Below, in pieces: positions 1 to 64,000 of a DNA stretch of 64,000 nt. Origin of the DNA: Streptomyces sp. NBC_01283 (lineage in GTDB: Bacteria > Actinomycetota > Actinomycetes > Streptomycetales > Streptomycetaceae); contig NZ_CP108430.1 of NCBI RefSeq assembly GCF_041435335.1, positions 1,922,001-1,986,000 on the forward strand. The letters run 5' to 3'. The notes under the pieces were generated by a model. That model saw only the letters and a program-made list of their open reading frames with translations, had not been told where the DNA came from and made no database searches. The translations under genes and the position numbers were made by a program. Numbering within the stretch: the stretch's first letter is position 1; each line of letters opens with the position of its first letter.

Positions 1-131
1 ATCTTCCGCATCTGGCTCTTGGCCAGAGTGTTGATGCCGAGGCGACCGTCCGCCCAGTCGGCGACCCGCTCCCCCTTGCCGGCCGGAGCCGGTCGTTCGC
101 TGTTCCGGGTGTGCTCGAAACGTCCACTCAT
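1..131 (-). CDS. qcrB: Cytochrome bc1 complex cytochrome b subunit, N-terminus only (cut by window edge)
   Basis: Only the first 43 codons are in the window, read leftwards from the ATG at 129-131. The visible peptide ends with ADWADGRLGINTLAKSQMRK, which resembles the segment just before the first transmembrane helix of actinobacterial QcrB (ADWADGRLG...LAK..MRKIFPDHWSF in the family as I know it). QcrB carries haem b and the quinol sites of the respiratory bc1-aa3 supercomplex in the membrane. No qcrA or qcrC is visible upstream (132-250 is non-coding), so this may be the extra stand-alone qcrB paralogue that some streptomycetes carry, not the housekeeping copy. The identification rests on about 20 residues. 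Confidence 0.65.
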   Translation of the reverse strand, partial: MSGRFEHTRNSERPAPAGKGERVADWADGRLGINTLAKSQMRK

Positions 132-250
132 CCGGCTACCCCCCTCAGGCGGCTACCACATTAGATCAAGGGGTACCGGGAGCCAACAGGGCCTCCACAA
201 CCGGTAGTTGACGATCATCGGATACGCAGGTCAGGCCCCTGCGCGGGTCA

Positions 251-1297
251 TCAGGTCGCCTCCCGTACCAACTCGATCGCCCGCCCCAGCGTCGCGAGCC
301 GCGCCTCCAGGCTCTCGCCCGCCGGATAGAAGCGGACCGTGTCCACGCCCGCGTCGCGCCACACCCTCAGCCGGGCGCGGACCATGTCCTCGGTACCGAT
401 GAGAGTGGTGGCGAGGACCATGTCGTCGGTGATCAGGGCCGCGGCAGCGTCGCGGTCACCGGACTGCCAGCAGGCGCGGACCTCCGCCGCGATGTCGGCC
501 CAACCCTGCCTGCTGTAGGCGTTGTTGTAGTAGTTGGTGGTGGCGGAGCCCATGCCGCCCAGGCTGAAGGCGAGCTCCTTCTTGCGGCTCGCGACCATCG
601 TGCGCAGGGCGTCCTCGTCGTCGGCGAAGGCCACTTCGGCACCCTGGCAGATGTTCAGGTCGCCGCGGGTGCGGCCGGAGGCGGCAAGGCCCGCGTCGAG
701 GTGGTCGAAGTAGGCCTCCTTCGCTCCCTCCGGGACGAAGCTGGTGCCCAGCCAGCCGTCCGCGATCTCGCCGGTCAGGCGCAGCATCTTGGGCGAGAGG
801 GTGGCGAGGTAGATGGGCAGTTCGTGCTCGGCGCGCATGGACAGGCGCATGGGCTTCGCCTCACCGCCGGGCAGCGGGAGGGTGAACTCCCGCCCTGCGT
901 AAGAGATCTTCTCCCCCGTGGCCGCCTGGCGGATGATCTCCACGGTCTCCCGCATCCGGGTCAGCGGCCGAGCGAAGGGCACTCCGTGCAGGCCTTCGAT
1001 CACCTGCGGCCCCGACGGTCCCAGCCCGAGGAGGAAGCGGCCCTCGGAGATGTTCGAGAGGGTGATCGCCGCGCGGGCGATGGCCGCCGGGGTCCGGGTC
1101 GCGAGCTGGATGATGCCGGAACCGAGCAGCATCCTCTCCGTGCGGGCGGCCAAGTAGCCCAACGGGGAGGGCGCTTCGGAACCCCACGCCTCCGCGACCC
1201 AGCAGATGTCCATCCCCAGCTTCTCGGCCTCGGTGACGAAGTCCACGGTCTCCCGCCAGTTCGCCCCGGACGCCTCGATGGTCGTCGACGTGCGCAT
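251..1297 (-). CDS. LLM-class F420-dependent oxidoreductase
   Basis: 348 aa, a normal length for the luciferase-like monooxygenase (LLM) TIM-barrel family that uses coenzyme F420 or FMN. Recognisable are the N-terminal strand followed by AEKLGMDICWVAEAWGSEA, the GSGIIQLATRTPAAIARAA segment typical of F420-dependent LLM enzymes, and the FLLGLGPSGPQVIEG motif. The ATG overlaps the stop of the upstream SRPBCC gene as TGATG, so the two are translationally coupled and probably act on the same hydrophobic substrate. The substrate cannot be read from the sequence. An in-frame upstream extension to 1933 is a shadow of the SRPBCC gene and was not used. Confidence 0.85.
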   Translation of the reverse strand: MRTSTTIEASGANWRETVDFVTEAEKLGMDICWVAEAWGSEAPSPLGYLAARTERMLLGSGIIQLATRTPAAIARAAITLSNISEGRFLLGLGPSGPQVIEGLHGVPFARPLTRMRETVEIIRQAATGEKISYAGREFTLPLPGGEAKPMRLSMRAEHELPIYLATLSPKMLRLTGEIADGWLGTSFVPEGAKEAYFDHLDAGLAASGRTRGDLNICQGAEVAFADDEDALRTMVASRKKELAFSLGGMGSATTNYYNNAYSRQGWADIAAEVRACWQSGDRDAAAALITDDMVLATTLIGTEDMVRARLRVWRDAGVDTVRFYPAGESLEARLATLGRAIELVREAT

Positions 1298-1872
1298 CAC
1301 GCGTCCGCCTCCCGGGAAGCGGCGCCCTCGGCCCCGGACGCGGCACCCCCTTCCCCGGACGCGCCGCCCTCGGCCAGTTCCTTGATCGCGTCCAGCGTGG
1401 CCGCCATGTTCTGCTCGAACTCCCGCATCCGTACGTACACGATCTTCTGCTCCTTCTCCGGCATCCGGTCGATCGCGCACGAAAGACCCGAGCGGCCCGG
1501 TCCCATCCGCATCCACTGGGTCAGCTCGGTCCCGCCGTCGTCCGCCGCCGCGAGGCTGAACCGCCAGACCGCGCTGGGGCGTTCGGGGTCCTCGACGGCC
1601 CAGGCGAACACGCGTGGGGCCTCGCACTCCACGACGTACGACGTGGTCTCCCACGCGCCGAACGACGCGTGCTCGCTGCGGCCGACGAACCGCGCGCCGA
1701 CGACGGGCCAGGTCGTCCCGCCCAACCACTCGACCGACCGCAGTTCCGTGCTCAGGCGGGGCATGAGGCCGATGTCGGAGACGAGCTCCCACACGCGTTC
1801 CGGTGATGCGGCGATCCGTCTGCGTACCTCGGCCGTCGGCGTGTCCGCGTAGCGCGCGCCTGTCCACTCCAT
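1297..1872 (-). CDS. SRPBCC family protein (polyketide cyclase/START-like)
   Basis: 191 aa from the ATG at 1870-1872, preceded by an AGAGAGG Shine-Dalgarno. A longer reading to 1926 adds residues without a ribosome site. The fold signature is the N-terminal strand RRRIAASPERVWELVSDI, followed by WPVVGARFVGR and a C-terminal helix. SRPBCC proteins bind hydrophobic ligands in a helix-grip pocket. The last 25 residues are Ala/Gly/Glu-rich and look disordered. The gene overlaps the LLM oxidoreductase start, so the two likely form one operon. No ligand can be inferred. Confidence 0.8.
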   Translation of the reverse strand: MEWTGARYADTPTAEVRRRIAASPERVWELVSDIGLMPRLSTELRSVEWLGGTTWPVVGARFVGRSEHASFGAWETTSYVVECEAPRVFAWAVEDPERPSAVWRFSLAAADDGGTELTQWMRMGPGRSGLSCAIDRMPEKEQKIVYVRMREFEQNMAATLDAIKELAEGGASGEGGAASGAEGAASREADA

Positions 1873-1996
1873 CGTGGTTCGCCTCTCTGTAGTCGCTGAC
1901 CACGAGAGTTGCGTAGATAGACTCACTCGTCAAGAGTGCTGCCCCGTCAGCGGAGGAAGGGGTTCTACGGCCGTTCCGCGGCCGTCCCGCGCCCGT

Positions 1997-2494
1997 TCAG
2001 CGGCTGAAGCGGTCCCGGATGTCCGGCCGTTCGGCCAGTCGCGCCGGGTAACCGGGGCCGAGGCGCGGATGCGTGTCCGCGGCCGACATCGGCTCCTTGC
2101 AGTGGGCGCAGACCACCTCCGCCGCGGCCTCGTGCCCGCAGCGGTCGTGCTCGAAGACGACCGGCGCTCCCTCGTCGCCGCTCAGCCAGCGGTTGCCCCA
2201 GCTGTTCATCACGGCGAGCACACCGAAGAAGTCGCGGCCCTTCTCGGTGAGCACGTAGTCGTAGCGCACCGGTTCGCTCTGATAGGCGCGCTTTTCCATG
2301 AGGCCCTCGTCGACCAGGCGGCGCAGCCGGTCGGTCAGGGTGTTGCGCGCGATGCCCAGCTCCTGCTGGAAGACGTCGAACCTCTTGATCCCGTAGAACG
2401 CCTCGCGCAGCACGAGCGGCGTCCACCAGTCGCCCAGCAGGTCCATGGTGCGCGCGATGGAGCAGGGCCAGTTGGCAAAGGAGGTCCGCCTCAT
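1997..2494 (-). CDS. HxlR family transcriptional regulator
   Basis: 165 aa. Winged-helix HxlR signature: CSIARTMDLLGDWWTPLVLREAF near the N-terminus, then FDVFQQELGIARNTLTDRLRRLVDEGLMEKR. The C-terminal part contains a Cys/His cluster (CGHEAAAEVVCAHC) that could bind zinc or sense thiol stress. It lies 124 bp upstream of the SRPBCC gene in the same direction and is divergent from the MoxR gene, so either neighbour could be a target. The start ATG (2492-2494) keeps the conserved MRRTSFANWPCS beginning. In-frame sequence further upstream reads as low-complexity, non-family residues. Confidence 0.85.
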   Translation of the reverse strand: MRRTSFANWPCSIARTMDLLGDWWTPLVLREAFYGIKRFDVFQQELGIARNTLTDRLRRLVDEGLMEKRAYQSEPVRYDYVLTEKGRDFFGVLAVMNSWGNRWLSGDEGAPVVFEHDRCGHEAAAEVVCAHCKEPMSAADTHPRLGPGYPARLAERPDIRDRFSR

Positions 2495-2738
2495 GCCGCA
2501 ATGATACGAGAAGGGACCACGGATCCCGGTGGGTCTCGAAGCTGGACTCAGCAGCCCGCGGCGGGTGCCGGCGCCGTCACGTGACGTTCGACGCAAACGC
2601 GTCGCCCCCGTTGTGGAGCGGCCCGGAGGACTGATCAAGTGGCGATACTCGCTCTGCCCCACAGCCCGCAAGCCCGAAGCGCGCAAGACCGACAGTCCGA
2701 ACGCGCGCACTCGTCGCACCGCCAAGCCGGAGGCCCCG

Positions 2739-3599
2739 TTGCTCTTCACATCCGTGGACGATGTCGCCACGCGGCTCGCCGATACGGGCTATCTGGCCTC
2801 GACCGCCGTGGCCACCACCGTCTTCCTGGCCGACCGGCTCGGCAAGCCGCTGCTCGTGGAAGGCCCGGCCGGTGTCGGCAAGACCGAACTGGCCAAGGCC
2901 GTCGCCGAGGTCGCGGACGCACGCCTGGTCCGGCTCCAGTGCTACGAGGGCGTGGACGAGTCCCGCGCGCTCTACGAGTGGAACCACGCCAAGCAGCTGC
3001 TGCGCATCACCGCGGGCCGCGACGAGTCCTGGGACGAGACGCGCACGGACATCTTCAGCGAGGAGTTCCTGCTCCCGCGCCCGCTGCTCACCGCCATCCG
3101 CGGCAGCGAGCCGAAGGTGCTCCTGATCGACGAGACCGACAAGGCGGACGTCGAGGTGGAGGGGCTGCTCCTGGAGGTCCTGAGCGACTTCCAGGTCACG
3201 GTTCCCGAGCTGGGCACCATCACCGCGACGCGCCGCCCGTTCACCGTCCTCACGTCGAACGCGAGCCGCGAGCTCTCCGAGGCGCTGCGCCGCCGCTGTC
3301 TCTTCCTCCACATCGGTTTCCCCGACGAGGAGCTGGAGCGCCGCATCGTGCGCCTGAAGGTGCCAGGACTCGACGAGGCCCTCGCACGGTCGGTCGTCCG
3401 CGTGGTCGGCGCGCTGCGTGCGATGGACCTGCGCAAGGTCCCGTCGGTCGCGGAGACCATCGACTGGGCCCGTACGCTCCTCGCGCTCGGCGCCGACTCC
3501 CTCGACGAGGACATCGTGCGCGACACGCTCGGCGTCGTCCTCAAGCACCAGGACGACGTGCTGAAGGCGGCGGCCAAGCTGGACCTGGACGCCGTGTGA
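2739..3599 (+). CDS. MoxR-type AAA+ ATPase
   Basis: 286 aa if started at the TTG at 2739, which has a GGAGG ribosome site 5 bp upstream and gives the family-like beginning LFTSVDDVATRLADTGYLAS. A longer open frame to 2529 is Arg/Ala-rich and unlike the family. Walker A is GPAGVGKTE (about residue 45) and Walker B is KVLLIDETDKAD; VLTSNASRELSEALRRRC gives sensor 1 and the arginine finger. MoxR ATPases remodel or activate partners together with VWA proteins, and the next gene, overlapping by GTGTGA, encodes one. The pairing resembles CoxD/CoxE-like maturation systems, but no molybdenum hydroxylase gene is nearby. Confidence 0.85.
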   Translation: MLFTSVDDVATRLADTGYLASTAVATTVFLADRLGKPLLVEGPAGVGKTELAKAVAEVADARLVRLQCYEGVDESRALYEWNHAKQLLRITAGRDESWDETRTDIFSEEFLLPRPLLTAIRGSEPKVLLIDETDKADVEVEGLLLEVLSDFQVTVPELGTITATRRPFTVLTSNASRELSEALRRRCLFLHIGFPDEELERRIVRLKVPGLDEALARSVVRVVGALRAMDLRKVPSVAETIDWARTLLALGADSLDEDIVRDTLGVVLKHQDDVLKAAAKLDLDAV

Positions 3600-5020
3600 C
3601 CGCGCGGGCCACCGGGGTCCCGGAGCGGCTCACCGCACTCGTGCAGGCGCTGCGCTCGCACGGCATCCGGATCGGTACGGGCGAGACGGTGGACGCCGGG
3701 CAGGCGATCGAGGCCCTCGGCCTCGCCGACCGGGAGCGGGTACGGGAGGGGCTCGCCGCCGCGCTGCTGCACAGCGAGGGGCAGCGGCCGGTGTTCGACC
3801 CCGTCTTCGACCTGTACTTTCCGCGCGGGATCGGCGCTCCCGGCGCGCTGGACGGCTCCGACTCCGGCTCCGACTCAAGCCCCGGCTCGGGCCGGGAGTT
3901 CGACAGGGACGACCTGCGTGAGCGCCTTGCCGCCGCGCTCGCCGCCAACGACCAAGCGCTGCTTGCCCAGTTGGCGGCCGAGGCAGTCGACGGCATGGGC
4001 GGCTACGGGACACAGCCGGGCTCCGGAGGGAGCGGCGGGTCGGACGGCTGGTCGTCGCACCAGACGCTGTCCAGGCTCCGCCCGGAGACCCTGCTGGCCC
4101 GCATCCTCGCGGGCATCCGCGAGGGAACGGCCGAAGGCGAGTTCACCGACCGTCTCACCGCCGACGAGATCCGCCGCCGCATCGAGGGCTTCCGCGGCCT
4201 TGTGGGTGCCGAGGCCCGGCGCCGGGTCGCCGAGCGGCGCGGTGCGGACGAGATCGCGCGGCGGGCCATCGCCCCGACCGCCGACCGGGTGGACTTCCTC
4301 ATCGCGGGCCGCGCCCAGCTCGACGAGCTCCGCAGGACGGTCCAGCCGCTGGCCCGCAAACTGGCGACGCGCCTGGCCGCGCGCCGCCGCCGTGCCGCCC
4401 GCGGCCACATCGACCTGCGCAGGACGCTGCGCGGTTCGCTGTCCACGGGCGGCATCCCGATGCGCCCGGTCCTGCGGCGGCGCCGCCCCGCACGCCCCGA
4501 ACTGGTCCTCCTGTGCGATGTGTCCGGTTCAGTGGCGGGCTTCGCCAACTTCACGATGCTGCTGGTCCAGGCGCTGCACGACCAGTTCAGCAAGGTGCGG
4601 GTCTTCGCCTTCGTCAACCGCGTCGACGAGGTGACCGACCTCATCGCACGCGGCACGGCCGACCCCGAGGGCCTGGGCAGCCGCATCATCTCGGGGGCGG
4701 CCGTCACCGGCTACCACGGCAGCAGCGACTACGGCACCTCCCTGGGCGAGTTCGCCGAGCGCTACGCCGATGCGGTCACCCCGCGCTCCACGGTCTTCGT
4801 GCTCGGCGACGCCCGCACGAACATGAGCGACCCGAACGTCCCCGCCCTGCGCACCCTCGCCTCCCGCGCCCGCAAGGTGTACTGGCTCAACCCGGAGCGC
4901 CGCGCCCAGTGGCAGACCGGCGACTCGGCGGCCGGCACCTATGCGGAGCTCGTGGAGATGTACGAGTGCCGCAACGCGCAGCAGCTCAGCGCGCTGATCG
5001 CACGTCTGCTGCCGGTCTGA
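3596..5020 (+). CDS. VWA domain-containing protein (CoxE-like)
   Basis: 474 aa from a GTG that overlaps the MoxR stop codon. The N-terminal 200 residues are helical and include a Ser/Gly/Asp-rich linker. The C-terminal von Willebrand A domain carries the metal-ion-dependent adhesion motif DVSGSVAG (Asp308, Ser310, Ser312), followed by GSSDYGTSLGEF and VFVLGDARTN. The length and the MoxR partner match CoxE-like proteins, which act as adaptors between the ATPase and its client. The client is not identifiable here. Translational coupling makes a joint complex likely. Confidence 0.85.
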   Translation: MTARATGVPERLTALVQALRSHGIRIGTGETVDAGQAIEALGLADRERVREGLAAALLHSEGQRPVFDPVFDLYFPRGIGAPGALDGSDSGSDSSPGSGREFDRDDLRERLAAALAANDQALLAQLAAEAVDGMGGYGTQPGSGGSGGSDGWSSHQTLSRLRPETLLARILAGIREGTAEGEFTDRLTADEIRRRIEGFRGLVGAEARRRVAERRGADEIARRAIAPTADRVDFLIAGRAQLDELRRTVQPLARKLATRLAARRRRAARGHIDLRRTLRGSLSTGGIPMRPVLRRRRPARPELVLLCDVSGSVAGFANFTMLLVQALHDQFSKVRVFAFVNRVDEVTDLIARGTADPEGLGSRIISGAAVTGYHGSSDYGTSLGEFAERYADAVTPRSTVFVLGDARTNMSDPNVPALRTLASRARKVYWLNPERRAQWQTGDSAAGTYAELVEMYECRNAQQLSALIARLLPV

Positions 5021-5126
5021 ACGGAGGCGCGGCCGACCGTAAGCTGGCCGGGCGGGATTCGGTGGTCCGTGGTCGGTGACCGGCTGCCCGTGGCCGGTGG
5101 TCGGTGAAGTGGCGAGGAGGACGCGC

Positions 5127-6281
5127 GTGGCAGGCGACGGGCTTGATGGGCTCGACGGGCTCAAGGACGTGATCCGGGCTCGGATCGACGAGGTGCGCGG
5201 CGAGCTCGTCGGACTCAGCCGGCGGATCCACGCCCATCCGGAGATCGCCTTCGAGGAGCGGCGGGCCGCCGGGTGGTGCGCGGACGTGCTGCGCGGGCAC
5301 GGCTTCGCGGTGACGGCTCCGGCGTACGGGCTCGACACCGCCTTCGAGGCGACCCTGGGGTCGGGTCCCGTGACGGTCGCGCTGGCCTGCGAGTACGACG
5401 CGCTGCCCGGCATGGGGCATGCCTGCGGGCACAATCTGATCGCGGCGGCGGGCGTGGGGGCCGCCCTCGGTCTCGCTCCGGTCGTCGATCAACTGGGGCT
5501 CACCGTCCGGGTGTTGGGTACGCCCGCCGAGGAGAGCGGTGCCGGGAAGGCGCTGCTGCTCGACGCCGGGGCCTTCAAGGGGGTGGACGCGGCGATGATG
5601 GTGCACCCGTGCCCGTTCGAGGTGGCCGACTTCCACTCGTACGCGATGGGGGCGCTCTCCGTGACGTACACGGGGAAGTCCGCGCACGCCGCGCTCAACC
5701 CGCAGGACGGGCGGAACGCGGCCGACGCGCTGACCGTGGCGCAGGTGGCCATCGGGCTGCTCCGGCAGCACCTTCCCGGGGAGTGGAAGGTGCACGGGAT
5801 CACCACTGAGGCCGGGACGGCGCTCAACGCCATTCCCGAGCGGGCGAGTGCCGCGTACGCGCTGCGGACGCCGTCGGTGGAGGAACTCCGCGAGCTGCGG
5901 GAGCGGGTGGCGGACTGCTTCCGTGCGGGGGCGCTCGCGGCCGGGTGCTCGGTGGAGCTCGAACAGCCCGCGCCCGACTATCTCGACTTCCGGTCCGATG
6001 CCGCTCTGCTCGCGCTGTGGGAGGCGAACGCGCGCGCTCTGGGGCGCCCCGAGCCGCAGCGGCGCGGCCCCTTCGCGTCGACGGACATGGGCAACGTCTC
6101 GCACGTCGTGCCGTCGATCCACCCCGTACTCGACATCAGCGGGGGCGGCTGCGGCCCGCACCAGCCGGAGTTCGCCGCCGCGGCCGCCACGCCGGTGGCC
6201 GAACAGGCCCTGGTCGAGGGGGCCGTGGGGCTCGCGTGGACGGCCGCGGACTTCGCGGTCAGCCGGTCGGCGCTTTCGTAG
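5127..6281 (+). CDS. M20 family peptidase/amidohydrolase
   Basis: 384 aa from a GTG with GAGGAGG 6 bp upstream; an in-frame ATG at 5076 lacks a ribosome site. Metal-ligand motifs of the M20 amidohydrolase clade are present: IHAHPEIAFEE, CEYDALPGMGHACGHN, GTPAEESGAGK and the dimerisation region TYTGKSAHAA. Members remove acyl or amino groups from N-acylated amino acids or aminobenzoyl-glutamate-type amides in the cytoplasm. The 3' end overlaps the convergent ABC ATPase gene by 23 bp. Substrate unknown. Confidence 0.85.
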   Translation: MAGDGLDGLDGLKDVIRARIDEVRGELVGLSRRIHAHPEIAFEERRAAGWCADVLRGHGFAVTAPAYGLDTAFEATLGSGPVTVALACEYDALPGMGHACGHNLIAAAGVGAALGLAPVVDQLGLTVRVLGTPAEESGAGKALLLDAGAFKGVDAAMMVHPCPFEVADFHSYAMGALSVTYTGKSAHAALNPQDGRNAADALTVAQVAIGLLRQHLPGEWKVHGITTEAGTALNAIPERASAAYALRTPSVEELRELRERVADCFRAGALAAGCSVELEQPAPDYLDFRSDAALLALWEANARALGRPEPQRRGPFASTDMGNVSHVVPSIHPVLDISGGGCGPHQPEFAAAAATPVAEQALVEGAVGLAWTAADFAVSRSALS

Positions 6282-7065
6282 GCGCCTTCGCCTTCATGGT
6301 CGGTACGACCACCGGGGAGCCGTCGCCCGGCGCCTGAAGGATGTCCGCGTCGATCCCGTACAGCTCCTTGACCAGCTCGGCGGTCACCACATCGCGGGCC
6401 GGGCCGTTCGCGACGACCTTGCCCGCGTTCATGGCGATGACGGTGTCGGCGTAGCGGGCGGCGCTCGCGAGGTCGTGCAGGACCATGACGACGGTGCGGC
6501 CCGCGGCGGCCACTTCCCTTACCAGGGACAGGACTTCGACGGCGTGCCCGAGGTCCAGGGCGCTGGTCGGCTCGTCGAGGAGCACGATCGGTGTCTCCTG
6601 GGCGAGGACCATCGCGAGCCAGCACCGCTGCCGCTGGCCGCCGGAGAGATGGTCGAGGCGGCGCGTGGCGAGGTCCGTGGTGCCGGTGGCTTCGAGGGCG
6701 GCGCGCACGGCGGTCTCGTCCTCGCGCGACCACTGGCGGAACAGGCCCTGGTGGGGGTGGCGTCCGTAGCGGACGAGTCCGGCGACGGTGACCGCTTCGG
6801 GGGCCTGCGGGGACTGGGCGAGCAGCGCGATGCGGTGGGCGGCGCGGCGCTGGGTGAGCTGCCACACGTCCTCGTCCCCGGCGCGTACCGTGCCCGAACT
6901 CGGCTTGTGGAGCCGGGAGATGGAACGGAGCAGCGTCGACTTTCCGCAGCCGTTGGGGCCGACGATGGCGGCGACCTGTCCGCTGGGGATGGTCAGGTCG
7001 ACGCCGTCCACGGCGGCCGTGTGGCCGGGATAGCCGGAGGTGAGCGCCTCGACGGTCAGTTGCAC
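6259..7065 (-). CDS. Ferric-siderophore ABC transporter ATP-binding protein (FecE/FepC type)
   Basis: 268 aa from the GTG at 7063-7065, 4 bp after the upstream permease stop. Walker A is GPNGCGKSTLL, the signature is LSGGQRQR, Walker B is IVLLDEPTSALD, and the switch His is in VMVLHDL. This set matches the FepC/FecE ATPases that power ferric-siderophore uptake. It is the last gene of a permease-permease-ATPase operon divergent from a binding lipoprotein and the enterobactin genes, so it should import the ferric form of that siderophore or its hydrolysis products. The C-terminus is Lys/Pro/Thr-rich and overlaps the M20 gene tail-to-tail. Confidence 0.92.
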   Translation of the reverse strand: MQLTVEALTSGYPGHTAAVDGVDLTIPSGQVAAIVGPNGCGKSTLLRSISRLHKPSSGTVRAGDEDVWQLTQRRAAHRIALLAQSPQAPEAVTVAGLVRYGRHPHQGLFRQWSREDETAVRAALEATGTTDLATRRLDHLSGGQRQRCWLAMVLAQETPIVLLDEPTSALDLGHAVEVLSLVREVAAAGRTVVMVLHDLASAARYADTVIAMNAGKVVANGPARDVVTAELVKELYGIDADILQAPGDGSPVVVPTMKAKAPTKAPTG

Positions 7066-7069
7066 GGGG

Positions 7070-8176
7070 TCAGGCCTTTCCGGTCTGCTCGGAGTTCTTG
7101 CCGAAGAGGACCCACAGGAGGAAGGGTCCGCCAAGCACGCTGGTGATGACGCCGACGGGGATCTCCACGGGGGCGACGACGCGGCCGAGCGCGTCGGCGG
7201 CGCCCACGAGGGCCGCGCCGACCAGGGCCGAGCCGATGACGGGGACGCGGGTGGGTCCGCTGAGCCGGGTGGCGACGACGGGTGCGGCGAGCGCGACGAA
7301 CGCGATGGGGCCGCCGATGCCGACGGCCACGCCGGACAGGGCGACGGCGAGCGCGAGGGTCACGGCGCGGACGCGGCGGACGTTGACGCCGAGGGTGGCC
7401 GCCATGTCGTCGTCGAAGCGCAGGAGTTGGAGGCGGCTTCCGGCGACGAGGGAGAGCGGGACCAGGACGAGCAGGATCAGGGACAGGGGCGTGCCGACAC
7501 TCCAGTCCCGGCCGCTGAGCGAGCCGACGGTCCAGAGGAAGACGCCGCCCGCGGTGTTGTCGTTCTCGCGGGACATGACGAGGTCGGTGACGGCGCCGAT
7601 GACGGTGGAGACGCCGATGCCGACGACCAGGATCCGGTATCCGCCGCTGCCCGCGCCGCCCGCGCAGGCGACGACGACCATGGCCGCGGCGGCGGCTCCG
7701 AGGGGCCCGAGCCACCAGTCGCCGATCATCCCGGTGGACGAGCCGACGACGGAGGCGACGACGGCCGCGGTGGCGCCTTCGTTGACGCCGATGATGTCGG
7801 GGGTGGCGAGCCGGTTCCCGGCGAGCGTCTGGGTCAGGCACCCGGCGGTGCCGAGCGCCGCACCGACCATGAGCCCCACGGCGATCCGGGGCAGGCGGAA
7901 GTCCTGGATGAGCATGACGGTGGCGGAGTCGCCGGTTCCGAGGAGCCCGGAGAGGCTGTCGGAGAAGCTCATCCCGGTGGAGCTGGCGAAGGTGGCGAAC
8001 GCGACGACGACCCCGATGAGCAGCGTGAGCCCGACGGCGGCGAGGGCGCTGCGGTAGGGGAAGAGCCAGGAGAAGGCCCCGACGCGTACGGCGGTGGAGT
8101 CGGGCGGGAGGATGTCGGGCGGGGTGATGTCGGCCGATGACCCGGGCCCGGCCTCGGGCATGCGCTCGGTGCTCAC
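7070..8176 (-). CDS. FecCD-type siderophore permease (second subunit)
   Basis: 368 aa from a GTG that overlaps the stop of the upstream permease (GTGA). An internal Met seven codons later is possible. A hydrophilic N-terminus of about 40 residues precedes roughly ten transmembrane segments. FecCD landmarks are FRLPRIAVGLMVGAALGTAGCL, GVNEGAT, and GGPIAFVALAAPVVATRLSGP near the C-terminus, the region that contacts the ATPase. It forms the membrane channel with the adjacent permease for ferric catecholate import. Confidence 0.92.
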   Translation of the reverse strand: MSTERMPEAGPGSSADITPPDILPPDSTAVRVGAFSWLFPYRSALAAVGLTLLIGVVVAFATFASSTGMSFSDSLSGLLGTGDSATVMLIQDFRLPRIAVGLMVGAALGTAGCLTQTLAGNRLATPDIIGVNEGATAAVVASVVGSSTGMIGDWWLGPLGAAAAAMVVVACAGGAGSGGYRILVVGIGVSTVIGAVTDLVMSRENDNTAGGVFLWTVGSLSGRDWSVGTPLSLILLVLVPLSLVAGSRLQLLRFDDDMAATLGVNVRRVRAVTLALAVALSGVAVGIGGPIAFVALAAPVVATRLSGPTRVPVIGSALVGAALVGAADALGRVVAPVEIPVGVITSVLGGPFLLWVLFGKNSEQTGKA

Positions 8177-9261
8177 GCGGCGACCCCCGCCGTGGACATC
8201 CGCTGCGACCGGGCGATCCAGATCAGCAACGGTCCGCCGATGAAGGCGAGGAGCACGCTGACCGGGGTCTCCCAGGGGCGGATCACGATCCTGGCGAGCA
8301 GGTCGGCGGCGATCATCACGTTCGCGGCGACCAGCGCGGAGAGCACCAACTGGCCCGCCATCCGGGGGCCTGTGACCGCTCGGGCGGCGTACGGGGCGAG
8401 GAGGCCGAGGAAGGCGATGGGGCCCGCGAGGGCGACCGCGGAGCCCGCGAGGAGTGTCACCGCCGCGGCGACGATCAGGCGGATGCGCCCCGGGTGGTGG
8501 CCGAGCGAGCGTGCGCTGTCGTCGCCGAGCGCGAGCGCGGAGAGCGGGCGTACGCAGCAGAAGGCGATCAGAAGCCCGGCCGCGATCAGCGGCATCAGGG
8601 GGTACGTCTCGGAGGTCTTGATGCCGGCCAGCGAACCGATGGTCCAGTAGCGGTAGGTGTCGAAGGTCGACTGCGTGCCGAGCAGGACGTACGACGTCAT
8701 GCCGTGGAAGGTCGCTCCGAGCGCCGATCCGGCGAGGACCAGCCGCAGCGGCGAGCCCGCGGCCCGGCCGGACGCGGCGAGCAGCAGCACCACCGCACTG
8801 GCGGCCATGCCGCCGGCCAGGGCCCACACCAACACGCCGTACGCGGAGGTCACTTCGAAGTAGGTGAGTCCGATCACGACGCCGAGCGCCGCACCCGAGT
8901 TGACCCCGAGGAGGCCCGTCTCGGCGAGCGGGTTGCGGGTGACGGCCTGCAGGAGGCAGCCCGCCGCGCCGAGGGCGACACCGACCAGGACGCCGGCGAG
9001 CGTACGCGGGAGGCGTACGTCCATGACGGCGAGCCGTATCTGGGCGTCGGCCCGCGCGGACGGGTCCCCGGTGAGGAAGTCCCAGGCGCGGCCCATCGGC
9101 GTGGACCCGGACCCGACCAGGAGTGAGAGGAGGCCGAGCGACAGGAGCAGGACAACGAGGGCGGCGGCCGCCCACAGCGTGGGGCGATGCATCTTCGCCA
9201 AGTCCGGTATCGGAGGTCTGGATCCGGACGTTGGGACCGGCCCCCCTTGCGCAACCAACAT
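8173..9261 (-). CDS. FecCD-type siderophore permease (first subunit)
   Basis: 362 aa from the ATG at 9259-9261; an alternative Met is codon 24 (9190-9192). FecCD landmarks include VRLPRTLAGVLVGVALGAAGCLLQAVTRNPLA (shown in parts: LPRTLAGVLVG and GAAGCLLQAVTRNPLAETG) and GPIAFLGLLAPYAARAVTGP, with about nine membrane spans. The upstream iron box overlaps the first start codon, so either the message is nearly leaderless or the downstream Met is the real start. First gene of the minus-strand uptake operon, expected to be repressed by a DmdR/IdeR-type regulator when iron is plentiful. Confidence 0.9.
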   Translation of the reverse strand: MLVAQGGPVPTSGSRPPIPDLAKMHRPTLWAAAALVVLLLSLGLLSLLVGSGSTPMGRAWDFLTGDPSARADAQIRLAVMDVRLPRTLAGVLVGVALGAAGCLLQAVTRNPLAETGLLGVNSGAALGVVIGLTYFEVTSAYGVLVWALAGGMAASAVVLLLAASGRAAGSPLRLVLAGSALGATFHGMTSYVLLGTQSTFDTYRYWTIGSLAGIKTSETYPLMPLIAAGLLIAFCCVRPLSALALGDDSARSLGHHPGRIRLIVAAAVTLLAGSAVALAGPIAFLGLLAPYAARAVTGPRMAGQLVLSALVAANVMIAADLLARIVIRPWETPVSVLLAFIGGPLLIWIARSQRMSTAGVAA

Positions 9262-9279
9262 GAAGTTAGCCTAACCTAA
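9261..9279. promoter_or_regulatory. Iron box (DmdR1/IdeR-type operator) in the divergent siderophore promoter
   Basis: Read on the minus strand the 19 bp are TTAGGTTAGGCTAACTTCA, close to the Streptomyces DmdR1/IdeR iron box as I recall it (TTAGGTTAGGCTMACCTAA). It lies between the permease operon and the binding-lipoprotein/enterobactin operon and touches the permease start codon. It should repress one or both directions under iron sufficiency. Confidence 0.85.
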
Positions 9280-9417
9280 CCTTGACCTGGAGCCCCGAGT
9301 CGGGGTGGCGGCGAACTCCCTGTTCCTTCAGGGGCGATTCGTCATGCCCCGACGCGGCCAGAGACAACCCTTATGTCCGGCCTGACCACCGGACTCTGAA
9401 GCATGGAGAACACGGAC

Positions 9418-10398
9418 ATGTCCTCGAACCACTCCCCGCGCACCCGGCTGACCGCGGTCGCGGCCCTCACTCTGGCCTCCGCGCTCACCCTCTCCGCCTG
9501 CGGTTCGGACTCGTCCGACGACTCCGACTCCAGCAGCAATGCCAAAAACGCCGCGGCCGTCACCGTCACCGACGCCTCCGGTGCGGAGGTGAAGGTTCCG
9601 GCCAACCCCAAGAAGGTCATCGCGCTGAGCGAGATGGACCTGGACTCGTCCCTCGCCCTGAAGGTCAAGCCCGTCGGCCTCTCCGCGGGCAGAGGCCAGA
9701 AGGGCGCCCCCGAGTACCTGGCCGACCAGGCCAAGGGCATCCCGGTCGTCGGCGCGGTGACCGGTCCCGACGTGGAGAAGGTCCTGCAGGCCAAGCCGGA
9801 CGTCATTCTCGCCGGGCAGCTCGCCGACCAGCAGGTCCTCAAGCAGCTCAAGGGGATAGCCCCGACGGTCGTGACGATCGACCGGACCAAGGACTGGAAG
9901 AAGTCCCTGGAGATCACCGGCAAGGTCCTTGGCAAGTCCGACGAGGCGAGCGCGTTCCTCAAGGACTACGACACGAAGGCCGCCGACGTGAAGAAGAACC
10001 TCGGCGACAACGCGGGCGCGAGCGTCTCCGTGGCGCGCTACTCCGCCAAGGGCACCGCCGTCATGCAGCAGGGCGTGTTCATCTCCGACGTCCTGAAGGA
10101 CCTCGGCTTCAAGCGGCCCGGCATCCAGAACAAGAAGGGCGAGGGCCACTCGACGCCGCTCAGCGACGAGGACCTCAAGCAGATCGACGCCGACTGGCTG
10201 TTCATCGGCACCCTCGGCTCCACCGGTCCGGACGCCGGCCTCTTCAAGGAACTGAAGGGCAAGGCCGCCTACAAGCAGCTCGACGCGGTCAAGAAGAACC
10301 ACACCACCGAGATCGACGGATCGAAGTGGACCAGCCTGGGCGGCGCGCAGGCCGCCGTCTCCGTCCTGGAGGACGTCGAGAAGGCGATGGGCAAGTGA
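9418..10398 (+). CDS. Iron-siderophore ABC transporter substrate-binding lipoprotein
   Basis: 326 aa from the ATG at 9418, which has GGAGAA 7 bp upstream; an ATG at 9403 has no good ribosome site. The signal peptide ends in the lipobox LSAC with the lipidated Cys at residue 28, followed by a Ser/Asp linker. The mature part has the FepB/FhuD (cluster A-II) layout: [23 protein letters not shown], then [16 protein letters not shown]. It captures ferric siderophore outside the membrane for the divergently encoded FecCD permease. It overlaps the entA gene by GTGA, so uptake and synthesis are in one operon. Confidence 0.92.
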
Positions 10399-11198
10399 CC
10401 TCCGGCATAACCGGCCCGGAGCTCGCGGGACGGGTGGCCCTGGTCACCGGCGCGGGCCGCGGCATCGGACAGGCCGTGGCCCACGCGCTCGCCGAGCGCG
10501 GCGCGCGGGTCGTGGCCGCCGACCGGTCGCCCGACGTCAAGGAGCAGACGGACGCCGAGGAGCGGACGGAGGGCGGCCGGATCACCGGCATGGTCCTCGA
10601 CGTCACCGACTCGGCGGCCGTGGACGCGGCGTTCGAGGAAGTCGAGCGCACCGCCGGGCCGTTGGACATCCTCGTGAACGTGGCGGGCATCCTCAGGCCC
10701 GCCCCGGTCGTCGAACTCACCGACACCGACTGGGCGGAGACCTTCGCCGTCAACACGAACGGCGTCTTCCACACCTCGCGCGCGGCGGCCCGCCGCATGA
10801 GCGCGCGGGGCAGGGGCTCCATCGTGACGGTCGGCTCGAACGCCGCCGGGGTGCCGCGCACCCAGATGGCCGCGTACGCCGCGTCCAAGGCCGCGGCCAC
10901 GATGTTCACCAAATGCCTCGGCCTCGAGGTCGCCCGCGACGGCGTGCGCTGCAACGTCGTGTCGCCGGGTTCCACCCACACCGACATGCAGCGGCAGTTG
11001 TGGACGGGCGACCACGAGCAGGCCGCGGCCCGCGTCATCGACGGCGACCCGGACTCGTACCGGGTCGGCATTCCGCTCGGCCGGATCGCCGACCCCTCCG
11101 ACATCGCCGACGCGGTCGCCTTCCTGGTCTCCGACCGGGCCCGGCACATCACCCTGCACGACCTGTACGTGGACGGCGGCGCCACCCTGCGCGCCTGA
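10395..11198 (+). CDS. entA: 2,3-dihydro-2,3-dihydroxybenzoate dehydrogenase
   Basis: 267 aa, GTG start overlapping the lipoprotein stop. Short-chain dehydrogenase with the Rossmann motif TGAGRGIG and the catalytic Ser/Tyr/Lys set ([21 protein letters not shown]). The length is near that of E. coli EntA (about 250). It oxidises 2,3-dihydro-2,3-dihydroxybenzoate to 2,3-dihydroxybenzoate (DHB) with NAD+. Its neighbours (isochorismate synthase, DHB-AMP ligase, isochorismatase) fix the role. The insert [17 protein letters not shown] after the second strand is slightly longer than usual. Confidence 0.93.
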
Positions 11199-11237
11199 AC
11201 ACCGCGCCGCCTTCCCCTACTTGACGAGGAGTCATCC

Positions 11238-12458
11238 GTGACACCCCCCAACGACGTGGTCGCAGCCGCCGCCCCCACCACCCCCGGGGCCGTCGGCGCC
11301 GCGACCGCGCTGCTCGACGCCTACCGACCCGGCGACACCCGGTTCTTCGCGTCGCCCACCCGCACCCTCCTCGCCCACGGCACGGCCGCCGAAGTCCCGC
11401 ACGACGAGCGGCCGTTGACGGAGCGGGTCGCCGCCACTCTCGACGCGCAGCAGCGCGCGGGCAACCAGGCCCCGGTAGTGGTGGGCTCCATACCGTTCGA
11501 CCCGGCCGAGCCCGCCGTGCTCGCCGTGCCCGAAGCGGCGCGCTGGGCGCCCGCACTGCGCACCGACCCGCTCGTGGCGCTGCCCACCCCGCCGCCCGCC
11601 TCGGCAGGCGGCTGGCGGGTGCGGGAGGTGCCCTCCGGTGAGGAGTACGCCGCGTCGGTCGAAGCCGCCGTGGCGCGCATGAAGAGCGGCGAGTTCGACA
11701 AGGTCGTCCTCGCCCGCACCCTGGAGCTGTCCACGGACAGCCCGCTCGACCTGCCCGCGATGCTCCAGCGCCTGGCCCGCCGTGACCCGCTCGGCTACTC
11801 CTTCGCCGTGCCGTCGGGCGAGGGCCGCACCCTTCTCGGCGCGAGCCCGGAGCTGCTCGTCTCCCGGCACGGCAATCGCCTGACCGCCAACCCCCTGGCC
11901 GGTTCGACGCCCCGCTCGGCGGATCTCGCCGAGGACGTGCGCCGGGCCGCCGCGCTGCTCGAATCGGCGAAGGACCTGCACGAGCACGCCGTCGTCGTGG
12001 ACGCCGTGCACAAGGCGCTCGCCCCCTTCTGCACCGACCTGGACGTGCCGGAGCGGCCCACCCTGGTCCGCACCGCGACCATGTGGCACCTGTCGACGAC
12101 CGTCACCGGTGAGCTGGCCGAACCCGCCACCTCCGCGCTGGAACTGGCGACGGCCCTGCACCCGACTCCGGCCGTCTGCGGTACCCCTACCGGGCACGCC
12201 CGTGACGTGATCGGCGGTCTTGAGCCCTTCGGCCGCGGGCACTACACCGGCATGGTGGGCTGGAGCGACGCGCGCGGCGACGGCGAGTGGGTCGTCACGA
12301 TCCGCTGCGCGGAGGCCGAGGAGACGCGGGGCGGCGGCGGACGGCTGCGGCTGTTCGCGGGCGCGGGCGTCGTGGCCGACTCGTCGCCGGAGGCCGAACG
12401 CGCCGAGACAGGCGCCAAGTTCCGTACGTTCCTGGACGCGGTGGGAGTCGACCGATGA
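11238..12458 (+). CDS. entC: Isochorismate synthase
   Basis: 406 aa from a GTG with GAGGAG just upstream. Belongs to the chorismate-utilising family: [58 protein letters not shown] and YTGMVGW are all present in order. It converts chorismate to isochorismate, the first committed step of DHB synthesis. The first 20 residues are Ala/Pro-rich. It overlaps entE by ATGA, so the two are translationally coupled. Confidence 0.95.
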
Positions 12459-14080
12459 CGACGACGGACATCCGCGGAGACGCGCCACCCATCCCCGAAG
12501 TGTTCGCCGAGCGGTATCGCGCCGCCGGCTACTGGCGCGGCGAGACCTTCGGCGGCATGCTCCGCGAGCGCGCCGACGCCCACCCCGCCCGGGTCGCGAT
12601 CACCGACGGGGAGCGGAACTGGACGTACGGCGAACTCGACGTGCGTGCGGATCAGTTGGCTGCCGGGTTCGTGGCCCGTGGCATCGGAAAGGGCGACCGG
12701 GTCGTCGTCCAGCTGCCGAACGTCGCCGAGTTCTTCGAGGTGATCTTCGCACTGTTCCGGATCGGCGCCCTGCCGGTCTTCGCGCTGCCCGCGCACCGCG
12801 AGACGGAGATCCACTACTTCTGCGAGTTCACCGAGGCCGTCGCCTACGTCATCCCGGACCGGTTCGGCGGTTTCGACCACCGCGACCTGGCGTCCAAGGT
12901 CCGCGCCGAAGTGGCGACGCTGCGCGAGGTGTTCGTGGTGGGCGACCCGGGCGAGCACACCGCGCTCGCCGACGTGCCGCGCGAGCCGGTCGAGATCGAC
13001 GGACCCGCCCCGTCCGACCTCGCGTTCCTCCAGCTGTCGGGCGGCAGCACCGGCGTGCCCAAGCTGATCCCCCGCACCCACGACGACTACATGTACTCGC
13101 TGTGGGGCTCGAACGAGATCTGTGGCGTGACGGAGGACTCCGTCTACCTCGTGGCGCTGCCCGCGGCCCACAACTTCCCCCTGTCGTCGCCCGGTTCGCT
13201 CGGTCTGCTCTACGCGGGCGGCCGTGTCGTGATGTGCCCGCAGCCCGACCCGGACACCGCGTTCCCGCTCATCGAGCGCGAGCGGGTGACGATCACCGGT
13301 CTGGTGCCGCCGCTCGCCCTGGTGTGGACCGACGCGGGCCGCAGCACGCCGTACGACATCTCCAGCCTCGAGGTGCTCCTCGTGGGCGGCGCGAAGTTCA
13401 GCGAGTCGGCGGCGCGCCGGGTCGCGCCCGCGCTCGGCTGCACGCTCCAGCAGGTCTTCGGAATGGCCGAGGGCCTGGTCAACTACACGCGTCTGGACGA
13501 CCCGGCGGAGACGATCGTCACCACGCAGGGCCGGCCGATCTCCCCGGCCGACGAGGTCCGCATCGTCGACGACCTCGACCAGGAGGTGCCGGACGGCGAG
13601 GCGGGCCATCTGCTGACCCGCGGCCCGTACACCATCCGCGGCTACTGGCGCGCACCCGATCACAACGCCCGCTCGTTCACCGCCGACGGCTTCTACCGCA
13701 CCGGCGACATCGTGAGCCGCACCCCCACCGGACATCTGGTGGTGGAGGGCCGGGCGAAGGACCAGATCAACCGCGGCGGCGAGAAGATCGCGCCGGAGGA
13801 GGTCGAGAACATCATCCTCGCCCACCCCCACGTCCATGACGTGTCGGTCGTCGCCGTCCCCGACGAGTACCTCGGCGAGCGGACCCTGGCGTACGTGATC
13901 CTGCGCGCGGACGCCGAACCGCTGAAGCCCGTCGTCATCAAGAAGTTCGTGCGGGAGCGCGGTCTCGCCGCGTACAAGGTGCCCGACCGGGTCGAGTTCG
14001 TGACCGCCTTCCCGCAGACCGGCATCGGCAAGATAAGCAAGAAGGACCAGCGGACGACCGCCGCCGCGCCGGGCAGCTGA
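12455..14080 (+). CDS. entE: (2,3-dihydroxybenzoyl)adenylate synthase
   Basis: 541 aa, ATG overlapping the entC stop. Stand-alone aryl-acid adenylation enzyme: [18 protein letters not shown] is the ATP-binding P-loop, [15 protein letters not shown] is the region typical of DHB/salicylate activation, and [20 protein letters not shown] plus [13 protein letters not shown] complete the core motifs; the catalytic Lys is in GIGKISKK. The length is close to E. coli EntE (536). It activates DHB and loads it onto the aryl carrier protein encoded at 14822. Confidence 0.95.
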
Positions 14081-14083
14081 CCC

Positions 14084-14131
14084 CTGCCCGCTCCGGGTAA
14101 CGGTCAACTGCCCGCTCCGGACAGTTGACCG
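14084..14131. repeat. Direct repeat plus hairpin between entE and entB
   Basis: CTGCCCGCTCCGG occurs twice (14084-14096 and 14108-14120). Overlapping it is a 10-bp inverted repeat CGGTCAACTG/CAGTTGACCG (14101-14110 and 14122-14131). It sits in the only sizeable gap of the biosynthetic operon (107 bp) and could form an mRNA hairpin that tunes read-through from entE into the carrier-protein genes. No T-run follows, so it is not a classic terminator. Confidence 0.6.
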
Positions 14132-14187
14132 CTGCCCGGAGCACCCCGATCCACCCCGCTTTCCTGAGTTCCCGAAAGGCCCCCACC

Positions 14188-14820
14188 ATGGCGCTCCCCG
14201 CCGTCACGCCGTACCCGATGCCCTCGCCCGACGAGCTGCCCGACAACCGGGTCGCGTGGACCATCGACCCGCGGCGGGCGGTGCTGCTCGTCCATGACCT
14301 GCAGAACCACTTCCTGACCGCGTACACCCCCGACACCTCACCGACGACCGAACTCCTGTCCAACGTCGGCGAGTTGGCGAAGGCGGCGCGTGCGGCCGGT
14401 GTCCCGGTGATGTACTCGGCGCAGCCGGGCGGCCAGTCGCCCGCCGAGCGCGGACTCCAGCAGGACTTCTGGGGGCCGGGGCTGCCCGACGACGAACACG
14501 CGAAGGCGATCGCGGGCCCGGTCGCGCCGGAGCCCGGCGACACCGTGCTCACGAAGTGGAAGTACAGCGCGTACGTCCGCACCGACCTCGATGAGCGCAT
14601 GCGCGAGGCGGGCCGGGACCAGCTCGTCATCGTCGGCGTGTACGCGCACATCGGCGTCCTGATGACGGCCTGCGACGCGTGGATGCGTGACGTGCAGGCG
14701 TTCGTCGTGGCGGACGCCGTGGCCGACTTCTCCCGCGAGGACCACGACATGGCGCTGCGGTACGCGGCCGGCCGGTGCGCGGTCGTCACCACCACCGACA
14801 CGGTTCTGAAGGGGATCTGA
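14188..14820 (+). CDS. entB: Isochorismatase (EntB N-terminal domain only)
   Basis: 210 aa from the ATG at 14188 with GAAAGG upstream; an in-frame ATG at 14125 lies in the repeat region and lacks a ribosome site. Cysteine-hydrolase-fold isochorismatase signature: RRAVLLVHDLQNHFL, YSAQPGGQSPAERGL, LTKWKYSAYVRTDL and VGVYAHIGVLMTACDAWM. It hydrolyses isochorismate to pyruvate and 2,3-dihydro-DHB. E. coli EntB (285 aa) has a C-terminal aryl carrier domain; here that domain is a separate gene starting 1 bp after this stop, in another frame. Confidence 0.93.
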   Translation: MALPAVTPYPMPSPDELPDNRVAWTIDPRRAVLLVHDLQNHFLTAYTPDTSPTTELLSNVGELAKAARAAGVPVMYSAQPGGQSPAERGLQQDFWGPGLPDDEHAKAIAGPVAPEPGDTVLTKWKYSAYVRTDLDERMREAGRDQLVIVGVYAHIGVLMTACDAWMRDVQAFVVADAVADFSREDHDMALRYAAGRCAVVTTTDTVLKGI

Positions 14821-14821
14821 C

Positions 14822-15052
14822 ATGGCGCTCAGCGTGGAACTCATACGGGCCGACGTCGCCGATGTGCTCGGCGAGGACCCGGCCGACATCCCCCTCGACG
14901 AGAACCTCGTCGACTACGGCCTCGACTCGGTGCGCATCATGTCGCTCATCGAGCGCTGGCGCCGCGAGCACGACATCAGCGCCACCTTCGTGGACCTGGC
15001 CGAGCAGCCCGCCATCGAGGCCTGGGCGCCGATTCTGGGAGCCTCGGCATGA
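14822..15052 (+). CDS. Aryl carrier protein (stand-alone EntB ArCP domain)
   Basis: 76 aa. The carrier motif VDYGLDSVRIMSLIERW carries the phosphopantetheine Ser at residue 36 and matches the EntB ArCP helix 2 rather than a fatty-acid ACP. It holds dihydroxybenzoate, loaded by EntE, for condensation by the EntF C domain. The start follows the isochorismatase stop as TGA-C-ATG, and its own stop overlaps the synthetase start, so all three genes are tightly coupled. Confidence 0.93.
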   Translation: MALSVELIRADVADVLGEDPADIPLDENLVDYGLDSVRIMSLIERWRREHDISATFVDLAEQPAIEAWAPILGASA

Positions 15053-18000
15053 GGCTCACCGCTGCCCAGTCGGGCATGTGGTTCGCGCAGGCGCTCGACC
15101 CCGGCAGCCCGGCCCAGAACACGGCCGAGTGCCTGGAGATACACGGTCCCATCGACCCGTCGCTGTTCGCCCGGACGCTGCGTCAGGTGGTGTCGGAGGC
15201 CGACGCGCTGCGCGTGCGGATCATCGAAGGGGCCGAAGGGCCGCACCAGTTGGAGGTCGTCGAACCGACGCTGCCCCTGAAGGTGCGCGACCTGCGGGCC
15301 GCGGCCGACCCGGACGCCGACGCGCAGGCGTGGATGCGCGAGGACCTGGCCACGCCGTTCGACCTGGCGGCGGGGCCGCTGTTCGCGCACGCGCTGTTCC
15401 GCGTCGACGACGAGCGGTGGCTCTGGTACCAGCGGGTGCACCACATCGTGATGGACGGCTTCGGCTACTCGCTGCTCGCCCGCCGCACCGCGGAGATCTA
15501 CACCGCGCTCGCCGCGGGCGAGGAGCCGGGCGCGAGCCCCTTCGGGCGCCTTGAGGACTTGGTCGCCGAGGACACCGCGTACCGCTCGTCGGAGACGTTC
15601 GAGGCGGACCGCAGGTACTGGGACGGTGCCTTCGCCGACCGCCCGGACGCCCCCAATCTTGCGGGGCGCACCGCGCTGCCGTCCCGCTCCTTCCACCGCC
15701 GCAGCGCCCGCCTCTCCCCCGAGGCGACCTCACGGCTGCGGGAAGTGGCGTCCTCGATGCGGGCGACCTGGCCGGAGGTGCTCGTCGCCGCGCAGGCGCT
15801 GTACGTCTCCCGGGCCACCGGCTCCGCCGAGGTGGTGCTCGGCCTGCCGATGATGGGCCGCATGGGCTCGGTGGCGCTTCGCGTGCCCGGCATGGTGATG
15901 AACGTGCTGCCACTGCGGCTCACGGTGACCCCGCAGGCGACCTTCGCGGAGCTGACCCGGCAGGTGGTGCTCGGCATCCGCGCCGCCCGCCGCCACCAGC
16001 GCTACCGCTACGAGGACATCCGCCGCGACCTGGGCCTGCTCGGCGAGGGGCGCTCGCTGGTCGGGCCGCTGGTCAACGTCATGCCGTTCGACTACGGCCT
16101 GACCTTCGCGGGCGCCCGCACGGACGCCCACAACCTCTCCGCGGGCCCGGTCGACGACCTCACGGTCAACGTCTACGACCGCGCCGACGGCAGTGGCCTG
16201 CGCATCGACTACGACGGCAACCCCGCCCTGTACGAGCCGGACGAACTCGGCGTCCACCAGGCGCGCTTCATGGAGCTCCTGGAGCGCGTCGCCGAGGCGG
16301 GCCCGCACCTCCCGCTGGCCGAGCACACGATCGCCCGCCGCGCCGAACTCGCCCTGGTGGTCGAGGAGTTCAACGCCACCGCGCACCCGGTGCCGCCCAC
16401 CACCCTGATCGGCCCGATCGAGGGCCAGGCGGTCCGCACCCCGGACGCCACCGCCCTGGTCTTCGGGGACCAGGAGCTCACCTACTCCGAGCTGAACGCC
16501 CGCGCCAACCGCCTGGCCCACCATCTCATCGAGGTCGGCGTACGTCCGGGCGCGCTCGCGGCGGTCGCCGTGCCCCGCTCCCTGGACCTGGTGATCACAC
16601 TCCTCGCCGTGCTGAAGGCGGGCGGCGCCTACCTCCCGCTGGACCCGGACTATCCGGCGGACCGTCTCGCGTACATGCTGGACGACGCGGGGCCGGCCTG
16701 CGTGATCGCCGACCGTGCCGGCCGGGTGCCCGCCTCGGGTGTGCCGCTGGTCGCCCTGGACACCCTGGACACGACGCCGTACGGCTCGTACGACCCGCCG
16801 CGCGCGCTCACGCCGCACCACCCCGCCTATGTCATCTACACGTCCGGTTCGACCGGCCGCCCCAAGGGTGTCGCCGTGCCGCACTCGGCGATCGACAACC
16901 GGCTGCGCTGGATGCAGGCGACGTACGAACTCTCGCCCGGTGACCGGGTGTTGCAGAAAACGCCGTCCGGGTTCGACGTGTCGGTGTGGGAGTTCTTCTG
17001 GGCGCTGCGGGTGGGTGCGACGCTCGTCGTCGCCGAGCCCGGCGGCCACAAGGACCCGGCGTATCTGGCGCGCGTCATCCGCGAACAGGGTGTCACCGTC
17101 TGCCACTTCGTGCCGTCGATGCTCCAGGTGTTCCTGGCCGAGCCTGCCGCCGCGGACTGCGCGGGCCTGCGGCACGTCTTCTGCAGCGGCGAGGCGCTGC
17201 CGCGCGAGACGGTGCGGGAGTTCGGACGCGTCCTGGACGGCGTACCGCTGCACAATCTGTACGGCCCGACCGAGGCGGCCGTCGACGTGACGTACCACCC
17301 GTGCGCCACCGACGCCTCGGGCCCGGTGCCGATCGGCAAGCCCGTCTGGAACACGCGCCTGTACGTCCTGGACGCGGCGCTCCAGCCGTGCCCGCCCGGC
17401 ATCCAGGGCGAGCTGTACCTGGCCGGCACCCAGCTGGCGAGCGAGTACCTGGGCCGCCCCGAACTGACCGCGTCCCGGTTCGTCGCCGACCCCTACGGCC
17501 CGCCCGGCACCCGCATGTACCGCACGGGTGACCTGGCGCGCTGGACCGGGCACGGTGAGATCGAGTACCTGGGCCGCACCGACCATCAGGTGAAGCTGCG
17601 CGGACTGCGCATCGAACTGGGCGAGATCGAGGCCGAGTTGGCCGCCAACCAGACGGTGAGTGCGGCCAGCGTCCTGGTCCGCGAGGACCGGCCGGGCGAC
17701 CAGCGGCTCGTCGGGTACGTGACGTCCGACTCCGGAGCCGTCCCCGACCCCGAGGAGCTGCGCACCCGGCTCGCCCGCACGCTGCCCGACTACATGGTGC
17801 CGGGCGCGATCCTCGTCCTCGACGACTTCCCGCTGAGCCCGAACGGCAAGCTGGACCGGCGCGCCCTGCCCGCCCCCTCCTTCGAGGGTTCGGGCGACGG
17901 CGGCCGGGTGCCCAGTGGTCACCGCGAGGAGACGCTCACCCGGCTGTTCGCCGAGGTTCTCGGCGTGCCCCACCTCGGCGTGGACGACGCGTTCTTCGAC

Positions 18001-18933
18001 CTCGGCGGCACCTCGCTCCTGGCGGCCCGCCTGGTCGCCAGGGTGCGTGACACGCTCGGCGCCGAGCTCACCATCGGCACGCTCTTCCAGGCGCAGACCC
18101 CGGCGGCGCTCGCCGCCCACCTGGACGCGGACCACAGCGAGGCCGACCGCTCCCTGGACGTGCTGCTCCCGCTGCGCGCGGGCGGCGACCGCACCCCGCT
18201 GTTCGCGTTCCACCCGGCGGGCGGCATGAGCTGGTGCTACTCGGGGCTGCTCTCGCGGCTCGACCCGGAACAGCCGGTGTACGGCCTCCAGGCGCGCGGC
18301 CTGCACGGCGGGGGCGAACTCCCCTCCACGATGGAGGAGATGGCTGCCGAGTACGTCGACGCACTGCGCGCCGTCCGCCCGCACGGCCCCTACCGGCTGA
18401 TCGGCTGGTCGGTCGGCGGTGTCCTGGCGCACACGGTGGCCGTGCTGCTCCAAGAGGCGGGCGAGGAGGTCGAGTTGCTCGCACTGCTCGATGCCTATCC
18501 CTCCGACCAGTGGCGCGATGCCGCCGTGCCGGAGGAGCAGGACGCGCTGGCGGCGCTGCTGCGGATGGCCGGCTACGACCGGACGGACGAGATGACCCGC
18601 GAGGAGGTACTTGCCACGCTGCAGCGCGAGGGCAGCGCGCTTGCGGGCCTGCCCGACCGGACGCTGACCGCGGTCCTCGGCATCGTGGTCAACAACGCCC
18701 GCCTGATGCGCGAGCACGACCACCGACCCTTCGACGGCGACGCCCTGTTCTTCACGGCGGCCGCGCCGCGCGCCGAGGACTGGCTGACCAGGGAGGCCTG
18801 GGCGCCGTACGTCGGCGGCTCGATCAGCAACCACGACGTGGACTGCCTGCACCCGGAGCTGACCCAGCCGCGCCGCCTCGACGAGGTCTGTGCCGTCCTC
18901 GCCGCCCGCCTCAAGGAGCTGGACCACGCATGA
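15049..18933 (+). CDS. entF: Enterobactin synthetase, single-module NRPS (C-A-PCP-TE)
   Basis: 1294 aa, almost the same length as E. coli EntF (1293). C domain 1-430 with HHIVMDG (His132). A domain about 435-950 with YVIYTSGSTGRPKGV, NLYGPTEAAVD, YRTGDLARW and NGKLDRRALP. The specificity residues I read are D-V-W-H-F-S-L-V-D-K, the serine code of EntF. PCP about 960-1035 with LGGTSLLA (Ser989). Thioesterase with GWSVGG (Ser1121), DAY for the Asp and a late His. It should condense DHB with Ser and release a cyclic trimer. The adjacent Fes-type esterase supports a trilactone product. Confidence 0.94.
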   Translation: MRLTAAQSGMWFAQALDPGSPAQNTAECLEIHGPIDPSLFARTLRQVVSEADALRVRIIEGAEGPHQLEVVEPTLPLKVRDLRAAADPDADAQAWMREDLATPFDLAAGPLFAHALFRVDDERWLWYQRVHHIVMDGFGYSLLARRTAEIYTALAAGEEPGASPFGRLEDLVAEDTAYRSSETFEADRRYWDGAFADRPDAPNLAGRTALPSRSFHRRSARLSPEATSRLREVASSMRATWPEVLVAAQALYVSRATGSAEVVLGLPMMGRMGSVALRVPGMVMNVLPLRLTVTPQATFAELTRQVVLGIRAARRHQRYRYEDIRRDLGLLGEGRSLVGPLVNVMPFDYGLTFAGARTDAHNLSAGPVDDLTVNVYDRADGSGLRIDYDGNPALYEPDELGVHQARFMELLERVAEAGPHLPLAEHTIARRAELALVVEEFNATAHPVPPTTLIGPIEGQAVRTPDATALVFGDQELTYSELNARANRLAHHLIEVGVRPGALAAVAVPRSLDLVITLLAVLKAGGAYLPLDPDYPADRLAYMLDDAGPACVIADRAGRVPASGVPLVALDTLDTTPYGSYDPPRALTPHHPAYVIYTSGSTGRPKGVAVPHSAIDNRLRWMQATYELSPGDRVLQKTPSGFDVSVWEFFWALRVGATLVVAEPGGHKDPAYLARVIREQGVTVCHFVPSMLQVFLAEPAAADCAGLRHVFCSGEALPRETVREFGRVLDGVPLHNLYGPTEAAVDVTYHPCATDASGPVPIGKPVWNTRLYVLDAALQPCPPGIQGELYLAGTQLASEYLGRPELTASRFVADPYGPPGTRMYRTGDLARWTGHGEIEYLGRTDHQVKLRGLRIELGEIEAELAANQTVSAASVLVREDRPGDQRLVGYVTSDSGAVPDPEELRTRLARTLPDYMVPGAILVLDDFPLSPNGKLDRRALPAPSFEGSGDGGRVPSGHREETLTRLFAEVLGVPHLGVDDAFFDLGGTSLLAARLVARVRDTLGAELTIGTLFQAQTPAALAAHLDADHSEADRSLDVLLPLRAGGDRTPLFAFHPAGGMSWCYSGLLSRLDPEQPVYGLQARGLHGGGELPSTMEEMAAEYVDALRAVRPHGPYRLIGWSVGGVLAHTVAVLLQEAGEEVELLALLDAYPSDQWRDAAVPEEQDALAALLRMAGYDRTDEMTREEVLATLQREGSALAGLPDRTLTAVLGIVVNNARLMREHDHRPFDGDALFFTAAAPRAEDWLTREAWAPYVGGSISNHDVDCLHPELTQPRRLDEVCAVLAARLKELDHA

Positions 18934-19133
18934 CGACGACACCCGGCCCCTTCGACCCGGTCGGCACGGACACCGGCGCGGACGAGGAGCCGACCCATCT
19001 GATCCTGGAGAACGCGCTCGGCGAGTACTCCCTGTGGCCGGTCTTCCGCCCCGCACCCGAGGGCTGGACCTCGGTGTACGGCCCGGAGACGTACGGCCGC
19101 TGCGTCGCCCGGCTGCAGGATCCGCCCGAGTGA
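18930..19133 (+). CDS. MbtH-like protein (YbdZ type), C-terminally short
   Basis: 67 aa, ATG overlapping the entF stop. The MbtH core LENALGEYSLWPVFRPAPEGWTSVYG is shown in parts: NALGEYSLWPVF and PEGWTSVYG. MbtH proteins bind and activate adenylation domains, here most likely that of EntF. The usual C-terminal CLxYVExNWTDMRP helix is replaced by RCVARLQDPPE, so the third conserved Trp is missing. The first 20 residues are an acidic, Thr/Gly-rich tail. Its stop overlaps the next gene. Confidence 0.88.
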   Translation: MTTTPGPFDPVGTDTGADEEPTHLILENALGEYSLWPVFRPAPEGWTSVYGPETYGRCVARLQDPPE

Positions 19134-19807
19134 CGCAGCTCCACCTGGTCCGCCCGGCCCCGCTCGACGTGTCGCTCCTCGACGCCGAGGAGCGGCGCCG
19201 GGCGGCGGCGTTGCGGCGCCCCGCCGACCAGGAGCTGTACGCGGCGGCGCACACCGCGCTGCGCAGGCGGCTCGGCGCGCACCTCGGCGTCGGCCCGGCG
19301 GCGGTGGAGCTGGTGCGGCTGCCGTGCCCGCTGTGCGGTGATCCGCACGGCCGCCCCGCCGTCGCAGGAGGGGCGGGCCCGCACTTCTCGCTGTCCCACA
19401 CGGACGGCCTGGCCCTGCTCGCCTTCGCGGACCGGCCGGTCGGCGTCGATGTCGAGAGGCTGCCGTCCGCGAGCGTGGTGGCCGACGCGGCCGGGTCGCT
19501 GCACCCCAAGGAGCAGGCCGAACTGGCCGGGCTCCCCGCCACGGAACGCCCCCTGGCCTTCGCCCGCTGCTGGACGCGCAAAGAAGCGTGCCTCAAGGGG
19601 ACGGGCGAGGGCCTCGCCGGTGGCGGAACGGCGTCGCTGCTGGTGGGGACGGGCGTCGAGCCCGTCGGCGTGCGGGGCTGGACGGTGCGGGACGTGGCCG
19701 TCCCCGAGGGTTATGCGGCGGCGGTCTCCACCGCTGACTCCCCCGTGGACCGCGCGCCGAGCAGCCCCACGAGCCCGTCCGCGAGCTCGGTGCGCCAGCA
19801 CAGGTAG
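19130..19807 (+). CDS. entD: 4'-phosphopantetheinyl transferase (Sfp/EntD superfamily)
   Basis: 225 aa, GTG start overlapping mbtH (GTGA). Sfp-type motifs: RLPCPLCGDPHGRPAV, HFSLSHTDGLALLAFA, VGVDVERL (Mg ligands) and FARCWTRKEACLKGTGEGL. It transfers phosphopantetheine from CoA to the carrier domains of the ArCP (Ser36) and EntF (Ser989). It is the last gene of the operon; its Ser/Pro-rich tail overlaps the convergent esterase gene by 97 bp, which is unusual and may make expression of the two mutually interfering. Confidence 0.93.
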   Translation: MTQLHLVRPAPLDVSLLDAEERRRAAALRRPADQELYAAAHTALRRRLGAHLGVGPAAVELVRLPCPLCGDPHGRPAVAGGAGPHFSLSHTDGLALLAFADRPVGVDVERLPSASVVADAAGSLHPKEQAELAGLPATERPLAFARCWTRKEACLKGTGEGLAGGGTASLLVGTGVEPVGVRGWTVRDVAVPEGYAAAVSTADSPVDRAPSSPTSPSASSVRQHR

Positions 19808-21000
19808 TCGTGCCCGCCGTTGAACTCGCGGTACACGGCGTCCTCGTACCCCTTCTCCCGCAAGGTGGCGCGCAGCCTGCGCATGGCGGGCAGCGCGACC
19901 CACTCCTGCTCACCGGCCGACAGCCAGAACCGGACGGGCAGCTTCTCGCTCTCGGCGATACGCCCGGTCAGCCACTCGGAGCGTGCGAGGTCGGGGCCGT
20001 CCGGCCACCAGAAGGAACCCGACTGGGCCAGGACGCGGCCGAACCGGCCCGGCGCGATCACGGCGGCGTAGGCGGCGGTGAGGCCGCCGAGGCTCTGGCC
20101 CGCGACGACGGTGCGTGCCGGATCGGCGGTCAGGGACAGCCGTTCGCCCGCCCAGGGCAACAGCTCGGTCTCCAGGAACCCGACGAACCGTTCGTTGCAG
20201 GCGAGCTCGGCCCAGCGCTGGTCGGCACTCAGGGATTCGGGCAGCAGGGCGGCCAGGGGCGGGATGCGGCCGTCGGCGATGAGATTGTCCAGGAGGGCGG
20301 CGACATCCAGGCCCGGCTGCCACATCTCGCCGTCCATGAGCACCAGGACGGGCAGGTCGCTAGCGCCGCCCGGCGGCTCGTACAGGTGCACCCGCCGTTC
20401 GTTGCCGAGCAGTTCGCTGCGGACGGTGTGGGTGCTGACGGTGCCGCGCGCGACGCCGTCGCGGCGCTGCCAGTCGTCGCCCGCCGGTGCCTGCGGCAGC
20501 TCGACGTACGAGTTCGGTGAACCGCCCCAACGTCGTGGCAGCGTGCGCGAGTTGAGTGGGTCGGTGCGCTGCTGCTGCCGCAGCCACGGCCAGTACTCGG
20601 CGTCGGTGCTCGGGCCGTCGCCCTCGTCCACGCACAGGCTGTAGGTCGCCCGCCAGTCCGCACGCATCCGGATCGACCAGTGCCAGATGTCCGTACCCGG
20701 CACCCGCTCCATCAGGTTGGGCGCCATGTCACGCGGGTCGACGATCTTGTTCGGCATGACGAGGACGGTGCGGGTCGCGTCCGTGCCGCGCCACAGGAAG
20801 GTGACCACCCGATGCCCGTCGTCGCCCTCGGGGTCGGGCTCGACGACCGGCGCACCGCCCGCGTCCCGCACGGCGCCCCAGAAATCCCCTCGCTCCACGG
20901 CCCGTTCCACCCACGCACTGTCCGCGCGCTCGACGGGCCGTGGCCGCGGGATGCGGGGCGGCCGACGGGTCGCCCCGGCGGGAGGAGCGGTGAGCGGCAT
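19711..21000 (-). CDS. fes: Enterochelin esterase-type hydrolase (Fes)
   Basis: 429 aa. N-terminal Fes-specific beta domain (VTFLWRGTDATRTVLVM, YSLCVDEGD, DPLNSRTLPRRWG), then an alpha/beta-hydrolase core with VLMDGEMWQPG, nucleophile GQSLGG (Ser303) and catalytic His in GGHDYLCWR. Fes opens the ferric-enterobactin trilactone in the cytoplasm to release iron. No signal peptide is visible, consistent with that site. GGAGG lies just before the ATG. Transcribed towards entD from its own promoter, which carries an iron-box-like palindrome at 21035-21053. Confidence 0.93.
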   Translation of the reverse strand: MPLTAPPAGATRRPPRIPRPRPVERADSAWVERAVERGDFWGAVRDAGGAPVVEPDPEGDDGHRVVTFLWRGTDATRTVLVMPNKIVDPRDMAPNLMERVPGTDIWHWSIRMRADWRATYSLCVDEGDGPSTDAEYWPWLRQQQRTDPLNSRTLPRRWGGSPNSYVELPQAPAGDDWQRRDGVARGTVSTHTVRSELLGNERRVHLYEPPGGASDLPVLVLMDGEMWQPGLDVAALLDNLIADGRIPPLAALLPESLSADQRWAELACNERFVGFLETELLPWAGERLSLTADPARTVVAGQSLGGLTAAYAAVIAPGRFGRVLAQSGSFWWPDGPDLARSEWLTGRIAESEKLPVRFWLSAGEQEWVALPAMRRLRATLREKGYEDAVYREFNGGHDYLCWRTELADGLVGLLGARSTGESAVETAAA

Positions 21001-21034
21001 GGGGGAGCCTCCAGGGGTTCACTGCGTGCACATA

Positions 21035-21053
21035 GCTAAGGGTGACCTTACTT
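21035..21053. promoter_or_regulatory. Probable iron box upstream of fes
   Basis: The palindromic core TAAGGGTGACCTTA (21037-21050) with flanking GC and CT resembles degenerate DmdR/IdeR boxes (TAAGG-N4-CCTTA half-sites). It is about 35 bp upstream of the esterase start and would bring fes under the same iron control as the rest of the cluster. The match is weaker than that at 9261-9279. Confidence 0.6.
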
Positions 21054-21126
21054 GAGCCGGTCATCCCTGGGGCGACCAGGGCCGGGCCGGGTCCTGCCGC
21101 CCTCGGACCAGCGGTACATTGCCGCC

Positions 21127-21990
21127 ATGTCGATACCGAACCCCCAGCCCAACCAGCCGAATCAGCCCAACCCGTACCAGCAGACACCGAATCCGTACCA
21201 GCAGCCCCCGGGCGCGGTGCCGCCACAGGGCTCGCCGCAGCCCTACGGCCAGCCCCCGGGCCCGTACGGACAGCAGCCGGGTCCCTACGGCCAGCCGCCC
21301 GCACCGCCCGCGCCCCCGGCCGGTCCGCGTAAGCCCACGCCCGGCTGGGTGTGGGGACTCGGCGGTGTCGTGGTCGCGTCGGCCCTGTGGGCAGGGGCCC
21401 TCTTCGCCACCGGCAACCTCGGCTCCGACGGCGGCGACGGCGCGAAGGCGGACCTCGCCGGATACCAGTACACGAAGGATCTCTGCGACGTCTCCCCGCT
21501 CGACGGCTTCAAGAAGAAGTACGAGATCGACACGGACGCCACCTCGACGACCCACTACGGCTCGCGGCAGAAGGGGTTCGACATGAGCTACTGCAGCCGC
21601 AAGCTCAAGGACCCGGAGGCAGCCGCCGACTCGTACTCCAGCATCTACGTCTACTCGACCGCCCGCTGGCACAAGGCGACCGACCCGGAGGGCGAGTTCG
21701 CCTCCGAGCAGAAGGCCTACGAGGACCAGTCGCAGAAGACGTACACCTACAAGACCAAGGCCGTGAGCGGCATCGGCGACGAGGCCTACCTGGTGACCGA
21801 CAGGAGCGGCTCGGGCGATGACGACCTCAACGGCATGACGCTCGCCGTGCGCGAGGGCTGGTTCACCATCGAGACGCGCTGGAGCTACTACGGCGGCTCG
21901 GACGGCAAGACGAAGCCGCCGACCGCCACGGAGGTCGAGGAGATGCTCAAGTCCGACACGCGCGTGACGATGGACGGGCTCAAGAAGTGA
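21127..21990 (+). CDS. Hypothetical membrane-anchored protein with Pro/Gln/Gly-rich cytoplasmic tail
   Basis: 287 aa from the ATG at 21127; a longer frame to 21052 runs through the fes promoter. The first 70 residues are NP/YQQ/PYGQ-type repeats, followed by one membrane span (WVWGLGGVVVASALWAGALF) and an extracellular domain of about 180 residues with two Cys (LCDVSP and SYCSR) that could form a disulfide. This architecture is common among Streptomyces membrane proteins of unknown function. Despite its position it shows no siderophore-related motif, and I do not assign a function. Confidence 0.75.
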   Translation: MSIPNPQPNQPNQPNPYQQTPNPYQQPPGAVPPQGSPQPYGQPPGPYGQQPGPYGQPPAPPAPPAGPRKPTPGWVWGLGGVVVASALWAGALFATGNLGSDGGDGAKADLAGYQYTKDLCDVSPLDGFKKKYEIDTDATSTTHYGSRQKGFDMSYCSRKLKDPEAAADSYSSIYVYSTARWHKATDPEGEFASEQKAYEDQSQKTYTYKTKAVSGIGDEAYLVTDRSGSGDDDLNGMTLAVREGWFTIETRWSYYGGSDGKTKPPTATEVEEMLKSDTRVTMDGLKK

Positions 21991-22015
21991 GGGACGGGTC
22001 CGGGCGGCCCTGAAC

Positions 22016-22696
22016 TCAGCAGAGGGGCGGCGTGGGGCGGACGAGGCCCGACTGGTAGGCGATGACGACCAGTTGGGCGCGGTCGCGGGCGTCGAGTTTG
22101 GTCATGGCGCACTGGACGTGGGTGCGCACGGCGGCCGGGCTGGTGAGGAGCGCGTCGGCGATCTCGTCATTGGCCTTTCCCTCGGCGACCAGGGCCATCA
22201 CTTCCCGCTCGCGTGCGGTGAGCGCGGCGAGGCTCTCGGGCGGCGCGAGGTGGCCGTCGGGGCCGGGGGTGGCGAGGAAGCGGGTGATGAGGGCGCGCGT
22301 GGCCGGCGGGGAGAGCAGCGAATCGCCCGCGACCACGGTGCGGATCGCGCCGAGGAGTTCGTCGACGCCGACGTCCTTGCCGAGGAATCCGCTCGCGCCG
22401 GCGTGCAGGGCACGGGCGACGTGCTCGTCGGTCTCGCCGGTCGTGAGGATGAGGACGCGGGTCGCGGTGAGGTCCGGGTCGGTGCAGATCCGGGTGGTGG
22501 CGGCCAGGCCGTCCGTGCCGGACATGCGGATGTCCATGAGGGCGAGGTCGGGGCGGTGGGTCCGGGTGAGTCCGTGGACCTCCTCGCCGTCGGTGGCCTC
22601 GGCGACCACCTCCATGTCGTCGCAGGAGTCGATCAGGGTGCGGAAGGTCGCCCGGAGGAGGGCCTGGTCGTCGGCAAGCAGGACGCGGAGGGTCAT
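22016..22696 (-). CDS. LuxR-family DNA-binding response regulator (NarL type)
   Basis: 226 aa. Receiver domain with the acidic pocket ADD, phospho-acceptor in LALMDIRMSG (Asp55), TTGE and the Lys in GFLGKDV. NarL-type HTH at the C-terminus: LTAREREVMALVAEGKANDEIA. The ATG overlaps a TGA in the typical ATGA coupling seen between sensor kinase and regulator genes, but only a short kinase-like tail remains upstream. It therefore looks like an orphan regulator that has lost its partner. Confidence 0.9.
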   Translation of the reverse strand: MTLRVLLADDQALLRATFRTLIDSCDDMEVVAEATDGEEVHGLTRTHRPDLALMDIRMSGTDGLAATTRICTDPDLTATRVLILTTGETDEHVARALHAGASGFLGKDVGVDELLGAIRTVVAGDSLLSPPATRALITRFLATPGPDGHLAPPESLAALTAREREVMALVAEGKANDEIADALLTSPAAVRTHVQCAMTKLDARDRAQLVVIAYQSGLVRPTPPLC

Positions 22697-22800
22697 GTGG
22701 TGCGGTTCTCTTCCGGGTTCTCGGGGTGCGGCGGCAGGTGGGCGGTGACGGAGCGCCGCACGGCGCTGCCATCTGGTGATCGTCGAACTCTGCCATCAAC
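22693..22800 (-). pseudogene. Vestigial C-terminal tail of a sensor histidine kinase
   Basis: The reading frame ending at 22693 and overlapping the response regulator by ATGA encodes RRSPDGSAVRRSVTAHLP followed by PHPENPEENRTT. Bacterial NarL-type kinases end in a comparable strand (G-x-V-x-A-x-LP) after the ATP-binding domain. Nothing upstream in this or nearby frames shows the G1 box, N box or His box. I infer a deletion relic whose stop and coupling signal survive. The evidence is short and the limits are approximate. Confidence 0.4.
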
Positions 22801-22906
22801 GACCTTGATCCACGGTCGACGACGCGGCGTCCCGGCGCGACACAGGGCCGCTCGTGCGAAACACGGGCGACCCGGCGAGAATTGCCCCCGGTGCGGACCG
22901 GGGCCC

Positions 22907-23404
22907 TTACGGGCGCGGCCAGGGGTGCCCCTCCAGGCGCTCGATGTCGCTGTTGAAGCGCTGCAGGAAGCCGGCGAACGTCGCCACATCCTCCGGCGAC
23001 CAGTCGTCCATGACCTTCTCCAGGCCCTGGGTGTACTCGGCCCGGTCGGCGTCGAGTTGCCGTGTGCCCTCGGCGGAGATGCGGAACTTGCGGGCCATGC
23101 CGCCGTCGGGGTCCGGGATGCGCTCGACGAGCCCGCCGCGCATCATGGCCGCGGTCTGCCGGTTCAGGGTGGAGGCGTCGAGGCCGAAAGCTTCGGTGAG
23201 CTGGCCGATGGACATGGGGCCGTCCATCTGGATGCGGCTGAGCAGGATGTACGCGCTACGGTCGAGGCGCCCACCGGACGAGCGGGTGCGGGGATTGAAC
23301 AGATGCGAGTGCCGTCCGAGCAGCATCGTCTCGAATTCGACCTTCCGCACGGGCTTCTCCGTGCGTCCTGCGGGCTTGTCCATACGGCGACCGGGCTTGT
23401 CCAT
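22907..23404 (-). CDS. MarR family transcriptional regulator
   Basis: 165 aa. Winged helix: LDRSAYILLSRIQMDGPMSIGQLTEAFG, recognition helix DASTLNRQTAAMMRGGLVER, then the wing IPDPDGGMARKFRISAEG. C-terminal dimerisation helices include MDDWSPEDVATFAGFLQRF. The first 20 residues repeat MDKPxxR twice and may be over-called; a start further in is possible. An AT-rich palindrome directly upstream of the ATG is a good candidate for autoregulation. No obvious target gene survives next to it. Confidence 0.88.
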   Translation of the reverse strand: MDKPGRRMDKPAGRTEKPVRKVEFETMLLGRHSHLFNPRTRSSGGRLDRSAYILLSRIQMDGPMSIGQLTEAFGLDASTLNRQTAAMMRGGLVERIPDPDGGMARKFRISAEGTRQLDADRAEYTQGLEKVMDDWSPEDVATFAGFLQRFNSDIERLEGHPWPRP

Positions 23405-23423
23405 GCAGACATTCTACTCGATA

Positions 23424-23449
23424 TATGCATCATACACTTTGCATGCATA
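23424..23449. promoter_or_regulatory. AT-rich palindrome upstream of the MarR gene
   Basis: TATGCAT at 23424-23430 and ATGCATA at 23443-23449 form a perfect 7-bp inverted repeat with a 12-bp spacer, in one of the most AT-rich stretches of the window. The position 20 bp before the MarR start codon suggests an autoregulatory operator that may also have served a lost divergent gene. Confidence 0.55.
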
Positions 23450-23529
23450 GGGCACATCATGGCCCTGCTGAAGGACCGCGGTCACGCCTCTAGCATTTCT
23501 GCGGCTGTCACTCAGTTCCTCGCCTGTCA

Positions 23530-23956
23530 CCCGATTCACCGGTGCGCGGACCGCCGTGCCGGAATTCCGAACGGAGTCGTCCGAGGGGTACGCGCCGGAC
23601 GATCCGCTGCCGATCGGCCACCCGATACCGGGCACCCTCCTGACCGTCGACCGCACGGATGCCGGGCAGGCGGCCGAGGGCCTGGGCGAGCTACTCATCA
23701 GCGGGAGGGCATCGCCCGCGGCTGCCTCAACCTTCCCGACGCGACGGCCGCGTTCGGCACGCTGCCCGACGGGGGTGACCGCGTCCACCGCACGGGAGAT
23801 CTGGTGCGACTGGACGCACAGGGCCGTCCGGTCGTCGTGGGCCGGGCCGACGGGCAGGTGAAGATCCGCGGCTACCGCGTGGGGCTCGGTGAGATCGAGT
23901 CGGCGGTCAGGGAGCTGCCGGAGGCGGCCGACGCGGCAGTGGTGCGGACCAGCTGA
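23530..23956 (+). pseudogene. NRPS adenylation-domain relic, frameshifted
   Basis: In frame from about 23530 the sequence reads FRTESSEGYAPDDPLPIG, HPIPGTLLTVDR and LGELLISG, matching the stretch before the A6 motif of adenylation domains. Near 23700 the homology jumps frame and continues as EGIARGCLNLPDATAAF, VHRTGDLVRLDAQGR and GRADGQVKIRGYRVGLGEIE, the A6-A8 motifs, then stops at 23956. The start of the domain, the core P-loop and any carrier domain are missing. This is debris of a larger NRPS or stand-alone adenylation gene lying beside a tRNA. Confidence 0.75.
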
Positions 23957-23995
23957 AGCCACGGTGGGACGACCGCTTCCAGCTCGAAGCATGAC

Positions 23996-24030
23996 AGAAC
24001 CCCACGGCCTCAGAGAGGCCGTGGGGTTCT
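23996..24030. terminator. Strong bidirectional hairpin terminator next to tRNA-Leu
   Basis: AGAACCCCACGGCCT (23996-24010) and AGGCCGTGGGGTTCT (24016-24030) form a perfect 15-bp stem with a CAGAG loop. It begins 4 bp beyond the tRNA 3' end and so probably terminates the tRNA transcript and anything arriving from the relic side. Confidence 0.85.
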
Positions 24031-24033
24031 GGC

Positions 24034-24121
24034 TGGTGTCCGAGGGGGGACTTGAACCCCCACGCCCGATAAAGGGCACTAGCACCTCAAGCTAGCGCGT
24101 CTGCCATTCCGCCACCCGGAC
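24034..24121 (-). tRNA. tRNA-Leu (anticodon GAG)
   Basis: 88 nt on the minus strand with encoded CCA. The 5' acceptor strand GTCCGGG pairs with CTCGGAC. The anticodon stem GCTAGC/GCTAGT encloses the loop TTGAGGT, giving anticodon GAG. A long class II variable arm (TGCCCTTTATCGGGCGT) and the T loop GTTCAAGTC are present. It reads CUC/CUU leucine codons. The discriminator A fits tRNA-Leu. Confidence 0.95.
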
Positions 24122-24261
24122 AAGGTGTCTGTCGTTCGCGGGGTGTTCCCCGCGGCGACATGGACAACAATACCAAGCTTTCGGAGTGCCTTTCACCTGC
24201 GTATCCGTGCGCCGCCGGGCGGATGCCCGGCGGCCCGTGCCGCCACATCTACAGTCTCACC

Positions 24262-25596
24262 ATGAGTGACGGGTTGATTACGGGAGTGTTCGGTGACGTG
24301 AAGGTGCGGCGGCCCCGGCTGCTGTCCCCGTTGCGCGAGCATCTGCGGGACACCATGTGGTTCGCGCCGACCGCCGGTCTGATCGGGGCCATGGTGCTGT
24401 GGCTGGTGGCGGCGGAGCTGGACAGCCGGCTCGTGGCGGCGGCAAGGGATGCCGGGGACTACGACACCGTCGAGAGTCTGATGAAGATCGCCGACGACGC
24501 GAAGGCGGTGATCAACACCATCGGCTCGGCCATGATGACCTTCATCGGTGTCGTCTTCAGCATCTCGCTGGTGGCCGTGCAGATGGCGAGCGGGCAGTTC
24601 AGCCCGCGGGTGGTCCGGCTGTACATCAGGTCGCGGATCACCAAGATCACGCTCACCGTCTTCCTGGCGACGTTCCTGTTCTCGCTGATGACGCTGACGT
24701 CCTTCGACAGCGAGAGCGATCCGCGTCTCCTGACGAGCGTGCCGCTGATCGAGTCACTCCTGGCGATGGCGATGGTCTTCCTGAGCCTGCTGCTCTTCGT
24801 CGCGTACGTGAACGGAACCCTCCGCATGATGCGGATCGGTTTCGTCATCGACCGGATCGCCCGGGAGTCGTTCCGGATGGCCCTGAAGCATCCGACCGAG
24901 GGAGCGGTGGACGACGAACGCCTCGGCCCCGCCACCGCCCGGATCATTCATCACGGGCGGGCCGGAGTGCTGCGGGACGTGCACATCGCCCGCGTCGTGC
25001 GTGCGGCCAGGCGCCACGGTGTGGTGCTGCGGCTGCTGCCCCGCATCGGCGACTTCGTGGTGCCGGGCACGCCGGTGTTCACCGTCCACGGTGGGGCGGC
25101 GCCGCCCCGGCGCGCGCTGCGGTACACGGTGTCGGTGGGCGTGGAGCGCACCTTCCACCAGGACCTCGGTTTCGGTCTGCGCCAGCTCGCCGACATCGCG
25201 CTGCGGGCCCTGTCCCCCGCGGTCAACGACCCGACCACCGCCGTCCAGGCCCTGGACCGCATCATCCAGTTCCTGGCGTCGGTGGCCGCGTATCCCCTGG
25301 GCGCCCTGCGCCACCGTGACCGGTGCGGGGCGGTGCGGATGGTGCAGCCCGTGCCGGACTGGACGGCGCTGGTGGATCTGGGGTTCGCCGAGATCCGGGG
25401 GTGCGCGGTCGGCAGTCCGCAGGTCGTCCGGCGCATGCTGGCGGGCCTGGACGACCTGCTGCGGCTCGCGCCCGAGGAGCGCAGGGAGCCCCTCCTGCGC
25501 CACCGCGAGCTGCTTGAGCGGGAGGTGGAACGCACGGTCCCGGAGGCCGCGGACCGCGCGTTCGCCCTGCGGCCCGACCGGCAGGGCATCGGTTAG
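24262..25596 (+). CDS. DUF2254 family predicted membrane protein
   Basis: 444 aa from the ATG at 24262; an upstream in-frame ATG at 24160 passes through low-complexity sequence. The N-terminal half holds four hydrophobic segments (WFAPTAGLIGAMVLWLVAAEL, TIGSAMMTFIGVVFSISLVAV, LTVFLATFLFSLMTL, LAMAMVFLSLLLFVAYV). The cytoplasmic half includes the conserved DUF2254 motif ADIALRALSPAVNDPTTAVQALD. The function of the family is not established; a channel or transport role has been suggested. No operon partner is evident. Confidence 0.88.
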   Translation: MSDGLITGVFGDVKVRRPRLLSPLREHLRDTMWFAPTAGLIGAMVLWLVAAELDSRLVAAARDAGDYDTVESLMKIADDAKAVINTIGSAMMTFIGVVFSISLVAVQMASGQFSPRVVRLYIRSRITKITLTVFLATFLFSLMTLTSFDSESDPRLLTSVPLIESLLAMAMVFLSLLLFVAYVNGTLRMMRIGFVIDRIARESFRMALKHPTEGAVDDERLGPATARIIHHGRAGVLRDVHIARVVRAARRHGVVLRLLPRIGDFVVPGTPVFTVHGGAAPPRRALRYTVSVGVERTFHQDLGFGLRQLADIALRALSPAVNDPTTAVQALDRIIQFLASVAAYPLGALRHRDRCGAVRMVQPVPDWTALVDLGFAEIRGCAVGSPQVVRRMLAGLDDLLRLAPEERREPLLRHRELLEREVERTVPEAADRAFALRPDRQGIG

Positions 25597-25627
25597 GCCG
25601 TTCTCCGATGCCCGGTCGGCCGGGGCC

Positions 25628-27181
25628 TCACGCCATCAGGTGGTAGCTGGGGAAGTTCCCCGGCGGCCGTTCCATGGCAGGGCCATGGGTGACCGCGCGG
25701 ACCAGCAGCTCGCCGCCGACGAACGCGCCGCGCCAGGACGCGCCGAACCCGCCGAACAGCTCGTCCCGGTCCCCGCGCGAGCGAGGCTTCCCGTGGCCGG
25801 TCTTGAAGGCGCGGATCTGCGGTGCGAGGCGTTCGTACGTCGCGGTGTCGTCGGTGGACAGGGTGGCGACCAGCGCTCCGTTCGACGCGTTCATGGCGGC
25901 GAGCAGCTCCGCCTCCGTGTCGACCAGGACGATGGTGTCGACCGGGCCGAACGGCTCCGCGTGGTGCAGCGGCGATGACGGGGGCGGGTTGAGGAGCGTG
26001 ACGGGATGGGCGTACGCGTCCGTGTCCTGGCCCGGCAGGAAGCGGTCCGCCACCGGCGCGCCGCGGTACAGCGGCACGGCACCGCGGTCGATCGCTTCCG
26101 TCACCTGGTCGCGCAGCTCCTTGGCCTTGGCCGCGTTGATCAGCGGGCCGAAGTCCAGTTGCGGGAACGGGTCTTCGGCATGCGCGACCGCCAGCGGGTG
26201 GCCGACGCGGAGGGTGCGCACGGCCGGGAGGTAGGCGGCGAGGAACTCGTCGAAGAGGCCCCGCTGGACGACGAAGCGCGGATACGCGGTGCAGCGCTGC
26301 TTGCCGTAGTCGAAGAGCTTGGGGATGACGGCACCGAGCGTGTCCCAGTCGCTGTAGTTCCAGATGCCCCAGGTGTTGAGTCCTTCCTGTTCGAGGATGT
26401 GCCGCTTGCCGAGGTCCGCGACGGCGGTGGCGACCGCGGCGCCCGTGTCACGTCCGCCGACGAAGGAGACGCAGCCGATCTCCGGTGCGCGTACCAGCGC
26501 TTCGGACAGTTCTCCCCCGCTGCCGCTCACGAGGGTGACGGGGATCCCTTCGCGGGCTGCCAGCGCGCAGGCCAGGGTGAGACAGGCGACGCCGCCATCC
26601 GTCGGGGTCTTGGCGATGACCGCGTTGCCCGCGAGTGCCTGTACCAGCACTGCGTGAACGAGCACGCTCATCGGGTAGTTCCAGCTCGCGATGTTGGACA
26701 CCGGGCCGTCCAGCGGGGTCCGGCCCTCGATCATCGGCTCGATGCCGTCGACGTACCAGCGCACGCCGTCGATGGCCCGGTCGACGTCGGCCTGGGCGAG
26801 CCGCCAGGGTTTGCCGATCTCCCAGACGAGGAGGAGCGCGAGCAGTTCGCGGTGCTCGGTGAGGGCGTCGAGGGTGGCGGCGACGCGGGCGCGCCGTTCG
26901 TCCAGCGGGACGTGGCGCCAGGCCCGGTGCTGGTCGAGTGAGGCGCGTACGGCCTGGTGGGCGGTGGCGGCGTCGAGGCGCGGCGGCCCTGCGATGGGGC
27001 TGCCGTCGACGGGTGAGGTGGCGGGCAGGGCGCGGCCGTCCGCCTGCCAGGTGCCGTTCCAGAGGTTGAGCACGCGGTCGTCGCGGAAGGCCTCGGGGGC
27101 GACGGCCAGGCAGCGTTGCCAGGCGTCGGCCCAGGCCGTACCCGCTTTGAGGACGAGGGGGTGGGTGAGGGTGGATGCCAT
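25628..27181 (-). CDS. Aldehyde dehydrogenase family protein (atypical active-site region)
   Basis: 517 aa from the ATG at 27179-27181 with GGAG 9 bp upstream; an extension to 27313 is not family-like. ALDH-fold landmarks: SNIASWNYPMSVLVHA, AVIAKTPTDGGVA (NAD(P)-binding Lys191), SFVGGRDTGAAV, and the catalytic Cys297 in YGKQRCTAYPRF. The general-base region reads HILEQEGLNTWGIW instead of the usual ELGGK/N. The QRC context is reminiscent of CoA-dependent members. It lies 128 bp downstream of sucD in the same direction, so it may share the divergent oxalate-locus promoter. A role on glyoxylate or an acyl-CoA is only inferred. Confidence 0.8.
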   Translation of the reverse strand: MASTLTHPLVLKAGTAWADAWQRCLAVAPEAFRDDRVLNLWNGTWQADGRALPATSPVDGSPIAGPPRLDAATAHQAVRASLDQHRAWRHVPLDERRARVAATLDALTEHRELLALLLVWEIGKPWRLAQADVDRAIDGVRWYVDGIEPMIEGRTPLDGPVSNIASWNYPMSVLVHAVLVQALAGNAVIAKTPTDGGVACLTLACALAAREGIPVTLVSGSGGELSEALVRAPEIGCVSFVGGRDTGAAVATAVADLGKRHILEQEGLNTWGIWNYSDWDTLGAVIPKLFDYGKQRCTAYPRFVVQRGLFDEFLAAYLPAVRTLRVGHPLAVAHAEDPFPQLDFGPLINAAKAKELRDQVTEAIDRGAVPLYRGAPVADRFLPGQDTDAYAHPVTLLNPPPSSPLHHAEPFGPVDTIVLVDTEAELLAAMNASNGALVATLSTDDTATYERLAPQIRAFKTGHGKPRSRGDRDELFGGFGASWRGAFVGGELLVRAVTHGPAMERPPGNFPSYHLMA

Positions 27182-27309
27182 TCGGGTGTCTCCGCTCACG
27201 GTGCACAGTCGGGGCGGGAGGTACATGGCTCGTGCGGGACCGCTCGTTTCGCGGTCCGTGTGTGCTGGGGGACGGTAGTGCAGTAAGGCCCTGCCACCTA
27301 TGAGTGACA

Positions 27310-28188
27310 TCACGCCCCGAGCTGGTTGAGAACGAGGCGGGCGGTTTCGGTCGGCGTGGCACCGACCCGTACCCCGGCGGCTTCCAGGGCCTCCTGCTTC
27401 GCGCGTGCGGTGCCGGACGAGCCCGAGACGATGGCTCCCGCGTGCCCCATGGTCTTGCCCTCGGGTGCGGTGAATCCGGCGATGTAGGCGACGACGGGCT
27501 TGGTGACGGCCTGTTGGATGTAGGTGGCGGCGCGTTCCTCCGCGTCGCCGCCGATCTCGCCGATGAGGACGATGAGTTCGGTTTCGGGGTCGTCCTCGAA
27601 GGCGGCGAGGCAGTCGATGTGCGTGGTGCCGACGACGGGGTCGCCGCCGATGCCGACACAGGTGGAGAATCCGATGTCGCGCAGTTCGTACATGAGTTGG
27701 TAGGTGAGCGTTCCGGACTTCGACACCAGGCCGACGTGTCCGGGTTTGGTGATGTCGGCGGGGATGATGCCCGCGTTGGCCTGCCCGGGGGTGATCAGCC
27801 CCGGGCAGTTGGGGCCGATGACGCGGGTGCCGCGCTCCTTGGCGTACGCGTGGAAGGCGACGGCGTCGTGCACGGGGATGCCCTCCGTGATGACCACGGC
27901 GAGACCGATCCCGGCGTCGGCGGCCTCGGTGACCGCCGCCTTGGAGAAGGCGGGCGGCACGAAGACGACGGTGACGTCGGCGCCGGTGGCCTTCATGCCG
28001 TCACGGACCGAGCCGAAGACGGGTACGGCGCGGTCGTCGAAGTCGATGGTGCGGCCCGCCTTGCGCGGGTTGACGCCGCCGACGACGTTCGTGCCGGCCG
28101 CGAGCATGCGGCGGGTGTGCTTCATGCCCTCGGCGCCGGTCATGCCCTGGACGAGGACCTTGCTCTCCTTGGTGAGGTAGATCGCCAT
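27310..28188 (-). CDS. sucD: Succinate--CoA ligase subunit alpha
   Basis: 292 aa, the usual length. CoA-binding Rossmann domain at the start ([24 protein letters not shown]), then the ligase domain with [23 protein letters not shown] and the phosphohistidine in [11 protein letters not shown] (His249). With SucC it interconverts succinyl-CoA and succinate with a nucleotide. The gene is 11 bp downstream of sucC. Because it is divergent from a CoA-transferase/oxalate operon, the pair may recycle succinyl-CoA for CoA transfer, or be a paralogue of the TCA enzyme. Confidence 0.93.
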
Positions 28189-28199
28189 GTCCCGGCTCC

Positions 28200-29339
28200 T
28201 TAGGCTGCGTTGGTGTGACCGGCGAGTTCCGCGGCCCGGCGTGCGGCGCCGTCCATGGTGGTGGCCTGCTGGACCAGGGGGTGAGCGCGTTCGTCGAGGA
28301 TGGCGCGGCCCCGTACGGCGTTGTTGCCGTCGAGGCGGACGACGAGCGGCTTGGTCAACTGGACGGATTCCAGGGCCTGGACGATGCCGTCGGCGACGGC
28401 GTCGCAGGCCGTGATGCCGCCGAAGACGTTGACGAAGACGGACTTCACGGCGGGGTCGGAGAGGATGACGGAGAGGCCGTCGGCCATGATCTGGGCGGAG
28501 GCGCCGCCTCCGATGTCGAGGAAGTTCGCGGGGCGCGCCCCGCAGCCCGCGACGACGTCGAGGGTGGACATGACGAGGCCCGCGCCGTTGCCGATGATGC
28601 CGACCTCGCCGTCGAGCTTGACGTAGTTGAGGCCCTTGGACGCGGCCGCCGACTCCAGGGGGTCGTCGTGGTCGGAGTCGTCGGCGCCCCAGCGTGCCTG
28701 GCGGAAGCGGGCGTTGTCGTCCAGGGTGACCTTGCCGTCGAGGGCGAGGATCTCCCCCTGGGCGGTACGGACCAGGGGGTTCACCTCGACGAGGAGCGCG
28801 TCCTCGCGGACCAGTACCTGCCACAGCTTGACCAGTACGTCGGCGGTAGCTTCGGGTAGCCCCGCCGCCGCGGCGATCTCCGCCGCCTTCTCCTCGTCCA
28901 CTCCCGCCGCCGGGTCGATCTCCACGCGCGCGACGGCCTCCGGGCGGCTCGCCGCCACCTCCTCGATCTCCATGCCGCCCTCGGCGGACGCGATCGCGAG
29001 GAAGCACCCGGCCGTGCGGTCCAGTACGTAGGAGACGTAGAACTCGCGGTCGATCTCGACGGGTTGGGCCAGCATCACCTTGTGCACGGTGTGGCCCTTG
29101 ATGTCCATGCCGAGGATCCGGCGTGCGGTGATCTCGGCCGCGGCCGGGTCCGCGGCGACCTTCACACCGCCCGCCTTGCCGCGTCCGCCTGTCTTCACCT
29201 GCGCCTTGACGACGACGCGGCCGCCCAGGCGCTCGGCGCCCGCGCGTGCCTCCTTCGCCGTGTCGGCGACCTCTGCCTGCGGCACCAAGATGCCGTGTTC
29301 TTCGAAGAGTTCCCTTGCCTGGTGCTCGAACAGGTCCAT
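28200..29339 (-). CDS. sucC: Succinate--CoA ligase subunit beta
   Basis: 379 aa. ATP-grasp domain with [36 protein letters not shown] and [14 protein letters not shown]-terminal CoA-ligase domain with [20 protein letters not shown] and VVRLDGNNA. It binds nucleotide and, with SucD, makes or uses succinyl-CoA. First gene of the minus-strand unit. The 201-bp gap to the divergent TPP-enzyme gene carries a GntR-like palindrome. Confidence 0.93.
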
Positions 29340-29443
29340 TCCGGCTCCTCACCGCTGTGTCGATCCGGGGAGCGACCCCCGGGCCCCCGAAAAGTGACGC
29401 ACGCCCCCTGGACACCACTCACCGGATGCGGGATAACAAGCTT

Positions 29444-29471
29444 CATACAGTATTCGTCGACTGTATGCAAT
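29444..29471. promoter_or_regulatory. Putative GntR-type operator between sucC and the oxalate operon
   Basis: CATACAGT (29444-29451) and ACTGTATG (29460-29467) form an 8-bp inverted repeat with an 8-bp spacer. Its right half extends to ACTGTATGCAAT (29460-29471), which recurs with at most a few changes at 61993, 62039 and, reversed, at 59335-59346. It sits midway between two divergent genes, so one site could control both. Confidence 0.7.
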
Positions 29472-29540
29472 CTACCGCGAGAGCACCTACGAGCAGCCTG
29501 TGAGCGCTCCAACTCCCCTACGAAGGGACAGGACTTCGCC

Positions 29541-31235
29541 ATGCCCGACGGCAGCAGCGACACGAACCAAACCCACATCTCCGGTGGGCATCTGGTCGCC
29601 AAGGCACTCAAAGCAGAGGGTGTGGAGGTCATCTACACCCTGTGCGGCGGCCACATCATCGACATCTACGACGGCTGCGTCGACGAGGGGATCGATGTCG
29701 TCGACGTACGCCACGAGCAGGTCGCCGCCCACGCGGCCGACGGCTACGCACGCCTCACCGGAAAGCCGGGATGCGCCGTGGTAACGGCGGGACCGGGAAC
29801 CACGGACGCCGTCACGGGCGTCGCGAACGCCTTCCGCGCGGAGTCCCCCATGCTGCTGATCGGCGGCCAGGGAGCACACACCCAGCACAAGATGGGGTCA
29901 CTCCAGGACCTTCCGCACGTCGACATGATGACGCCGATCACCAAGTTCGCCGCGACCGTGCCGGACACGGCGCGGGCGGCCGACATGGTGTCCATGGCCT
30001 TCCGTGAGTGCTTCCACGGCGCTCCAGGACCGTCCTTCCTGGAGATACCCCGCGATGTGCTCGACGCCAAGGTGCCGGTGGAGAAGGCCCGGGTGCCGCA
30101 GGCCGGGCACTATCGCGCCTCCACCCGCTCGGTGGGCGATCCAGAGGCCATCGAGAAGCTCGCCGACCTGCTCGTGCACGCCGAGAAGCCCGCGATCCTG
30201 CTCGGCAGCCAGGTGTGGACGACACGGGGAACGGCGTCCGCCATCGAGCTCGTGCGGACCCTGAACGTGCCCGCCTACATGAACGGCGCGGGGCGCGGCA
30301 CCCTGCCGCCCGGAGACCCGCACCACTTCCAGCTCTCGCGGCGGTACGCGTTCTCCAACGCCGACCTCATCGTCATCGTGGGGACGCCCTTCGACTTCCG
30401 CATGGGCTACGGGAAGCGGCTCTCCCCTGACGCGACGGTCGTGCAGATCGACCTCGACTACCGCACCGTCGGCAAGAACAGGGACATCGACCTGGGCATC
30501 GTCGGCGACGCCGGCCTCATCCTGAAGTCGGTCACCGAGGCCGCCTCCGGACGTCTCAACGGAGGCGCGTCCAAGCGCAAGGAGTGGCTCGACGAACTGC
30601 GCGCCGCCGAGCAGACGGCCATCGAAAAGCGGCTGCCGAGCCTCAGGTCCGACGCCTCACCGATCCACCCCTACCGCCTCGTCAGCGAAATCAACGACTT
30701 CCTTACCGAAGACTCCATCTACATCGGCGACGGCGGCGACATCGTCACCTTCTCCGGGCAGGTCGTGCAGCCCAAGTCGCCCGGCCACTGGATGGATCCG
30801 GGACCGCTCGGCACGCTCGGCGTCGGCATCCCCTTCGCGCTCGCCGCCAAGCAGGCACGGCCCGACAAGGAGGTGGTGGCCCTCTTCGGAGACGGCGCCT
30901 TCTCGCTGACCGGGTGGGACTTCGAGACGCTCGTCCGCTACCACCTGCCCTTCGTCGGGATCGTCGGCAACAACTCCTCGATGAACCAGATCCGTTACGG
31001 CCAGAAGGCCAAGTACGGCGAGGAGCGCGAACGCATCGGCAACACCCTCGGCGACGTCCACTACGACAAGTTCGCCCAGATGCTCGGCGGCTACGGCGAA
31101 GAGGTCCGCGACCCCGCCGACATCGGCCCGGCGCTGCGGCGGGCGCGCGAGTCCGGCAAGCCCTCGCTGATCAACGTATGGGTCGATCCGGACGCGTACG
31201 CCCCCGGAACCATGAACCAGACCATGTACAAGTGA
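29541..31235 (+). CDS. oxc: Thiamine-pyrophosphate enzyme, probable oxalyl-CoA decarboxylase
   Basis: 564 aa from the ATG with AGGGACAGGA upstream, matching the length of Oxalobacter Oxc (568). TPP-enzyme fold: N-terminal catalytic Glu in VRHEQVAAHAADGYAR, central domain AEKPAILLGSQ, and the C-terminal cofactor motif FGDGAFSLTGWDFETLVRYHLPFVGIVGNN shown as GDGAFSLTGWDFETLV and NNSSMNQ. The sequence by itself also resembles acetolactate synthase/2-hydroxyacyl-CoA lyase relatives. The Oxc call leans on the next gene being a clear Frc and on downstream OxlT-like antiporters. It would convert oxalyl-CoA to formyl-CoA and CO2. Confidence 0.72.
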   Translation: MPDGSSDTNQTHISGGHLVAKALKAEGVEVIYTLCGGHIIDIYDGCVDEGIDVVDVRHEQVAAHAADGYARLTGKPGCAVVTAGPGTTDAVTGVANAFRAESPMLLIGGQGAHTQHKMGSLQDLPHVDMMTPITKFAATVPDTARAADMVSMAFRECFHGAPGPSFLEIPRDVLDAKVPVEKARVPQAGHYRASTRSVGDPEAIEKLADLLVHAEKPAILLGSQVWTTRGTASAIELVRTLNVPAYMNGAGRGTLPPGDPHHFQLSRRYAFSNADLIVIVGTPFDFRMGYGKRLSPDATVVQIDLDYRTVGKNRDIDLGIVGDAGLILKSVTEAASGRLNGGASKRKEWLDELRAAEQTAIEKRLPSLRSDASPIHPYRLVSEINDFLTEDSIYIGDGGDIVTFSGQVVQPKSPGHWMDPGPLGTLGVGIPFALAAKQARPDKEVVALFGDGAFSLTGWDFETLVRYHLPFVGIVGNNSSMNQIRYGQKAKYGEERERIGNTLGDVHYDKFAQMLGGYGEEVRDPADIGPALRRARESGKPSLINVWVDPDAYAPGTMNQTMYK

Positions 31236-31247
31236 GGAGCCCGCGCG

Positions 31248-32480
31248 ATGACGACCAAGGCTCTTGAGGGCGTACGCGTCCTCGACATGACACACGTCCA
31301 GTCCGGGCCCTCCGCCACGCAGCTCCTCGCGTGGCTGGGCGCGGACGTGGTGAAGCTGGAGGCGCCCTCCGGGGACATCACGCGCAAGCAGCTGCGTGAT
31401 CTCCCGGACGTCGACTCGCTCTACTTCACGATGCTCAACTGCAACAAGCGGAGCATCACCCTCAACACCAAGACCGAGCGCGGCAAGGAGCTCCTCACGG
31501 AGCTGATCCGGCGCTCTGACGTGATGGTCGAGAACTTCGGCCCGGGCGCCGTGGACCGGATGGGCTTCACCTGGGAGCGCATCCAGGAGATCAACCCACG
31601 CATCGTCTACGCCTCGATCAAGGGCTTCGGAGAGGGCCCCTACACGAACTTCAAGGCCTACGAAGTGGTGGCACAGGCCATGGGCGGCTCCATGTCGACC
31701 ACCGGCTTCGAGGACGGGCCGCCGCTCGCCACGGGTGCCCAGATCGGTGACTCCGGGACCGGCATCCACGCCGTAGCCGGCATTCTGGCCGCCCTCTTCC
31801 AGAGGGAGAACACCGGCCGCGGACAGCGCGTGAACGTGGCCATGCAGCACGCGGTGCTCAACCTGTGCCGGGTCAAGCTGCGCGACCAGCAGCGCCTGGC
31901 GCACGGGCCGCTCGCCGAGTACCCGAACGAGGACTTCGGTGACGAGGTGCCGCGCTCGGGCAACGCGAGCGGCGGCGGACAGCCCGGCTGGGCCGTCAAG
32001 TGCGCGCCGGGCGGACCGAACGACTACGTGTACGTCATCGTGCAGCCCGTCGGCTGGCAGCCCCTCACCGAGCTCATCGGGCGTCCCGAGCTCGCCGAGG
32101 ACCCCGAGTGGGCCACTCCGGAGTCGCGGCTCCCCAAGCTCGGCAAGATGTTCCCGCTGATCGAGGAATGGTCCTCCACGCTCCCCAAGTGGGAGGTCCT
32201 GGAGCGGCTCAACGCCCACAACATCCCCTGCGGCCCGATCCTCTCCACCAAGGAGATCATCGAGGACGCCTCGCTGGCCGCGAACGAGATGGTCGTGGAG
32301 GTCGCGCATCCGCAGCGCGGCTCCTTCACCACGGTCGGCTCCCCGCTGAAGCTGTCGGACTCCCCTGTGAACGTGGTCAGTTCGCCGCTCCTGGGCGAGC
32401 ACAACGCGGAGGTCTTCGTCGGTGAGCTCGGCCTAGGTGACGAGGAACTGCGTCTGCTCAAGTCGAACGGAGTGATCTGA
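31248..32480 (+). CDS. frc: Formyl-CoA:oxalate CoA-transferase
   Basis: 410 aa, class III CoA-transferase. Extended identity to Oxalobacter Frc as I remember it: [72 protein letters not shown] and [12 protein letters not shown]. The catalytic Asp is at 168 (GAQIGDSG), equivalent to Asp169. The glycine loop is SGGGQPGW, with Ser where Oxalobacter has the first Gly. It moves CoA from formyl-CoA to oxalate, feeding the upstream decarboxylase. GAGGAG precedes the ATG, 12 bp after the oxc stop. Confidence 0.92.
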
Positions 32481-32483
32481 TTG

Positions 32484-34628
32484 ATGGCCGAAGACCGCGC
32501 ACTGACGGTGCGGGCGCTCCTCGACTCGGTACGCGCGGAGGGGCGGACGTCCCTGACGGCGCCGGAGGGAAAGATCCTCGCGGACGCGTACGGGATCGCC
32601 GTGCCCGGCGAGGAGCTGGCGACGGACGTGGACGAGGCGGTCGCGCACGCGGCCCGCTTCGACGGCCCCGTCGTCATGAAGATCGTCTCCCCCGACATCC
32701 TGCACAAGACCGATGCCGGCGGTGTCATCGTCGGGGTGCAGGGCGCCACCGACGTGCGGGCCGCCTTCTGCGAGATCGTCAAGAACGCGCGTGCGTACGC
32801 TCCGGAGGCACGTATCGAGGGCGTGCAGGTGCAGGAGCTGCTGCCCTCCGGCCAGGAAGTGATCGTCGGGGCGGTGACCGACCCGACGTTCGGGAAGGTC
32901 GTCGCCTTCGGGCTTGGCGGCGTACTCGTCGAGGTCCTCAAGGACGTCACGTTCCGCCTCGCGCCGGTAGACGCTGACGAGGCCGCATCGATGCTCGACT
33001 CGATCCGTGCCGCCGAGGTGCTGCGCGGCGTACGGGGCGCGCCCGCGGTGGACCGGTGGGCGGTGGCCGAGCAGATACGCCGGGTGTCCCGACTGGTCAC
33101 CGACTTCCCGGAGATCGCCGAGGTGGACCTCAACCCGGTGATCGCCACTCCGGAGGGCGCGATCGCCGCGGACATCCGCGTCATCCTCGCCGAAGGGGCT
33201 CCGAAGAAGCGCCGTACCTACACGCGCGAGGAGATGCTCACGTCGATGCGGCGGCTGATGGAGCCCCGCTCGGTCGCCGTGGTCGGCGCCTCCAACGAGC
33301 AGGGCAAGATCGGCAACTCCGTGATGCGCAACCTCATCGACGGCGGCTTCTCCGGAGAGATCCATCCGGTGAACCCCAAGGCCGATGACATCTTGGGCCG
33401 CAAGGCGTACAAGAGTGTCACGGACGTTCCCGGTGAGGTGGATGTGGCGGTCTTCGCGATCCCCGCCAAGTTCGTGGCGTCGGCCTTGGAGGAGGTGGGC
33501 CGCAAGGGCATCCCCAACGCGGTCCTCATCCCTTCCGGGTTCGCCGAGACCGGTGAACAGGCGCTCCAGGACGAGATCGTGGAGATCGGCGAGCGGCACG
33601 GGGTGCGCCTTCTCGGGCCGAACATCTACGGCTACTACTCGACGTGGCAGAACCTGTGCGCCACGTTCTGCACGCCGTACGACGTCAAGGGCGGGGTCGC
33701 CCTGACGAGCCAGTCCGGTGGCATCGGGATGGCCATCCTGGGTTTCGCGCGCACTACGAAGACGGGCGTTTCGGCGATCGTCGGGCTCGGCAACAAGTCC
33801 GACCTGGACGAGGACGACCTCCTCACGTGGTTCGGCGAGGACCCCAACACCAAGTGCATCGCCATGCACCTGGAGGACCTCAAGGACGGCCGCGCCTTCG
33901 TGGAGGCCGCGAAGGCGACCGTCCCGAAGAAGCCGGTCGTGGTCCTGAAGGCCGGACGTACGGCCGCCGGGGCGAAGGCCGCCGGATCGCATACGGGCGC
34001 CCTGGCGGGCGACGACGCCGTGTACGACGACATCCTCAGGCAGGCGGGCGTCATCAGGGCCCCCGGACTCAACGAGATGCTGGAGTACGCGCGCGCGTTG
34101 CCGGTGCTTCCCACCCCGCAGGGCGACAACATCGTGATCATCACGGGTGCGGGCGGCTCCGGTGTGCTGCTCTCCGACGCGGTGACCGACAACGGGCTGC
34201 GGCTCATGGAGATCCCCGACGACCTGGACGCGTCCTTCCGGGCATTCATCCCGCCCTTCGGGGCGGCGGGCAACCCCGTCGACATCACCGGAGGCGAGCC
34301 CCCGTCGACGTACGAGGCGACCATCAGGCTCGGCCTGGAGGATCCGCGCATCCACGCGCTCGTCCTGGGCTACTGGCACACCATCGTCACCCCGCCCATG
34401 GTCTTCGCCGAACTGACGGCCCGCGTGATCGCGGAGTTCCGTGAGCGCGGCATCGAGAAGCCCGTCGTCGCCTCCCTTGCGGGCGACGTCGAGGTCGAGG
34501 AGGCCTGCCAGTACCTCTTCGAGCGGGGCGTCGTGGCGTACCCGTACACGACGGAGAAGCCGGTGGCAGCCCTCGGTGCGAAGTACCGGTGGGCCCGGGC
34601 TGCCGGCCTGTTGGGGGGCGGTCCATGA
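32484..34628 (+). CDS. ADP-forming acyl-CoA synthetase (acetate--CoA ligase family)
   Basis: 714 aa from the ATG 3 bp after frc; an adjacent TTG would add one residue. Domain order is ATP-grasp first (VVMKIVSPDILHKTDAGGV, QELLPSGQEVIVGAV, GLGGVLVEVLKDV), then CoA-binding (EPRSVAVVGASN) and the ligase domains with the phosphohistidine in GSHTGALAG (His503). Such enzymes reversibly couple an acyl-CoA to ATP formation from ADP. In this operon it could prime the cycle by making oxalyl- or formyl-CoA, or harvest ATP from formyl-CoA. The substrate is inferred only from context. Confidence 0.85.
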   Translation: MAEDRALTVRALLDSVRAEGRTSLTAPEGKILADAYGIAVPGEELATDVDEAVAHAARFDGPVVMKIVSPDILHKTDAGGVIVGVQGATDVRAAFCEIVKNARAYAPEARIEGVQVQELLPSGQEVIVGAVTDPTFGKVVAFGLGGVLVEVLKDVTFRLAPVDADEAASMLDSIRAAEVLRGVRGAPAVDRWAVAEQIRRVSRLVTDFPEIAEVDLNPVIATPEGAIAADIRVILAEGAPKKRRTYTREEMLTSMRRLMEPRSVAVVGASNEQGKIGNSVMRNLIDGGFSGEIHPVNPKADDILGRKAYKSVTDVPGEVDVAVFAIPAKFVASALEEVGRKGIPNAVLIPSGFAETGEQALQDEIVEIGERHGVRLLGPNIYGYYSTWQNLCATFCTPYDVKGGVALTSQSGGIGMAILGFARTTKTGVSAIVGLGNKSDLDEDDLLTWFGEDPNTKCIAMHLEDLKDGRAFVEAAKATVPKKPVVVLKAGRTAAGAKAAGSHTGALAGDDAVYDDILRQAGVIRAPGLNEMLEYARALPVLPTPQGDNIVIITGAGGSGVLLSDAVTDNGLRLMEIPDDLDASFRAFIPPFGAAGNPVDITGGEPPSTYEATIRLGLEDPRIHALVLGYWHTIVTPPMVFAELTARVIAEFRERGIEKPVVASLAGDVEVEEACQYLFERGVVAYPYTTEKPVAALGAKYRWARAAGLLGGGP

Positions 34629-34641
34629 GGTGACCGGTGTG

Positions 34642-34674
34642 GGGGCCGGCCGGCGGTGCGCGTCGGCCGGCCCC
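34642..34674. terminator. Hairpin between the CoA-ligase gene and the antiporter genes
   Basis: GGGGCCGGCCG (34642-34652) pairs perfectly with CGGCCGGCCCC (34664-34674) around an 11-nt loop, 14 bp after the ligase stop. No T-run follows. It may attenuate read-through into the two transporter genes or act as an mRNA stability element. Confidence 0.55.
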
Positions 34675-34753
34675 GGGACCCGTGCGCACACGAAAGGAAT
34701 TGGACAGGGGGCGCTGGCCAGGATCTTTTCGACGCAAGGGGTGCTAGAGCGAC

Positions 34754-36142
34754 ATGACGACAACAGACATACCCACAGCCGTCCCCTACAGGGAGGTGAA
34801 GGACTCCAACGGCCGGATGTTCCGGGTCGGCGAGACCGACGTCGACATCATGGGCCGCAAGCGCAAGTGGATGGTCATCCTGCCGTGGGTCGGCATGATG
34901 GGAATCAGTTCGGCGGAGTACGCGTTCGCGTCGGCCGAGGACACCCTGCGCGAGGCGCACGCCTGGGGCGACACCGCCATTTTCTGGATGCTGGGGGTCT
35001 GGGTCTTCTTCCAGGCCGCCGTGGCCTTCCCGGCGGGCAAACTCCGTGAGAGCGGGAAACTTCCGGCACGCTGGGCGATGATGTGCGGCGCTGTCGGCAC
35101 GCTGCTGGGATATCTGTCACTGGCGTTCGCGCCCCATGTCGTCGTCGCCTTCATCGGCTTCGGCATGTTCAGCGGTATGGGCGCCGGAATGGTGTATGCG
35201 ACCTGCGTGAACATGGTCGGCAAGTGGTATCCCGAACGGAAGGGCGGAAAGACCGGATTCGTCAACGGCGGATTCGCCTACGGTTCGGTGCCGTTCGTGT
35301 TCATCTTCACCGGCTTCATGGATCTGACGAACTTCCGCTGGGTGCTCGTGAGCGTCGGCCTCCTCCTGGCGGCGATGGTCGCCGTGGCCGGTTACTTCTT
35401 CCGGGACCCGCCGAAGAACTGGTGGCCGGCCGACGTGGACCCGCTGCGGCCGCCGAGCGACCCACGGGCCAGGCGCGCGCTGGCGATGAACCCGCCGGCC
35501 GTGCACCAGTACACGCCGAAGGAGGCGTGGCAGACCGGGCGGGTCGCGCTGATGTGGTTCTGCCTGCTGTGCACATCGGGCGTGAACATCTTCGGCATCG
35601 CCTTCCAGGTGGACATCGGGAAGGAAGCCGGATTCGCCGGTGGAATCGTCGCCACCGCGATGTCCTTGAAGGCCATCGTCAACGGCACGGGCCGAGGTGT
35701 CATCGGCTGGCTCTCGGACCTCTACGGACGCAAACGCTGCCTGATCTTCGTCTGTATCGTCCTCGGCCTTTCCCAGTACGGAATCCTGTGGGCCGCGGAC
35801 ATCAAGAACCTCCCGCTGTTCCTGATCTTCTCCAGCATCTCCGGATTCGGAGGAGGCGCCATCTTCCCGATGTTCGCGGCGATGACGGCGGACTACTTCG
35901 GCGAGAACAACAACGCGTCCAATTACGGCCTGGTCTACAGCTCCAAGCTGGTCTCCGGGCTTCTCGGCTCCGGTATGGGCGCCATCGTGGTGCACAACTG
36001 GGGACACACCGGCGCCTTCACGCTGGCCGGCTCGATTTCCCTGTTCGCGGGATTCATCGCGCTCTTCCTTTCCCAACCGGGAAGGCCCAAGGACAAAGGC
36101 ATCAAACCCAATCCGCAACCCCTCGGTGAGGAGATGGCCTGA
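34754..36142 (+). CDS. OFA-family MFS transporter, OxlT-like oxalate:formate antiporter (copy 1)
   Basis: 462 aa, twelve predicted membrane spans. A 40-residue cytoplasmic N-terminus (VPYREVKDSNGRMFRVGETD) is shared with the next gene. The NGTGRGVIGWLSDLYGRK segment places Arg314 in the helix-8 position, and YGLVYSSKLVSG places Lys398 in helix 11. In Oxalobacter OxlT one Arg (272) and one Lys (355) at such positions bind oxalate. It likely imports oxalate in exchange for formate. The start is fixed by an in-frame TAG at 34745. The upstream region has a weak ribosome site. Confidence 0.85.
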   Translation: MTTTDIPTAVPYREVKDSNGRMFRVGETDVDIMGRKRKWMVILPWVGMMGISSAEYAFASAEDTLREAHAWGDTAIFWMLGVWVFFQAAVAFPAGKLRESGKLPARWAMMCGAVGTLLGYLSLAFAPHVVVAFIGFGMFSGMGAGMVYATCVNMVGKWYPERKGGKTGFVNGGFAYGSVPFVFIFTGFMDLTNFRWVLVSVGLLLAAMVAVAGYFFRDPPKNWWPADVDPLRPPSDPRARRALAMNPPAVHQYTPKEAWQTGRVALMWFCLLCTSGVNIFGIAFQVDIGKEAGFAGGIVATAMSLKAIVNGTGRGVIGWLSDLYGRKRCLIFVCIVLGLSQYGILWAADIKNLPLFLIFSSISGFGGGAIFPMFAAMTADYFGENNNASNYGLVYSSKLVSGLLGSGMGAIVVHNWGHTGAFTLAGSISLFAGFIALFLSQPGRPKDKGIKPNPQPLGEEMA

Positions 36143-37515
36143 TGACGGCGGAGCCCATCGCCGCAAGCAACAAGGTGCCGGCCGGCACCCCGTATCGCGA
36201 GATCACCGACGAGCACGGCCGCGTCTATCGCGTGGGCGAGACGGACCGGGACATCCTCGGCCACTCCCGCAAGATCATGGTGTACCTGCCGTGGATCGCG
36301 ATGATGGCCATCAGCGTCTTCGAGTACGCGTTCGGCTCGGCGGAGGACACCCTGTCCCACGCCCACGGCTGGACGCAGTCCAACACCTTCTGGATTCTGA
36401 GTGTCTGGGTCTTCTTCCAGGCGGGCATAGCGTTCCCGGCCGGATGGATGCGCGAACGAGGCATCCTCACGGCGCGCAACGCCATGTTCATCGGGTCGTT
36501 CATGTGCCTGATCGGATTCCTCGCCCTCTCGCACCTGAACAACGTATGGCTCGCGATCATCGGGTTCGGCGTCATCGGCGGCGTGGGCTCCGGCTTCGTC
36601 TACGCGACCTGCATCAATATGGTCGCCAAGTGGTTCCCGGAACGCCGCGGCGCCAAGACGGGATTCGTCAACGGCGGATTCGCCTACGGCTCACTGCCGT
36701 TCATCTTCATCTTCAACTACGCCTTCGACACGGGTAATTACCATCGCGTCCTCGACCTGATCGGCGCGTACATCCTGGTCGTCGTGCTGGCCTGCGCCTT
36801 CTTCTTCAAGGACCCGCCGAAGAACTGGTGGCCCTCCGAAGTCGACCCGTTGGAGAAGTCGGGCGCTTCCAAGGACGCGGCGAGCCTCGCCAAGAACCCG
36901 CCCGCGGTACGTCAGTACACGCCGAAGGAGGCCATCAGGACGGGCATGCTGCCCCTGATGTGGTTCACCCTCGTCATGACCGCGGGTGTGTCCATCTTCG
37001 GGATCTCCTTCCAGGTGGACTTCGCCAAGGAGGTGGGCTTCGGGCCGCTGGTCGCCGCGACGTCGATGGGGCTCATGGCCGTCATCAACGGCATCGGACG
37101 CGGGGTGGTCGGCTGGCTCTCCGACATCTGGGGCCGCAAGGCGACCCTGATATTCGTGATCCTGGTCCTCGGGCTCTCCCAGTTCGGAGTGATCTGGGCG
37201 GGCGACATCCACAGCGAATGGCTGTTCCTGGTCTTCGCGTTCCTCTCCGGATTCGGCGGCGGTGCGTTCTATCCGATGTTCGCGGCACTGACCCCGGACT
37301 ACTTCGGCGAGAACTACAACGCCACCAACTACGGGCTCGTCTACAGCGGCAAGCTGATCAGCGGCCTGTTCGGCGGCGGCCTCGGCTCGATGGTGGTGGC
37401 CGCGTGGGGCTACAACGGCGCGTACGCGCTCGCGGGCGGCATCTCGATGCTGGCGGCGGCCGTCGCACTGCTGCTCCGCCAGCCGGGGCGTGAGCGGGCG
37501 CCTGCGCCCGCTTGA
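36142..37515 (+). CDS. OFA-family MFS transporter, OxlT-like (copy 2)
   Basis: 457 aa, ATG overlapping the stop of copy 1 (TGATG). It keeps the same N-terminal tail (TPYREITDEHGRVYRVGETD) and the DPPKNWWP motif in the central loop, so the pair is an old tandem duplication. Arg320 (NGIGRGVVGWLSD) and Lys404 (YGLVYSGKLISG) are conserved. It ends the oxalate operon just before a very strong terminator. The two copies may differ in affinity or form a heteromeric unit; the sequence cannot tell. Confidence 0.85.
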   Translation: MTAEPIAASNKVPAGTPYREITDEHGRVYRVGETDRDILGHSRKIMVYLPWIAMMAISVFEYAFGSAEDTLSHAHGWTQSNTFWILSVWVFFQAGIAFPAGWMRERGILTARNAMFIGSFMCLIGFLALSHLNNVWLAIIGFGVIGGVGSGFVYATCINMVAKWFPERRGAKTGFVNGGFAYGSLPFIFIFNYAFDTGNYHRVLDLIGAYILVVVLACAFFFKDPPKNWWPSEVDPLEKSGASKDAASLAKNPPAVRQYTPKEAIRTGMLPLMWFTLVMTAGVSIFGISFQVDFAKEVGFGPLVAATSMGLMAVINGIGRGVVGWLSDIWGRKATLIFVILVLGLSQFGVIWAGDIHSEWLFLVFAFLSGFGGGAFYPMFAALTPDYFGENYNATNYGLVYSGKLISGLFGGGLGSMVVAAWGYNGAYALAGGISMLAAAVALLLRQPGRERAPAPA

Positions 37516-37524
37516 CCCCCGTGA

Positions 37525-37577
37525 CGCACACACAGCTCTCGCCGCGCGGCTTGCGCGCGGCGAGAGCTGTGTGTGCG
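37525..37577. terminator. 24-bp perfect-stem terminator ending the oxalate operon
   Basis: The left arm at 37525-37548 begins CGCACACACAGCTCTC and pairs base for base with the right arm at 37554-37577, leaving a 5-nt GCTTG loop. It lies between convergent units (antiporter copy 2 on the plus strand, isomerase gene on the minus strand) and would stop transcription from both sides. Confidence 0.9.
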
Positions 37578-37608
37578 GGCGTTTCCCGAGCCTCTTCTCC
37601 CGACTGTG

Positions 37609-38769
37609 TCAGCGCTTCTTGCGGAGGGCCGCCAGGTTGTCGTAGCCGACCTTCGCGAGCTTCAGGGACTGGCCGAGGTCGGTGCCGCTGGGCGCGTTGT
37701 CCTGCTCGACCATGGGGTTGTGGTAGTTCTTCTCGCCGACCCGGCTGAAGAAGGTGCGGTAGTCGATGACGCCCTCACCGAAGGCCACCATGTCGTAGCC
37801 CTCACCGCTGGTGTCGTTGCGGGTGCCGTCCTTGGCGTGGAACAGCGGGTAGCGCTTGTTGTTGCGGCTGACGAGCGCGGCCGGGTCGAAGACCTTCTTC
37901 CGCTGGGAGCCGTCGTGCGCCGTGTACGTGTGGAACTTGTACTGCGCGACGTGCGCCCAGTAGATGTCCATCTCCAGCCAGACCGTCCGCGGGTCGGTGG
38001 CCTTGAGGAAGTACTCCAGCTTGCGGATGCCGGAGCTGCGGGTCGGGCGGCCCTGCGCGTCGAGCGGCCCCCCGTCGAGCAGGAAGCCGTACGCCGCGTC
38101 GTGGTTGTGGGTGTAGAGCTTGATGCCGGCCTTGCGCGCGATGGCGCCCATGGCGTTCCACTTGTCGGCGGCGACGTCCCAGTCGGCCTTGTACGAGCTG
38201 TTGGTGGGGTCGCCACCGGTGCCCATGTGGTCCATGCCGAGGATGTTGGCGATCTCCAGGTGCTTCTTGAACGTGTCGAGGTCGGGCTGCGAGAGCGGCC
38301 ATGACCCCGGTATGAAGCCGTGGTTGCCCTGGGCGCGCAGGCCGTACTCGTCGAGCCAGGAGCGCAGCAGCTTGGCGCCCTCGACGGACTCCAGGCCGGC
38401 GCCGCCGGGGGCGTTGGCGTGCTGGCCGTAGCCCGCGAACTCGACCTGCTTGTAGCCGTAGCGGGCCAGTTCCTTGAACACCTCACGGAAACCGGAGGGC
38501 AGGGTGCTGGCGAGCGGGTCACGGCCGGTCGCGTCACGCACCGTGTAGAGGATGATTCCGCGCTTCTTCGCCGGGACCAGGTCGTGACCGTGGCCGTGGC
38601 CATGGCCGCCCGTCGGCTGCGGCTGGGCGAAGGATGGTGCCGCGCCGAACACAGGCGCGGCGATCGCGCCCGCGCCGACGGCGGTGCAGGTGCTGAGGAA
38701 GCGGCGGCGGTTGATGCCGAGACGCTGTCTGAGTGCCTCGTCGGCGGGAGTGTCGTGGAAGTCGGTCAC
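37609..38769 (-). CDS. Tat-exported sugar phosphate isomerase/epimerase-like TIM barrel protein
   Basis: 386 aa from a GTG with AGGAG 7 bp upstream; a longer frame to 38820 lacks a site. The signal region NRRRFLSTCTAVGAGAIAAP has a twin-arginine motif. A His/Gly stretch (GGHGHGHGHD) follows, then a xylose-isomerase-like TIM barrel (YKQVEFAGYGQHANA, KLYTHNHDAAYGF, VWLEMDIYWAHVAQ, PLFHAKDG) with the metal ligands Glu, His, Asp and His expected in the family. It probably acts outside the membrane on a sugar or cyclitol. The upstream direction is shared with the Ebo-like operon, 105 bp away. Confidence 0.85.
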   Translation of the reverse strand: MTDFHDTPADEALRQRLGINRRRFLSTCTAVGAGAIAAPVFGAAPSFAQPQPTGGHGHGHGHDLVPAKKRGIILYTVRDATGRDPLASTLPSGFREVFKELARYGYKQVEFAGYGQHANAPGGAGLESVEGAKLLRSWLDEYGLRAQGNHGFIPGSWPLSQPDLDTFKKHLEIANILGMDHMGTGGDPTNSSYKADWDVAADKWNAMGAIARKAGIKLYTHNHDAAYGFLLDGGPLDAQGRPTRSSGIRKLEYFLKATDPRTVWLEMDIYWAHVAQYKFHTYTAHDGSQRKKVFDPAALVSRNNKRYPLFHAKDGTRNDTSGEGYDMVAFGEGVIDYRTFFSRVGEKNYHNPMVEQDNAPSGTDLGQSLKLAKVGYDNLAALRKKR

Positions 38770-38925
38770 GGGTGCTCTCCTGGGCTCTTGGACGTGGGCT
38801 TTTGACGTGGGCTTTGACATGGGCTTTTCGACGTGCGGGCGGACGCCACTGGCGCGTTGTCAGTGACGCGTGCTTCACTCTGTGTAACTGATCCTGTTCG
38901 GGCTGTTGGTGGGGCGAGGTGTGCC

Positions 38926-40317
38926 TCAGCCCAGGCCGGCCAGGTCGAGCAGGAGGGATTTCACGGCGGTGGCCGCGATCCTGTCGGGAAACGCATGGGG
39001 GGTGGAGCTGATGATGAGCGGACCGTCGTCGTCGCTCGTGGGAAGGCGGCCGTGGCTGCCGCGAATAGGTGACGGGTCGAGGGGCACGACCGCCATGCGG
39101 TAGCGCATGCCGAGCTTCTTGCGGGCCAGGGCCTTGGCCGCCTTGACCTTCACATAGGGGTCCAGGGGGTCCATGAAGAGCTCGACGGGGTCGTAGCCGG
39201 GTTTGCGGTGGATCTCGACGAGCTGCGCGAAGTCGGGCGCGCGGTCGTCGTCGAGCCAGTAGTAGTACGTGAACCAGGCGTCCGGCTCCGCGACGGCGAC
39301 GAGTTCGCCGGAGCGCGGGTGATCCAGGTGGTGGGCCTTCTTGCCTTCGTCGTCGAGGAGTTGCTCGATGCCGGGCACGTCGGCGAGCGCCTGGCGGGTG
39401 ACTTCGAGGTCCTCGGGCCTGCGCACGTAGATGTGGGCTATCTGGTGGTCCGCGACGGCGAAGGCGCGGGACGTCATCGGGTCGAGGTACTCCATGCCGT
39501 CCTGGGTGTGCACTTCGAGCAGGCCCGCGCGGCGCAGGGCGCGGTTGATGTCGATGGGGCGGTCGACGCGGGTGATGCCGTACTCGGACAGGGCGACGAC
39601 GGTGCGGCCCTCGTCCTTCGCCTCGTCGAGGAGAGGGGCGATGGTCGCGTCGAGTTCGGCGGCGGCCTGGTGGGAGCGCGGGTCGTCGGGGCCGAAGCGC
39701 TGCAGGTCGTAGTCGAGGTGAGGGAGGTAGCAAAGGGCCAGGTCGGGGTGGCGGGTGCTGATGATGTGGCGTGTGGCGTCCACGATCCAGCGGCTCGACA
39801 CGATGTCGGCGCCGGGGCCCCAGAAGTGGAAGAGGGGGAACGTGCCGAGTTTCTCGGTGAGTTCGTCGTGCAGGGCCGGGGGCCGGGTGTAGCAGTCGGG
39901 TTCCTTGCGGCCGTCGGCGTAGTAGACGGGACGGGGGGTGATGGTGATGTCGGTGTCGGCGCCCATGGCGTACCACCAGCAGATGTTGGCGACGGTGTAG
40001 CCGGGGTGCGCGCGGCGGGCGGCGTCCCACAGCTTGTCGCCGGCGACGAGGCCGTTGTGCTGGCGCCACAGGAGTACGTCGCCGAGCTCGCGGAAGTACC
40101 AGCCGTTGCCGACGATGCCGTGCTCGGCGGGGGTGGTGCCGGTGAGGAAGGTGGACTGGGCCGCGCAGGTGACGGCGGGCAGGACCGTGCCCAGGGGGGC
40201 CCGGGAGCCGGACTGGCCCAGGGACTTGAGGTGCGGCATGTGGTCGAGGAGACGGGGGGTGAGGCCGACGACGTCCAGGACGAGGAGAGGAGTGGGGCCA
40301 GATTCGGGTGCGGTCAT
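38926..40317 (-). CDS. Alkaline phosphatase/nucleotide pyrophosphatase family protein (EboF-like)
   Basis: 463 aa, ATG overlapping the eboE stop. Type I phosphodiesterase fold: LLVLDVVGLTPRLLDHMPHL with the first metal Asp, nucleophile Thr in LPAVTCAAQSTFLTGTTPAEHGIVGNGW (shown as PAVTCAAQSTFLTG), LPHLDYDLQRFGP, and VALSEYGITRV in place of the more common SDHG. The metal ligands are largely in place. In Ebo clusters this family accompanies EboA, EboB, EboC and EboE. The long open frame running upstream to 41595 is a shadow of eboE. Confidence 0.86.
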   Translation of the reverse strand: MTAPESGPTPLLVLDVVGLTPRLLDHMPHLKSLGQSGSRAPLGTVLPAVTCAAQSTFLTGTTPAEHGIVGNGWYFRELGDVLLWRQHNGLVAGDKLWDAARRAHPGYTVANICWWYAMGADTDITITPRPVYYADGRKEPDCYTRPPALHDELTEKLGTFPLFHFWGPGADIVSSRWIVDATRHIISTRHPDLALCYLPHLDYDLQRFGPDDPRSHQAAAELDATIAPLLDEAKDEGRTVVALSEYGITRVDRPIDINRALRRAGLLEVHTQDGMEYLDPMTSRAFAVADHQIAHIYVRRPEDLEVTRQALADVPGIEQLLDDEGKKAHHLDHPRSGELVAVAEPDAWFTYYYWLDDDRAPDFAQLVEIHRKPGYDPVELFMDPLDPYVKVKAAKALARKKLGMRYRMAVVPLDPSPIRGSHGRLPTSDDDGPLIISSTPHAFPDRIAATAVKSLLLDLAGLG

Positions 40318-41483
40318 GGCAGTTCCTTCAGGCCGAGGTCCGTCAGGAGATCGCGGGCGAGGGTGAGTTCGGCGGCGATTCCGTCGGCGAGCTGGGGACG
40401 GGAGCGGGGGCGCAGTGCGGGCGGCAGCGCCTGCCAGGTGTAGGTCTCGACCTCGAGGTGGCGGGTGCGGGGTTCGGGCCCGCCGACCAGGTGGGCGAGG
40501 GTGTCCTTGAGTACGGGGAGGGTGGAGGTGAGGGGCGGCGCGGGAGCGGCGTGCAGGGGGACGTGGAAGTGGGCGCGCCAGGGTGCGCTTTCGGGCAGGG
40601 CGTCGCCGGCGAGGGATTCGCCGAGGTCGTCGGTGCCGCGCAGTCCGGCCGCGGTGCGGGTGCGGGTCTGGTGCAGGAAGCGGGGTTCGTCGAAGGCGGC
40701 GAGGGCCTCGCGGACTCCGGGGAGATGGGGGTGTTCGGCGTGCAGGGCGGCGGAGAGCTGGGACTTGACGACGGGGATGCCCGCGGCGGCGAGGGCGTCG
40801 AGGGCGGTCTGCGGGTCCTCGAAGGAGGTGGCGAGGTGACAGGTGTCGACGCAGACGCCGATGCGGTCGTGGCCGATCGCGGTGAGGGGGGCGATCGCGT
40901 CGCCCGTGGTCTCCACGGTGCAGCCCGGTTCCGGTTCGAGGCCGATGCGGATCGACTTGCCGGTCAGCTCCGCGAGGGCGTCCAGGCGTTGGGCGAGCGC
41001 GGTGAGAGCGGCGCGGGCGGCCTCGGCGTGAGTGGTGTCGAAGGGGGTGCGCCAGGCGAGGGGAAGGGTGGAGATGGTGCCTTCGGTGACGTCGTCCGGG
41101 AGCAGGGCGGCCAGCAGCCGGGCCAGGTCGGTCGTGTGGGAGAGGCGCTCGGGGTCGGTCCAGTCCGGCTTGTAGACGCGGTACTTGACCTCTTCGGCGC
41201 CGAAGCCTTCGTACGGGAAGCCGTTGAGGGTGACGACCTCGAGGCCGCGCCGGTCGAGTTCGGTGCGCAGGCCGCGCAGCGCCGCCGGGTCGGTGACCAG
41301 GGCGTGCGCGGCGTCCTTGGCGAGCCACAGGCCGATGCCCAGGCGGTCCCTGCCGAGCCGTTTGCGTACGGGTTCGCAGTGGTCGCGGAGTTGCGCGAGG
41401 ACGCCGTCGAGGGTTTCGGCGGGGTGGACGTTGGTGCAGTACGCGAGGTGGACGACGCTGCCGTCGGGGTGCCGGAAGCGCAT
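40314..41483 (-). CDS. eboE: Metabolite traffic protein EboE (TIM barrel)
   Basis: 389 aa. Opens with HLAYCTNVHPAETLDGVLAQL, which is characteristic of EboE. TIM-barrel signature residues continue with TLNGFPYEGF, IGLEPEPGCTVETT, GVCVDTCHLATSFED and HFHVPLH, the last being part of the metal site. The fold is that of AP endonuclease 2/xylose isomerase. Its substrate is unknown; Ebo proteins have been linked to transport or assembly of secondary metabolites such as scytonemin precursors in cyanobacteria. Stop overlaps the EboF-like gene. Confidence 0.9.
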   Translation of the reverse strand: MRFRHPDGSVVHLAYCTNVHPAETLDGVLAQLRDHCEPVRKRLGRDRLGIGLWLAKDAAHALVTDPAALRGLRTELDRRGLEVVTLNGFPYEGFGAEEVKYRVYKPDWTDPERLSHTTDLARLLAALLPDDVTEGTISTLPLAWRTPFDTTHAEAARAALTALAQRLDALAELTGKSIRIGLEPEPGCTVETTGDAIAPLTAIGHDRIGVCVDTCHLATSFEDPQTALDALAAAGIPVVKSQLSAALHAEHPHLPGVREALAAFDEPRFLHQTRTRTAAGLRGTDDLGESLAGDALPESAPWRAHFHVPLHAAPAPPLTSTLPVLKDTLAHLVGGPEPRTRHLEVETYTWQALPPALRPRSRPQLADGIAAELTLARDLLTDLGLKELP

Positions 41484-41486
41484 GGC

Positions 41487-42335
41487 TCACGCCCCGCCGC
41501 GGAGGATGGAGTTGCCCTCGTGGGTGGCTTCGGTGTCCGTGACGTCGAGGGCGAGGCGGCCGCTGAGTCCGTAGAAGGCGACAGGGTTGCGCCACAGCAC
41601 CAGGTCGACGTCGTCCTCGCTGAATCCGTCCTTGAGCATGGCGTCGGCGACCTTGCGGGTCTTCAGGGGGTCACTCCTGCCCCAGTCGGCGGCCGAGTTG
41701 ACCAGGACCCGCTCGGGCCCGTGGTCACGCAGGATGGCCACCATCCGGTCCTCGTCCATCTTGGTGTCGGGATAGACGGAGAACCCGAGCCAGCAGCCGC
41801 TGTCCTTGGCTTCCTTGACCGTGGTCTCGTTCAGGTGGTCGATGAGGACGCGGTCCAGGGGCAGCGCGGATTCCCGGATGACGTCGATGGTGCGGCGCAG
41901 ACCGGCGAGCTTGTCGCGGTGCGGGGTGTGGACGAGCGCGGGCAGCTCGTGGTCGGCGGCGAGCTGCAGCTGGGCAGTGAGCGCGGCGTCCTCGGCCGGG
42001 GTCATGGAGTCATAGCCGATCTCACCGACGGCGACGACGTTGTCCTTCATGAGATACCGGGGCAGCTCGTCGAGGACCGGGGTGCAGCGGGGGTCGTTCG
42101 CCTCTTTGGGGTTGAGGGCGATCGTGCAGTGGTGGGCGATGCCGTACTGGGCGGCGCGGAAGGGCTCCCAGCCCAGGAGGGAGTCGAAGTAGTCGAAGAA
42201 GGAGGCGGGTGAGGTGCGGGGCTGGCCCAGCCAGAACGCGGGCTCGACGACGGCACGGACGCCTGCGGCGTACATGGCTTCGTAGTCGTCGGTCGTACGG
42301 GACGTCATGTGGATGTGGGGGTCGAAAATGCGCAT
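41487..42335 (-). CDS. TatD family hydrolase (EboB-like)
   Basis: 282 aa, ATG overlapping the eboA stop (TGATG). Metal-dependent hydrolase motifs: IFDPHIHMTSRTTDDY, AVGEIGYDSMTPAEDAA, PALVHTPHRDKL and VLVNSAADWGRSDPL. This matches the TatD-like EboB of Ebo clusters and not the DNase TatD of housekeeping loci. It lies 3 bp upstream of eboE. Function in the pathway is unknown; a deacylase or amidohydrolase role is plausible. Confidence 0.88.
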   Translation of the reverse strand: MRIFDPHIHMTSRTTDDYEAMYAAGVRAVVEPAFWLGQPRTSPASFFDYFDSLLGWEPFRAAQYGIAHHCTIALNPKEANDPRCTPVLDELPRYLMKDNVVAVGEIGYDSMTPAEDAALTAQLQLAADHELPALVHTPHRDKLAGLRRTIDVIRESALPLDRVLIDHLNETTVKEAKDSGCWLGFSVYPDTKMDEDRMVAILRDHGPERVLVNSAADWGRSDPLKTRKVADAMLKDGFSEDDVDLVLWRNPVAFYGLSGRLALDVTDTEATHEGNSILRGGA

Positions 42336-43018
42336 CAGGACTCCTGCTCCTCGCCGGTGGAAGGGGTCGCGGGGGCCGAGGGCGCTCCGGCGGCCGAGGG
42401 GGCCGTAGGAGCGGTCAGGGCCAGGACGCGGTGCAGATCGCTGGGGACGGTGCGCCCGGCGGCGGTGCGTTCGCCCGCGTAGTCGCCGAGCATGCGGGCG
42501 AGCTCGGCGTCGGCACCGGCGCGGCGTTCCAGTTCGGCGACGGCCTCCACGGGGACACCGGTGAACAGGCACTTGAGCACCGCGTGGCGCCAGTCGTGCG
42601 GGGCGAGGTGCCGGGCGGCGTACGGGCCTACGGCGGCGGCGACGAGCCGGGTGTCGTTGGTACGCAGGGCGTCCTCGACCAGGGGCAGCGCCTGCGGGCC
42701 CTGGACCAGATGGGGCAGGGCCCGCAGGACGGCGCGGCGCTCGGCCGCGGTGCCTTGTCCGTAGACGCGGGCGAGGGTGGCCGGGTCCGCTTCGGCCGCG
42801 TGCAGGAGGAGTACGCGGGCAGCGTCGGCGTGGTCCTGGCCGCAGCGTCGCCCGGCTTCGGCGAAGCGCAACTCCCAGACGGGGGTGCCCTTTTGCTCCG
42901 GTCGCCCGGGGTGGGCGGCGGCCTCCGCGGTGGCCTGGTCGAGCCAGGCGCGGGCGGCCCCGCCGAGGGCGGCTTCGAGGCGGGTGCGGAGGTCGTCGAT
43001 GACGGGGGCTTCGGTCAC
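42335..43018 (-). CDS. eboA: EboA domain-containing protein
   Basis: 227 aa from a GTG overlapping the TIM-barrel gene (GTGA). All-helical, HEAT-like: WDLQATAEAAAHPG-type helix pairs such as AEAGRRCGQDHADAARVLLL, ATLARVYGQGTAAERRAVLRALPHL (in parts), then EDALRTNDTRLVAAAVGPYAARHLAPHDWRHAVLKCLF shown as GPYAARHLAPHDWRHAVLK. The last motif is diagnostic for EboA as I know it. No catalytic residues are apparent; it may be a scaffold for the Ebo enzymes. The C-terminus is Ala/Pro/Ser-rich. Confidence 0.88.
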   Translation of the reverse strand: MTEAPVIDDLRTRLEAALGGAARAWLDQATAEAAAHPGRPEQKGTPVWELRFAEAGRRCGQDHADAARVLLLHAAEADPATLARVYGQGTAAERRAVLRALPHLVQGPQALPLVEDALRTNDTRLVAAAVGPYAARHLAPHDWRHAVLKCLFTGVPVEAVAELERRAGADAELARMLGDYAGERTAAGRTVPSDLHRVLALTAPTAPSAAGAPSAPATPSTGEEQES

Positions 43019-44055
43019 GGGGTTCCTCCTCCGGCGGGGGTGCGGATCGCCTCGGCGGCGGCCTTGTGCAGGAACTCGATGGACCGGGAGGCGAGTTGGG
43101 GGCCCGCGTGGGAGTGGCGGGGCAGTTCGACGACGGTGAGGCCCTGGTAGCCGGTGGAGGCCAGGGCCTCGAGGACGGGCGGGAAGTCGATCTCTCCGTC
43201 ACCGAACGGGAGGTGTTCGTGGACGCCGCGGCGCATGTCCTCGATCTGCACGTGCCGCAGCCAGGGGGCGGCGGCGCGTACGCAGTCGGCGGGAGACCGC
43301 GGTTCGAGGCACTGGCAGTGGCCGATGTCGAGGGTGAGGCCCAGGGACTGTGGGTCGCCCAGTTCGTGACGGAGCTGGTGGAAGTCGGCGAGGGTGGAGA
43401 GGAGGTGGCCGGGCTCGGGTTCGATGGCCAGGGGCACGGCGGCGCCGAACGAGGCGTCAAGTACGGGGCCGAGGGCTTCGGCGAGCCGCTGCCAGGCGGT
43501 TTCGTCGGAGGTGCCTTCCGGGGTGATGCCGCTGAAGCAGTGCACAGCGTGGGCGCCCAGGTCGGAGGCGACCTGGACAGCCCTGAGCAGCAGGCGGACG
43601 CGGGCGGCGCGTGCGTCCGGGTCGGGGTCCAGGAGCGACGGGCCGTGCTTGCGGCGCGGGTCGAGCACGTAGCGGGCGCCGGTCTCGATCGTCACCGTCA
43701 GACCGAGGCTTTCCAGCCTGCGGGCCACGTGCCGGGTGCGGGCGGCGAGGTCGGGGGCGAGGGGGTCCAGGTGCATGTGGTCGAGGGTGAGCCCGACGCC
43801 CGCGTAACCGAGGTCGGCGAGGAGGCCCAGAGCGTCGTCGAGCCGGAGGTCGGTCAGGCCGTTGGTGCCGTACCCGAAGCGGAACGGGGACGAAGCCGCC
43901 GGGGACGAAGCCGCCGGGGTGGTGGGGCTTGCGCTCCGTGCGGTTGACTGCGCCTGCGCCCGCGCTTGCGCTTGCACGTGCGGCTGTGGGGTGTTCGGCC
44001 CGTCCGTCGTCCCCGTCGTCCCCGTCGTCCCCGTCGTCCCTGTCGTCCCCGTCAC
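43015..44055 (-). CDS. Sugar phosphate isomerase/epimerase (TIM barrel) with Thr/Gly repeat N-terminus
   Basis: 346 aa from a GTG overlapping the prenyltransferase stop. The first 50 residues are low complexity: a TGT tripeptide repeat followed by Ala/Gln/Pro-rich sequence, encoded by 9-bp tandem repeats. The barrel then follows: FGYGTNGLTDLRLDDALGLL, AVHCFSGITPEGTSDE, LAIEPEPGHLLSTL, GLTLDIGHCQCLEPRSPADC and HVQIEDMRRGVHEHLPFG. The Glu/Asp/His metal ligands of the IolE/xylose-isomerase superfamily are present. It is a second TIM-barrel enzyme in the Ebo-like operon, beside EboE. Confidence 0.87.
   Translation of the reverse strand: MTGTTGTTGTTGTTGTTDGPNTPQPHVQAQARAQAQSTARSASPTTPAASSPAASSPFRFGYGTNGLTDLRLDDALGLLADLGYAGVGLTLDHMHLDPLAPDLAARTRHVARRLESLGLTVTIETGARYVLDPRRKHGPSLLDPDPDARAARVRLLLRAVQVASDLGAHAVHCFSGITPEGTSDETAWQRLAEALGPVLDASFGAAVPLAIEPEPGHLLSTLADFHQLRHELGDPQSLGLTLDIGHCQCLEPRSPADCVRAAAPWLRHVQIEDMRRGVHEHLPFGDGEIDFPPVLEALASTGYQGLTVVELPRHSHAGPQLASRSIEFLHKAAAEAIRTPAGGGTP
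44006..44050. repeat. Five tandem 9-bp repeats in the TIM-barrel gene 5' end
   Basis: GTCGTCCCC is repeated five times (44006-44050) with one C-to-T change in the fourth copy. On the coding strand each copy adds a Gly-Thr-Thr triplet, so changes in copy number keep the reading frame. It starts immediately after the start codon region. Confidence 0.9.
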
Positions 44056-45749
44056 GTGACGCTCACCTTCCGGCCGAACTTGCGGGCCGCCGGTGCCAGA
44101 GCCACGGTCAGCAGGGCGGGGCCCAGGGCGCCCGTGCGGGCGGAGAGTGTGGCCTGGAGCGGGATCATGGCTCGGATGCCGCCGCCCACTGCCCGCTGGG
44201 TGAGCTGGGGTGACGGGTTGAGCGCCGCGTGGAAAAGGGGCCGGGCGGCGGTGGCCGCGTAGGTGGCGGCGAGCGCGGCCTGGACAGCACCGCGGGTGCC
44301 GGTCCGCCAGGCAGCGCCGGTACGCCCCGAGGCGGGGCCTCCCGGCACACCGCCGGTACGCCGGACCCGGCCCGCCGTCCGGCCCACCAGGCGGGCCCCC
44401 GTCAGCTCCCCCGAGGTGAAGCCCGGCAGACCGCGGGTGGCTGCTTCGCCGCGGCCTACCGGGAGTTGAGGGGGGTGGGTGCTGGCGCGGGTATTGGTGC
44501 TGGTGCTGGTGGTGATAGCCGTGGAGGTGCCGACGCCGGTGTCGGGTGCGGCGCCTATGCCGGTGCCGACAAGGTCACACCTGCCGGAGCCAGCGCCAGT
44601 GCCCTTTCGTGTGCCGCCGCCGTCGCCGCGGCCCCCGTCCACGCGAGCCGCAGCGCCACCCCTTCGGGCCAGCAGTTGTGCGAGCGCGGCTGTCGCGGCG
44701 AGGGCGGCCAGGGGTACCGCCGTGGAGCCGCCCTGTGCCTCGCGGCGCGAGACCGCGGTCACCGCGAGGGTGTGGGCGCCCAGGACAAGGGCGGCGGGTC
44801 CTGCCGCGCGGAGGCCGGGACCAGGGCCAGGGTCGGGACCTGCGTCGGGCACGTGAACGAGATCATGACCAGGGCCGGAAGCATGACCGAGCCCAGGATC
44901 GGAACCAGCCCCGACCTCAGGCCCGAACCCGAACCCCAACCCACGCCCACTCCCACGCCCCCGCCCCCGCCCGGAGAGCCCTGCCGCAAGCCTCGCCAAC
45001 GGCCTTGAGCGCCTCTCCCCCGCCCGGACGCCCACCCCGAACCGCCCCGCCGGCTGCCGCCGATGCCCAGCAGCCGAAGCCCCCACCGAGGCAGCCCCCA
45101 CCGAAGTAGCCGCCGCCCCCAGCAGCAGGTCCAGGGCACGGGCCGTGGCCATGGCCGCCGGGCCCGCCGGAGTGTGTTTCAGGCCCAGGTCGTACGCCCA
45201 CACCGTGGCCGCCAGGCCGCTCGCCACCGTCAGGGCGGGGCGGCCCGCGCCGGCGGCCAGGGCAAGACCCCCTGCCGTCAGAGCCGCTGCCGCGCCCAGG
45301 GCAACCGGCGGGGCAATGCGCCCGGAGGGCAGCGGGCGGTGGGGGCGTTCGATCGCGTCCTCCTCGCGGTCCGCCCAGTCGTTGAGGGCCATGCCCGCTT
45401 CGTAGAGGGAGAGCGAGGCGGCTATGGCGAGGAGGGTGCGACGGTTGGGGCGAAGCCCTGTCGCCGCCGCGCCGGCGAGAGCGTCGCCGGGAACGGTGAA
45501 CAGGGCGGAGACCCGCAGGAGTTCGGCCCAGTCACGAGCAGCGCCCAGGCGGAGCCCACCGCGAGGGGCCGCACGGCCGACGCCCGCCCCGCTCCCACGG
45601 CTGTACGAAGCATCACCACCGCCGACAAGACGCAGTCCCCGCGCAGCCTCACTCACACCACCCAGCCGTCCACCCCGCGAGCCCTCCCGCTCACCAGCCC
45701 CAAACCCAGCCGCCTCGGAAGCCCCACTCGCCCCCTCCGCCCTCCTCAT
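44052..45749 (-). CDS. UbiA-type prenyltransferase (EboC/SCO3242-like) with large low-complexity inserts
   Basis: 565 aa, ATG overlapping the inositol-phosphate-synthase gene. The UbiA motif is NDWADREEDAIERPHRPLPS (Mg-diphosphate Asp cluster), within a set of hydrophobic helices (GLALAAGAGRPALTVASGL, LAALAATAALAQLLARRGG). Relatives known to me are around 300 aa. Here three Gly/Arg/Pro/Thr-rich stretches interrupt the protein: an N-terminal tail of about 70 residues, a loop of about 90 (RGRGSGRGLGFGFGP, PDAGPDPGPGPGL), and a Thr/Ser-rich region (STAITTSTSTNT). It likely prenylates a small cyclic acceptor in the membrane. Start and boundaries of the tail are uncertain. Confidence 0.8.
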   Translation of the reverse strand: MRRAEGASGASEAAGFGAGEREGSRGGRLGGVSEAARGLRLVGGGDASYSRGSGAGVGRAAPRGGLRLGAARDWAELLRVSALFTVPGDALAGAAATGLRPNRRTLLAIAASLSLYEAGMALNDWADREEDAIERPHRPLPSGRIAPPVALGAAAALTAGGLALAAGAGRPALTVASGLAATVWAYDLGLKHTPAGPAAMATARALDLLLGAAATSVGAASVGASAAGHRRQPAGRFGVGVRAGERRSRPLARLAAGLSGRGRGRGSGRGLGFGFGPEVGAGSDPGLGHASGPGHDLVHVPDAGPDPGPGPGLRAAGPAALVLGAHTLAVTAVSRREAQGGSTAVPLAALAATAALAQLLARRGGAAARVDGGRGDGGGTRKGTGAGSGRCDLVGTGIGAAPDTGVGTSTAITTSTSTNTRASTHPPQLPVGRGEAATRGLPGFTSGELTGARLVGRTAGRVRRTGGVPGGPASGRTGAAWRTGTRGAVQAALAATYAATAARPLFHAALNPSPQLTQRAVGGGIRAMIPLQATLSARTGALGPALLTVALAPAARKFGRKVSVT

Positions 45750-46906
45750 ACCGAAGCCTCCCGCAGCCGCGAAGCAAAGCCCATCAGTGCCTCGTACTGC
45801 TCGGCCAAGGCCGATGACGAGCCGTCGTCCGGGTCCTTGAAGTAGAAGCCCAGCTCGCCCAGCGGGCCGGAGATGCCGAGTTCGTGGGAGCGGGCCACCA
45901 GCCTCGCCAGGTCCAGGATCAGCGGGGCCGCAAGGGCCGAGTCACAGCCCTGCCACGTCGTCTGCAGGACCATCCGCGCGCCGAGGAAACCGTCGAACGC
46001 GATGTGGTCCCAGGCGGTCTTCCAGTCGCCGAGCGACGGGACGTCGTCGATGTGGACCTCGCCCTCCGGGGCGGAGCCCAGCGTGTCGGCAAGCACTCGT
46101 TCCTTGCCCGCGTTCTTCGCCGCCGCGGCGGCCGGGTCCGCGAGGGCCGCGCCGTCGCCGCCGCCCAGGAGGTTCGTGCCGGACCAGGCGCGGACGGCCA
46201 GCGCGCGCTGGGCGAACATCGGGCCGAGGACGGAGCGCAGGAGCGTCTGGCCCGTCTTGCCGTCCCGGCCCGCGAACGGGAGCCCGGACGAGGCGGCCGA
46301 AGCAGCGAGCGCCGGGTGGTGCAGGCCCGCCGACGGGGTGAAGTTCACATACGGACAGCCGGCCCGCAGCGCTGCCGCCGCGTAGAGGGAGCTTGCGGGC
46401 AGCCTGTCCTCGCCGTCCCCCGGCACCGGTTCCGTCGACGCGACGTTCACCACCACCGCACGGGCGAGCCCCCTGCGGCGTACGAAGTCGCGGAGGTCGG
46501 CGGCGAAGGACTCGATGAGTTCCTCGTCGGTCCGGCCGTCGGAGTCCCCGCCGCGCGGCCCGCCCATGCGGATCTCCGCGTCCGCCGCGGCGAGTTCCGC
46601 CGCCACCGCCGACGGGAGGCCGTGCGGGAGCACGCCCCCGGCGGCCAGGTGTTCCGCGCGTTTGGGCAGCGGGCACTCCGCGGTGTCGTGGCCGCCGAAG
46701 ACGAGCGACGACAACGTTGGCAGACCGCTGTCCGTGAACGGCGGGGTCTCCGTGACCATGCCGGTCGGCGGGTGCAGTCCGGCCGTCACGGCCGCGCACC
46801 CCGCGACAGCCGTCGTGGCGACCGAACCACGCGCCCCGATCAGCCACACCCCCGTGAGGCCGCCACCCGATGTGTCAGAAGAACCAGTAGGAGAAGGATT
46901 GGGCAC
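45746..46906 (-). CDS. Inositol-3-phosphate synthase family protein
   Basis: 386 aa. NAD-binding GVWLIGARGSVATTAVAG at the N-terminus, then VVVNVASTEPVPG, PYVNFTPSAGLHHPAL, the catalytic region GRDGKTGQTLLRSVL with its conserved Lys, and HIAFDGFLGARMVLQTTW. MIPS-family enzymes cyclise glucose-6-phosphate to inositol-3-phosphate in an NAD-dependent way. It heads the Ebo-like operon, where most clusters have a dehydroquinate-synthase-type cyclase (EboD). I infer it supplies a cyclitol core for this pathway instead of housekeeping inositol. Confidence 0.88.
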   Translation of the reverse strand: MPNPSPTGSSDTSGGGLTGVWLIGARGSVATTAVAGCAAVTAGLHPPTGMVTETPPFTDSGLPTLSSLVFGGHDTAECPLPKRAEHLAAGGVLPHGLPSAVAAELAAADAEIRMGGPRGGDSDGRTDEELIESFAADLRDFVRRRGLARAVVVNVASTEPVPGDGEDRLPASSLYAAAALRAGCPYVNFTPSAGLHHPALAASAASSGLPFAGRDGKTGQTLLRSVLGPMFAQRALAVRAWSGTNLLGGGDGAALADPAAAAAKNAGKERVLADTLGSAPEGEVHIDDVPSLGDWKTAWDHIAFDGFLGARMVLQTTWQGCDSALAAPLILDLARLVARSHELGISGPLGELGFYFKDPDDGSSSALAEQYEALMGFASRLREASV

Positions 46907-47014
46907 GGCTGCCTCCTGTCGTACACGCGGCGAACGCGCGGGGGAAGGGAGAAGAGAGACGGCGGACGGGATGAGACGGCGGGCGGAGGTCCGGCGTCCT
47001 CCGCCCGCCGCCGT

Positions 47015-48376
47015 CTAGCGGCCCACGCCGGTGGCGGCGTCGGCCGGCAGGTCCTTCACCCGGATGTCGCGGAAGGAGACCTGGTCGTCGGCACCGTGGT
47101 TCTGGATGCCGATGTGACCGTCCTTGAGGCTCCTCGCCGGATCCGTGTTGGTGAAGTCGTTGATCTTCACTCCGTTGAGATAGATCCGAAGGCGTTCGCC
47201 CTCGACCCGGAGCTCGTACGTGTTCCACTCCCCCGGCCCGTTCAGCGCCTTGTCGCGCTTCTTCAGGTCGGCGGACTTGAAGCCGTAGACGGAGCCCGTG
47301 GTCTTCTCCGGGACGTCGGTGGCGTCGATCTGGATCTCATAGCCGTTGTTCACGGCCGACCAGGGGTCGTCGGAGGCCGGGAAGCCCACAAAGATCCCCG
47401 AGTTGTCGTCGCCGTCCATGCGCCAGTCCAGCTTGAGGGAGTAGGAGCCGAGCTCCTTCGCCCCGTACCAGAGCATGCCCATGCCGCCGACGGTCTTCAG
47501 GGTCCCGTCGCCCTCGTTGAGTTCGAAGGAGCCGGGGCCCGCCTGCTTCCAGGCCTCCAGGGACTTCGCCGTACCGTCGAAGAGCGGTGTGTAGCCCTTC
47601 TCAGGACGGCAGTCGGCCTGCACCGCACCTGTCGCCCAGCGGATCCCGCCGAGCAGATGCGTGCGGTACGCGGGATCGGCGAACGACTCCTTGGTGTGAC
47701 CGCTGCCCGTGTAGAAGGAGCGGCCCCCCTGGTAGTCCTGGCACCAGGCGATGGGATGGTCGCCCGACATCGAGCCGCCGGTGTAGGACGACTCGTCGAG
47801 CGAGGCGAGGACGTGGGCGCGGTCCCGGGGGTTGGAGCGGTAGTTGTACCACTCGTCGGTCCGGTCCCAGACCCCCGGCAGATGCGCGGTGGACGGGTGC
47901 CCGTGGTCCTCGACCCGCACCTTCGCGGGCTGGATCGCGGGGTGCGACTGGAAGTACGCGCCCGCGAGCCCGCCGTAGAAGGGCCAGTCGTACTCGGTGT
48001 CGGCGGCGGCGTGCACGCCCACGTACCCGCCGCCCTTCTTGATGTAGCCCTCGAAGGCGGCCTGCTGTTTGCCGTCGAGGACGTCACCGGTGGTGGAGAG
48101 CCAGATCACGGCGTCGTACCGCGCGAGGTTCTTGGCCGTGAAGGCTTTGGCGTCCTCGGTGGCGTCGACCGTGAATCCGTTGGCCGCGCCGAGTTCCTTG
48201 ATGGCCGCGATGCCTTCGGGGATGGAGTCGTGCCTGAAGCCCGCGGTCTTGGAGAAGACCAGGACCTTCTCACCCGCCTGCTTGCTCTCCGGTTCGGAGG
48301 CCGCGGGGCCCGATACGCAGCCGATGAGCAGGGCGGCCGTCGCGGTGGCAAGGGTGATGCGTGCGGATGCCCGCAT
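47015..48376 (-). CDS. Secreted lipoprotein with ThuA and DUF1080 (3-keto-disaccharide hydrolase) domains
   Basis: 453 aa. Lipoprotein signal ending LLIGC. ThuA-like glutamine-amidotransferase fold at about 35-240 (VLVFSKTAGFRHDSIPEGI, GGGYVGVHAAADTEYDWPFYG, HPIAWCQDYQGGRSFYTGSGHTK in parts). DUF1080 concanavalin-like domain at about 260-445 (YTPLFDGTAKSLEAWKQ, WYGAKELGSYSLKLDWR, DNSGIFVGFP, HIGIQNHG). Both domains occur in proteins acting on 3-keto sugars outside the cell. It is 18 bp downstream of the sugar dehydrogenase, so the pair probably works on the same oxidised sugar. Confidence 0.9.
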   Translation of the reverse strand: MRASARITLATATAALLIGCVSGPAASEPESKQAGEKVLVFSKTAGFRHDSIPEGIAAIKELGAANGFTVDATEDAKAFTAKNLARYDAVIWLSTTGDVLDGKQQAAFEGYIKKGGGYVGVHAAADTEYDWPFYGGLAGAYFQSHPAIQPAKVRVEDHGHPSTAHLPGVWDRTDEWYNYRSNPRDRAHVLASLDESSYTGGSMSGDHPIAWCQDYQGGRSFYTGSGHTKESFADPAYRTHLLGGIRWATGAVQADCRPEKGYTPLFDGTAKSLEAWKQAGPGSFELNEGDGTLKTVGGMGMLWYGAKELGSYSLKLDWRMDGDDNSGIFVGFPASDDPWSAVNNGYEIQIDATDVPEKTTGSVYGFKSADLKKRDKALNGPGEWNTYELRVEGERLRIYLNGVKINDFTNTDPARSLKDGHIGIQNHGADDQVSFRDIRVKDLPADAATGVGR

Positions 48377-48394
48377 GGTGGGGTGGCCCCTTCC

Positions 48395-50926
48395 TCAGCT
48401 CGTGGTGAAGGTGAAGTCGTCGACGTCGTACAGGGCTCCGGTGCCCGTGCCCTTGAAGACCAGGAAGAGCGTCGTCGTCTTCGTGGGTGCCTTGGTGATG
48501 GTGGTGCTCACGTCGGCGTACGTCTCCCACCCGCCGGTGGGTGCGACCTTGGCCTTGCCCAGGAGCCTGCCGGTGGCCGACCCGCTGCGGACCTCGAGCG
48601 TGCCACCCGCGCCGGCCGACGCGACGCGCGCGGTCAGCTTGGTGGCGTTGCCGAGGATGTAGGGCTTGAAGGAGACCCAGTCGCCGTTGTTGATGTCGCC
48701 GACCGTCTTTCCGCCGTGCGCCGGGGTGTGGTTCACCACGGAGACGCCCTTGGAGTCGTTGTAGTGCTCGCCCTGGCGGTGCTTGGGCTGGACGACGTTC
48801 TGGTCGTGGGTGGTCAGCGCGGGCTGGCCGTTGGCACCCTTGTCGGTGTACTCGGCGTCGAAGACCCCGAAGATGTTGGCGTTCGGGTCGTGCTCGCCGT
48901 CCGCCGACGTCTGGATGGTGCCTTCGCAGCCGTTGGCCGAGGTGACCGGGTGGCCGTGGCTGTCATGGCCGAGGATGTGGGTGACCTTGACCTTGGTGCA
49001 GTCGATCGGGCCGTCTTCCTTGTCGGTCACCGTCACCTTGAAGGGCACCTTGTCGCCGAAGGTGAACATCTGTCCGTCACCGGGGAGTTCCAGGGTCACC
49101 TTGGGCGCGGTGTTGCCGACGGTGATGTGCGCGCTGGCCGAACCGGTGCGCCCGGTGGAGTCCTTGACGGTCACGGTCGCGGTGTAGACGCCGTTCTTCT
49201 TGTACGTGTACGAGGGGTTCTGCTGGGTCGACTTGCCGCCGTCGCCGAAGTCCCACGCGTAGGTCAGCGTGCCGCCGTCGGCGTCGGTGGCCTTCGCGGT
49301 GAACTTGGTCTTGAGCGGGGCCTGGCCGCTGGTCACGGAGGCGCTCGCCTCGGCGACCGGTGAGTGGCCGTCCGTGGCGTTCTCGATGCGGAAGAGACCG
49401 GAGTTCTCGTCTCCGCCGAACCAGGCCGTGCCGTAGTCGAGGACGTACAGCGCGCCGTCGGGGCCGAACTCCATGTCCATGATCTGCGTGCCCGTCCAGG
49501 GGAACGGGTTGATCTTCGAGACCGTGCCGTCCGCGCCCTGCTCGATGCGCTTGATCCAGCGCCGTCCGAACTCACCGGCGAAGAAGTCGCCGTCGTACGC
49601 CTCCGGGAACTTCACCGGGGAGGTGTTCGCCGCGTCGTAGCGGTAGACGGGTCCTGCCATGGGGGACTCGGAGCCGGAGCCGAACTCGGGGACGGAGCCG
49701 CCGTCGTAGGGGATCCAGGCTTCCTGCGCGGCCGGCAGATCGGTGAGGCCGGTGTTGCGCACGGAGTCGTTCTTCGGTGCGGCGCAGTCGAAGGCGGCGC
49801 CCGAGGTCTGCGTGGCGAAGTCGTAGTCGATGTACGCGTCGTTCTTGCCGGTGCAGTACGGCCAGCCGAAGTTGCCCGGCTTGGTCACGCGGGCGAACTC
49901 GACCTGGCCCGCGGGGCCGCGCTTGGGGTCGGCGGCACCCGCGTCGGGGCCGTAGTCACCGACGTACACCGTGCCGGTGGGCTTGTCGACGCTCATGCGG
50001 AAGGGGTTGCGGAAGCCCATCGCGTAGATCTCGGGGCGGGTCTTGTCCGTGCCCGGGGCGAAGAGGTTGCCCTCCGGGACGGTGTACGAGCCGTCGTCGG
50101 CGACCTTGATGCGCAGGATCTTGCCGCGCAGGTCGTTGCTGTTGCCGGCGCTGCGGCGGGCGTCGAAGGCGGGGTTGCGGTCCGCGCGCTCGTCCAGCGG
50201 CGAGAAGCCGTCGGAGGCGAAGGGGTTGGAGTCGTCGCCCGTCGAGAGGTAGAGGTTGCCGTTCTTGTCGAAGTCGATGTCGCCGCCGACGTGGCAGCAG
50301 ATGCCGCGGCTCGCGGGGACGTCGAGGACCTTCTTCTCGCTGGCGTTGTCCAGGGTCCCGTCGGTCTTCAGGACGAAGCGGGAGAGGCGGTTGACGCCGT
50401 CGAACTTCTTGAAGTCCTCGGCCGTGCCGGTCTCCGGGGCGTCGCCCGCCGGGGTGTCGAGCGGGGGCGCGTAGTAGAGGTAGATCGCGCGGTTCTCGCT
50501 GAACTTCGGGTCGAGGCCGACGCCTTGGAGTCCCTCTTCGTCGTGCGAGTAGACCGGTATCTTGCCCGCGATCTTGGTGTTGCCCGCCGCGTCCGTCAGG
50601 CGGAGCGTGCCGTCGCGTGAGGTGTGCAGGACGGAGCGGTCGGGCAGGACGGCGAGTGTCATGGGCTCGCCCGTCTCGGTCTCGCCCTTGGCGAGGGTGA
50701 CTTGCTGGAAGTCCTCGGCCGCGGCGGCCTTGCCGGTGGCCGCCTTGTCCGCCTGGGCCCGGGCGGCGCGGACGGCCTCCGGGTCGGCGGCGTTCGCGGT
50801 GGGGGCGGTGAGGCTGAGGGTGGCGCCGGCCAGCAGGGTGCCGGTGAAGAGCGCGAGGGTCTTGCGGAGTCCGCGGGTCTTACGGAGTCTGCGGGTCTTG
50901 AGGACTCTGAGGCGTTTCCTGTGCAC
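48395..50926 (-). CDS. Secreted PQQ-dependent sugar dehydrogenase-like protein with PKD and C-terminal beta-sandwich
   Basis: 843 aa from a GTG. Basic leader and secretion signal cleaved after TANA. Six-bladed glucose/sorbosone-dehydrogenase propeller at about 70-500: LAVLPDRSVLHTSRDGTLRL, CCHVGGDIDFDKNGNLYLS in parts, RNPFRMSVDKPTGTVYVGD, WTGTQIMDMEFGPDGALYVLDYG in parts. PKD domain at about 520-600 (YAWDFGDGGKSTQQNPSYTY). The C-terminal 130 residues resemble a CBM6-like domain. Expected to oxidise a sugar at the cell surface. The upstream region has a candidate ROK operator at 51087-51109. Confidence 0.88.
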   Translation of the reverse strand: MHRKRLRVLKTRRLRKTRGLRKTLALFTGTLLAGATLSLTAPTANAADPEAVRAARAQADKAATGKAAAAEDFQQVTLAKGETETGEPMTLAVLPDRSVLHTSRDGTLRLTDAAGNTKIAGKIPVYSHDEEGLQGVGLDPKFSENRAIYLYYAPPLDTPAGDAPETGTAEDFKKFDGVNRLSRFVLKTDGTLDNASEKKVLDVPASRGICCHVGGDIDFDKNGNLYLSTGDDSNPFASDGFSPLDERADRNPAFDARRSAGNSNDLRGKILRIKVADDGSYTVPEGNLFAPGTDKTRPEIYAMGFRNPFRMSVDKPTGTVYVGDYGPDAGAADPKRGPAGQVEFARVTKPGNFGWPYCTGKNDAYIDYDFATQTSGAAFDCAAPKNDSVRNTGLTDLPAAQEAWIPYDGGSVPEFGSGSESPMAGPVYRYDAANTSPVKFPEAYDGDFFAGEFGRRWIKRIEQGADGTVSKINPFPWTGTQIMDMEFGPDGALYVLDYGTAWFGGDENSGLFRIENATDGHSPVAEASASVTSGQAPLKTKFTAKATDADGGTLTYAWDFGDGGKSTQQNPSYTYKKNGVYTATVTVKDSTGRTGSASAHITVGNTAPKVTLELPGDGQMFTFGDKVPFKVTVTDKEDGPIDCTKVKVTHILGHDSHGHPVTSANGCEGTIQTSADGEHDPNANIFGVFDAEYTDKGANGQPALTTHDQNVVQPKHRQGEHYNDSKGVSVVNHTPAHGGKTVGDINNGDWVSFKPYILGNATKLTARVASAGAGGTLEVRSGSATGRLLGKAKVAPTGGWETYADVSTTITKAPTKTTTLFLVFKGTGTGALYDVDDFTFTTS

Positions 50927-51086
50927 GGGGTTCCTCCGGAAGGGGGACGGTCGTACGCGGGTGTGGTGCGGGGGCGCTGGGCGCCGGGGTGCGCCGTCAC
51001 CCCGGAAGGTTCATGTCCTGTACACATCAGGGACGGTAGCCACGTTTGTCCGGGACGGAAAGCCCTTGCACAGCAATGAAGTTCAG

Positions 51087-51109
51087 CTTTTTCCTTGGGC
51101 AGGACAAAG
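51087..51109. promoter_or_regulatory. Putative ROK operator (copy 1) upstream of the sugar dehydrogenase gene
   Basis: CTTTTTCC-TTGGGCA-GGACAAAG, a 23-bp imperfect palindrome (7 of 8 half-site positions pair). The same architecture, CTTTnTCC-N7-GGACAAAG, recurs at 58511-58533 before the ROK gene. A related TTTGTCC half-site lies at 51045-51051. It is 161 bp upstream of the dehydrogenase start and directly downstream of the isomerase stop. Confidence 0.65.
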
Positions 51110-51139
51110 TGGCTCCGCGTGATCTCCGGCCATAGCGGC

Positions 51140-52141
51140 TCAGTTCCCGCCGAACGCCGCGTCGAAGGACGTCGTCGGCGGCTCGAAGTCGAACGCCTTC
51201 AGGTGCTTGAGCGCCTCCGGCGCCCCCTGGAGGCGGTCCATCCCCGCGTCCTCCCACTCCACGGAGACCGGACCCTCGTACGCGATCGAGCGCAGCATCC
51301 GGAACACGTCCTCCCAGGGGACGTCACCGTGGCCCGCCGACACGAAGTCCCAGCCGCGCCGCGGATCGCCCCACGGGAGGTGTGATCCCAGGCGGCCGTT
51401 GCGGCCGTCCAGGCGGCGCCGCGCCTCCTTGCAGTCGACGTGGTAGATGCGGTCCCGGAAGTCGTAGAGGAAGCCGACCGGGTCCAGGTCCTGCCACACG
51501 AAGTGCGAGGGGTCGAAGTTCAGGCCGAAGGCCGCGCGGTGGTCGACCGCCTCCAGGGCGCGCTTCGTCGTCCAGTAGTCGTAGGCGATCTCCGAGGGAT
51601 GCACCTCATGGGCGAAGCGCACACCCTGGACGTCGAAGACGTCGAGGATCGGGTTCCAGCGCTCGGCGAAGTCGTCGTAGCCGCGCTCGATCATCGACTC
51701 CGGCGCGGGCGGGAACATCGCCACCAGATGCCAGATCGCCGAGCCCGTGAATCCGACCACGGTGTCCACGCCGAAGGCCGCCGCCGCGCGTGCCGTGTCC
51801 TCGATCTCGCGGGCGGCCCGCTGCCGGACGCCCTCCGCTTCCCCGTCGCCCCAGATGCGGGCGGGCAGGATCGCCTGATGCCGCTCGTCGATGATCGCGT
51901 CGCAGACGGCCTGTCCGACCAGGTGGTTGGAGATGGCCCAGCACTTGAGGCCGTACTTGTCGAGGAGCTGGCGGCGCGACTCCAGGTAGGAACGGTCACT
52001 CAGCGCCTTGTCGACCTCGAAGTGGTCTCCCCAGCAGGCGAGTTCGAGGCCGTCGTAGCCGAAGTCGCGGGCGAGGCGGCAGACCTCTTCCAACGGCAGG
52101 TCGGCCCACTGGCCGGTGAAGAGCGTGAAGTCGCGGGGCAT
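51140..52141 (-). CDS. Sugar phosphate isomerase/epimerase (TIM barrel)
   Basis: 333 aa. TIM-barrel isomerase: [97 protein letters not shown] and [13 protein letters not shown], with Glu, Asp and His metal ligands in place. It probably isomerises or dehydrates the keto-sugar made by the Gfo/Idh dehydrogenase 12 bp upstream. Last gene of the ABC-transport operon. Specific substrate unknown. Confidence 0.87.
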
Positions 52142-52153
52142 GAACAGGCCTCC

Positions 52154-53371
52154 TCAGACCGTGACGGGGGTGGAAGCTATGAGGGTGTAGACCGAGTTCT
52201 TCGCCGCGCTCTCCTCCACCGCGGCGAGCACGCGCTGCACCGAGAGGCCCGCGGCGAAGGACGGTTCGGGCTGCTCCCCCGTGGCGATGGCGTGCAGCAG
52301 GTCGCGGGCCTGGTGCACGAACGTGTGCTCGTACCCGAGTCCGTGCCCCGGCGGCCACCAGGCCTCCAGATACGGATGGCCGGGCTCGGTCACCAGGATG
52401 CGCCGGAAGCCCGAGGACTCGGCGGGCTCCGTGTGATCGTGGAAGGAGAGCTCGTTCAGACGCTCCAGGTCGAAGGCCAACGAGCCCTCCGAGCCGTTGA
52501 GTTCGACCTTCAGTGCGTTCTTGCGGCCCGCCGCGAAGCGCGTCGCCTCGAAGGAGGCGAGGGCGCCCGACGGGAAGCGTCCGGTGAAGACCGCCGCGTC
52601 GTCCACGGTGACCTGGCCGAGCGCGGTGCCGCCCGCCGCGGTGAGCCCGCTCGACGCGCCGTCGAGCAGCGGCCGCTCCCGTACGAACGTCTCCGTCAGG
52701 GCCGAGACGCCCGCCACCGGCTCCCCCACCAGGTACTGCGCGAGGTCCACGATGTGCGCGCCCAGGTCGCCGAGCGCCCCCGAACCCGCGCGGTCCTTGC
52801 GCAGCCGCCACGTCAGCGGGAATCCGGGGTCGACCAGCCAGTCCTGGAGGTACGTGAGCCGGACGTGCCGCAGCGTGCCGAGCCGGCCGTCGGCGACCAT
52901 CTGCCGGGCGAGCGCGAGAGCCGGAACACGGCGGTAATTGAAGCCGACCATCGCCACCTGCCCCCGCGCGCGGGCCCGCTCGGCGGCGTCGGCCATCGCC
53001 TCGGCCTCCTCGACCGTGTTGGCGAGCGGCTTCTCGCACAGCACGTGCTTGCCCGCGTCGAGCGCGGCGATCGCGATCTCCGCATGGCTGTCGCCGGGGG
53101 TGCAGATGTCGATGAGGTCGACGTCGTCACGGGCCAGGAGGGCGCGCCAGTCGGTCTCGGCGGCGGCCCAGCCGAGCCGGTCCGCCGCGGCGCGCGCGGC
53201 GGCGCCGTCGCGTCCGCAGACCGCCGAGAGGACCGGCCGTACCGGCAGGTCGAAGACGCGCCCCACGGTGCGCCAGCCCTGGGAGTGGGCGGCGCCCATG
53301 AAGGCGTATCCGACCATGCCCACCCCCAGCGGCCGCTTCCCTGTCCCAGCCTCGTGTTCCGTCTCACGCAT
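52154..53371 (-). CDS. Gfo/Idh/MocA family oxidoreductase
   Basis: 405 aa. N-terminal NAD(P)-binding GVGMVGYAFMGAAHSQGW, DLIDICTPGDSHAEIAIAAL and the catalytic EKPLANTVEEAEAM (Lys of the EKP motif). C-terminal alpha/beta domain with FNYRRVPALALARQMV, DLGAHIVDLAQYLVG and the conserved His of the GxH motif. Such enzymes oxidise sugars or inositols at C1-C3. Between an ABC binding protein and a TIM-barrel isomerase it likely performs the first intracellular step on the imported sugar. Confidence 0.9.
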   Translation of the reverse strand: MRETEHEAGTGKRPLGVGMVGYAFMGAAHSQGWRTVGRVFDLPVRPVLSAVCGRDGAAARAAADRLGWAAAETDWRALLARDDVDLIDICTPGDSHAEIAIAALDAGKHVLCEKPLANTVEEAEAMADAAERARARGQVAMVGFNYRRVPALALARQMVADGRLGTLRHVRLTYLQDWLVDPGFPLTWRLRKDRAGSGALGDLGAHIVDLAQYLVGEPVAGVSALTETFVRERPLLDGASSGLTAAGGTALGQVTVDDAAVFTGRFPSGALASFEATRFAAGRKNALKVELNGSEGSLAFDLERLNELSFHDHTEPAESSGFRRILVTEPGHPYLEAWWPPGHGLGYEHTFVHQARDLLHAIATGEQPEPSFAAGLSVQRVLAAVEESAAKNSVYTLIASTPVTV

Positions 53372-53419
53372 GCGGTACTCCTCCTGGTAAATGCTCGGTG
53401 GGGGGTGCGGATGCGCGCA

Positions 53420-54460
53420 TCACTTGAAGCCGGTGGACATGTACTTGCCTACGTTCTCCTTGTCGACCACGGCCGAGTAGAGGGTGATGAAGGCCGGGAT
53501 CTCGAACTCGGCCATCCCGCTGACGCCCTTGCCCTGGCCGAGCGCGCGCGCCAGGTCGATCGCGGACGCCGCCATCGTCGGCGGGTAGAGGACCGTGGCC
53601 TTGAGCACGCTGTCGTCGGACTCGATGGCCTGCATCGCGGAGAGCGCGCCCGCGCCGCCGACCATCAGGAAGTCGTCACGACCCGCCTGCTTGATGGCGC
53701 GCAGGGCGCCCACGCCCTGGTCGTCGTCGTGGTTCCACAGGGCGTCGAAGTTCTTCTGCGCCTGGAGGAGCTGGGACATCTTCGACTGTCCGGACTCGAC
53801 CGTGAAGTCGGCGGCCTGCCGGGCGACCTTCTCGATGTTGGAGTAGTTCTTGAGGGCGTCGTCGAAGCCCTTCGTGCGCTGCTTGGTGAGCTCCAGGTTG
53901 TCGAGCCCCGCGAGCTCGATGACCTTGGCGTTCTTCTTGCCCTTGAGCTTCTCGCCTATGTAGTGCCCGGCGCTGAGGCCCATGCCGTAGTTGTCGCCGC
54001 CGACCCAGCAGCGGTAGGCCTGCGGGGAGGCGAAGACGCGGTCGAGGTTGACGACGGGGATGCCCGCCTTCATGGCCTTCAGGCCGACCTGGGTGAGCGC
54101 CTTGCCGTCGGCCGGCAGGATCACCAGGACGTCGACCTTCTTGTTGATCAGCGTCTCGACCTGGCCGATCTGGGCGGCGGTGTCGTTCGAGCCCTCGGTG
54201 GACTCCAGCGTGACGTCCGAGTACTTCTTCGCCCGCTCCTTGGCGTTGTCGTTGATCGCGTTGAGCCAGCCGTGGTCGGCCTGCGGGCCCGCGAAGCCGA
54301 TGGTGACCTGCTTGCCCGCCTTGTCATCGGCGACCGGCTGGTCCTTGGTGTCCGACCCCTCGTCCTTGGGCTCATTGCTGGTGCAGCCCGTGATGAGGGC
54401 GCCGGTCGACAGGGCGGCGGCTCCGAAGAGCAGTCCTCTGCGGCTCGTGTTCTCTGGCAT
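53420..54460 (-). CDS. Sugar ABC transporter substrate-binding lipoprotein (ribose/allose type)
   Basis: 346 aa. Twin-arginine leader SRRGLLFGAAALSTGALITGC with a lipobox (ITGC). Periplasmic-binding-protein-like I fold: VTIGFAGPQADHGWLNAIND, KVDVLVILPADGKALT, GIPVVNLDRVFASP and LWNHDDDQGVGALRAIKQAG. Cluster B sugar-binding proteins with this DHGW start bind pentoses, hexoses or inositol. It delivers to the permease and ATPase encoded directly upstream. Confidence 0.9.
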   Translation of the reverse strand: MPENTSRRGLLFGAAALSTGALITGCTSNEPKDEGSDTKDQPVADDKAGKQVTIGFAGPQADHGWLNAINDNAKERAKKYSDVTLESTEGSNDTAAQIGQVETLINKKVDVLVILPADGKALTQVGLKAMKAGIPVVNLDRVFASPQAYRCWVGGDNYGMGLSAGHYIGEKLKGKKNAKVIELAGLDNLELTKQRTKGFDDALKNYSNIEKVARQAADFTVESGQSKMSQLLQAQKNFDALWNHDDDQGVGALRAIKQAGRDDFLMVGGAGALSAMQAIESDDSVLKATVLYPPTMAASAIDLARALGQGKGVSGMAEFEIPAFITLYSAVVDKENVGKYMSTGFK

Positions 54461-54478
54461 GGCGGTGAACCCTTCGGG

Positions 54479-55498
54479 TCAGGGAGTTGAGGCCGTACGT
54501 CGCTGGACCAGCACCGCGGCGACGATGATCGCCCCCTTGGCAATCTGCTGGACGTCGCTCTGGAGGTTGTTCAGGGCGAAGATGTTCTGGATCGTCATGA
54601 AGATCAGTACGCCGAGCACGGAGCCGGTGATGGTGCCCCGGCCGCCGCTGAGCAGGGTGCCGCCGATGATCGCGGCGGCGATGGCGTCGAGCTCGTAGAG
54701 GTTGCCGTTCGTGTTCTGGCCCGACCCGGAGAGAATGATCAGCAGGAAGGCCGCGATGCCGCAGCAGAGCCCGGAGAGCAGGTAGAGATAGAGGCGCTGC
54801 CTGCGTACGTCGATGCCGGCGAGGCGCGCCGCTTCCGCGTTGCCGCCGACGGCGACCGAGCGGCGCCCGAAGGTGGTGCGGTTCAAAAGCAGCCAGCCGA
54901 TGACGGTGACGGCCGCGAAGACCAGCACGAGCGGCGGTATGCCGAGGACGTAGGAGTCGCGCTCGCCGAGCTTCAGCACGCTGTCGACGGTGACCATCTG
55001 GGTTTTGCCGTCGGTGATCTGCAGGGCTAGGCCGCGGCCCGACGCCAGCATCGCGAGCGTCGCGATGAACGGCACCATCCTGCCGTAGGCGATGAGCACT
55101 CCGTTGACGAGGCCGCAGGCCATGCCGACGATCACCGCGGTGAAGAGGATGCCCGCGAAGCCGTACTCCTGGGTGGCGACGGTCGTGGCCCAGACGGAGG
55201 CGAGGGCGACGATCGCGCCGACCGACAGGTCGATGCCGCCGGAGATGATCACGAACGTCATGCCGACCGTGACGACACCGATGACGGACGCCTGGGTGAG
55301 GATCAGCTGGACGTTGTCGGTGTCGAGGAACGAGTCGGGCTGGGTGATGCCGCCGATCAGGACCAGGACGGCGAGCACGCCGAGCAGGGACAGCGTCCGC
55401 ACGTCGGCATGCGCGGTGAGCGTCCGCAACGGGCTTGAGCCGTCCGCCGGTTCACTCTTCGATGCGGCGGGCCGTGGCGGCGATGCGGGCTGCGTCAT
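54479..55498 (-). CDS. Sugar ABC transporter permease (RbsC type)
   Basis: 339 aa, ATG overlapping the ATPase stop (ATGA). About nine hydrophobic segments. RbsC-family landmarks are GGIDLSVGAIVALASV, NGVLIAYGRMVPFIATLAML, GRRSVAVGGNAEAARLAGI and GGTLLSGGRGTITGSVLG. It forms the homodimeric channel for the sugar captured by the downstream lipoprotein. The first 30 residues are Pro/Ser/Ala-rich. Confidence 0.93.
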   Translation of the reverse strand: MTQPASPPRPAASKSEPADGSSPLRTLTAHADVRTLSLLGVLAVLVLIGGITQPDSFLDTDNVQLILTQASVIGVVTVGMTFVIISGGIDLSVGAIVALASVWATTVATQEYGFAGILFTAVIVGMACGLVNGVLIAYGRMVPFIATLAMLASGRGLALQITDGKTQMVTVDSVLKLGERDSYVLGIPPLVLVFAAVTVIGWLLLNRTTFGRRSVAVGGNAEAARLAGIDVRRQRLYLYLLSGLCCGIAAFLLIILSGSGQNTNGNLYELDAIAAAIIGGTLLSGGRGTITGSVLGVLIFMTIQNIFALNNLQSDVQQIAKGAIIVAAVLVQRRTASTP

Positions 55499-57012
55499 GA
55501 CGCCGGGCTCCCTTCGAGTACGAGGTCGAGTACGCGGTGTTCGTCGAGGTCACGGGCGGGCGCCGTATGGACGACGCGGCCCTCGCGGAGGACCAGGACA
55601 CGGTCGGCGAGGCCGAGGACTTCGGGCACTTCGCTGGAGACGAGCAGGACGGCGAGGCCGTCGTCGGCGAGCCTGCGGATCACCGCGTACAGCTCGGCGC
55701 GGGCGCCGATGTCCACGCCGCGGGTGGGCTCGTCGAGCAGCAGGACGCGGCAGCCGCGGAGCAGCCAGCGGGCCAGGACGGCTTTTTGCTGGTTGCCGCC
55801 GGAGAGCGTGCGCACGGGTGCGGTGGGGTTGTCGGGCCGCAGGGACAGCTCGCGGGTGGCGGTCTGCGCGGCCTTCCGCTCGGCGCCCCGGTCGAGCCAA
55901 CCGCCGCGTGAGAAGCGGGACATGGAGGAGACCGACACGTTGTTGGTGACGGACTCCAGCATCAGCAGGGCCTGTGCCTTGCGCTCCTCGGGGGCGAGCC
56001 CGAGCCCCGCGCGGACGGCGGCACGCACGCTTCCGGGCTTCAACACCCGCCCGGAGACGGAGACTTGACCGGCCGTCGGCTTGCGGGCGCCGTAGATCGT
56101 CTCCAGGATCTCGGAGCGCCCGGAGCCGACGAGCCCGGCAAGGCCGACGATCTCACCGGGGCGCAGCTCCAGGTCGACGGGTTCGAACTCGCCCGCGCGG
56201 GCGAGGCCTCGTACCGTCAACACCGCGTCGGTGGCGGGCGGTTCGGTCGGCCGGTCGGGGAAGACGTATTCGACGTTGCGGCCCGTCATCATGGCGACGA
56301 CCTCGCGGGTCGGCGTCTCCTTCGCGGGGAGCCCGCCCGCCACGGCGCGGCCGTCCTTGAGGACGGTGACCCGGTCGCCGATGCGGCGGATCTCCTCCAG
56401 GCGGTGGGAGATGTAGACGACGGCGACGCCGTCCGCCGTGAGGTCGCCGACGATGCGGAAGAGGTTGTCGACCTCGTCCGGGTCGAGCGCGGCAGAGGGC
56501 TCGTCCATGACGATGAGGCGCACTTCGTGGGAGAGCGCGCGGGCCATGGACACGATCTGCTGCTGGGCGGCGGAGAGATCACCGACGAGCGCCCCGGGCT
56601 CGATCTCACCGTGCCCAAGTCGCTTGAGAAGGGCGGCAGTTGAGGCCTTGGCTTCGCGCCCCTTGACCACGAACCCGGCTGCGGTCGGCTCGTGCCCGAG
56701 GTGGACGTTCTCGGCGACGGACAGGCCCTCCACCAGGTCGAGCTCCTGGTAGATGGTGGCGATGCCGAGGCGCATCGCGGCGATGGGCGACTTGAGTGTG
56801 GTGCGCTCGCCGCGCCAGGTGATCTCGCCGTCGTCGGGCTGGTGTGCCCCGGCGAGGACCTTGATGAGGGTGGACTTCCCGGCGCCGTTCTGGCCGAGGA
56901 GGCAGTGCACTTCGCCGGCCTGGACCTGGAGGTCGACGCCGTCGAGGGCGCGGACGCCGGGGAACGACTTGGTGATGCCGGACATGGTGAGCAGCGGTGG
57001 TTCTGGTGCCAT
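55495..57012 (-). CDS. Sugar ABC transporter ATP-binding protein (RbsA type, double cassette)
   Basis: 505 aa with two nucleotide-binding domains. The first has GQNGAGKSTLIKVLAG, LSAAQQQIVSMARAL and LIVMDEPSAALD. The second has GLVGSGRSEILETIYGA, LSGGNQQKAVLARWL and VLLLDEPTRGVD; its Walker A is degenerate as usual for RbsA. In the first cassette the signature reads LSAAQQQ where LSVAQQQ is usual. It powers import together with the RbsC-type permease. First transporter gene, 177 bp after the ROK gene. Confidence 0.93.
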   Translation of the reverse strand: MAPEPPLLTMSGITKSFPGVRALDGVDLQVQAGEVHCLLGQNGAGKSTLIKVLAGAHQPDDGEITWRGERTTLKSPIAAMRLGIATIYQELDLVEGLSVAENVHLGHEPTAAGFVVKGREAKASTAALLKRLGHGEIEPGALVGDLSAAQQQIVSMARALSHEVRLIVMDEPSAALDPDEVDNLFRIVGDLTADGVAVVYISHRLEEIRRIGDRVTVLKDGRAVAGGLPAKETPTREVVAMMTGRNVEYVFPDRPTEPPATDAVLTVRGLARAGEFEPVDLELRPGEIVGLAGLVGSGRSEILETIYGARKPTAGQVSVSGRVLKPGSVRAAVRAGLGLAPEERKAQALLMLESVTNNVSVSSMSRFSRGGWLDRGAERKAAQTATRELSLRPDNPTAPVRTLSGGNQQKAVLARWLLRGCRVLLLDEPTRGVDIGARAELYAVIRRLADDGLAVLLVSSEVPEVLGLADRVLVLREGRVVHTAPARDLDEHRVLDLVLEGSPAS

Positions 57013-57189
57013 GACGGTTCCCTTGGGCGGGTCGGCGGGTGCGGCCGGTTGCAGGGCAGGGCGGGGTAGGGAGGTGGCCCCCTCGGGCGGGGGCGGAGCC
57101 TGTTTCGGAGCAGGGCGAGGCAGCGCGCTGTACTGGGTGAGGTGTGGTGCGGTTCGTTGCGTACGGGTCGGACAGGTCGTACGTGCCGG

Positions 57190-58380
57190 TCAGGCCGGCG
57201 AGAACAGGTGGTCGCTGATGAGCCGGGCGCCGCCGATGACTCCGGCGGTCGGCCCCAGTTCGCCGAGGACGATGGGGAGGTTGCCGGTCGCCAGGGGCAG
57301 CGACTGGCGGTAGACCTGGGTGCGGATGGCGGCGAGCAGCGTGTGGCCGAGGCCGGTGACCCCGCCGCCGATCACCACGAGGCCGGGGTTGAAGAAGCTG
57401 ACGAGGCCCGCGATGACCTGGCCGGTGCGGTTGCCGCCCGCGCGGATGAGGTCGAGTGCGGTGGCGTCACCGGCGGCAGCCGCCGCGGAGACGTCGACCG
57501 CGCTGAGCTTCCCGGCGGCTTCCAGGCGGGTCGCGAGCTCCTGGGAGAGCCCTTGGCCGACGGCGTCCTCCGCGTCGCGGGCGAGCGCCGCGCCGCTGAA
57601 GTACGCCTCCAGGCAGCCCTTGTTGCCGCAGGCGCAGGGCCGCCCGTCCGGTTCGACCTGGATATGGCCGATGTCGCCCGCGCTGCCGGTCACCCCTCGG
57701 TAGACCTCACCGCCGACGACGATGCCGCAGCCGATGCCCGTGCCGATCTTGACGCAGAGGAAGTCGCCCACGGAGCGTGCGACGCCCGCGTGCTGCTCCC
57801 CCATCGCCATCAGGTTCACGTCGTTGTCGACCATGACGGGGCAGCCCAGATCCTGGCTGATGGCCTCCCGTACGGGAAAGCCGTCCCACCCCGGCATGAT
57901 CGGCGGGGCGACCGGGACACCTTCGGGGAAGCGGACGGGGCCCGGGACGCCGATCCCGGCGCCGTCGAACCCTTCCGCGAGCCCGGAGGCCTTCAACTTG
58001 GCTGCCATGGCGAGGACTTGCTCGAAGACCGCGACGGGCCCTTCGCGCACGTCCATGGGCTGGTTGATGTGGCCGAGGACCTCCAGCTCGGCGTTGGTCA
58101 CCGCTACGTCGACCGAGGTCGCGCCGATGTCCACGCCGAGGAAGCGGAGGGCGGGGGCCAGGCGGATGTTGTGGGAGCGGCGGCCGCCGCGCGAGGCGGC
58201 GAGTCCGTCGGCGACCACGAGTCCGGTCTCCAGGAGCCGGTCCACCTCGACGGCCAGCTTCGACCGGGAGAGGTCGACCTGATCGCCCAGCTGGGCACGG
58301 GAGTTGGGCCCTCCGTCACGCAGCAGTCGCAGCAGTCGCGCCTGGTGCGCATTGGCGGGTCGAGCCGTCATACGTCTCAC
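57190..58380 (-). CDS. ROK family transcriptional regulator
   Basis: 396 aa from the GTG at 58378-58380, which has GGGGAGGGG upstream; an ATG three codons in is too far from it. Winged HTH at 10-70 (QARLLRLLRDGGPNSRAQLG, DLSRSKLAVEVDRLLETGLV), then the ROK sugar-kinase-like domain with FLGVDIGATSVDVAV, the GHIQVEPDGRPCACGNKGCLE zinc motif (in parts: GHIQVEP and CACGNKGCLE) and GTGIGCGIVVGG. The zinc Cys/His residues are intact. It likely represses the downstream ABC/dehydrogenase genes until their sugar is present, and may act at the shared palindrome at 58511 and 51087. Confidence 0.92.
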   Translation of the reverse strand: MRRMTARPANAHQARLLRLLRDGGPNSRAQLGDQVDLSRSKLAVEVDRLLETGLVVADGLAASRGGRRSHNIRLAPALRFLGVDIGATSVDVAVTNAELEVLGHINQPMDVREGPVAVFEQVLAMAAKLKASGLAEGFDGAGIGVPGPVRFPEGVPVAPPIMPGWDGFPVREAISQDLGCPVMVDNDVNLMAMGEQHAGVARSVGDFLCVKIGTGIGCGIVVGGEVYRGVTGSAGDIGHIQVEPDGRPCACGNKGCLEAYFSGAALARDAEDAVGQGLSQELATRLEAAGKLSAVDVSAAAAAGDATALDLIRAGGNRTGQVIAGLVSFFNPGLVVIGGGVTGLGHTLLAAIRTQVYRQSLPLATGNLPIVLGELGPTAGVIGGARLISDHLFSPA

Positions 58381-58510
58381 GCGCCCCTCCCCGCCTCATC
58401 GGGCAACTCATGTCGTCACGCCCGGCTTTCGTTCTTCTCGTCGGGCTTTCGAGGGGAACGTAGCAGCGCCTGCCGGGAGTGGGAAGAAGTTGCGCACGAA
58501 TTACCCACGA

Positions 58511-58533
58511 CTTTCTCCAGTCACAGGACAAAG
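58511..58533. promoter_or_regulatory. Putative ROK operator (copy 2) upstream of the ROK gene
   Basis: CTTTCTCC-AGTCACA-GGACAAAG, 23 bp, with the same half-sites and 7-bp spacer as 51087-51109. It lies 131 bp upstream of the ROK start codon, in the region expected to hold its promoter, and would allow autoregulation and control of the ABC operon by read-through. Confidence 0.65.
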
Positions 58534-58561
58534 AGGGGTGCGGGCGCCCCGGACGCAGAAA

Positions 58562-58607
58562 GGCCCACGCGGACCGGCGCCGAAACGCCGGCCGGTCCGC
58601 GTGGGCC
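58562..58607. terminator. Hairpin terminator after the GntR gene
   Basis: GGCCCACGCGGACCGGC (58562-58578) pairs perfectly with GCCGGTCCGCGTGGGCC (58591-58607), giving a 17-bp stem. It is 24 bp beyond the GntR stop codon and separates that gene from the ROK promoter region. Confidence 0.85.
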
Positions 58608-58630
58608 CGCCCGGTGGGTCCGCTCGCCCC

Positions 58631-59308
58631 TCAGTCGCGCTCGCGCCGGTGGTACGTCTCGCGCGTGTGCTCCGTGTGTGCGCGCATGATCTCCGTGGCC
58701 CGGCTCTCGTCGCGCTCGGCGATCGCCGCGATCAGCGCGCGGTGCTCGATCCAGGACTGCTTGCCGCGCCGGCGGGCCACCGGCGTGTAGTACCAGCGCA
58801 CCCGGCGGTCCACCTGCCCGGCGAGTTCGGCGAGGACGACATTGCCGGCGAGCTCCATGACCTTGGCGTGGAAGGCCGCGTTCGTGGTCACCACCAGGTC
58901 CACCTCGCCGTCCGCGACGGCCTGTTCACCCTTGGCGCACAGCTCCTCCAGGGCTGTGATCCCGGCGGTGCCCGTGTTGGCCGCGGCGAGCCTGGCGGCC
59001 TCCGCCTCCAGGAGCGTGCGGACAGTGAGCAGCTGGTCCGCCTCCTCCTCGGTGGGCTCGTGCACGAACGCGCCCTGCGCGGGCCGCAGATCGACCCAGC
59101 CCTCGGTGTTGAGGCGTTGCAGCGCCTCGCGCACGGGCTGCCGCGACACCCCCAGGTGCCCGGCGAGTTCGCTCTCCACGAGGTGCTGGCCCGGCTGGAG
59201 CGCACGGGTCGTGATGAGTTCGAGCAGCGCTTCGTAGACCCGCTCACGGAGCGGACCTGGGCGTTCCAGCTTGGGCACCGCCCCCTGCGGCAGTCCTGTG
59301 GACAACAT
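58631..59308 (-). CDS. GntR family transcriptional regulator, FCD subfamily
   Basis: 225 aa from the ATG at 59306-59308 with GAGGGGA upstream; the open frame to 59359 runs into the operator. HTH: LRERVYEALLELITTRALQPGQ then HLGVSRQPVREALQRLNTEGWV in parts. FCD ligand domain with metal-site residues in NAAFHAKVMELAG, IEHRALIAAIAERD and MRAHTEHTRE. FCD regulators answer to carboxylic acids, which suits oxalate, formate or glyoxylate. A TTGTCTACAGT element is 27 bp upstream and recurs near the OFA transporter and the oxc operon. Confidence 0.92.
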   Translation of the reverse strand: MLSTGLPQGAVPKLERPGPLRERVYEALLELITTRALQPGQHLVESELAGHLGVSRQPVREALQRLNTEGWVDLRPAQGAFVHEPTEEEADQLLTVRTLLEAEAARLAAANTGTAGITALEELCAKGEQAVADGEVDLVVTTNAAFHAKVMELAGNVVLAELAGQVDRRVRWYYTPVARRRGKQSWIEHRALIAAIAERDESRATEIMRAHTEHTRETYHRRERD

Positions 59309-59334
59309 CGCGGTCCCCTCGTCGACGATTGCCT

Positions 59335-59346
59335 TTTGTCTACAGT
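59335..59346. promoter_or_regulatory. Putative GntR operator at its own promoter
   Basis: TTTGTCTACAGT on the plus strand, i.e. ACTGTAGACAAA read towards the gene. It matches ACTGTAGACAAT at 62039-62050 in 11 of 12 positions. It lies 27-38 bp upstream of the GntR start codon, an expected place for autorepression. Confidence 0.65.
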
Positions 59347-59416
59347 CTACCGAGCACAATGGCCAGCACCAGGGGGAGTTGAGCCGGTCACACGGCCCGC
59401 AGGCGCCACCCCGCGG

Positions 59417-60364
59417 TTACGGGCAGCGGATGACCTGGCCGGCGTACGAGAGGTTCCCGCCGAAGCCGAAGAGCAGCACCGGGTCCCCGTGGACGATCTC
59501 GCCGCGCTCCACCAGCTTGGACAGGGCGAGCGGGATGCTGCCCGCCGAGGTGTTGCCGGAGTGCACGACATCGCGCGCGACGACCGCGTTGACCGCGCCG
59601 ATCCGCCCGGCGAGCGGCTCGATGATGCGCAGGTTGGCCTGGTGCAGGACGACCGCGGCCAGGTCCTCCGGGGTGAGCCCGGCCCGCTCACAGGCCTTGC
59701 GGGCGAGCGGCGGCAGCTGCGTCGTCGCCCAGCGGTAGACGCTCTGGCCCTCCTGCGCGAACCGCGGGGGCGTGCCCTCGATCCGGACGGCGTTGCCCAT
59801 CTCGGGCACCGAGCCCCAGAGCACGGGACCGATGCCGGGCGCCTCCCCGGGACCGCACGCCTCGACGACCGCGGCGCCCGCGCCGTCCCCGACCAGGACG
59901 CAGGTGGTGCGGTCCGTCCAGTCGGCCACCTCGGACATCTTGTCCGCGCCGATCACCAGGGCCCGGGTGGCGCCCCCGGCCCGTACGGCGTGGTCGGCGG
60001 TGGCGAGCGCGTGCGTGAAGCCCGCGCACACCACGTTGATGTCCATGGCGGCCGGCGAGGGAATGCCGAGGCGGGCCGCCACCCGGGCCGCCATGTTCGG
60101 CGAGCGGTCGATCGCGGTGGAGGTGGCGACCAGCACGAGGTCGATGGCGTCGGGTGACAGGCCCGCCGCCGCGATGGCCTTGGCCCCCGCGTGCGCGGCG
60201 AGCTCGTCGACCGGCTCGTCGGGTCCGGCGATGTGGCGGGTGCGGATGCCCACGCGGGAGCGGATCCACTCGTCGCTGGTGTCGACCATGCCCGCCAGGT
60301 CCTCGTTCGTGAGGATCCTGGCGGGCTGGTAGTGGCCGACGGCGGCGATGCGTGAGCCGTGCAT
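59417..60364 (-). CDS. 3-oxoacyl-ACP synthase III family protein (FabH-like)
   Basis: 315 aa. Thiolase-fold KAS III with the catalytic Cys in INVVCAGFTHAL, His in VVLHQANLRIIE and Asn in VHSGNTSAGSIP, so all three active-site residues are intact. N-terminal TSDEWIRSRVGIRTRHIA is the FabH hallmark. It condenses an acyl-CoA with malonyl-ACP in canonical FabH. Isolated from other fatty-acid genes and placed between an OFA transporter and a carboxylate-type regulator, its acyl-CoA substrate here is unclear. Confidence 0.9.
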   Translation of the reverse strand: MHGSRIAAVGHYQPARILTNEDLAGMVDTSDEWIRSRVGIRTRHIAGPDEPVDELAAHAGAKAIAAAGLSPDAIDLVLVATSTAIDRSPNMAARVAARLGIPSPAAMDINVVCAGFTHALATADHAVRAGGATRALVIGADKMSEVADWTDRTTCVLVGDGAGAAVVEACGPGEAPGIGPVLWGSVPEMGNAVRIEGTPPRFAQEGQSVYRWATTQLPPLARKACERAGLTPEDLAAVVLHQANLRIIEPLAGRIGAVNAVVARDVVHSGNTSAGSIPLALSKLVERGEIVHGDPVLLFGFGGNLSYAGQVIRCP

Positions 60365-60486
60365 GAACGGGTCCCCCTTGTTGCCGGAGATGCGGGACCG
60401 TCCAGTCTGCTCAGCGACTCACCGGTAACAGGACGCGTAAAGCAACAGGAATCGGGCGTCGGGTTTGGTCACTTCTCATCATCGTG

Positions 60487-60630
60487 TCACCCGGTGAAGA
60501 GCTGGGTGGCCTTGTGTACGAGTTCATACAGCCCATATGTGAGCGGAACCCCCACCCAGAGCCAGGAGCCGACGATCAGCGCCCTGCGGCGGGGCGGACT
60601 ACTTGGCGGCGTGCTGGTCGGTGCCGTCAT
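60487..60630 (-). CDS. Small membrane protein, probable MFS transporter small subunit
   Basis: 47 aa, ATG at 60628-60630 preceded by GAGGGAGG; the start lies 32 bp inside the 3' end of the OFA transporter gene. It has a Pro/Ser/Thr-rich N-terminus, RRR, then one membrane helix (ALIVGSWLWVGVPLTYGLYEL) and a short tail VHKATQLFTG. Tiny single-span proteins following OFA transporters are known in actinobacteria as presumed accessory subunits. Translational coupling to the transporter supports this. A longer in-frame start at 60711 lies wholly inside the transporter gene. Confidence 0.78.
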   Translation of the reverse strand: MTAPTSTPPSSPPRRRALIVGSWLWVGVPLTYGLYELVHKATQLFTG

Positions 60631-61933
60631 GGGCGGCCTCCCTCGGGGCGGGGATGTGGTGGCGGGCGTGGACGGGCCGGACGAACTCGTTCGCCACGAA
60701 GCCGACGACAAGGAGGCCGATCATGATCGTGAGGGAGAGGCCGTAGAGCCCCGCCCCGCTCTTGCCCGCCTCTTCCTGGCGGTCGGCGACCCAGTTGACG
60801 ATCAGCGGGCCGAGCACGCCCGCCGTGGACCAGGCGGTGAGGAGCCGGCCGTGGATCGCGCCGACCTGGTAGGTCCCGAAGAGGTCCTTCAGGTACGCGG
60901 GGATCGTGGCGAAGCCGCCTCCGTAGAAGGAGAGGATCACCAGCGCGCAGACGACGAAGAGCGGCTTCGAGGCGTCCCCGAACTGGGCGATCAGCAGATA
61001 CATCAGGGCGCCGACGCCCAGGTAGACGCGGTAGACGTTCTTGCGGCCGATCAGGTCGGACGCCGAAGACCAGCCGATGCGTCCGGCCATGTTCGCGGCG
61101 GAGAGCAGGGCGACGAAGCCCGCCGCGGCTGCGACCGAGACCGGTGTCGAGGTGTCGGAGAAGAAGTCGGTGATCATCGGCGCCGCCTTCTCCAGGATGC
61201 CGATGCCCGCGGTCACGTTCATGCAGAGCACGATCCACAGGCACCAGAACTGGGGCGTCCGCACGGCGGCCCGCGCGGAAACCTGCGGCCCGTCGAGCGT
61301 CCCGGGGGCGCCGGGCGTGCGCGCCCCTTCCGTGCGCGGCACCCGCACCAGGAACACGCCGAGCGACATGAAGGCGGCGTACGTCAGGCCGTGCACGAGG
61401 AAGGCGAGGGCGATGCCGTCGGAGTCCGAGCCGAAGGACTCCAGCATCTGCGCGGACCACGGTGACGCGATGAGGGCGCCGCCGCCGAAGCCCATGATCG
61501 CGATGCCGGTCGCCATGCCCGGACGGTCCGGGAACCACTTGATCAGCGTCGACACGGGTGAGATGTAGCCGATGCCGAGACCGATGCCGCCGACGAAGCC
61601 GTACCCGAAGACGATCAGCCAGTACTGGCTGATCGCCGCGCCGAGGGCCGCGATCAGGAAGCCGGACGAGAAGCAGACGAGGGCGACCGTCATGGCCCAG
61701 CGCGGGCCGTTGCGCTCCACGAGCGTGCCGCCGAAGGCGGCCGACAGGCCCAGCATCACGATGCCGAGCTGGAAGGGGAGCGCGCTCTGCGTGCCGCTGA
61801 GGTGGAGCGCTGATTCCAGCGGGGGCTTGAAGACGCTCCAGGCATAGGCCTGGCCGATGGAGAGATGGACGGACAGCGCGGCGGGCGGTACCAGCCAGCG
61901 GCTCCATCCCGGGGGTGCTACGGGGGGCCTCAT
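60599..61933 (-). CDS. OFA-family MFS transporter (monocarboxylate/oxalate-formate type)
   Basis: 444 aa from the ATG at 61931-61933; the frame open to 62038 includes an operator-like region. Twelve spans: WLVPPAALSVHLSIGQAYAWSVF opens helix 1 in the manner of OFA transporters, YISPVSTLIKWFPDRPGMATG follows helix 4. Helix 8 has AGRIGWSSASDLIGRK with the Arg, but helix 11 reads LTAWSTAGVLGPLI, lacking the Lys of OxlT and of the tandem copies at 34754/36142. It is probably not a strict oxalate:formate exchanger; formate or another small acid is possible. Confidence 0.87.
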   Translation of the reverse strand: MRPPVAPPGWSRWLVPPAALSVHLSIGQAYAWSVFKPPLESALHLSGTQSALPFQLGIVMLGLSAAFGGTLVERNGPRWAMTVALVCFSSGFLIAALGAAISQYWLIVFGYGFVGGIGLGIGYISPVSTLIKWFPDRPGMATGIAIMGFGGGALIASPWSAQMLESFGSDSDGIALAFLVHGLTYAAFMSLGVFLVRVPRTEGARTPGAPGTLDGPQVSARAAVRTPQFWCLWIVLCMNVTAGIGILEKAAPMITDFFSDTSTPVSVAAAAGFVALLSAANMAGRIGWSSASDLIGRKNVYRVYLGVGALMYLLIAQFGDASKPLFVVCALVILSFYGGGFATIPAYLKDLFGTYQVGAIHGRLLTAWSTAGVLGPLIVNWVADRQEEAGKSGAGLYGLSLTIMIGLLVVGFVANEFVRPVHARHHIPAPREAAHDGTDQHAAK

Positions 61934-61992
61934 GATCCCGAACAGTAGGAAGCCGGGAGGGGAGTTGGGAAGAGGCGGAACCGATTCCGTCG

Positions 61993-62050
61993 ACGGTATG
62001 CAATGTGGCGCGCGACCCCTTGCTGGGCCAACTTCCATACTGTAGACAAT
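61993..62050. promoter_or_regulatory. Two putative GntR operators between the OFA transporter and the reductase gene
   Basis: ACGGTATGCAAT (61993-62004) and ACTGTAGACAAT (62039-62050), 46 bp apart start to start. The first sits in the context GTCGAC-GGTATGCAAT, almost identical to GTCGAC-TGTATGCAAT at 29456-29471. Both lie in the 194-bp gap between divergent genes, so they may regulate the transporter operon and the reductase/formate dehydrogenase operon together. Confidence 0.7.
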
Positions 62051-62127
62051 ATTCCATCGACAGTCATGGAATGCGATGTCGACCCTGAGCCTTCTTCGGA
62101 TCCCTCGACCGAACGGAGCGCGCCACC

Positions 62128-63105
62128 GTGAAAGTCGCAGTCCTCGGCGCCGGTGCGATCGGCGCCTATGTCGGAGCCGCGCTGCACCGCGCCGGTGCCG
62201 ACGTCCATCTCGTGGCCCGTGGACCGCATCTCGCGGCCATGAGGCAGCACGGAGTACGTATCCACAGCCCGCGCGGCGACTTCACCGCGCGGGCCCACGC
62301 CACCGACGACCCGGCCGACATCGGCCCCGTCGATTACGTCTTCCTGGGCCTGAAGGCCAACTCGTACGCGGCGTGCGGGCCGCTGATCGAGCCGCTCCTG
62401 CATGACAAGACGGCGGTGATAGCCGCCCAGAACGGCATCCCCTGGTGGTACTTCCACCGGCACGGCGGCCCGCACGACGGCCACCGTGTCAGCAGCGTGG
62501 ACCCGGACGGCGCGGTCAGTGCGGTGATCGCGCCCGAACGGGCCATCGGATGCGTGGTGTACGCGGCGACGGAGCTCGAAGGTCCGGGAATCGTACGGCA
62601 CTTGGAAGGCACCCGGTTCTCCGTCGGGGAGCCGGACCGCTCACGCTCCGCGCGCTGTCTCGCCTTCAGCGAGGCCATGCGGGCGGGCGGCCTGAAGTGT
62701 CCCGTCGAACCGGACCTGCGCGGCGACATCTGGATCAAGCTGCTCGGCAACATCTCCTTCAACCCGATCAGCGCGCTCTCCCGCGCCACCATGCGCGAGA
62801 TGTGCCTGCACGGCGGCACGCGCCGCGTCATCGAGATCATGATGAACGAGACGCTCGCCGTCGCGGCGGCCCTCGGCTGCCGCCCCGACATCTCCGTCGA
62901 GCGGCGCCTGGCGGGCGCCGAACGCGTCGGCGACCACCGCACCTCCACACTCCAGGACCTGGAGCGCGGCAAACCGCTGGAACTCGACGTGCTGCTCGCG
63001 GCCGTCGTGGAACTCGCGGAGATCACCGGAGTCCCGGTGCCGACGCTCCGCACGGTCCACGCCATCTCGGACCTGCTGGCCGACCGCATGAGGAGCGCGG
63101 CATGA
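62128..63105 (+). CDS. Ketopantoate reductase (PanE/ApbA) family protein
   Basis: 325 aa from a GTG with CGGAG 9 bp upstream. NADP-binding VAVLGAGAIGAYVGAALHRAGADV in parts (GAGAIGAYVGAALHRAG), then DYVFLGLKANSY, AAQNGIPWWYF and the catalytic Lys in DIWIKLLGNISFNPISAL. The family reduces 2-keto acids, and one member, PanE2 of Methylobacterium, reduces oxalyl-CoA to glyoxylate. Given the formate dehydrogenase downstream, the transporter opposite and a regulatory motif shared with the oxc operon, a PanE2-like role is a plausible alternative to pantothenate synthesis. Confidence 0.88.
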   Translation: MKVAVLGAGAIGAYVGAALHRAGADVHLVARGPHLAAMRQHGVRIHSPRGDFTARAHATDDPADIGPVDYVFLGLKANSYAACGPLIEPLLHDKTAVIAAQNGIPWWYFHRHGGPHDGHRVSSVDPDGAVSAVIAPERAIGCVVYAATELEGPGIVRHLEGTRFSVGEPDRSRSARCLAFSEAMRAGGLKCPVEPDLRGDIWIKLLGNISFNPISALSRATMREMCLHGGTRRVIEIMMNETLAVAAALGCRPDISVERRLAGAERVGDHRTSTLQDLERGKPLELDVLLAAVVELAEITGVPVPTLRTVHAISDLLADRMRSAA

Positions 63106-63134
63106 GCGAGAACGACAGGAGCGCGGCATGAGCA
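63091..63134. repeat. Direct repeat carrying a ribosome site and start codon
   Basis: AGGAGCGCGGCATGAGC occurs at 63091-63107 and again at 63118-63134. The first copy holds the reductase stop (ATGA) and opens a 9-codon mini-ORF; the second provides AGGAG and the ATG of the formate dehydrogenase gene. Confidence 0.85.
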
Positions 63135-64000
63135 GGAAACGGGACCGGGTGCCCACGACGTACACCCGGCTCACCCACCCCCTCGTACGCGACTCGCGCG
63201 ACGAGCCGTTCCGCCGGGCCACCTGGGACGAGGCACTGTCCAGGACCGCGGCCGGACTCCAGGCCGCGCGCGGCGCGTTCGGGATGTTCTCCTGCGCCCG
63301 CGCGACCAACGAAATGAACTACGTGGCACAGAAGTTCGCCCGTGTGGTGATGGGCACGAACAACGTCGACTCCTGCAACCGCACCTGCCACGCACCCAGC
63401 GTCGCGGGCCTCTCCGCGGCCTTCGGCTCGGGCGGCGGCACGTCTTCTTATGAAGAGGTCGAACACACCGACCTGATCGTGATGTGGGGCTCCAACGCCC
63501 GCTTCGCGCACCCGATCTTCTTCCAGCACGTCCTGAAGGGGATCAGGAACGGCGCCCGCATGTACGCCGTCGACCCGCGCCGCACCAAGACCGCCGAGTG
63601 GGCGGAGAGCTGGCTCGGCCTGAACGTCGGCACGGACATCCCGATGGCGCACGCGATCGGCCGCGAGATCATCCACGCGGGCCTGGCCAACCGGGCGTTC
63701 ATCGAGCGGGCCACATCCGGCTTCGAGGAGTACGCGGCCCTGGTCGAGCCGTGGACGCTCACGCTCGCCGAGAAGGTGACGGGCGTACCGGCCGCCGCCA
63801 TCAAGGAGCTGGCGCACGTCTACGCCCGCGCCGAGCGGGCGCAGCTGTGCTGGACACTCGGCATCACCGAGCACCACAACGGCACGGACAACGTCCGCGC
63901 ACTGATCAACCTCTCGCTCCTGACCGGCCACGTGGGACGCTACGGCTCGGGCCTCCAGCCGCTGCGCGGCCAGAACAACGTGCAGGGCGGCGGCGACATG
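63128..64000 (+). CDS. Formate dehydrogenase-like molybdopterin oxidoreductase, N-terminal part (runs off window)
   Basis: First 291 codons only. The protein begins PTTYTRLTHPLVRDSRDEPFR directly at the point where larger family members have already passed their N-terminal [4Fe-4S] Cys motif, so no CxxCxxxC cluster site is seen. The molybdenum ligand is Cys87 in VDSCNRTCHAPSVAGL, the position of selenocysteine in E. coli FdhF. LIVMWGSNARFAHPI, YAVDPRRTKTAEWA and LRGQNNVQGGGDM bind the pterin cofactor. It would oxidise formate to CO2 and completes an oxalate-formate route with genes near 30-32 kb. Confidence 0.88.
   Translation, partial: MSRKRDRVPTTYTRLTHPLVRDSRDEPFRRATWDEALSRTAAGLQAARGAFGMFSCARATNEMNYVAQKFARVVMGTNNVDSCNRTCHAPSVAGLSAAFGSGGGTSSYEEVEHTDLIVMWGSNARFAHPIFFQHVLKGIRNGARMYAVDPRRTKTAEWAESWLGLNVGTDIPMAHAIGREIIHAGLANRAFIERATSGFEEYAALVEPWTLTLAEKVTGVPAAAIKELAHVYARAERAQLCWTLGITEHHNGTDNVRALINLSLLTGHVGRYGSGLQPLRGQNNVQGGGDM

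Follow-up and report, generated by a model that had tools for sequence, protein, structure and literature searches.

HypR of Streptomyces coelicolor is described as an FCD-type GntR regulator with a site in its own promoter and several scattered catabolic targets (PMC6608401). GlcR of Paracoccus denitrificans, of the FadR subfamily, is presented as the repressor of a C2-acid pathway that is released by a small acid (PMC11323563). Two further systems concern the enzymes: frc-oxc of Cupriavidus necator, where apbA2 adds a PanE-type reductase to the CoA transferase and decarboxylase (PMC7486775), and the PanE2 system of Methylobacterium extorquens, in which a PanE-type reductase takes part in oxalate use (PMC8411744). 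The locus described here shares, or is predicted to share, each of these traits. In the open-licence literature, to which subscription journals contribute little, we found no paper naming a regulator of Streptomyces oxalate genes. Soils contain abundant oxalate, the breakdown of which drives the oxalate-carbonate pathway.

The features below lie in the window, the whole 64-kb stretch of DNA that was analysed. TPP gene denotes the gene of the ThDP enzyme.

25628–27313, minus strand: aldehyde dehydrogenase family gene (Pfam Aldedh 291 bits), in line with sucD-sucC
27310–28203, minus strand: alpha subunit of a sucD-like CoA ligase (NCBIfam 440 bits, exceeding its cut-off)
28200–29339, minus strand: beta subunit of a sucC-like CoA ligase (NCBIfam 495 bits, exceeding its cut-off), transcribed divergently from the TPP gene
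29444–29471: predicted operator block CATACAGTATTCGTCGACTGTATGCAAT in the sucC–TPP gene interval, in which an inverted half-site accompanies a TGTNNRCA site
29541–31235, plus strand: ThDP enzyme of the oxalyl-CoA decarboxylase / 2-hydroxyacyl-CoA lyase superfamily, by profile scores
31248–32480, plus strand: frc, formyl-CoA:oxalate CoA-transferase (TIGR03253 688 bits)
32481–34628, plus strand: NDP-forming acyl-CoA ligase (Ligase_CoA_2, ATP-grasp_5, Succ_CoA_lig)
34754–36142, plus strand: MFS transporter of the oxalate/formate antiporter family (TIGR00890 177 bits, below the cut-off of 375)
36142–37515, plus strand: a further member of this MFS transporter family (NF049980 198 and TIGR00890 172 bits, below cut-offs)
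58631–59308, minus strand: GntR-family FCD regulator, start ATG 59308 (both Pfam domains, FCD and GntR, exceed their cut-offs)
59335–59346, minus strand: predicted own-promoter operator of the regulator, conserved in orthologous upstream sequences
59417–60364, minus strand: fabH-like KAS III (NCBIfam 368 bits), adjoining the regulator
60599–61936, minus strand: MFS transporter of oxalate/formate or lactate type (NF049980 307 bits, cut-off 320; TIGR00890 178, cut-off 375)
61993–62004, plus strand: second copy of the predicted operator, ACGGTATGCAAT, towards the transporter gene
62036–62053: predicted 18-bp operator CATACTGTAGACAATATT, three mismatches from the palindrome CATACTGTATACAGTATG, containing the 12-mer ACTGTAGACAAT (62039–62050)
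62128–63105, plus strand: PanE/ApbA-like reductase (NF005089 460 bits; ApbA domains)

These sites are in all likelihood operators of the FCD-GntR regulator, which would most likely repress the oxalate genes until oxalate or a close product binds. All four 12-mers reported by the initial annotation lie where it placed them, including ACTGTATGCAAT at 29460–29471 and, on the minus strand, ACTGTAGACAAA at 59346–59335. Its 24-bp inverted repeat, CATACAGT-N8-ACTGTATG at 29444–29467, is likewise present, and the extra flanking bases that it noted for the 29456 and 61989 copies are a common GTCGAC. We dropped its view of the 24-bp repeat as the GntR dimer site: judged by sequence, each 12-mer would itself be a palindromic, complete dimer operator, and the repeat reflects an added half-site. 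ACTGTAGACAAT-type sites have GT-N2-AC, as described for FadR-type operators with GT and AC pairs 2–3 nt apart; TATGC-type sites deviate from this form by one base.

The initial annotation had held that a random genome-wide density would speak against its reading. The loose form (ACTGTATGCAAT, ≤2 mismatches) gave 33 genome matches against 72 for a reversed control, without genome-wide enrichment, and the tight pattern ACTGTAKRCRAW at one mismatch gave 59 against 75, which suggests that the regulon is small. Exact ACTGTAKRCRAW, however, occurs five times in 9.59 Mb (reversed control 2), and three of the five are the sites described here, a rarity on which we rejected a chance motif. The other two are at 1854317, inside a long reading frame, and at 8332516, between long frames. 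Within the window, ACTGTAKRCRAW at one mismatch matched the four sites and 35273–35284, which falls in the first MFS coding region. The density of exact matches outside the window predicts 0.013 per 64 kb, a post hoc figure since the pattern was built from the sites and their relatives; conservation in relatives is therefore the real test. The 18-bp palindrome CATACTGTATACAGTATG at ≤3 mismatches matched one place in the genome, 62036–62053, and its reversed control also had one match, so that only the location is informative.

We compared 150 Streptomyces genomes, 97 with the regulator and 53 without; the genomes are related and the counts are not independent. Exact ACTGTAKRCRAW averaged 3.62 per genome in the first group (reversed control 1.25) and 0.51 in the second (control 0.96). 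No regulator-positive genome was without an exact motif, versus 32/53 regulator-negative genomes; five of the 53 carried at least two. The 12-mer of the TPP promoter was found at ≤1 mismatch in 67/67 genomes, 64 of them exact, and the operator block there is near-invariant in relatives. Four loci (L156, L200, L201 and L203) retain this block at the sucC/frc promoter although the TPP gene is absent, with one base changed in L156. For the regulator promoter, 67 matches at ≥70% identity, which represent part of all orthologues, supplied 63 distinct upstream sequences; the site was exact in 53 of these and within one mismatch in 57. The other six showed no site at ≤1 mismatch, as did 8/80 named loci, and one same-genus orthologue at 71% (L310) was without a site, at 4 mismatches. 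Upstream of panE, the 12-mer class on either strand was exact in 37/43 sequences and within one mismatch in all 43; the second copy, ACGGTATGCAAT, was identical in three, and the form AC[CGT]GTATGC[AG][AG]T was present in 22. The canonical oxalyl-CoA decarboxylase (OXC) of locus L136 had no upstream motif among the matches listed. The check that had been proposed, conservation in related species, thus came out in favour of the sites in all three promoter regions, those of oxc/sucC, the regulator and panE.

Related palindromic sites also precede the regulator in 14/14 sampled loci of another family (f17) and in Nonomuraea. ACTGTNNACAGT at ≤2 mismatches was present in all 15 of these promoters, against 4.1% of shuffles (at single loci, 0 to 7 of 100 were as good), and Nonomuraea has palindrome matches upstream of oxc, panE and sucC. 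More distant homologues (family f19, ∼45%) had a site in none of three loci sampled from nine genomes, and five proteobacterial loci (L294–L297 and L299) had no match to the full palindrome at ≤4 mismatches. A Cupriavidus frc promoter carries CATACTGTATGTAAA, a one-mismatch match to the 12-mer only, with two regulator homologues nearby. Among eight paralogues of the regulator, three have an exact site ≤350 bp upstream and are the only ones with a site at ≤1 mismatch; four reach two mismatches (three as TCTGTATACAGA) and one has none.

The regulator has an N-terminal GntR winged helix (68.6 bits, Pfam cut-off 27) and a C-terminal FCD domain (89.7 bits, cut-off 24.3), the FadR/FCD arrangement. 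Its orthologues align from the methionine at ATG 59308, which places its own operator upstream of the coding region, and residues N143, H147, E188, H189 and H211, among them the candidate metal-binding histidines of the FCD pocket, are invariant in 13 sequences. The fabH-like gene is adjacent to it in many relatives, though not found in L126–L131. None of 67 TPP-positive or 63 panE-positive genomes was without a regulator match (partial in G027 and G090). This co-occurrence and the conserved sites support the earlier reading of one oxalate-metabolism regulon under the GntR-FCD regulator. The regulator and TPP gene are ≤13 kb apart in 14/52 genomes with both on one contig, so the second locus 30 kb away is one part of a split cluster.

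That the conserved blocks serve a shared sigma factor as core promoter elements is very improbable. They do lie close upstream of genes, and by eye their TAGAC/TATG strings resemble −10 elements, but sigma-70 promoter and terminator scans of 29340–29560 found nothing (the promoter scan covers the sigma-70 type), and we rejected this reading because the blocks are palindromic, rare genome-wide and tied to the presence of the regulator. A ROK-family gene adjoins the regulator in the window, and ROK/ABC homologues flank 71/80 named loci, so that another transcription factor might read the sites. We reject this too, as having very little likelihood judging by the regulators at these loci: in L119, L120, L122, L124 and L125 the named genes form one run with gaps ≤350 bp in which the FCD gene is the sole regulator, its own promoter carries the site in Streptomyces and a related form in f17, and the site has the FadR-subfamily form. 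As to the sign of control, some FadR-subfamily proteins activate, GlcC being described as one (PMC11323563); the own-promoter site and the repressor precedents HypR (PMC6608401) and GlcR (PMC11323563) make activation unlikely here.

The gene set very probably degrades oxalate. FRC scores 688 bits against a TIGR03253 cut-off of 504 and 500 bits against YfdW (1pt5). The TPP gene, labelled oxc by the initial annotation, does not encode a canonical OXC (TIGR03254 249 bits, cut-off 739): it has Leu-Gln where the L136 OXC has Tyr-Glu, the active-site pair given as Y134-E135 in MeOXC (PMC8411744). An alternative, which we think unlikely, keeps the regulon and regulator and makes lactate, glycolate or another 2-hydroxy acid the substrate; here the TPP enzyme would be a 2-hydroxyacyl-CoA lyase yielding an aldehyde and formyl-CoA, FRC would hand on the CoA, and the aldehyde dehydrogenase and CoA ligases, which would thereby gain a use, would finish the pathway. 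Besides Leu-Gln, it draws on the NCBIfam lyase model NF058623 (372 bits, below its cut-off of 600, yet above the OXC score), on the best solved relative, 7pt3, which is named 2-hydroxyacyl-CoA lyase (280 bits; 8vzk, named OXC, follows at 272), and on one transporter near the lactate model (307 of 320). Against it, FRC passes the formyl-CoA transferase model, and canonical OXC is present in 9/9 FRC genomes without the TPP enzyme versus 2/67 with it (Fisher 4e-10). The panE homologues also speak for oxalate: among six plasmid-collection regions, frc and oxc-type genes are nearby in three (Nonomuraea, Cupriavidus and Phyllobacterium), and oxlT and gcl in Azospirillum; Skermanella and a Rhodobacteraceae have neither pair nearby. 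The three transporters score 130, 143 and 139 bits against the OxlT model TIGR04259, below its cut-off of 335.

On our preferred reading, oxalate degradation, the TPP enzyme is a probable functional OXC, and the PanE/ApbA-like reductase, with PanE/ApbA domains as in PanE2/ApbA2 and homologues near frc/oxc, is probably an oxalyl-CoA reductase. The TPP enzyme points to an unassigned ThDP enzyme clade that may replace OXC, and the regulon suggests a role for PanE-like genes annotated as pantothenate enzymes. More tentatively, and with some doubt, the TPP enzyme may represent a second, non-canonical OXC clade without Tyr-Glu that is swapped with canonical OXC beside one operator-controlled FRC set, the CATACTGTA-type operator being an ancient mark of oxalate genes; the latter idea stems from CATACTGTATGTAAA in the Cupriavidus frc promoter with its nearby regulator homologues. 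The sucCD genes, the aldehyde dehydrogenase gene, which adjoins sucCD in several relatives, and fabH are not readily placed in oxalate metabolism.

Direct binding and repression are inferences, as are autoregulation, the identity of the inducer and the reactions of the TPP and PanE-like enzymes. A regulator dimer would bind at each TGTNNRCA palindrome, whose full form is close to CATACTGTATACAGTATG. The three intergenic regions bound would be the one separating sucCD-aldehyde dehydrogenase from the TPP-frc-ligase-transporter operon, the regulator's own promoter and the one that lies between transporter and panE-like gene. All targets would most likely be repressed until oxalate or one of its near products (oxalyl-CoA, glyoxylate or formate) occupies the FCD pocket. 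The derepressed genes would then import oxalate and activate it with CoA, part of the oxalyl-CoA being decarboxylated for energy and part reduced to glyoxylate.

Compared with the described systems, the regulator has H147, H189 and H211 at a spacing similar to His142, His186 and His208 of the three-histidine site reported for HypR, which differs in controlling hydroxyproline genes through the motif CTNTGC(A/C)ATGTCAC (PMC6608401). Asn143 stands at the position taken as Asp130 of TM0439. GlcR, likened by description, differs in its glycolate oxidase targets and glycolate inducer (PMC11323563). The likeness to PanE2/ApbA2 and MeOXC rests on descriptions and gene neighbourhood rather than alignment, and the M. 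extorquens OXC is canonical, unlike the enzyme here (PMC8411744). The predicted operators resemble those given for the FadR subfamily, with 2-nt GT-AC spacing, a TGT-N2-ACA centre and extra half-boxes nearby, in a source whose main text does not contain the word oxalate (PMC4494728). This is a new regulon of an ordinary bacterial kind.

Inspection of the window (G000:C1:1922001-1986000 of a 9.59-Mb genome) found all four 12-mers exactly where the initial annotation had placed them: at 29460, 61993 and 62039 on the plus strand and at 59346-59335 on the minus strand. The genes concerned are as follows.

Minus strand, around 12-mer sites: aldehyde dehydrogenase, sucD and sucC
Divergent from sucC: TPP (ThDP) enzyme (29541-31235, plus strand), frc (formyl-CoA:oxalate CoA-transferase, FRC), NDP-forming acyl-CoA ligase and two MFS transporters
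37515-58631: intervening stretch (~21 kb) whose last genes code for a sugar ABC transporter and a ROK-family protein
Minus strand, 21 kb beyond the first gene set: GntR-FCD regulator (58631-59308), fabH-like gene and MFS transporter
59417-60364: the fabH-like KAS III gene, a regulator neighbour kept in many relatives
Plus strand, same region as the regulator: PanE/ApbA-like reductase (panE, 62128-63105)

The regulator's start methionine was set at 59308, since orthologues align from there; a start at the TTG of the mechanical ORF (59359), under which the operator would fall within the gene, was rejected. Named relatives of the regulator are from Streptomyces, the nearest among the best 80 loci being Streptomyces sp. 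MZ04 (97%).

The regulator was present in 97 of 150 Streptomyces genomes, the TPP enzyme in 67 and panE in 63. No TPP-positive (0/67) or panE-positive (0/63) genome was without a regulator match, partial in G027 and G090. Exact motifs averaged 3.62 per regulator-positive genome (reversed control 1.25) and 0.51 per regulator-negative genome (reversed control 0.96); they were missing from 0 of 97 positive vs 32 of 53 negative genomes, and 5 of those 53 had at least two. The site is conserved in related species at all three promoters. Before the TPP gene the 12-mer occurred in 67 of 67 genomes (two sets, 43 + 24), exactly in 64 and at one mismatch in 3. When both strands were scanned up to 350 bp upstream, it was found at ≤1 mismatch in 43 of 43 distinct panE sequences (37 exact) and 57 of 63 distinct regulator sequences (53 exact). 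Among named loci, which may overlap the distinct-sequence sets, it was exact in 70 of 80 regulator promoters (72 at ≤1 mismatch) and 44 of 47 panE promoters (46 at ≤1 mismatch). The upstream site was absent from L310, a locus with a regulator orthologue at 71%. Operator blocks were near-invariant, and downstream flanks dropped to background conservation. Four relatives' loci (L156, L200, L201, L203) retained the block at the sucC/frc promoter though the TPP gene is missing, with one base changed in L156. Judged by this conservation and by co-occurrence with the regulator, the single regulon read from the sequence in the initial annotation is real and conserved and was correctly spotted. A second conserved stretch, TGCGGGATAACAAG (~29427-29443), immediately precedes the operator block of oxc and is possibly part of the sucC promoter.

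Genome-wide, the loose motif (≤2 mismatches) was not enriched, with 33 matches vs 72 for the control. The tight pattern ACTGTAKRCRAW, post hoc for density because it was built from the sites and relatives, had five exact matches vs two for the reversed pattern; three of the five are window sites, where 0.013 would be expected from the density outside. At one mismatch it had 59 genome matches, below control (75). Because of the pattern's post hoc origin, conservation was taken as the test.

Among 296 genomes of the class, regulator orthologues at 58–66% were found in 14 genomes of family f17. For the best locus of each, plus Nonomuraea gerenzanensis, ACTGTNNACAGT at ≤2 mismatches lay ≤120 bp from the regulator start in 15 of 15, vs 4.1% of shuffles (0 to 7 of 100 per locus were as good); regulator homologues of family f19 had such a site in 0 of 3. 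An 18-bp palindrome, composed after sight of f17/Nonomuraea-type promoters and so not a blind test, had four matches at ≤4 mismatches in Nonomuraea and none in 20 shuffles.

891: before sucC
958: ahead of the next transporter frame or just within it
11654: before oxc
11899: before panE, which is divergent from oxc-frc

The Cupriavidus campinensis frc promoter (L295:10711) contains CATACTGTATGTAAA, and two regulator homologues (32%, 25%) lie near panE, frc and oxc there. In regulator paralogues at 55–60% the recognition-helix region is retained, and residues S55-P58 and R60-L66 are invariant in 13 sequences; of eight paralogue genes, three have an exact site upstream, four reach two mismatches and one has none. 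Loci L134, L136, L156 and L200 combine a regulator copy directly beside panE with such paralogues and canonical oxalyl-CoA decarboxylase (OXC).

FRC is a clear family member. On sequence grounds, the TPP enzyme is no canonical OXC, because it scores 249 bits against the OXC model (cut-off 739) and has Leu-Gln at the canonical Tyr-Glu position (reference: OXC of L136), taken to be Y134-E135 of Methylobacterium OXC as described in PMC8411744. Among solved structures, its closest relatives carry the names 2-hydroxyacyl-CoA lyase (280 bits) and oxalyl-CoA decarboxylase (272 bits); this OXC/lyase-type protein falls below the cut-off of both curated models. FRC occurred in 76 of 150 genomes, 67 with the TPP enzyme and 9 without. 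Canonical OXC was in 9 of those 9 vs 2 of the 67 (Fisher 4e-10), and since the nine may be kin, independent replacements are probably fewer. The two enzymes therefore seem to substitute for one another, an argument for oxalate as substrate. In G122, a further OXC genome, an FRC match at threshold was absent. The TPP enzyme attached to this regulon is of interest as a protein with no assigned function.

PMC8411744 characterises Methylobacterium PanE2 as an oxalyl-CoA reductase, and PMC7486775 describes a Cupriavidus necator apbA2 deletion as slower on oxalate. Six panE regions came from the plasmid collection: frc and oxc-type genes were nearby in three (Nonomuraea, Cupriavidus, Phyllobacterium) and oxlT and gcl in Azospirillum; Skermanella and a Rhodobacteraceae had neither gene group within 7 kb. 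NAD(P) transhydrogenase genes lie near the panE homologue in Skermanella and Azospirillum (L294, L297). On the Phyllobacterium plasmid, a 65% homologue of the TPP enzyme (L296:13448-14896) adjoins frc and sucCD, with panE ~5 kb off.

Regulator and TPP gene shared a contig in 52 genomes, ≤13 kb apart in 14 and >23 kb apart in 38. The whole gene set forms one run in L119, L120, L122, L124 and L125, and also in L123, where the transporter beside panE is missing; shorter versions occur in L126-L128, and the Nonomuraea set is likewise compact. From these arrangements, the gap in the window looks like a later insertion.

We propose that the regulator would bind the predicted operator sites and repress three promoter regions, its own included, and that oxalate or a product would relieve repression. 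No Streptomyces oxalate regulator was found in the open-licence literature searched. The operator core, TGTNNRCA, lies within a palindrome, which makes each 12-mer a predicted full dimer site. The initial annotation had assigned that role to a 24-bp inverted repeat; its added inverted half-site is present at the TPP/sucC promoter, but the dimer site itself would be the palindromic 12-mer. The regulator promoter has additional direct half-boxes. For the FadR subfamily, PMC4494728 describes GT and AC separated by 2 nt in several groups, as well as weaker boxes 7–12 nt from the site centre, and the predicted operators here fit both the spacing and the nearby weaker boxes. In the FCD pocket, H147, E188, H189, H211 and N143 are invariant (13-sequence alignment), and the His residues among them resemble the three-His site of HypR described in PMC6608401.
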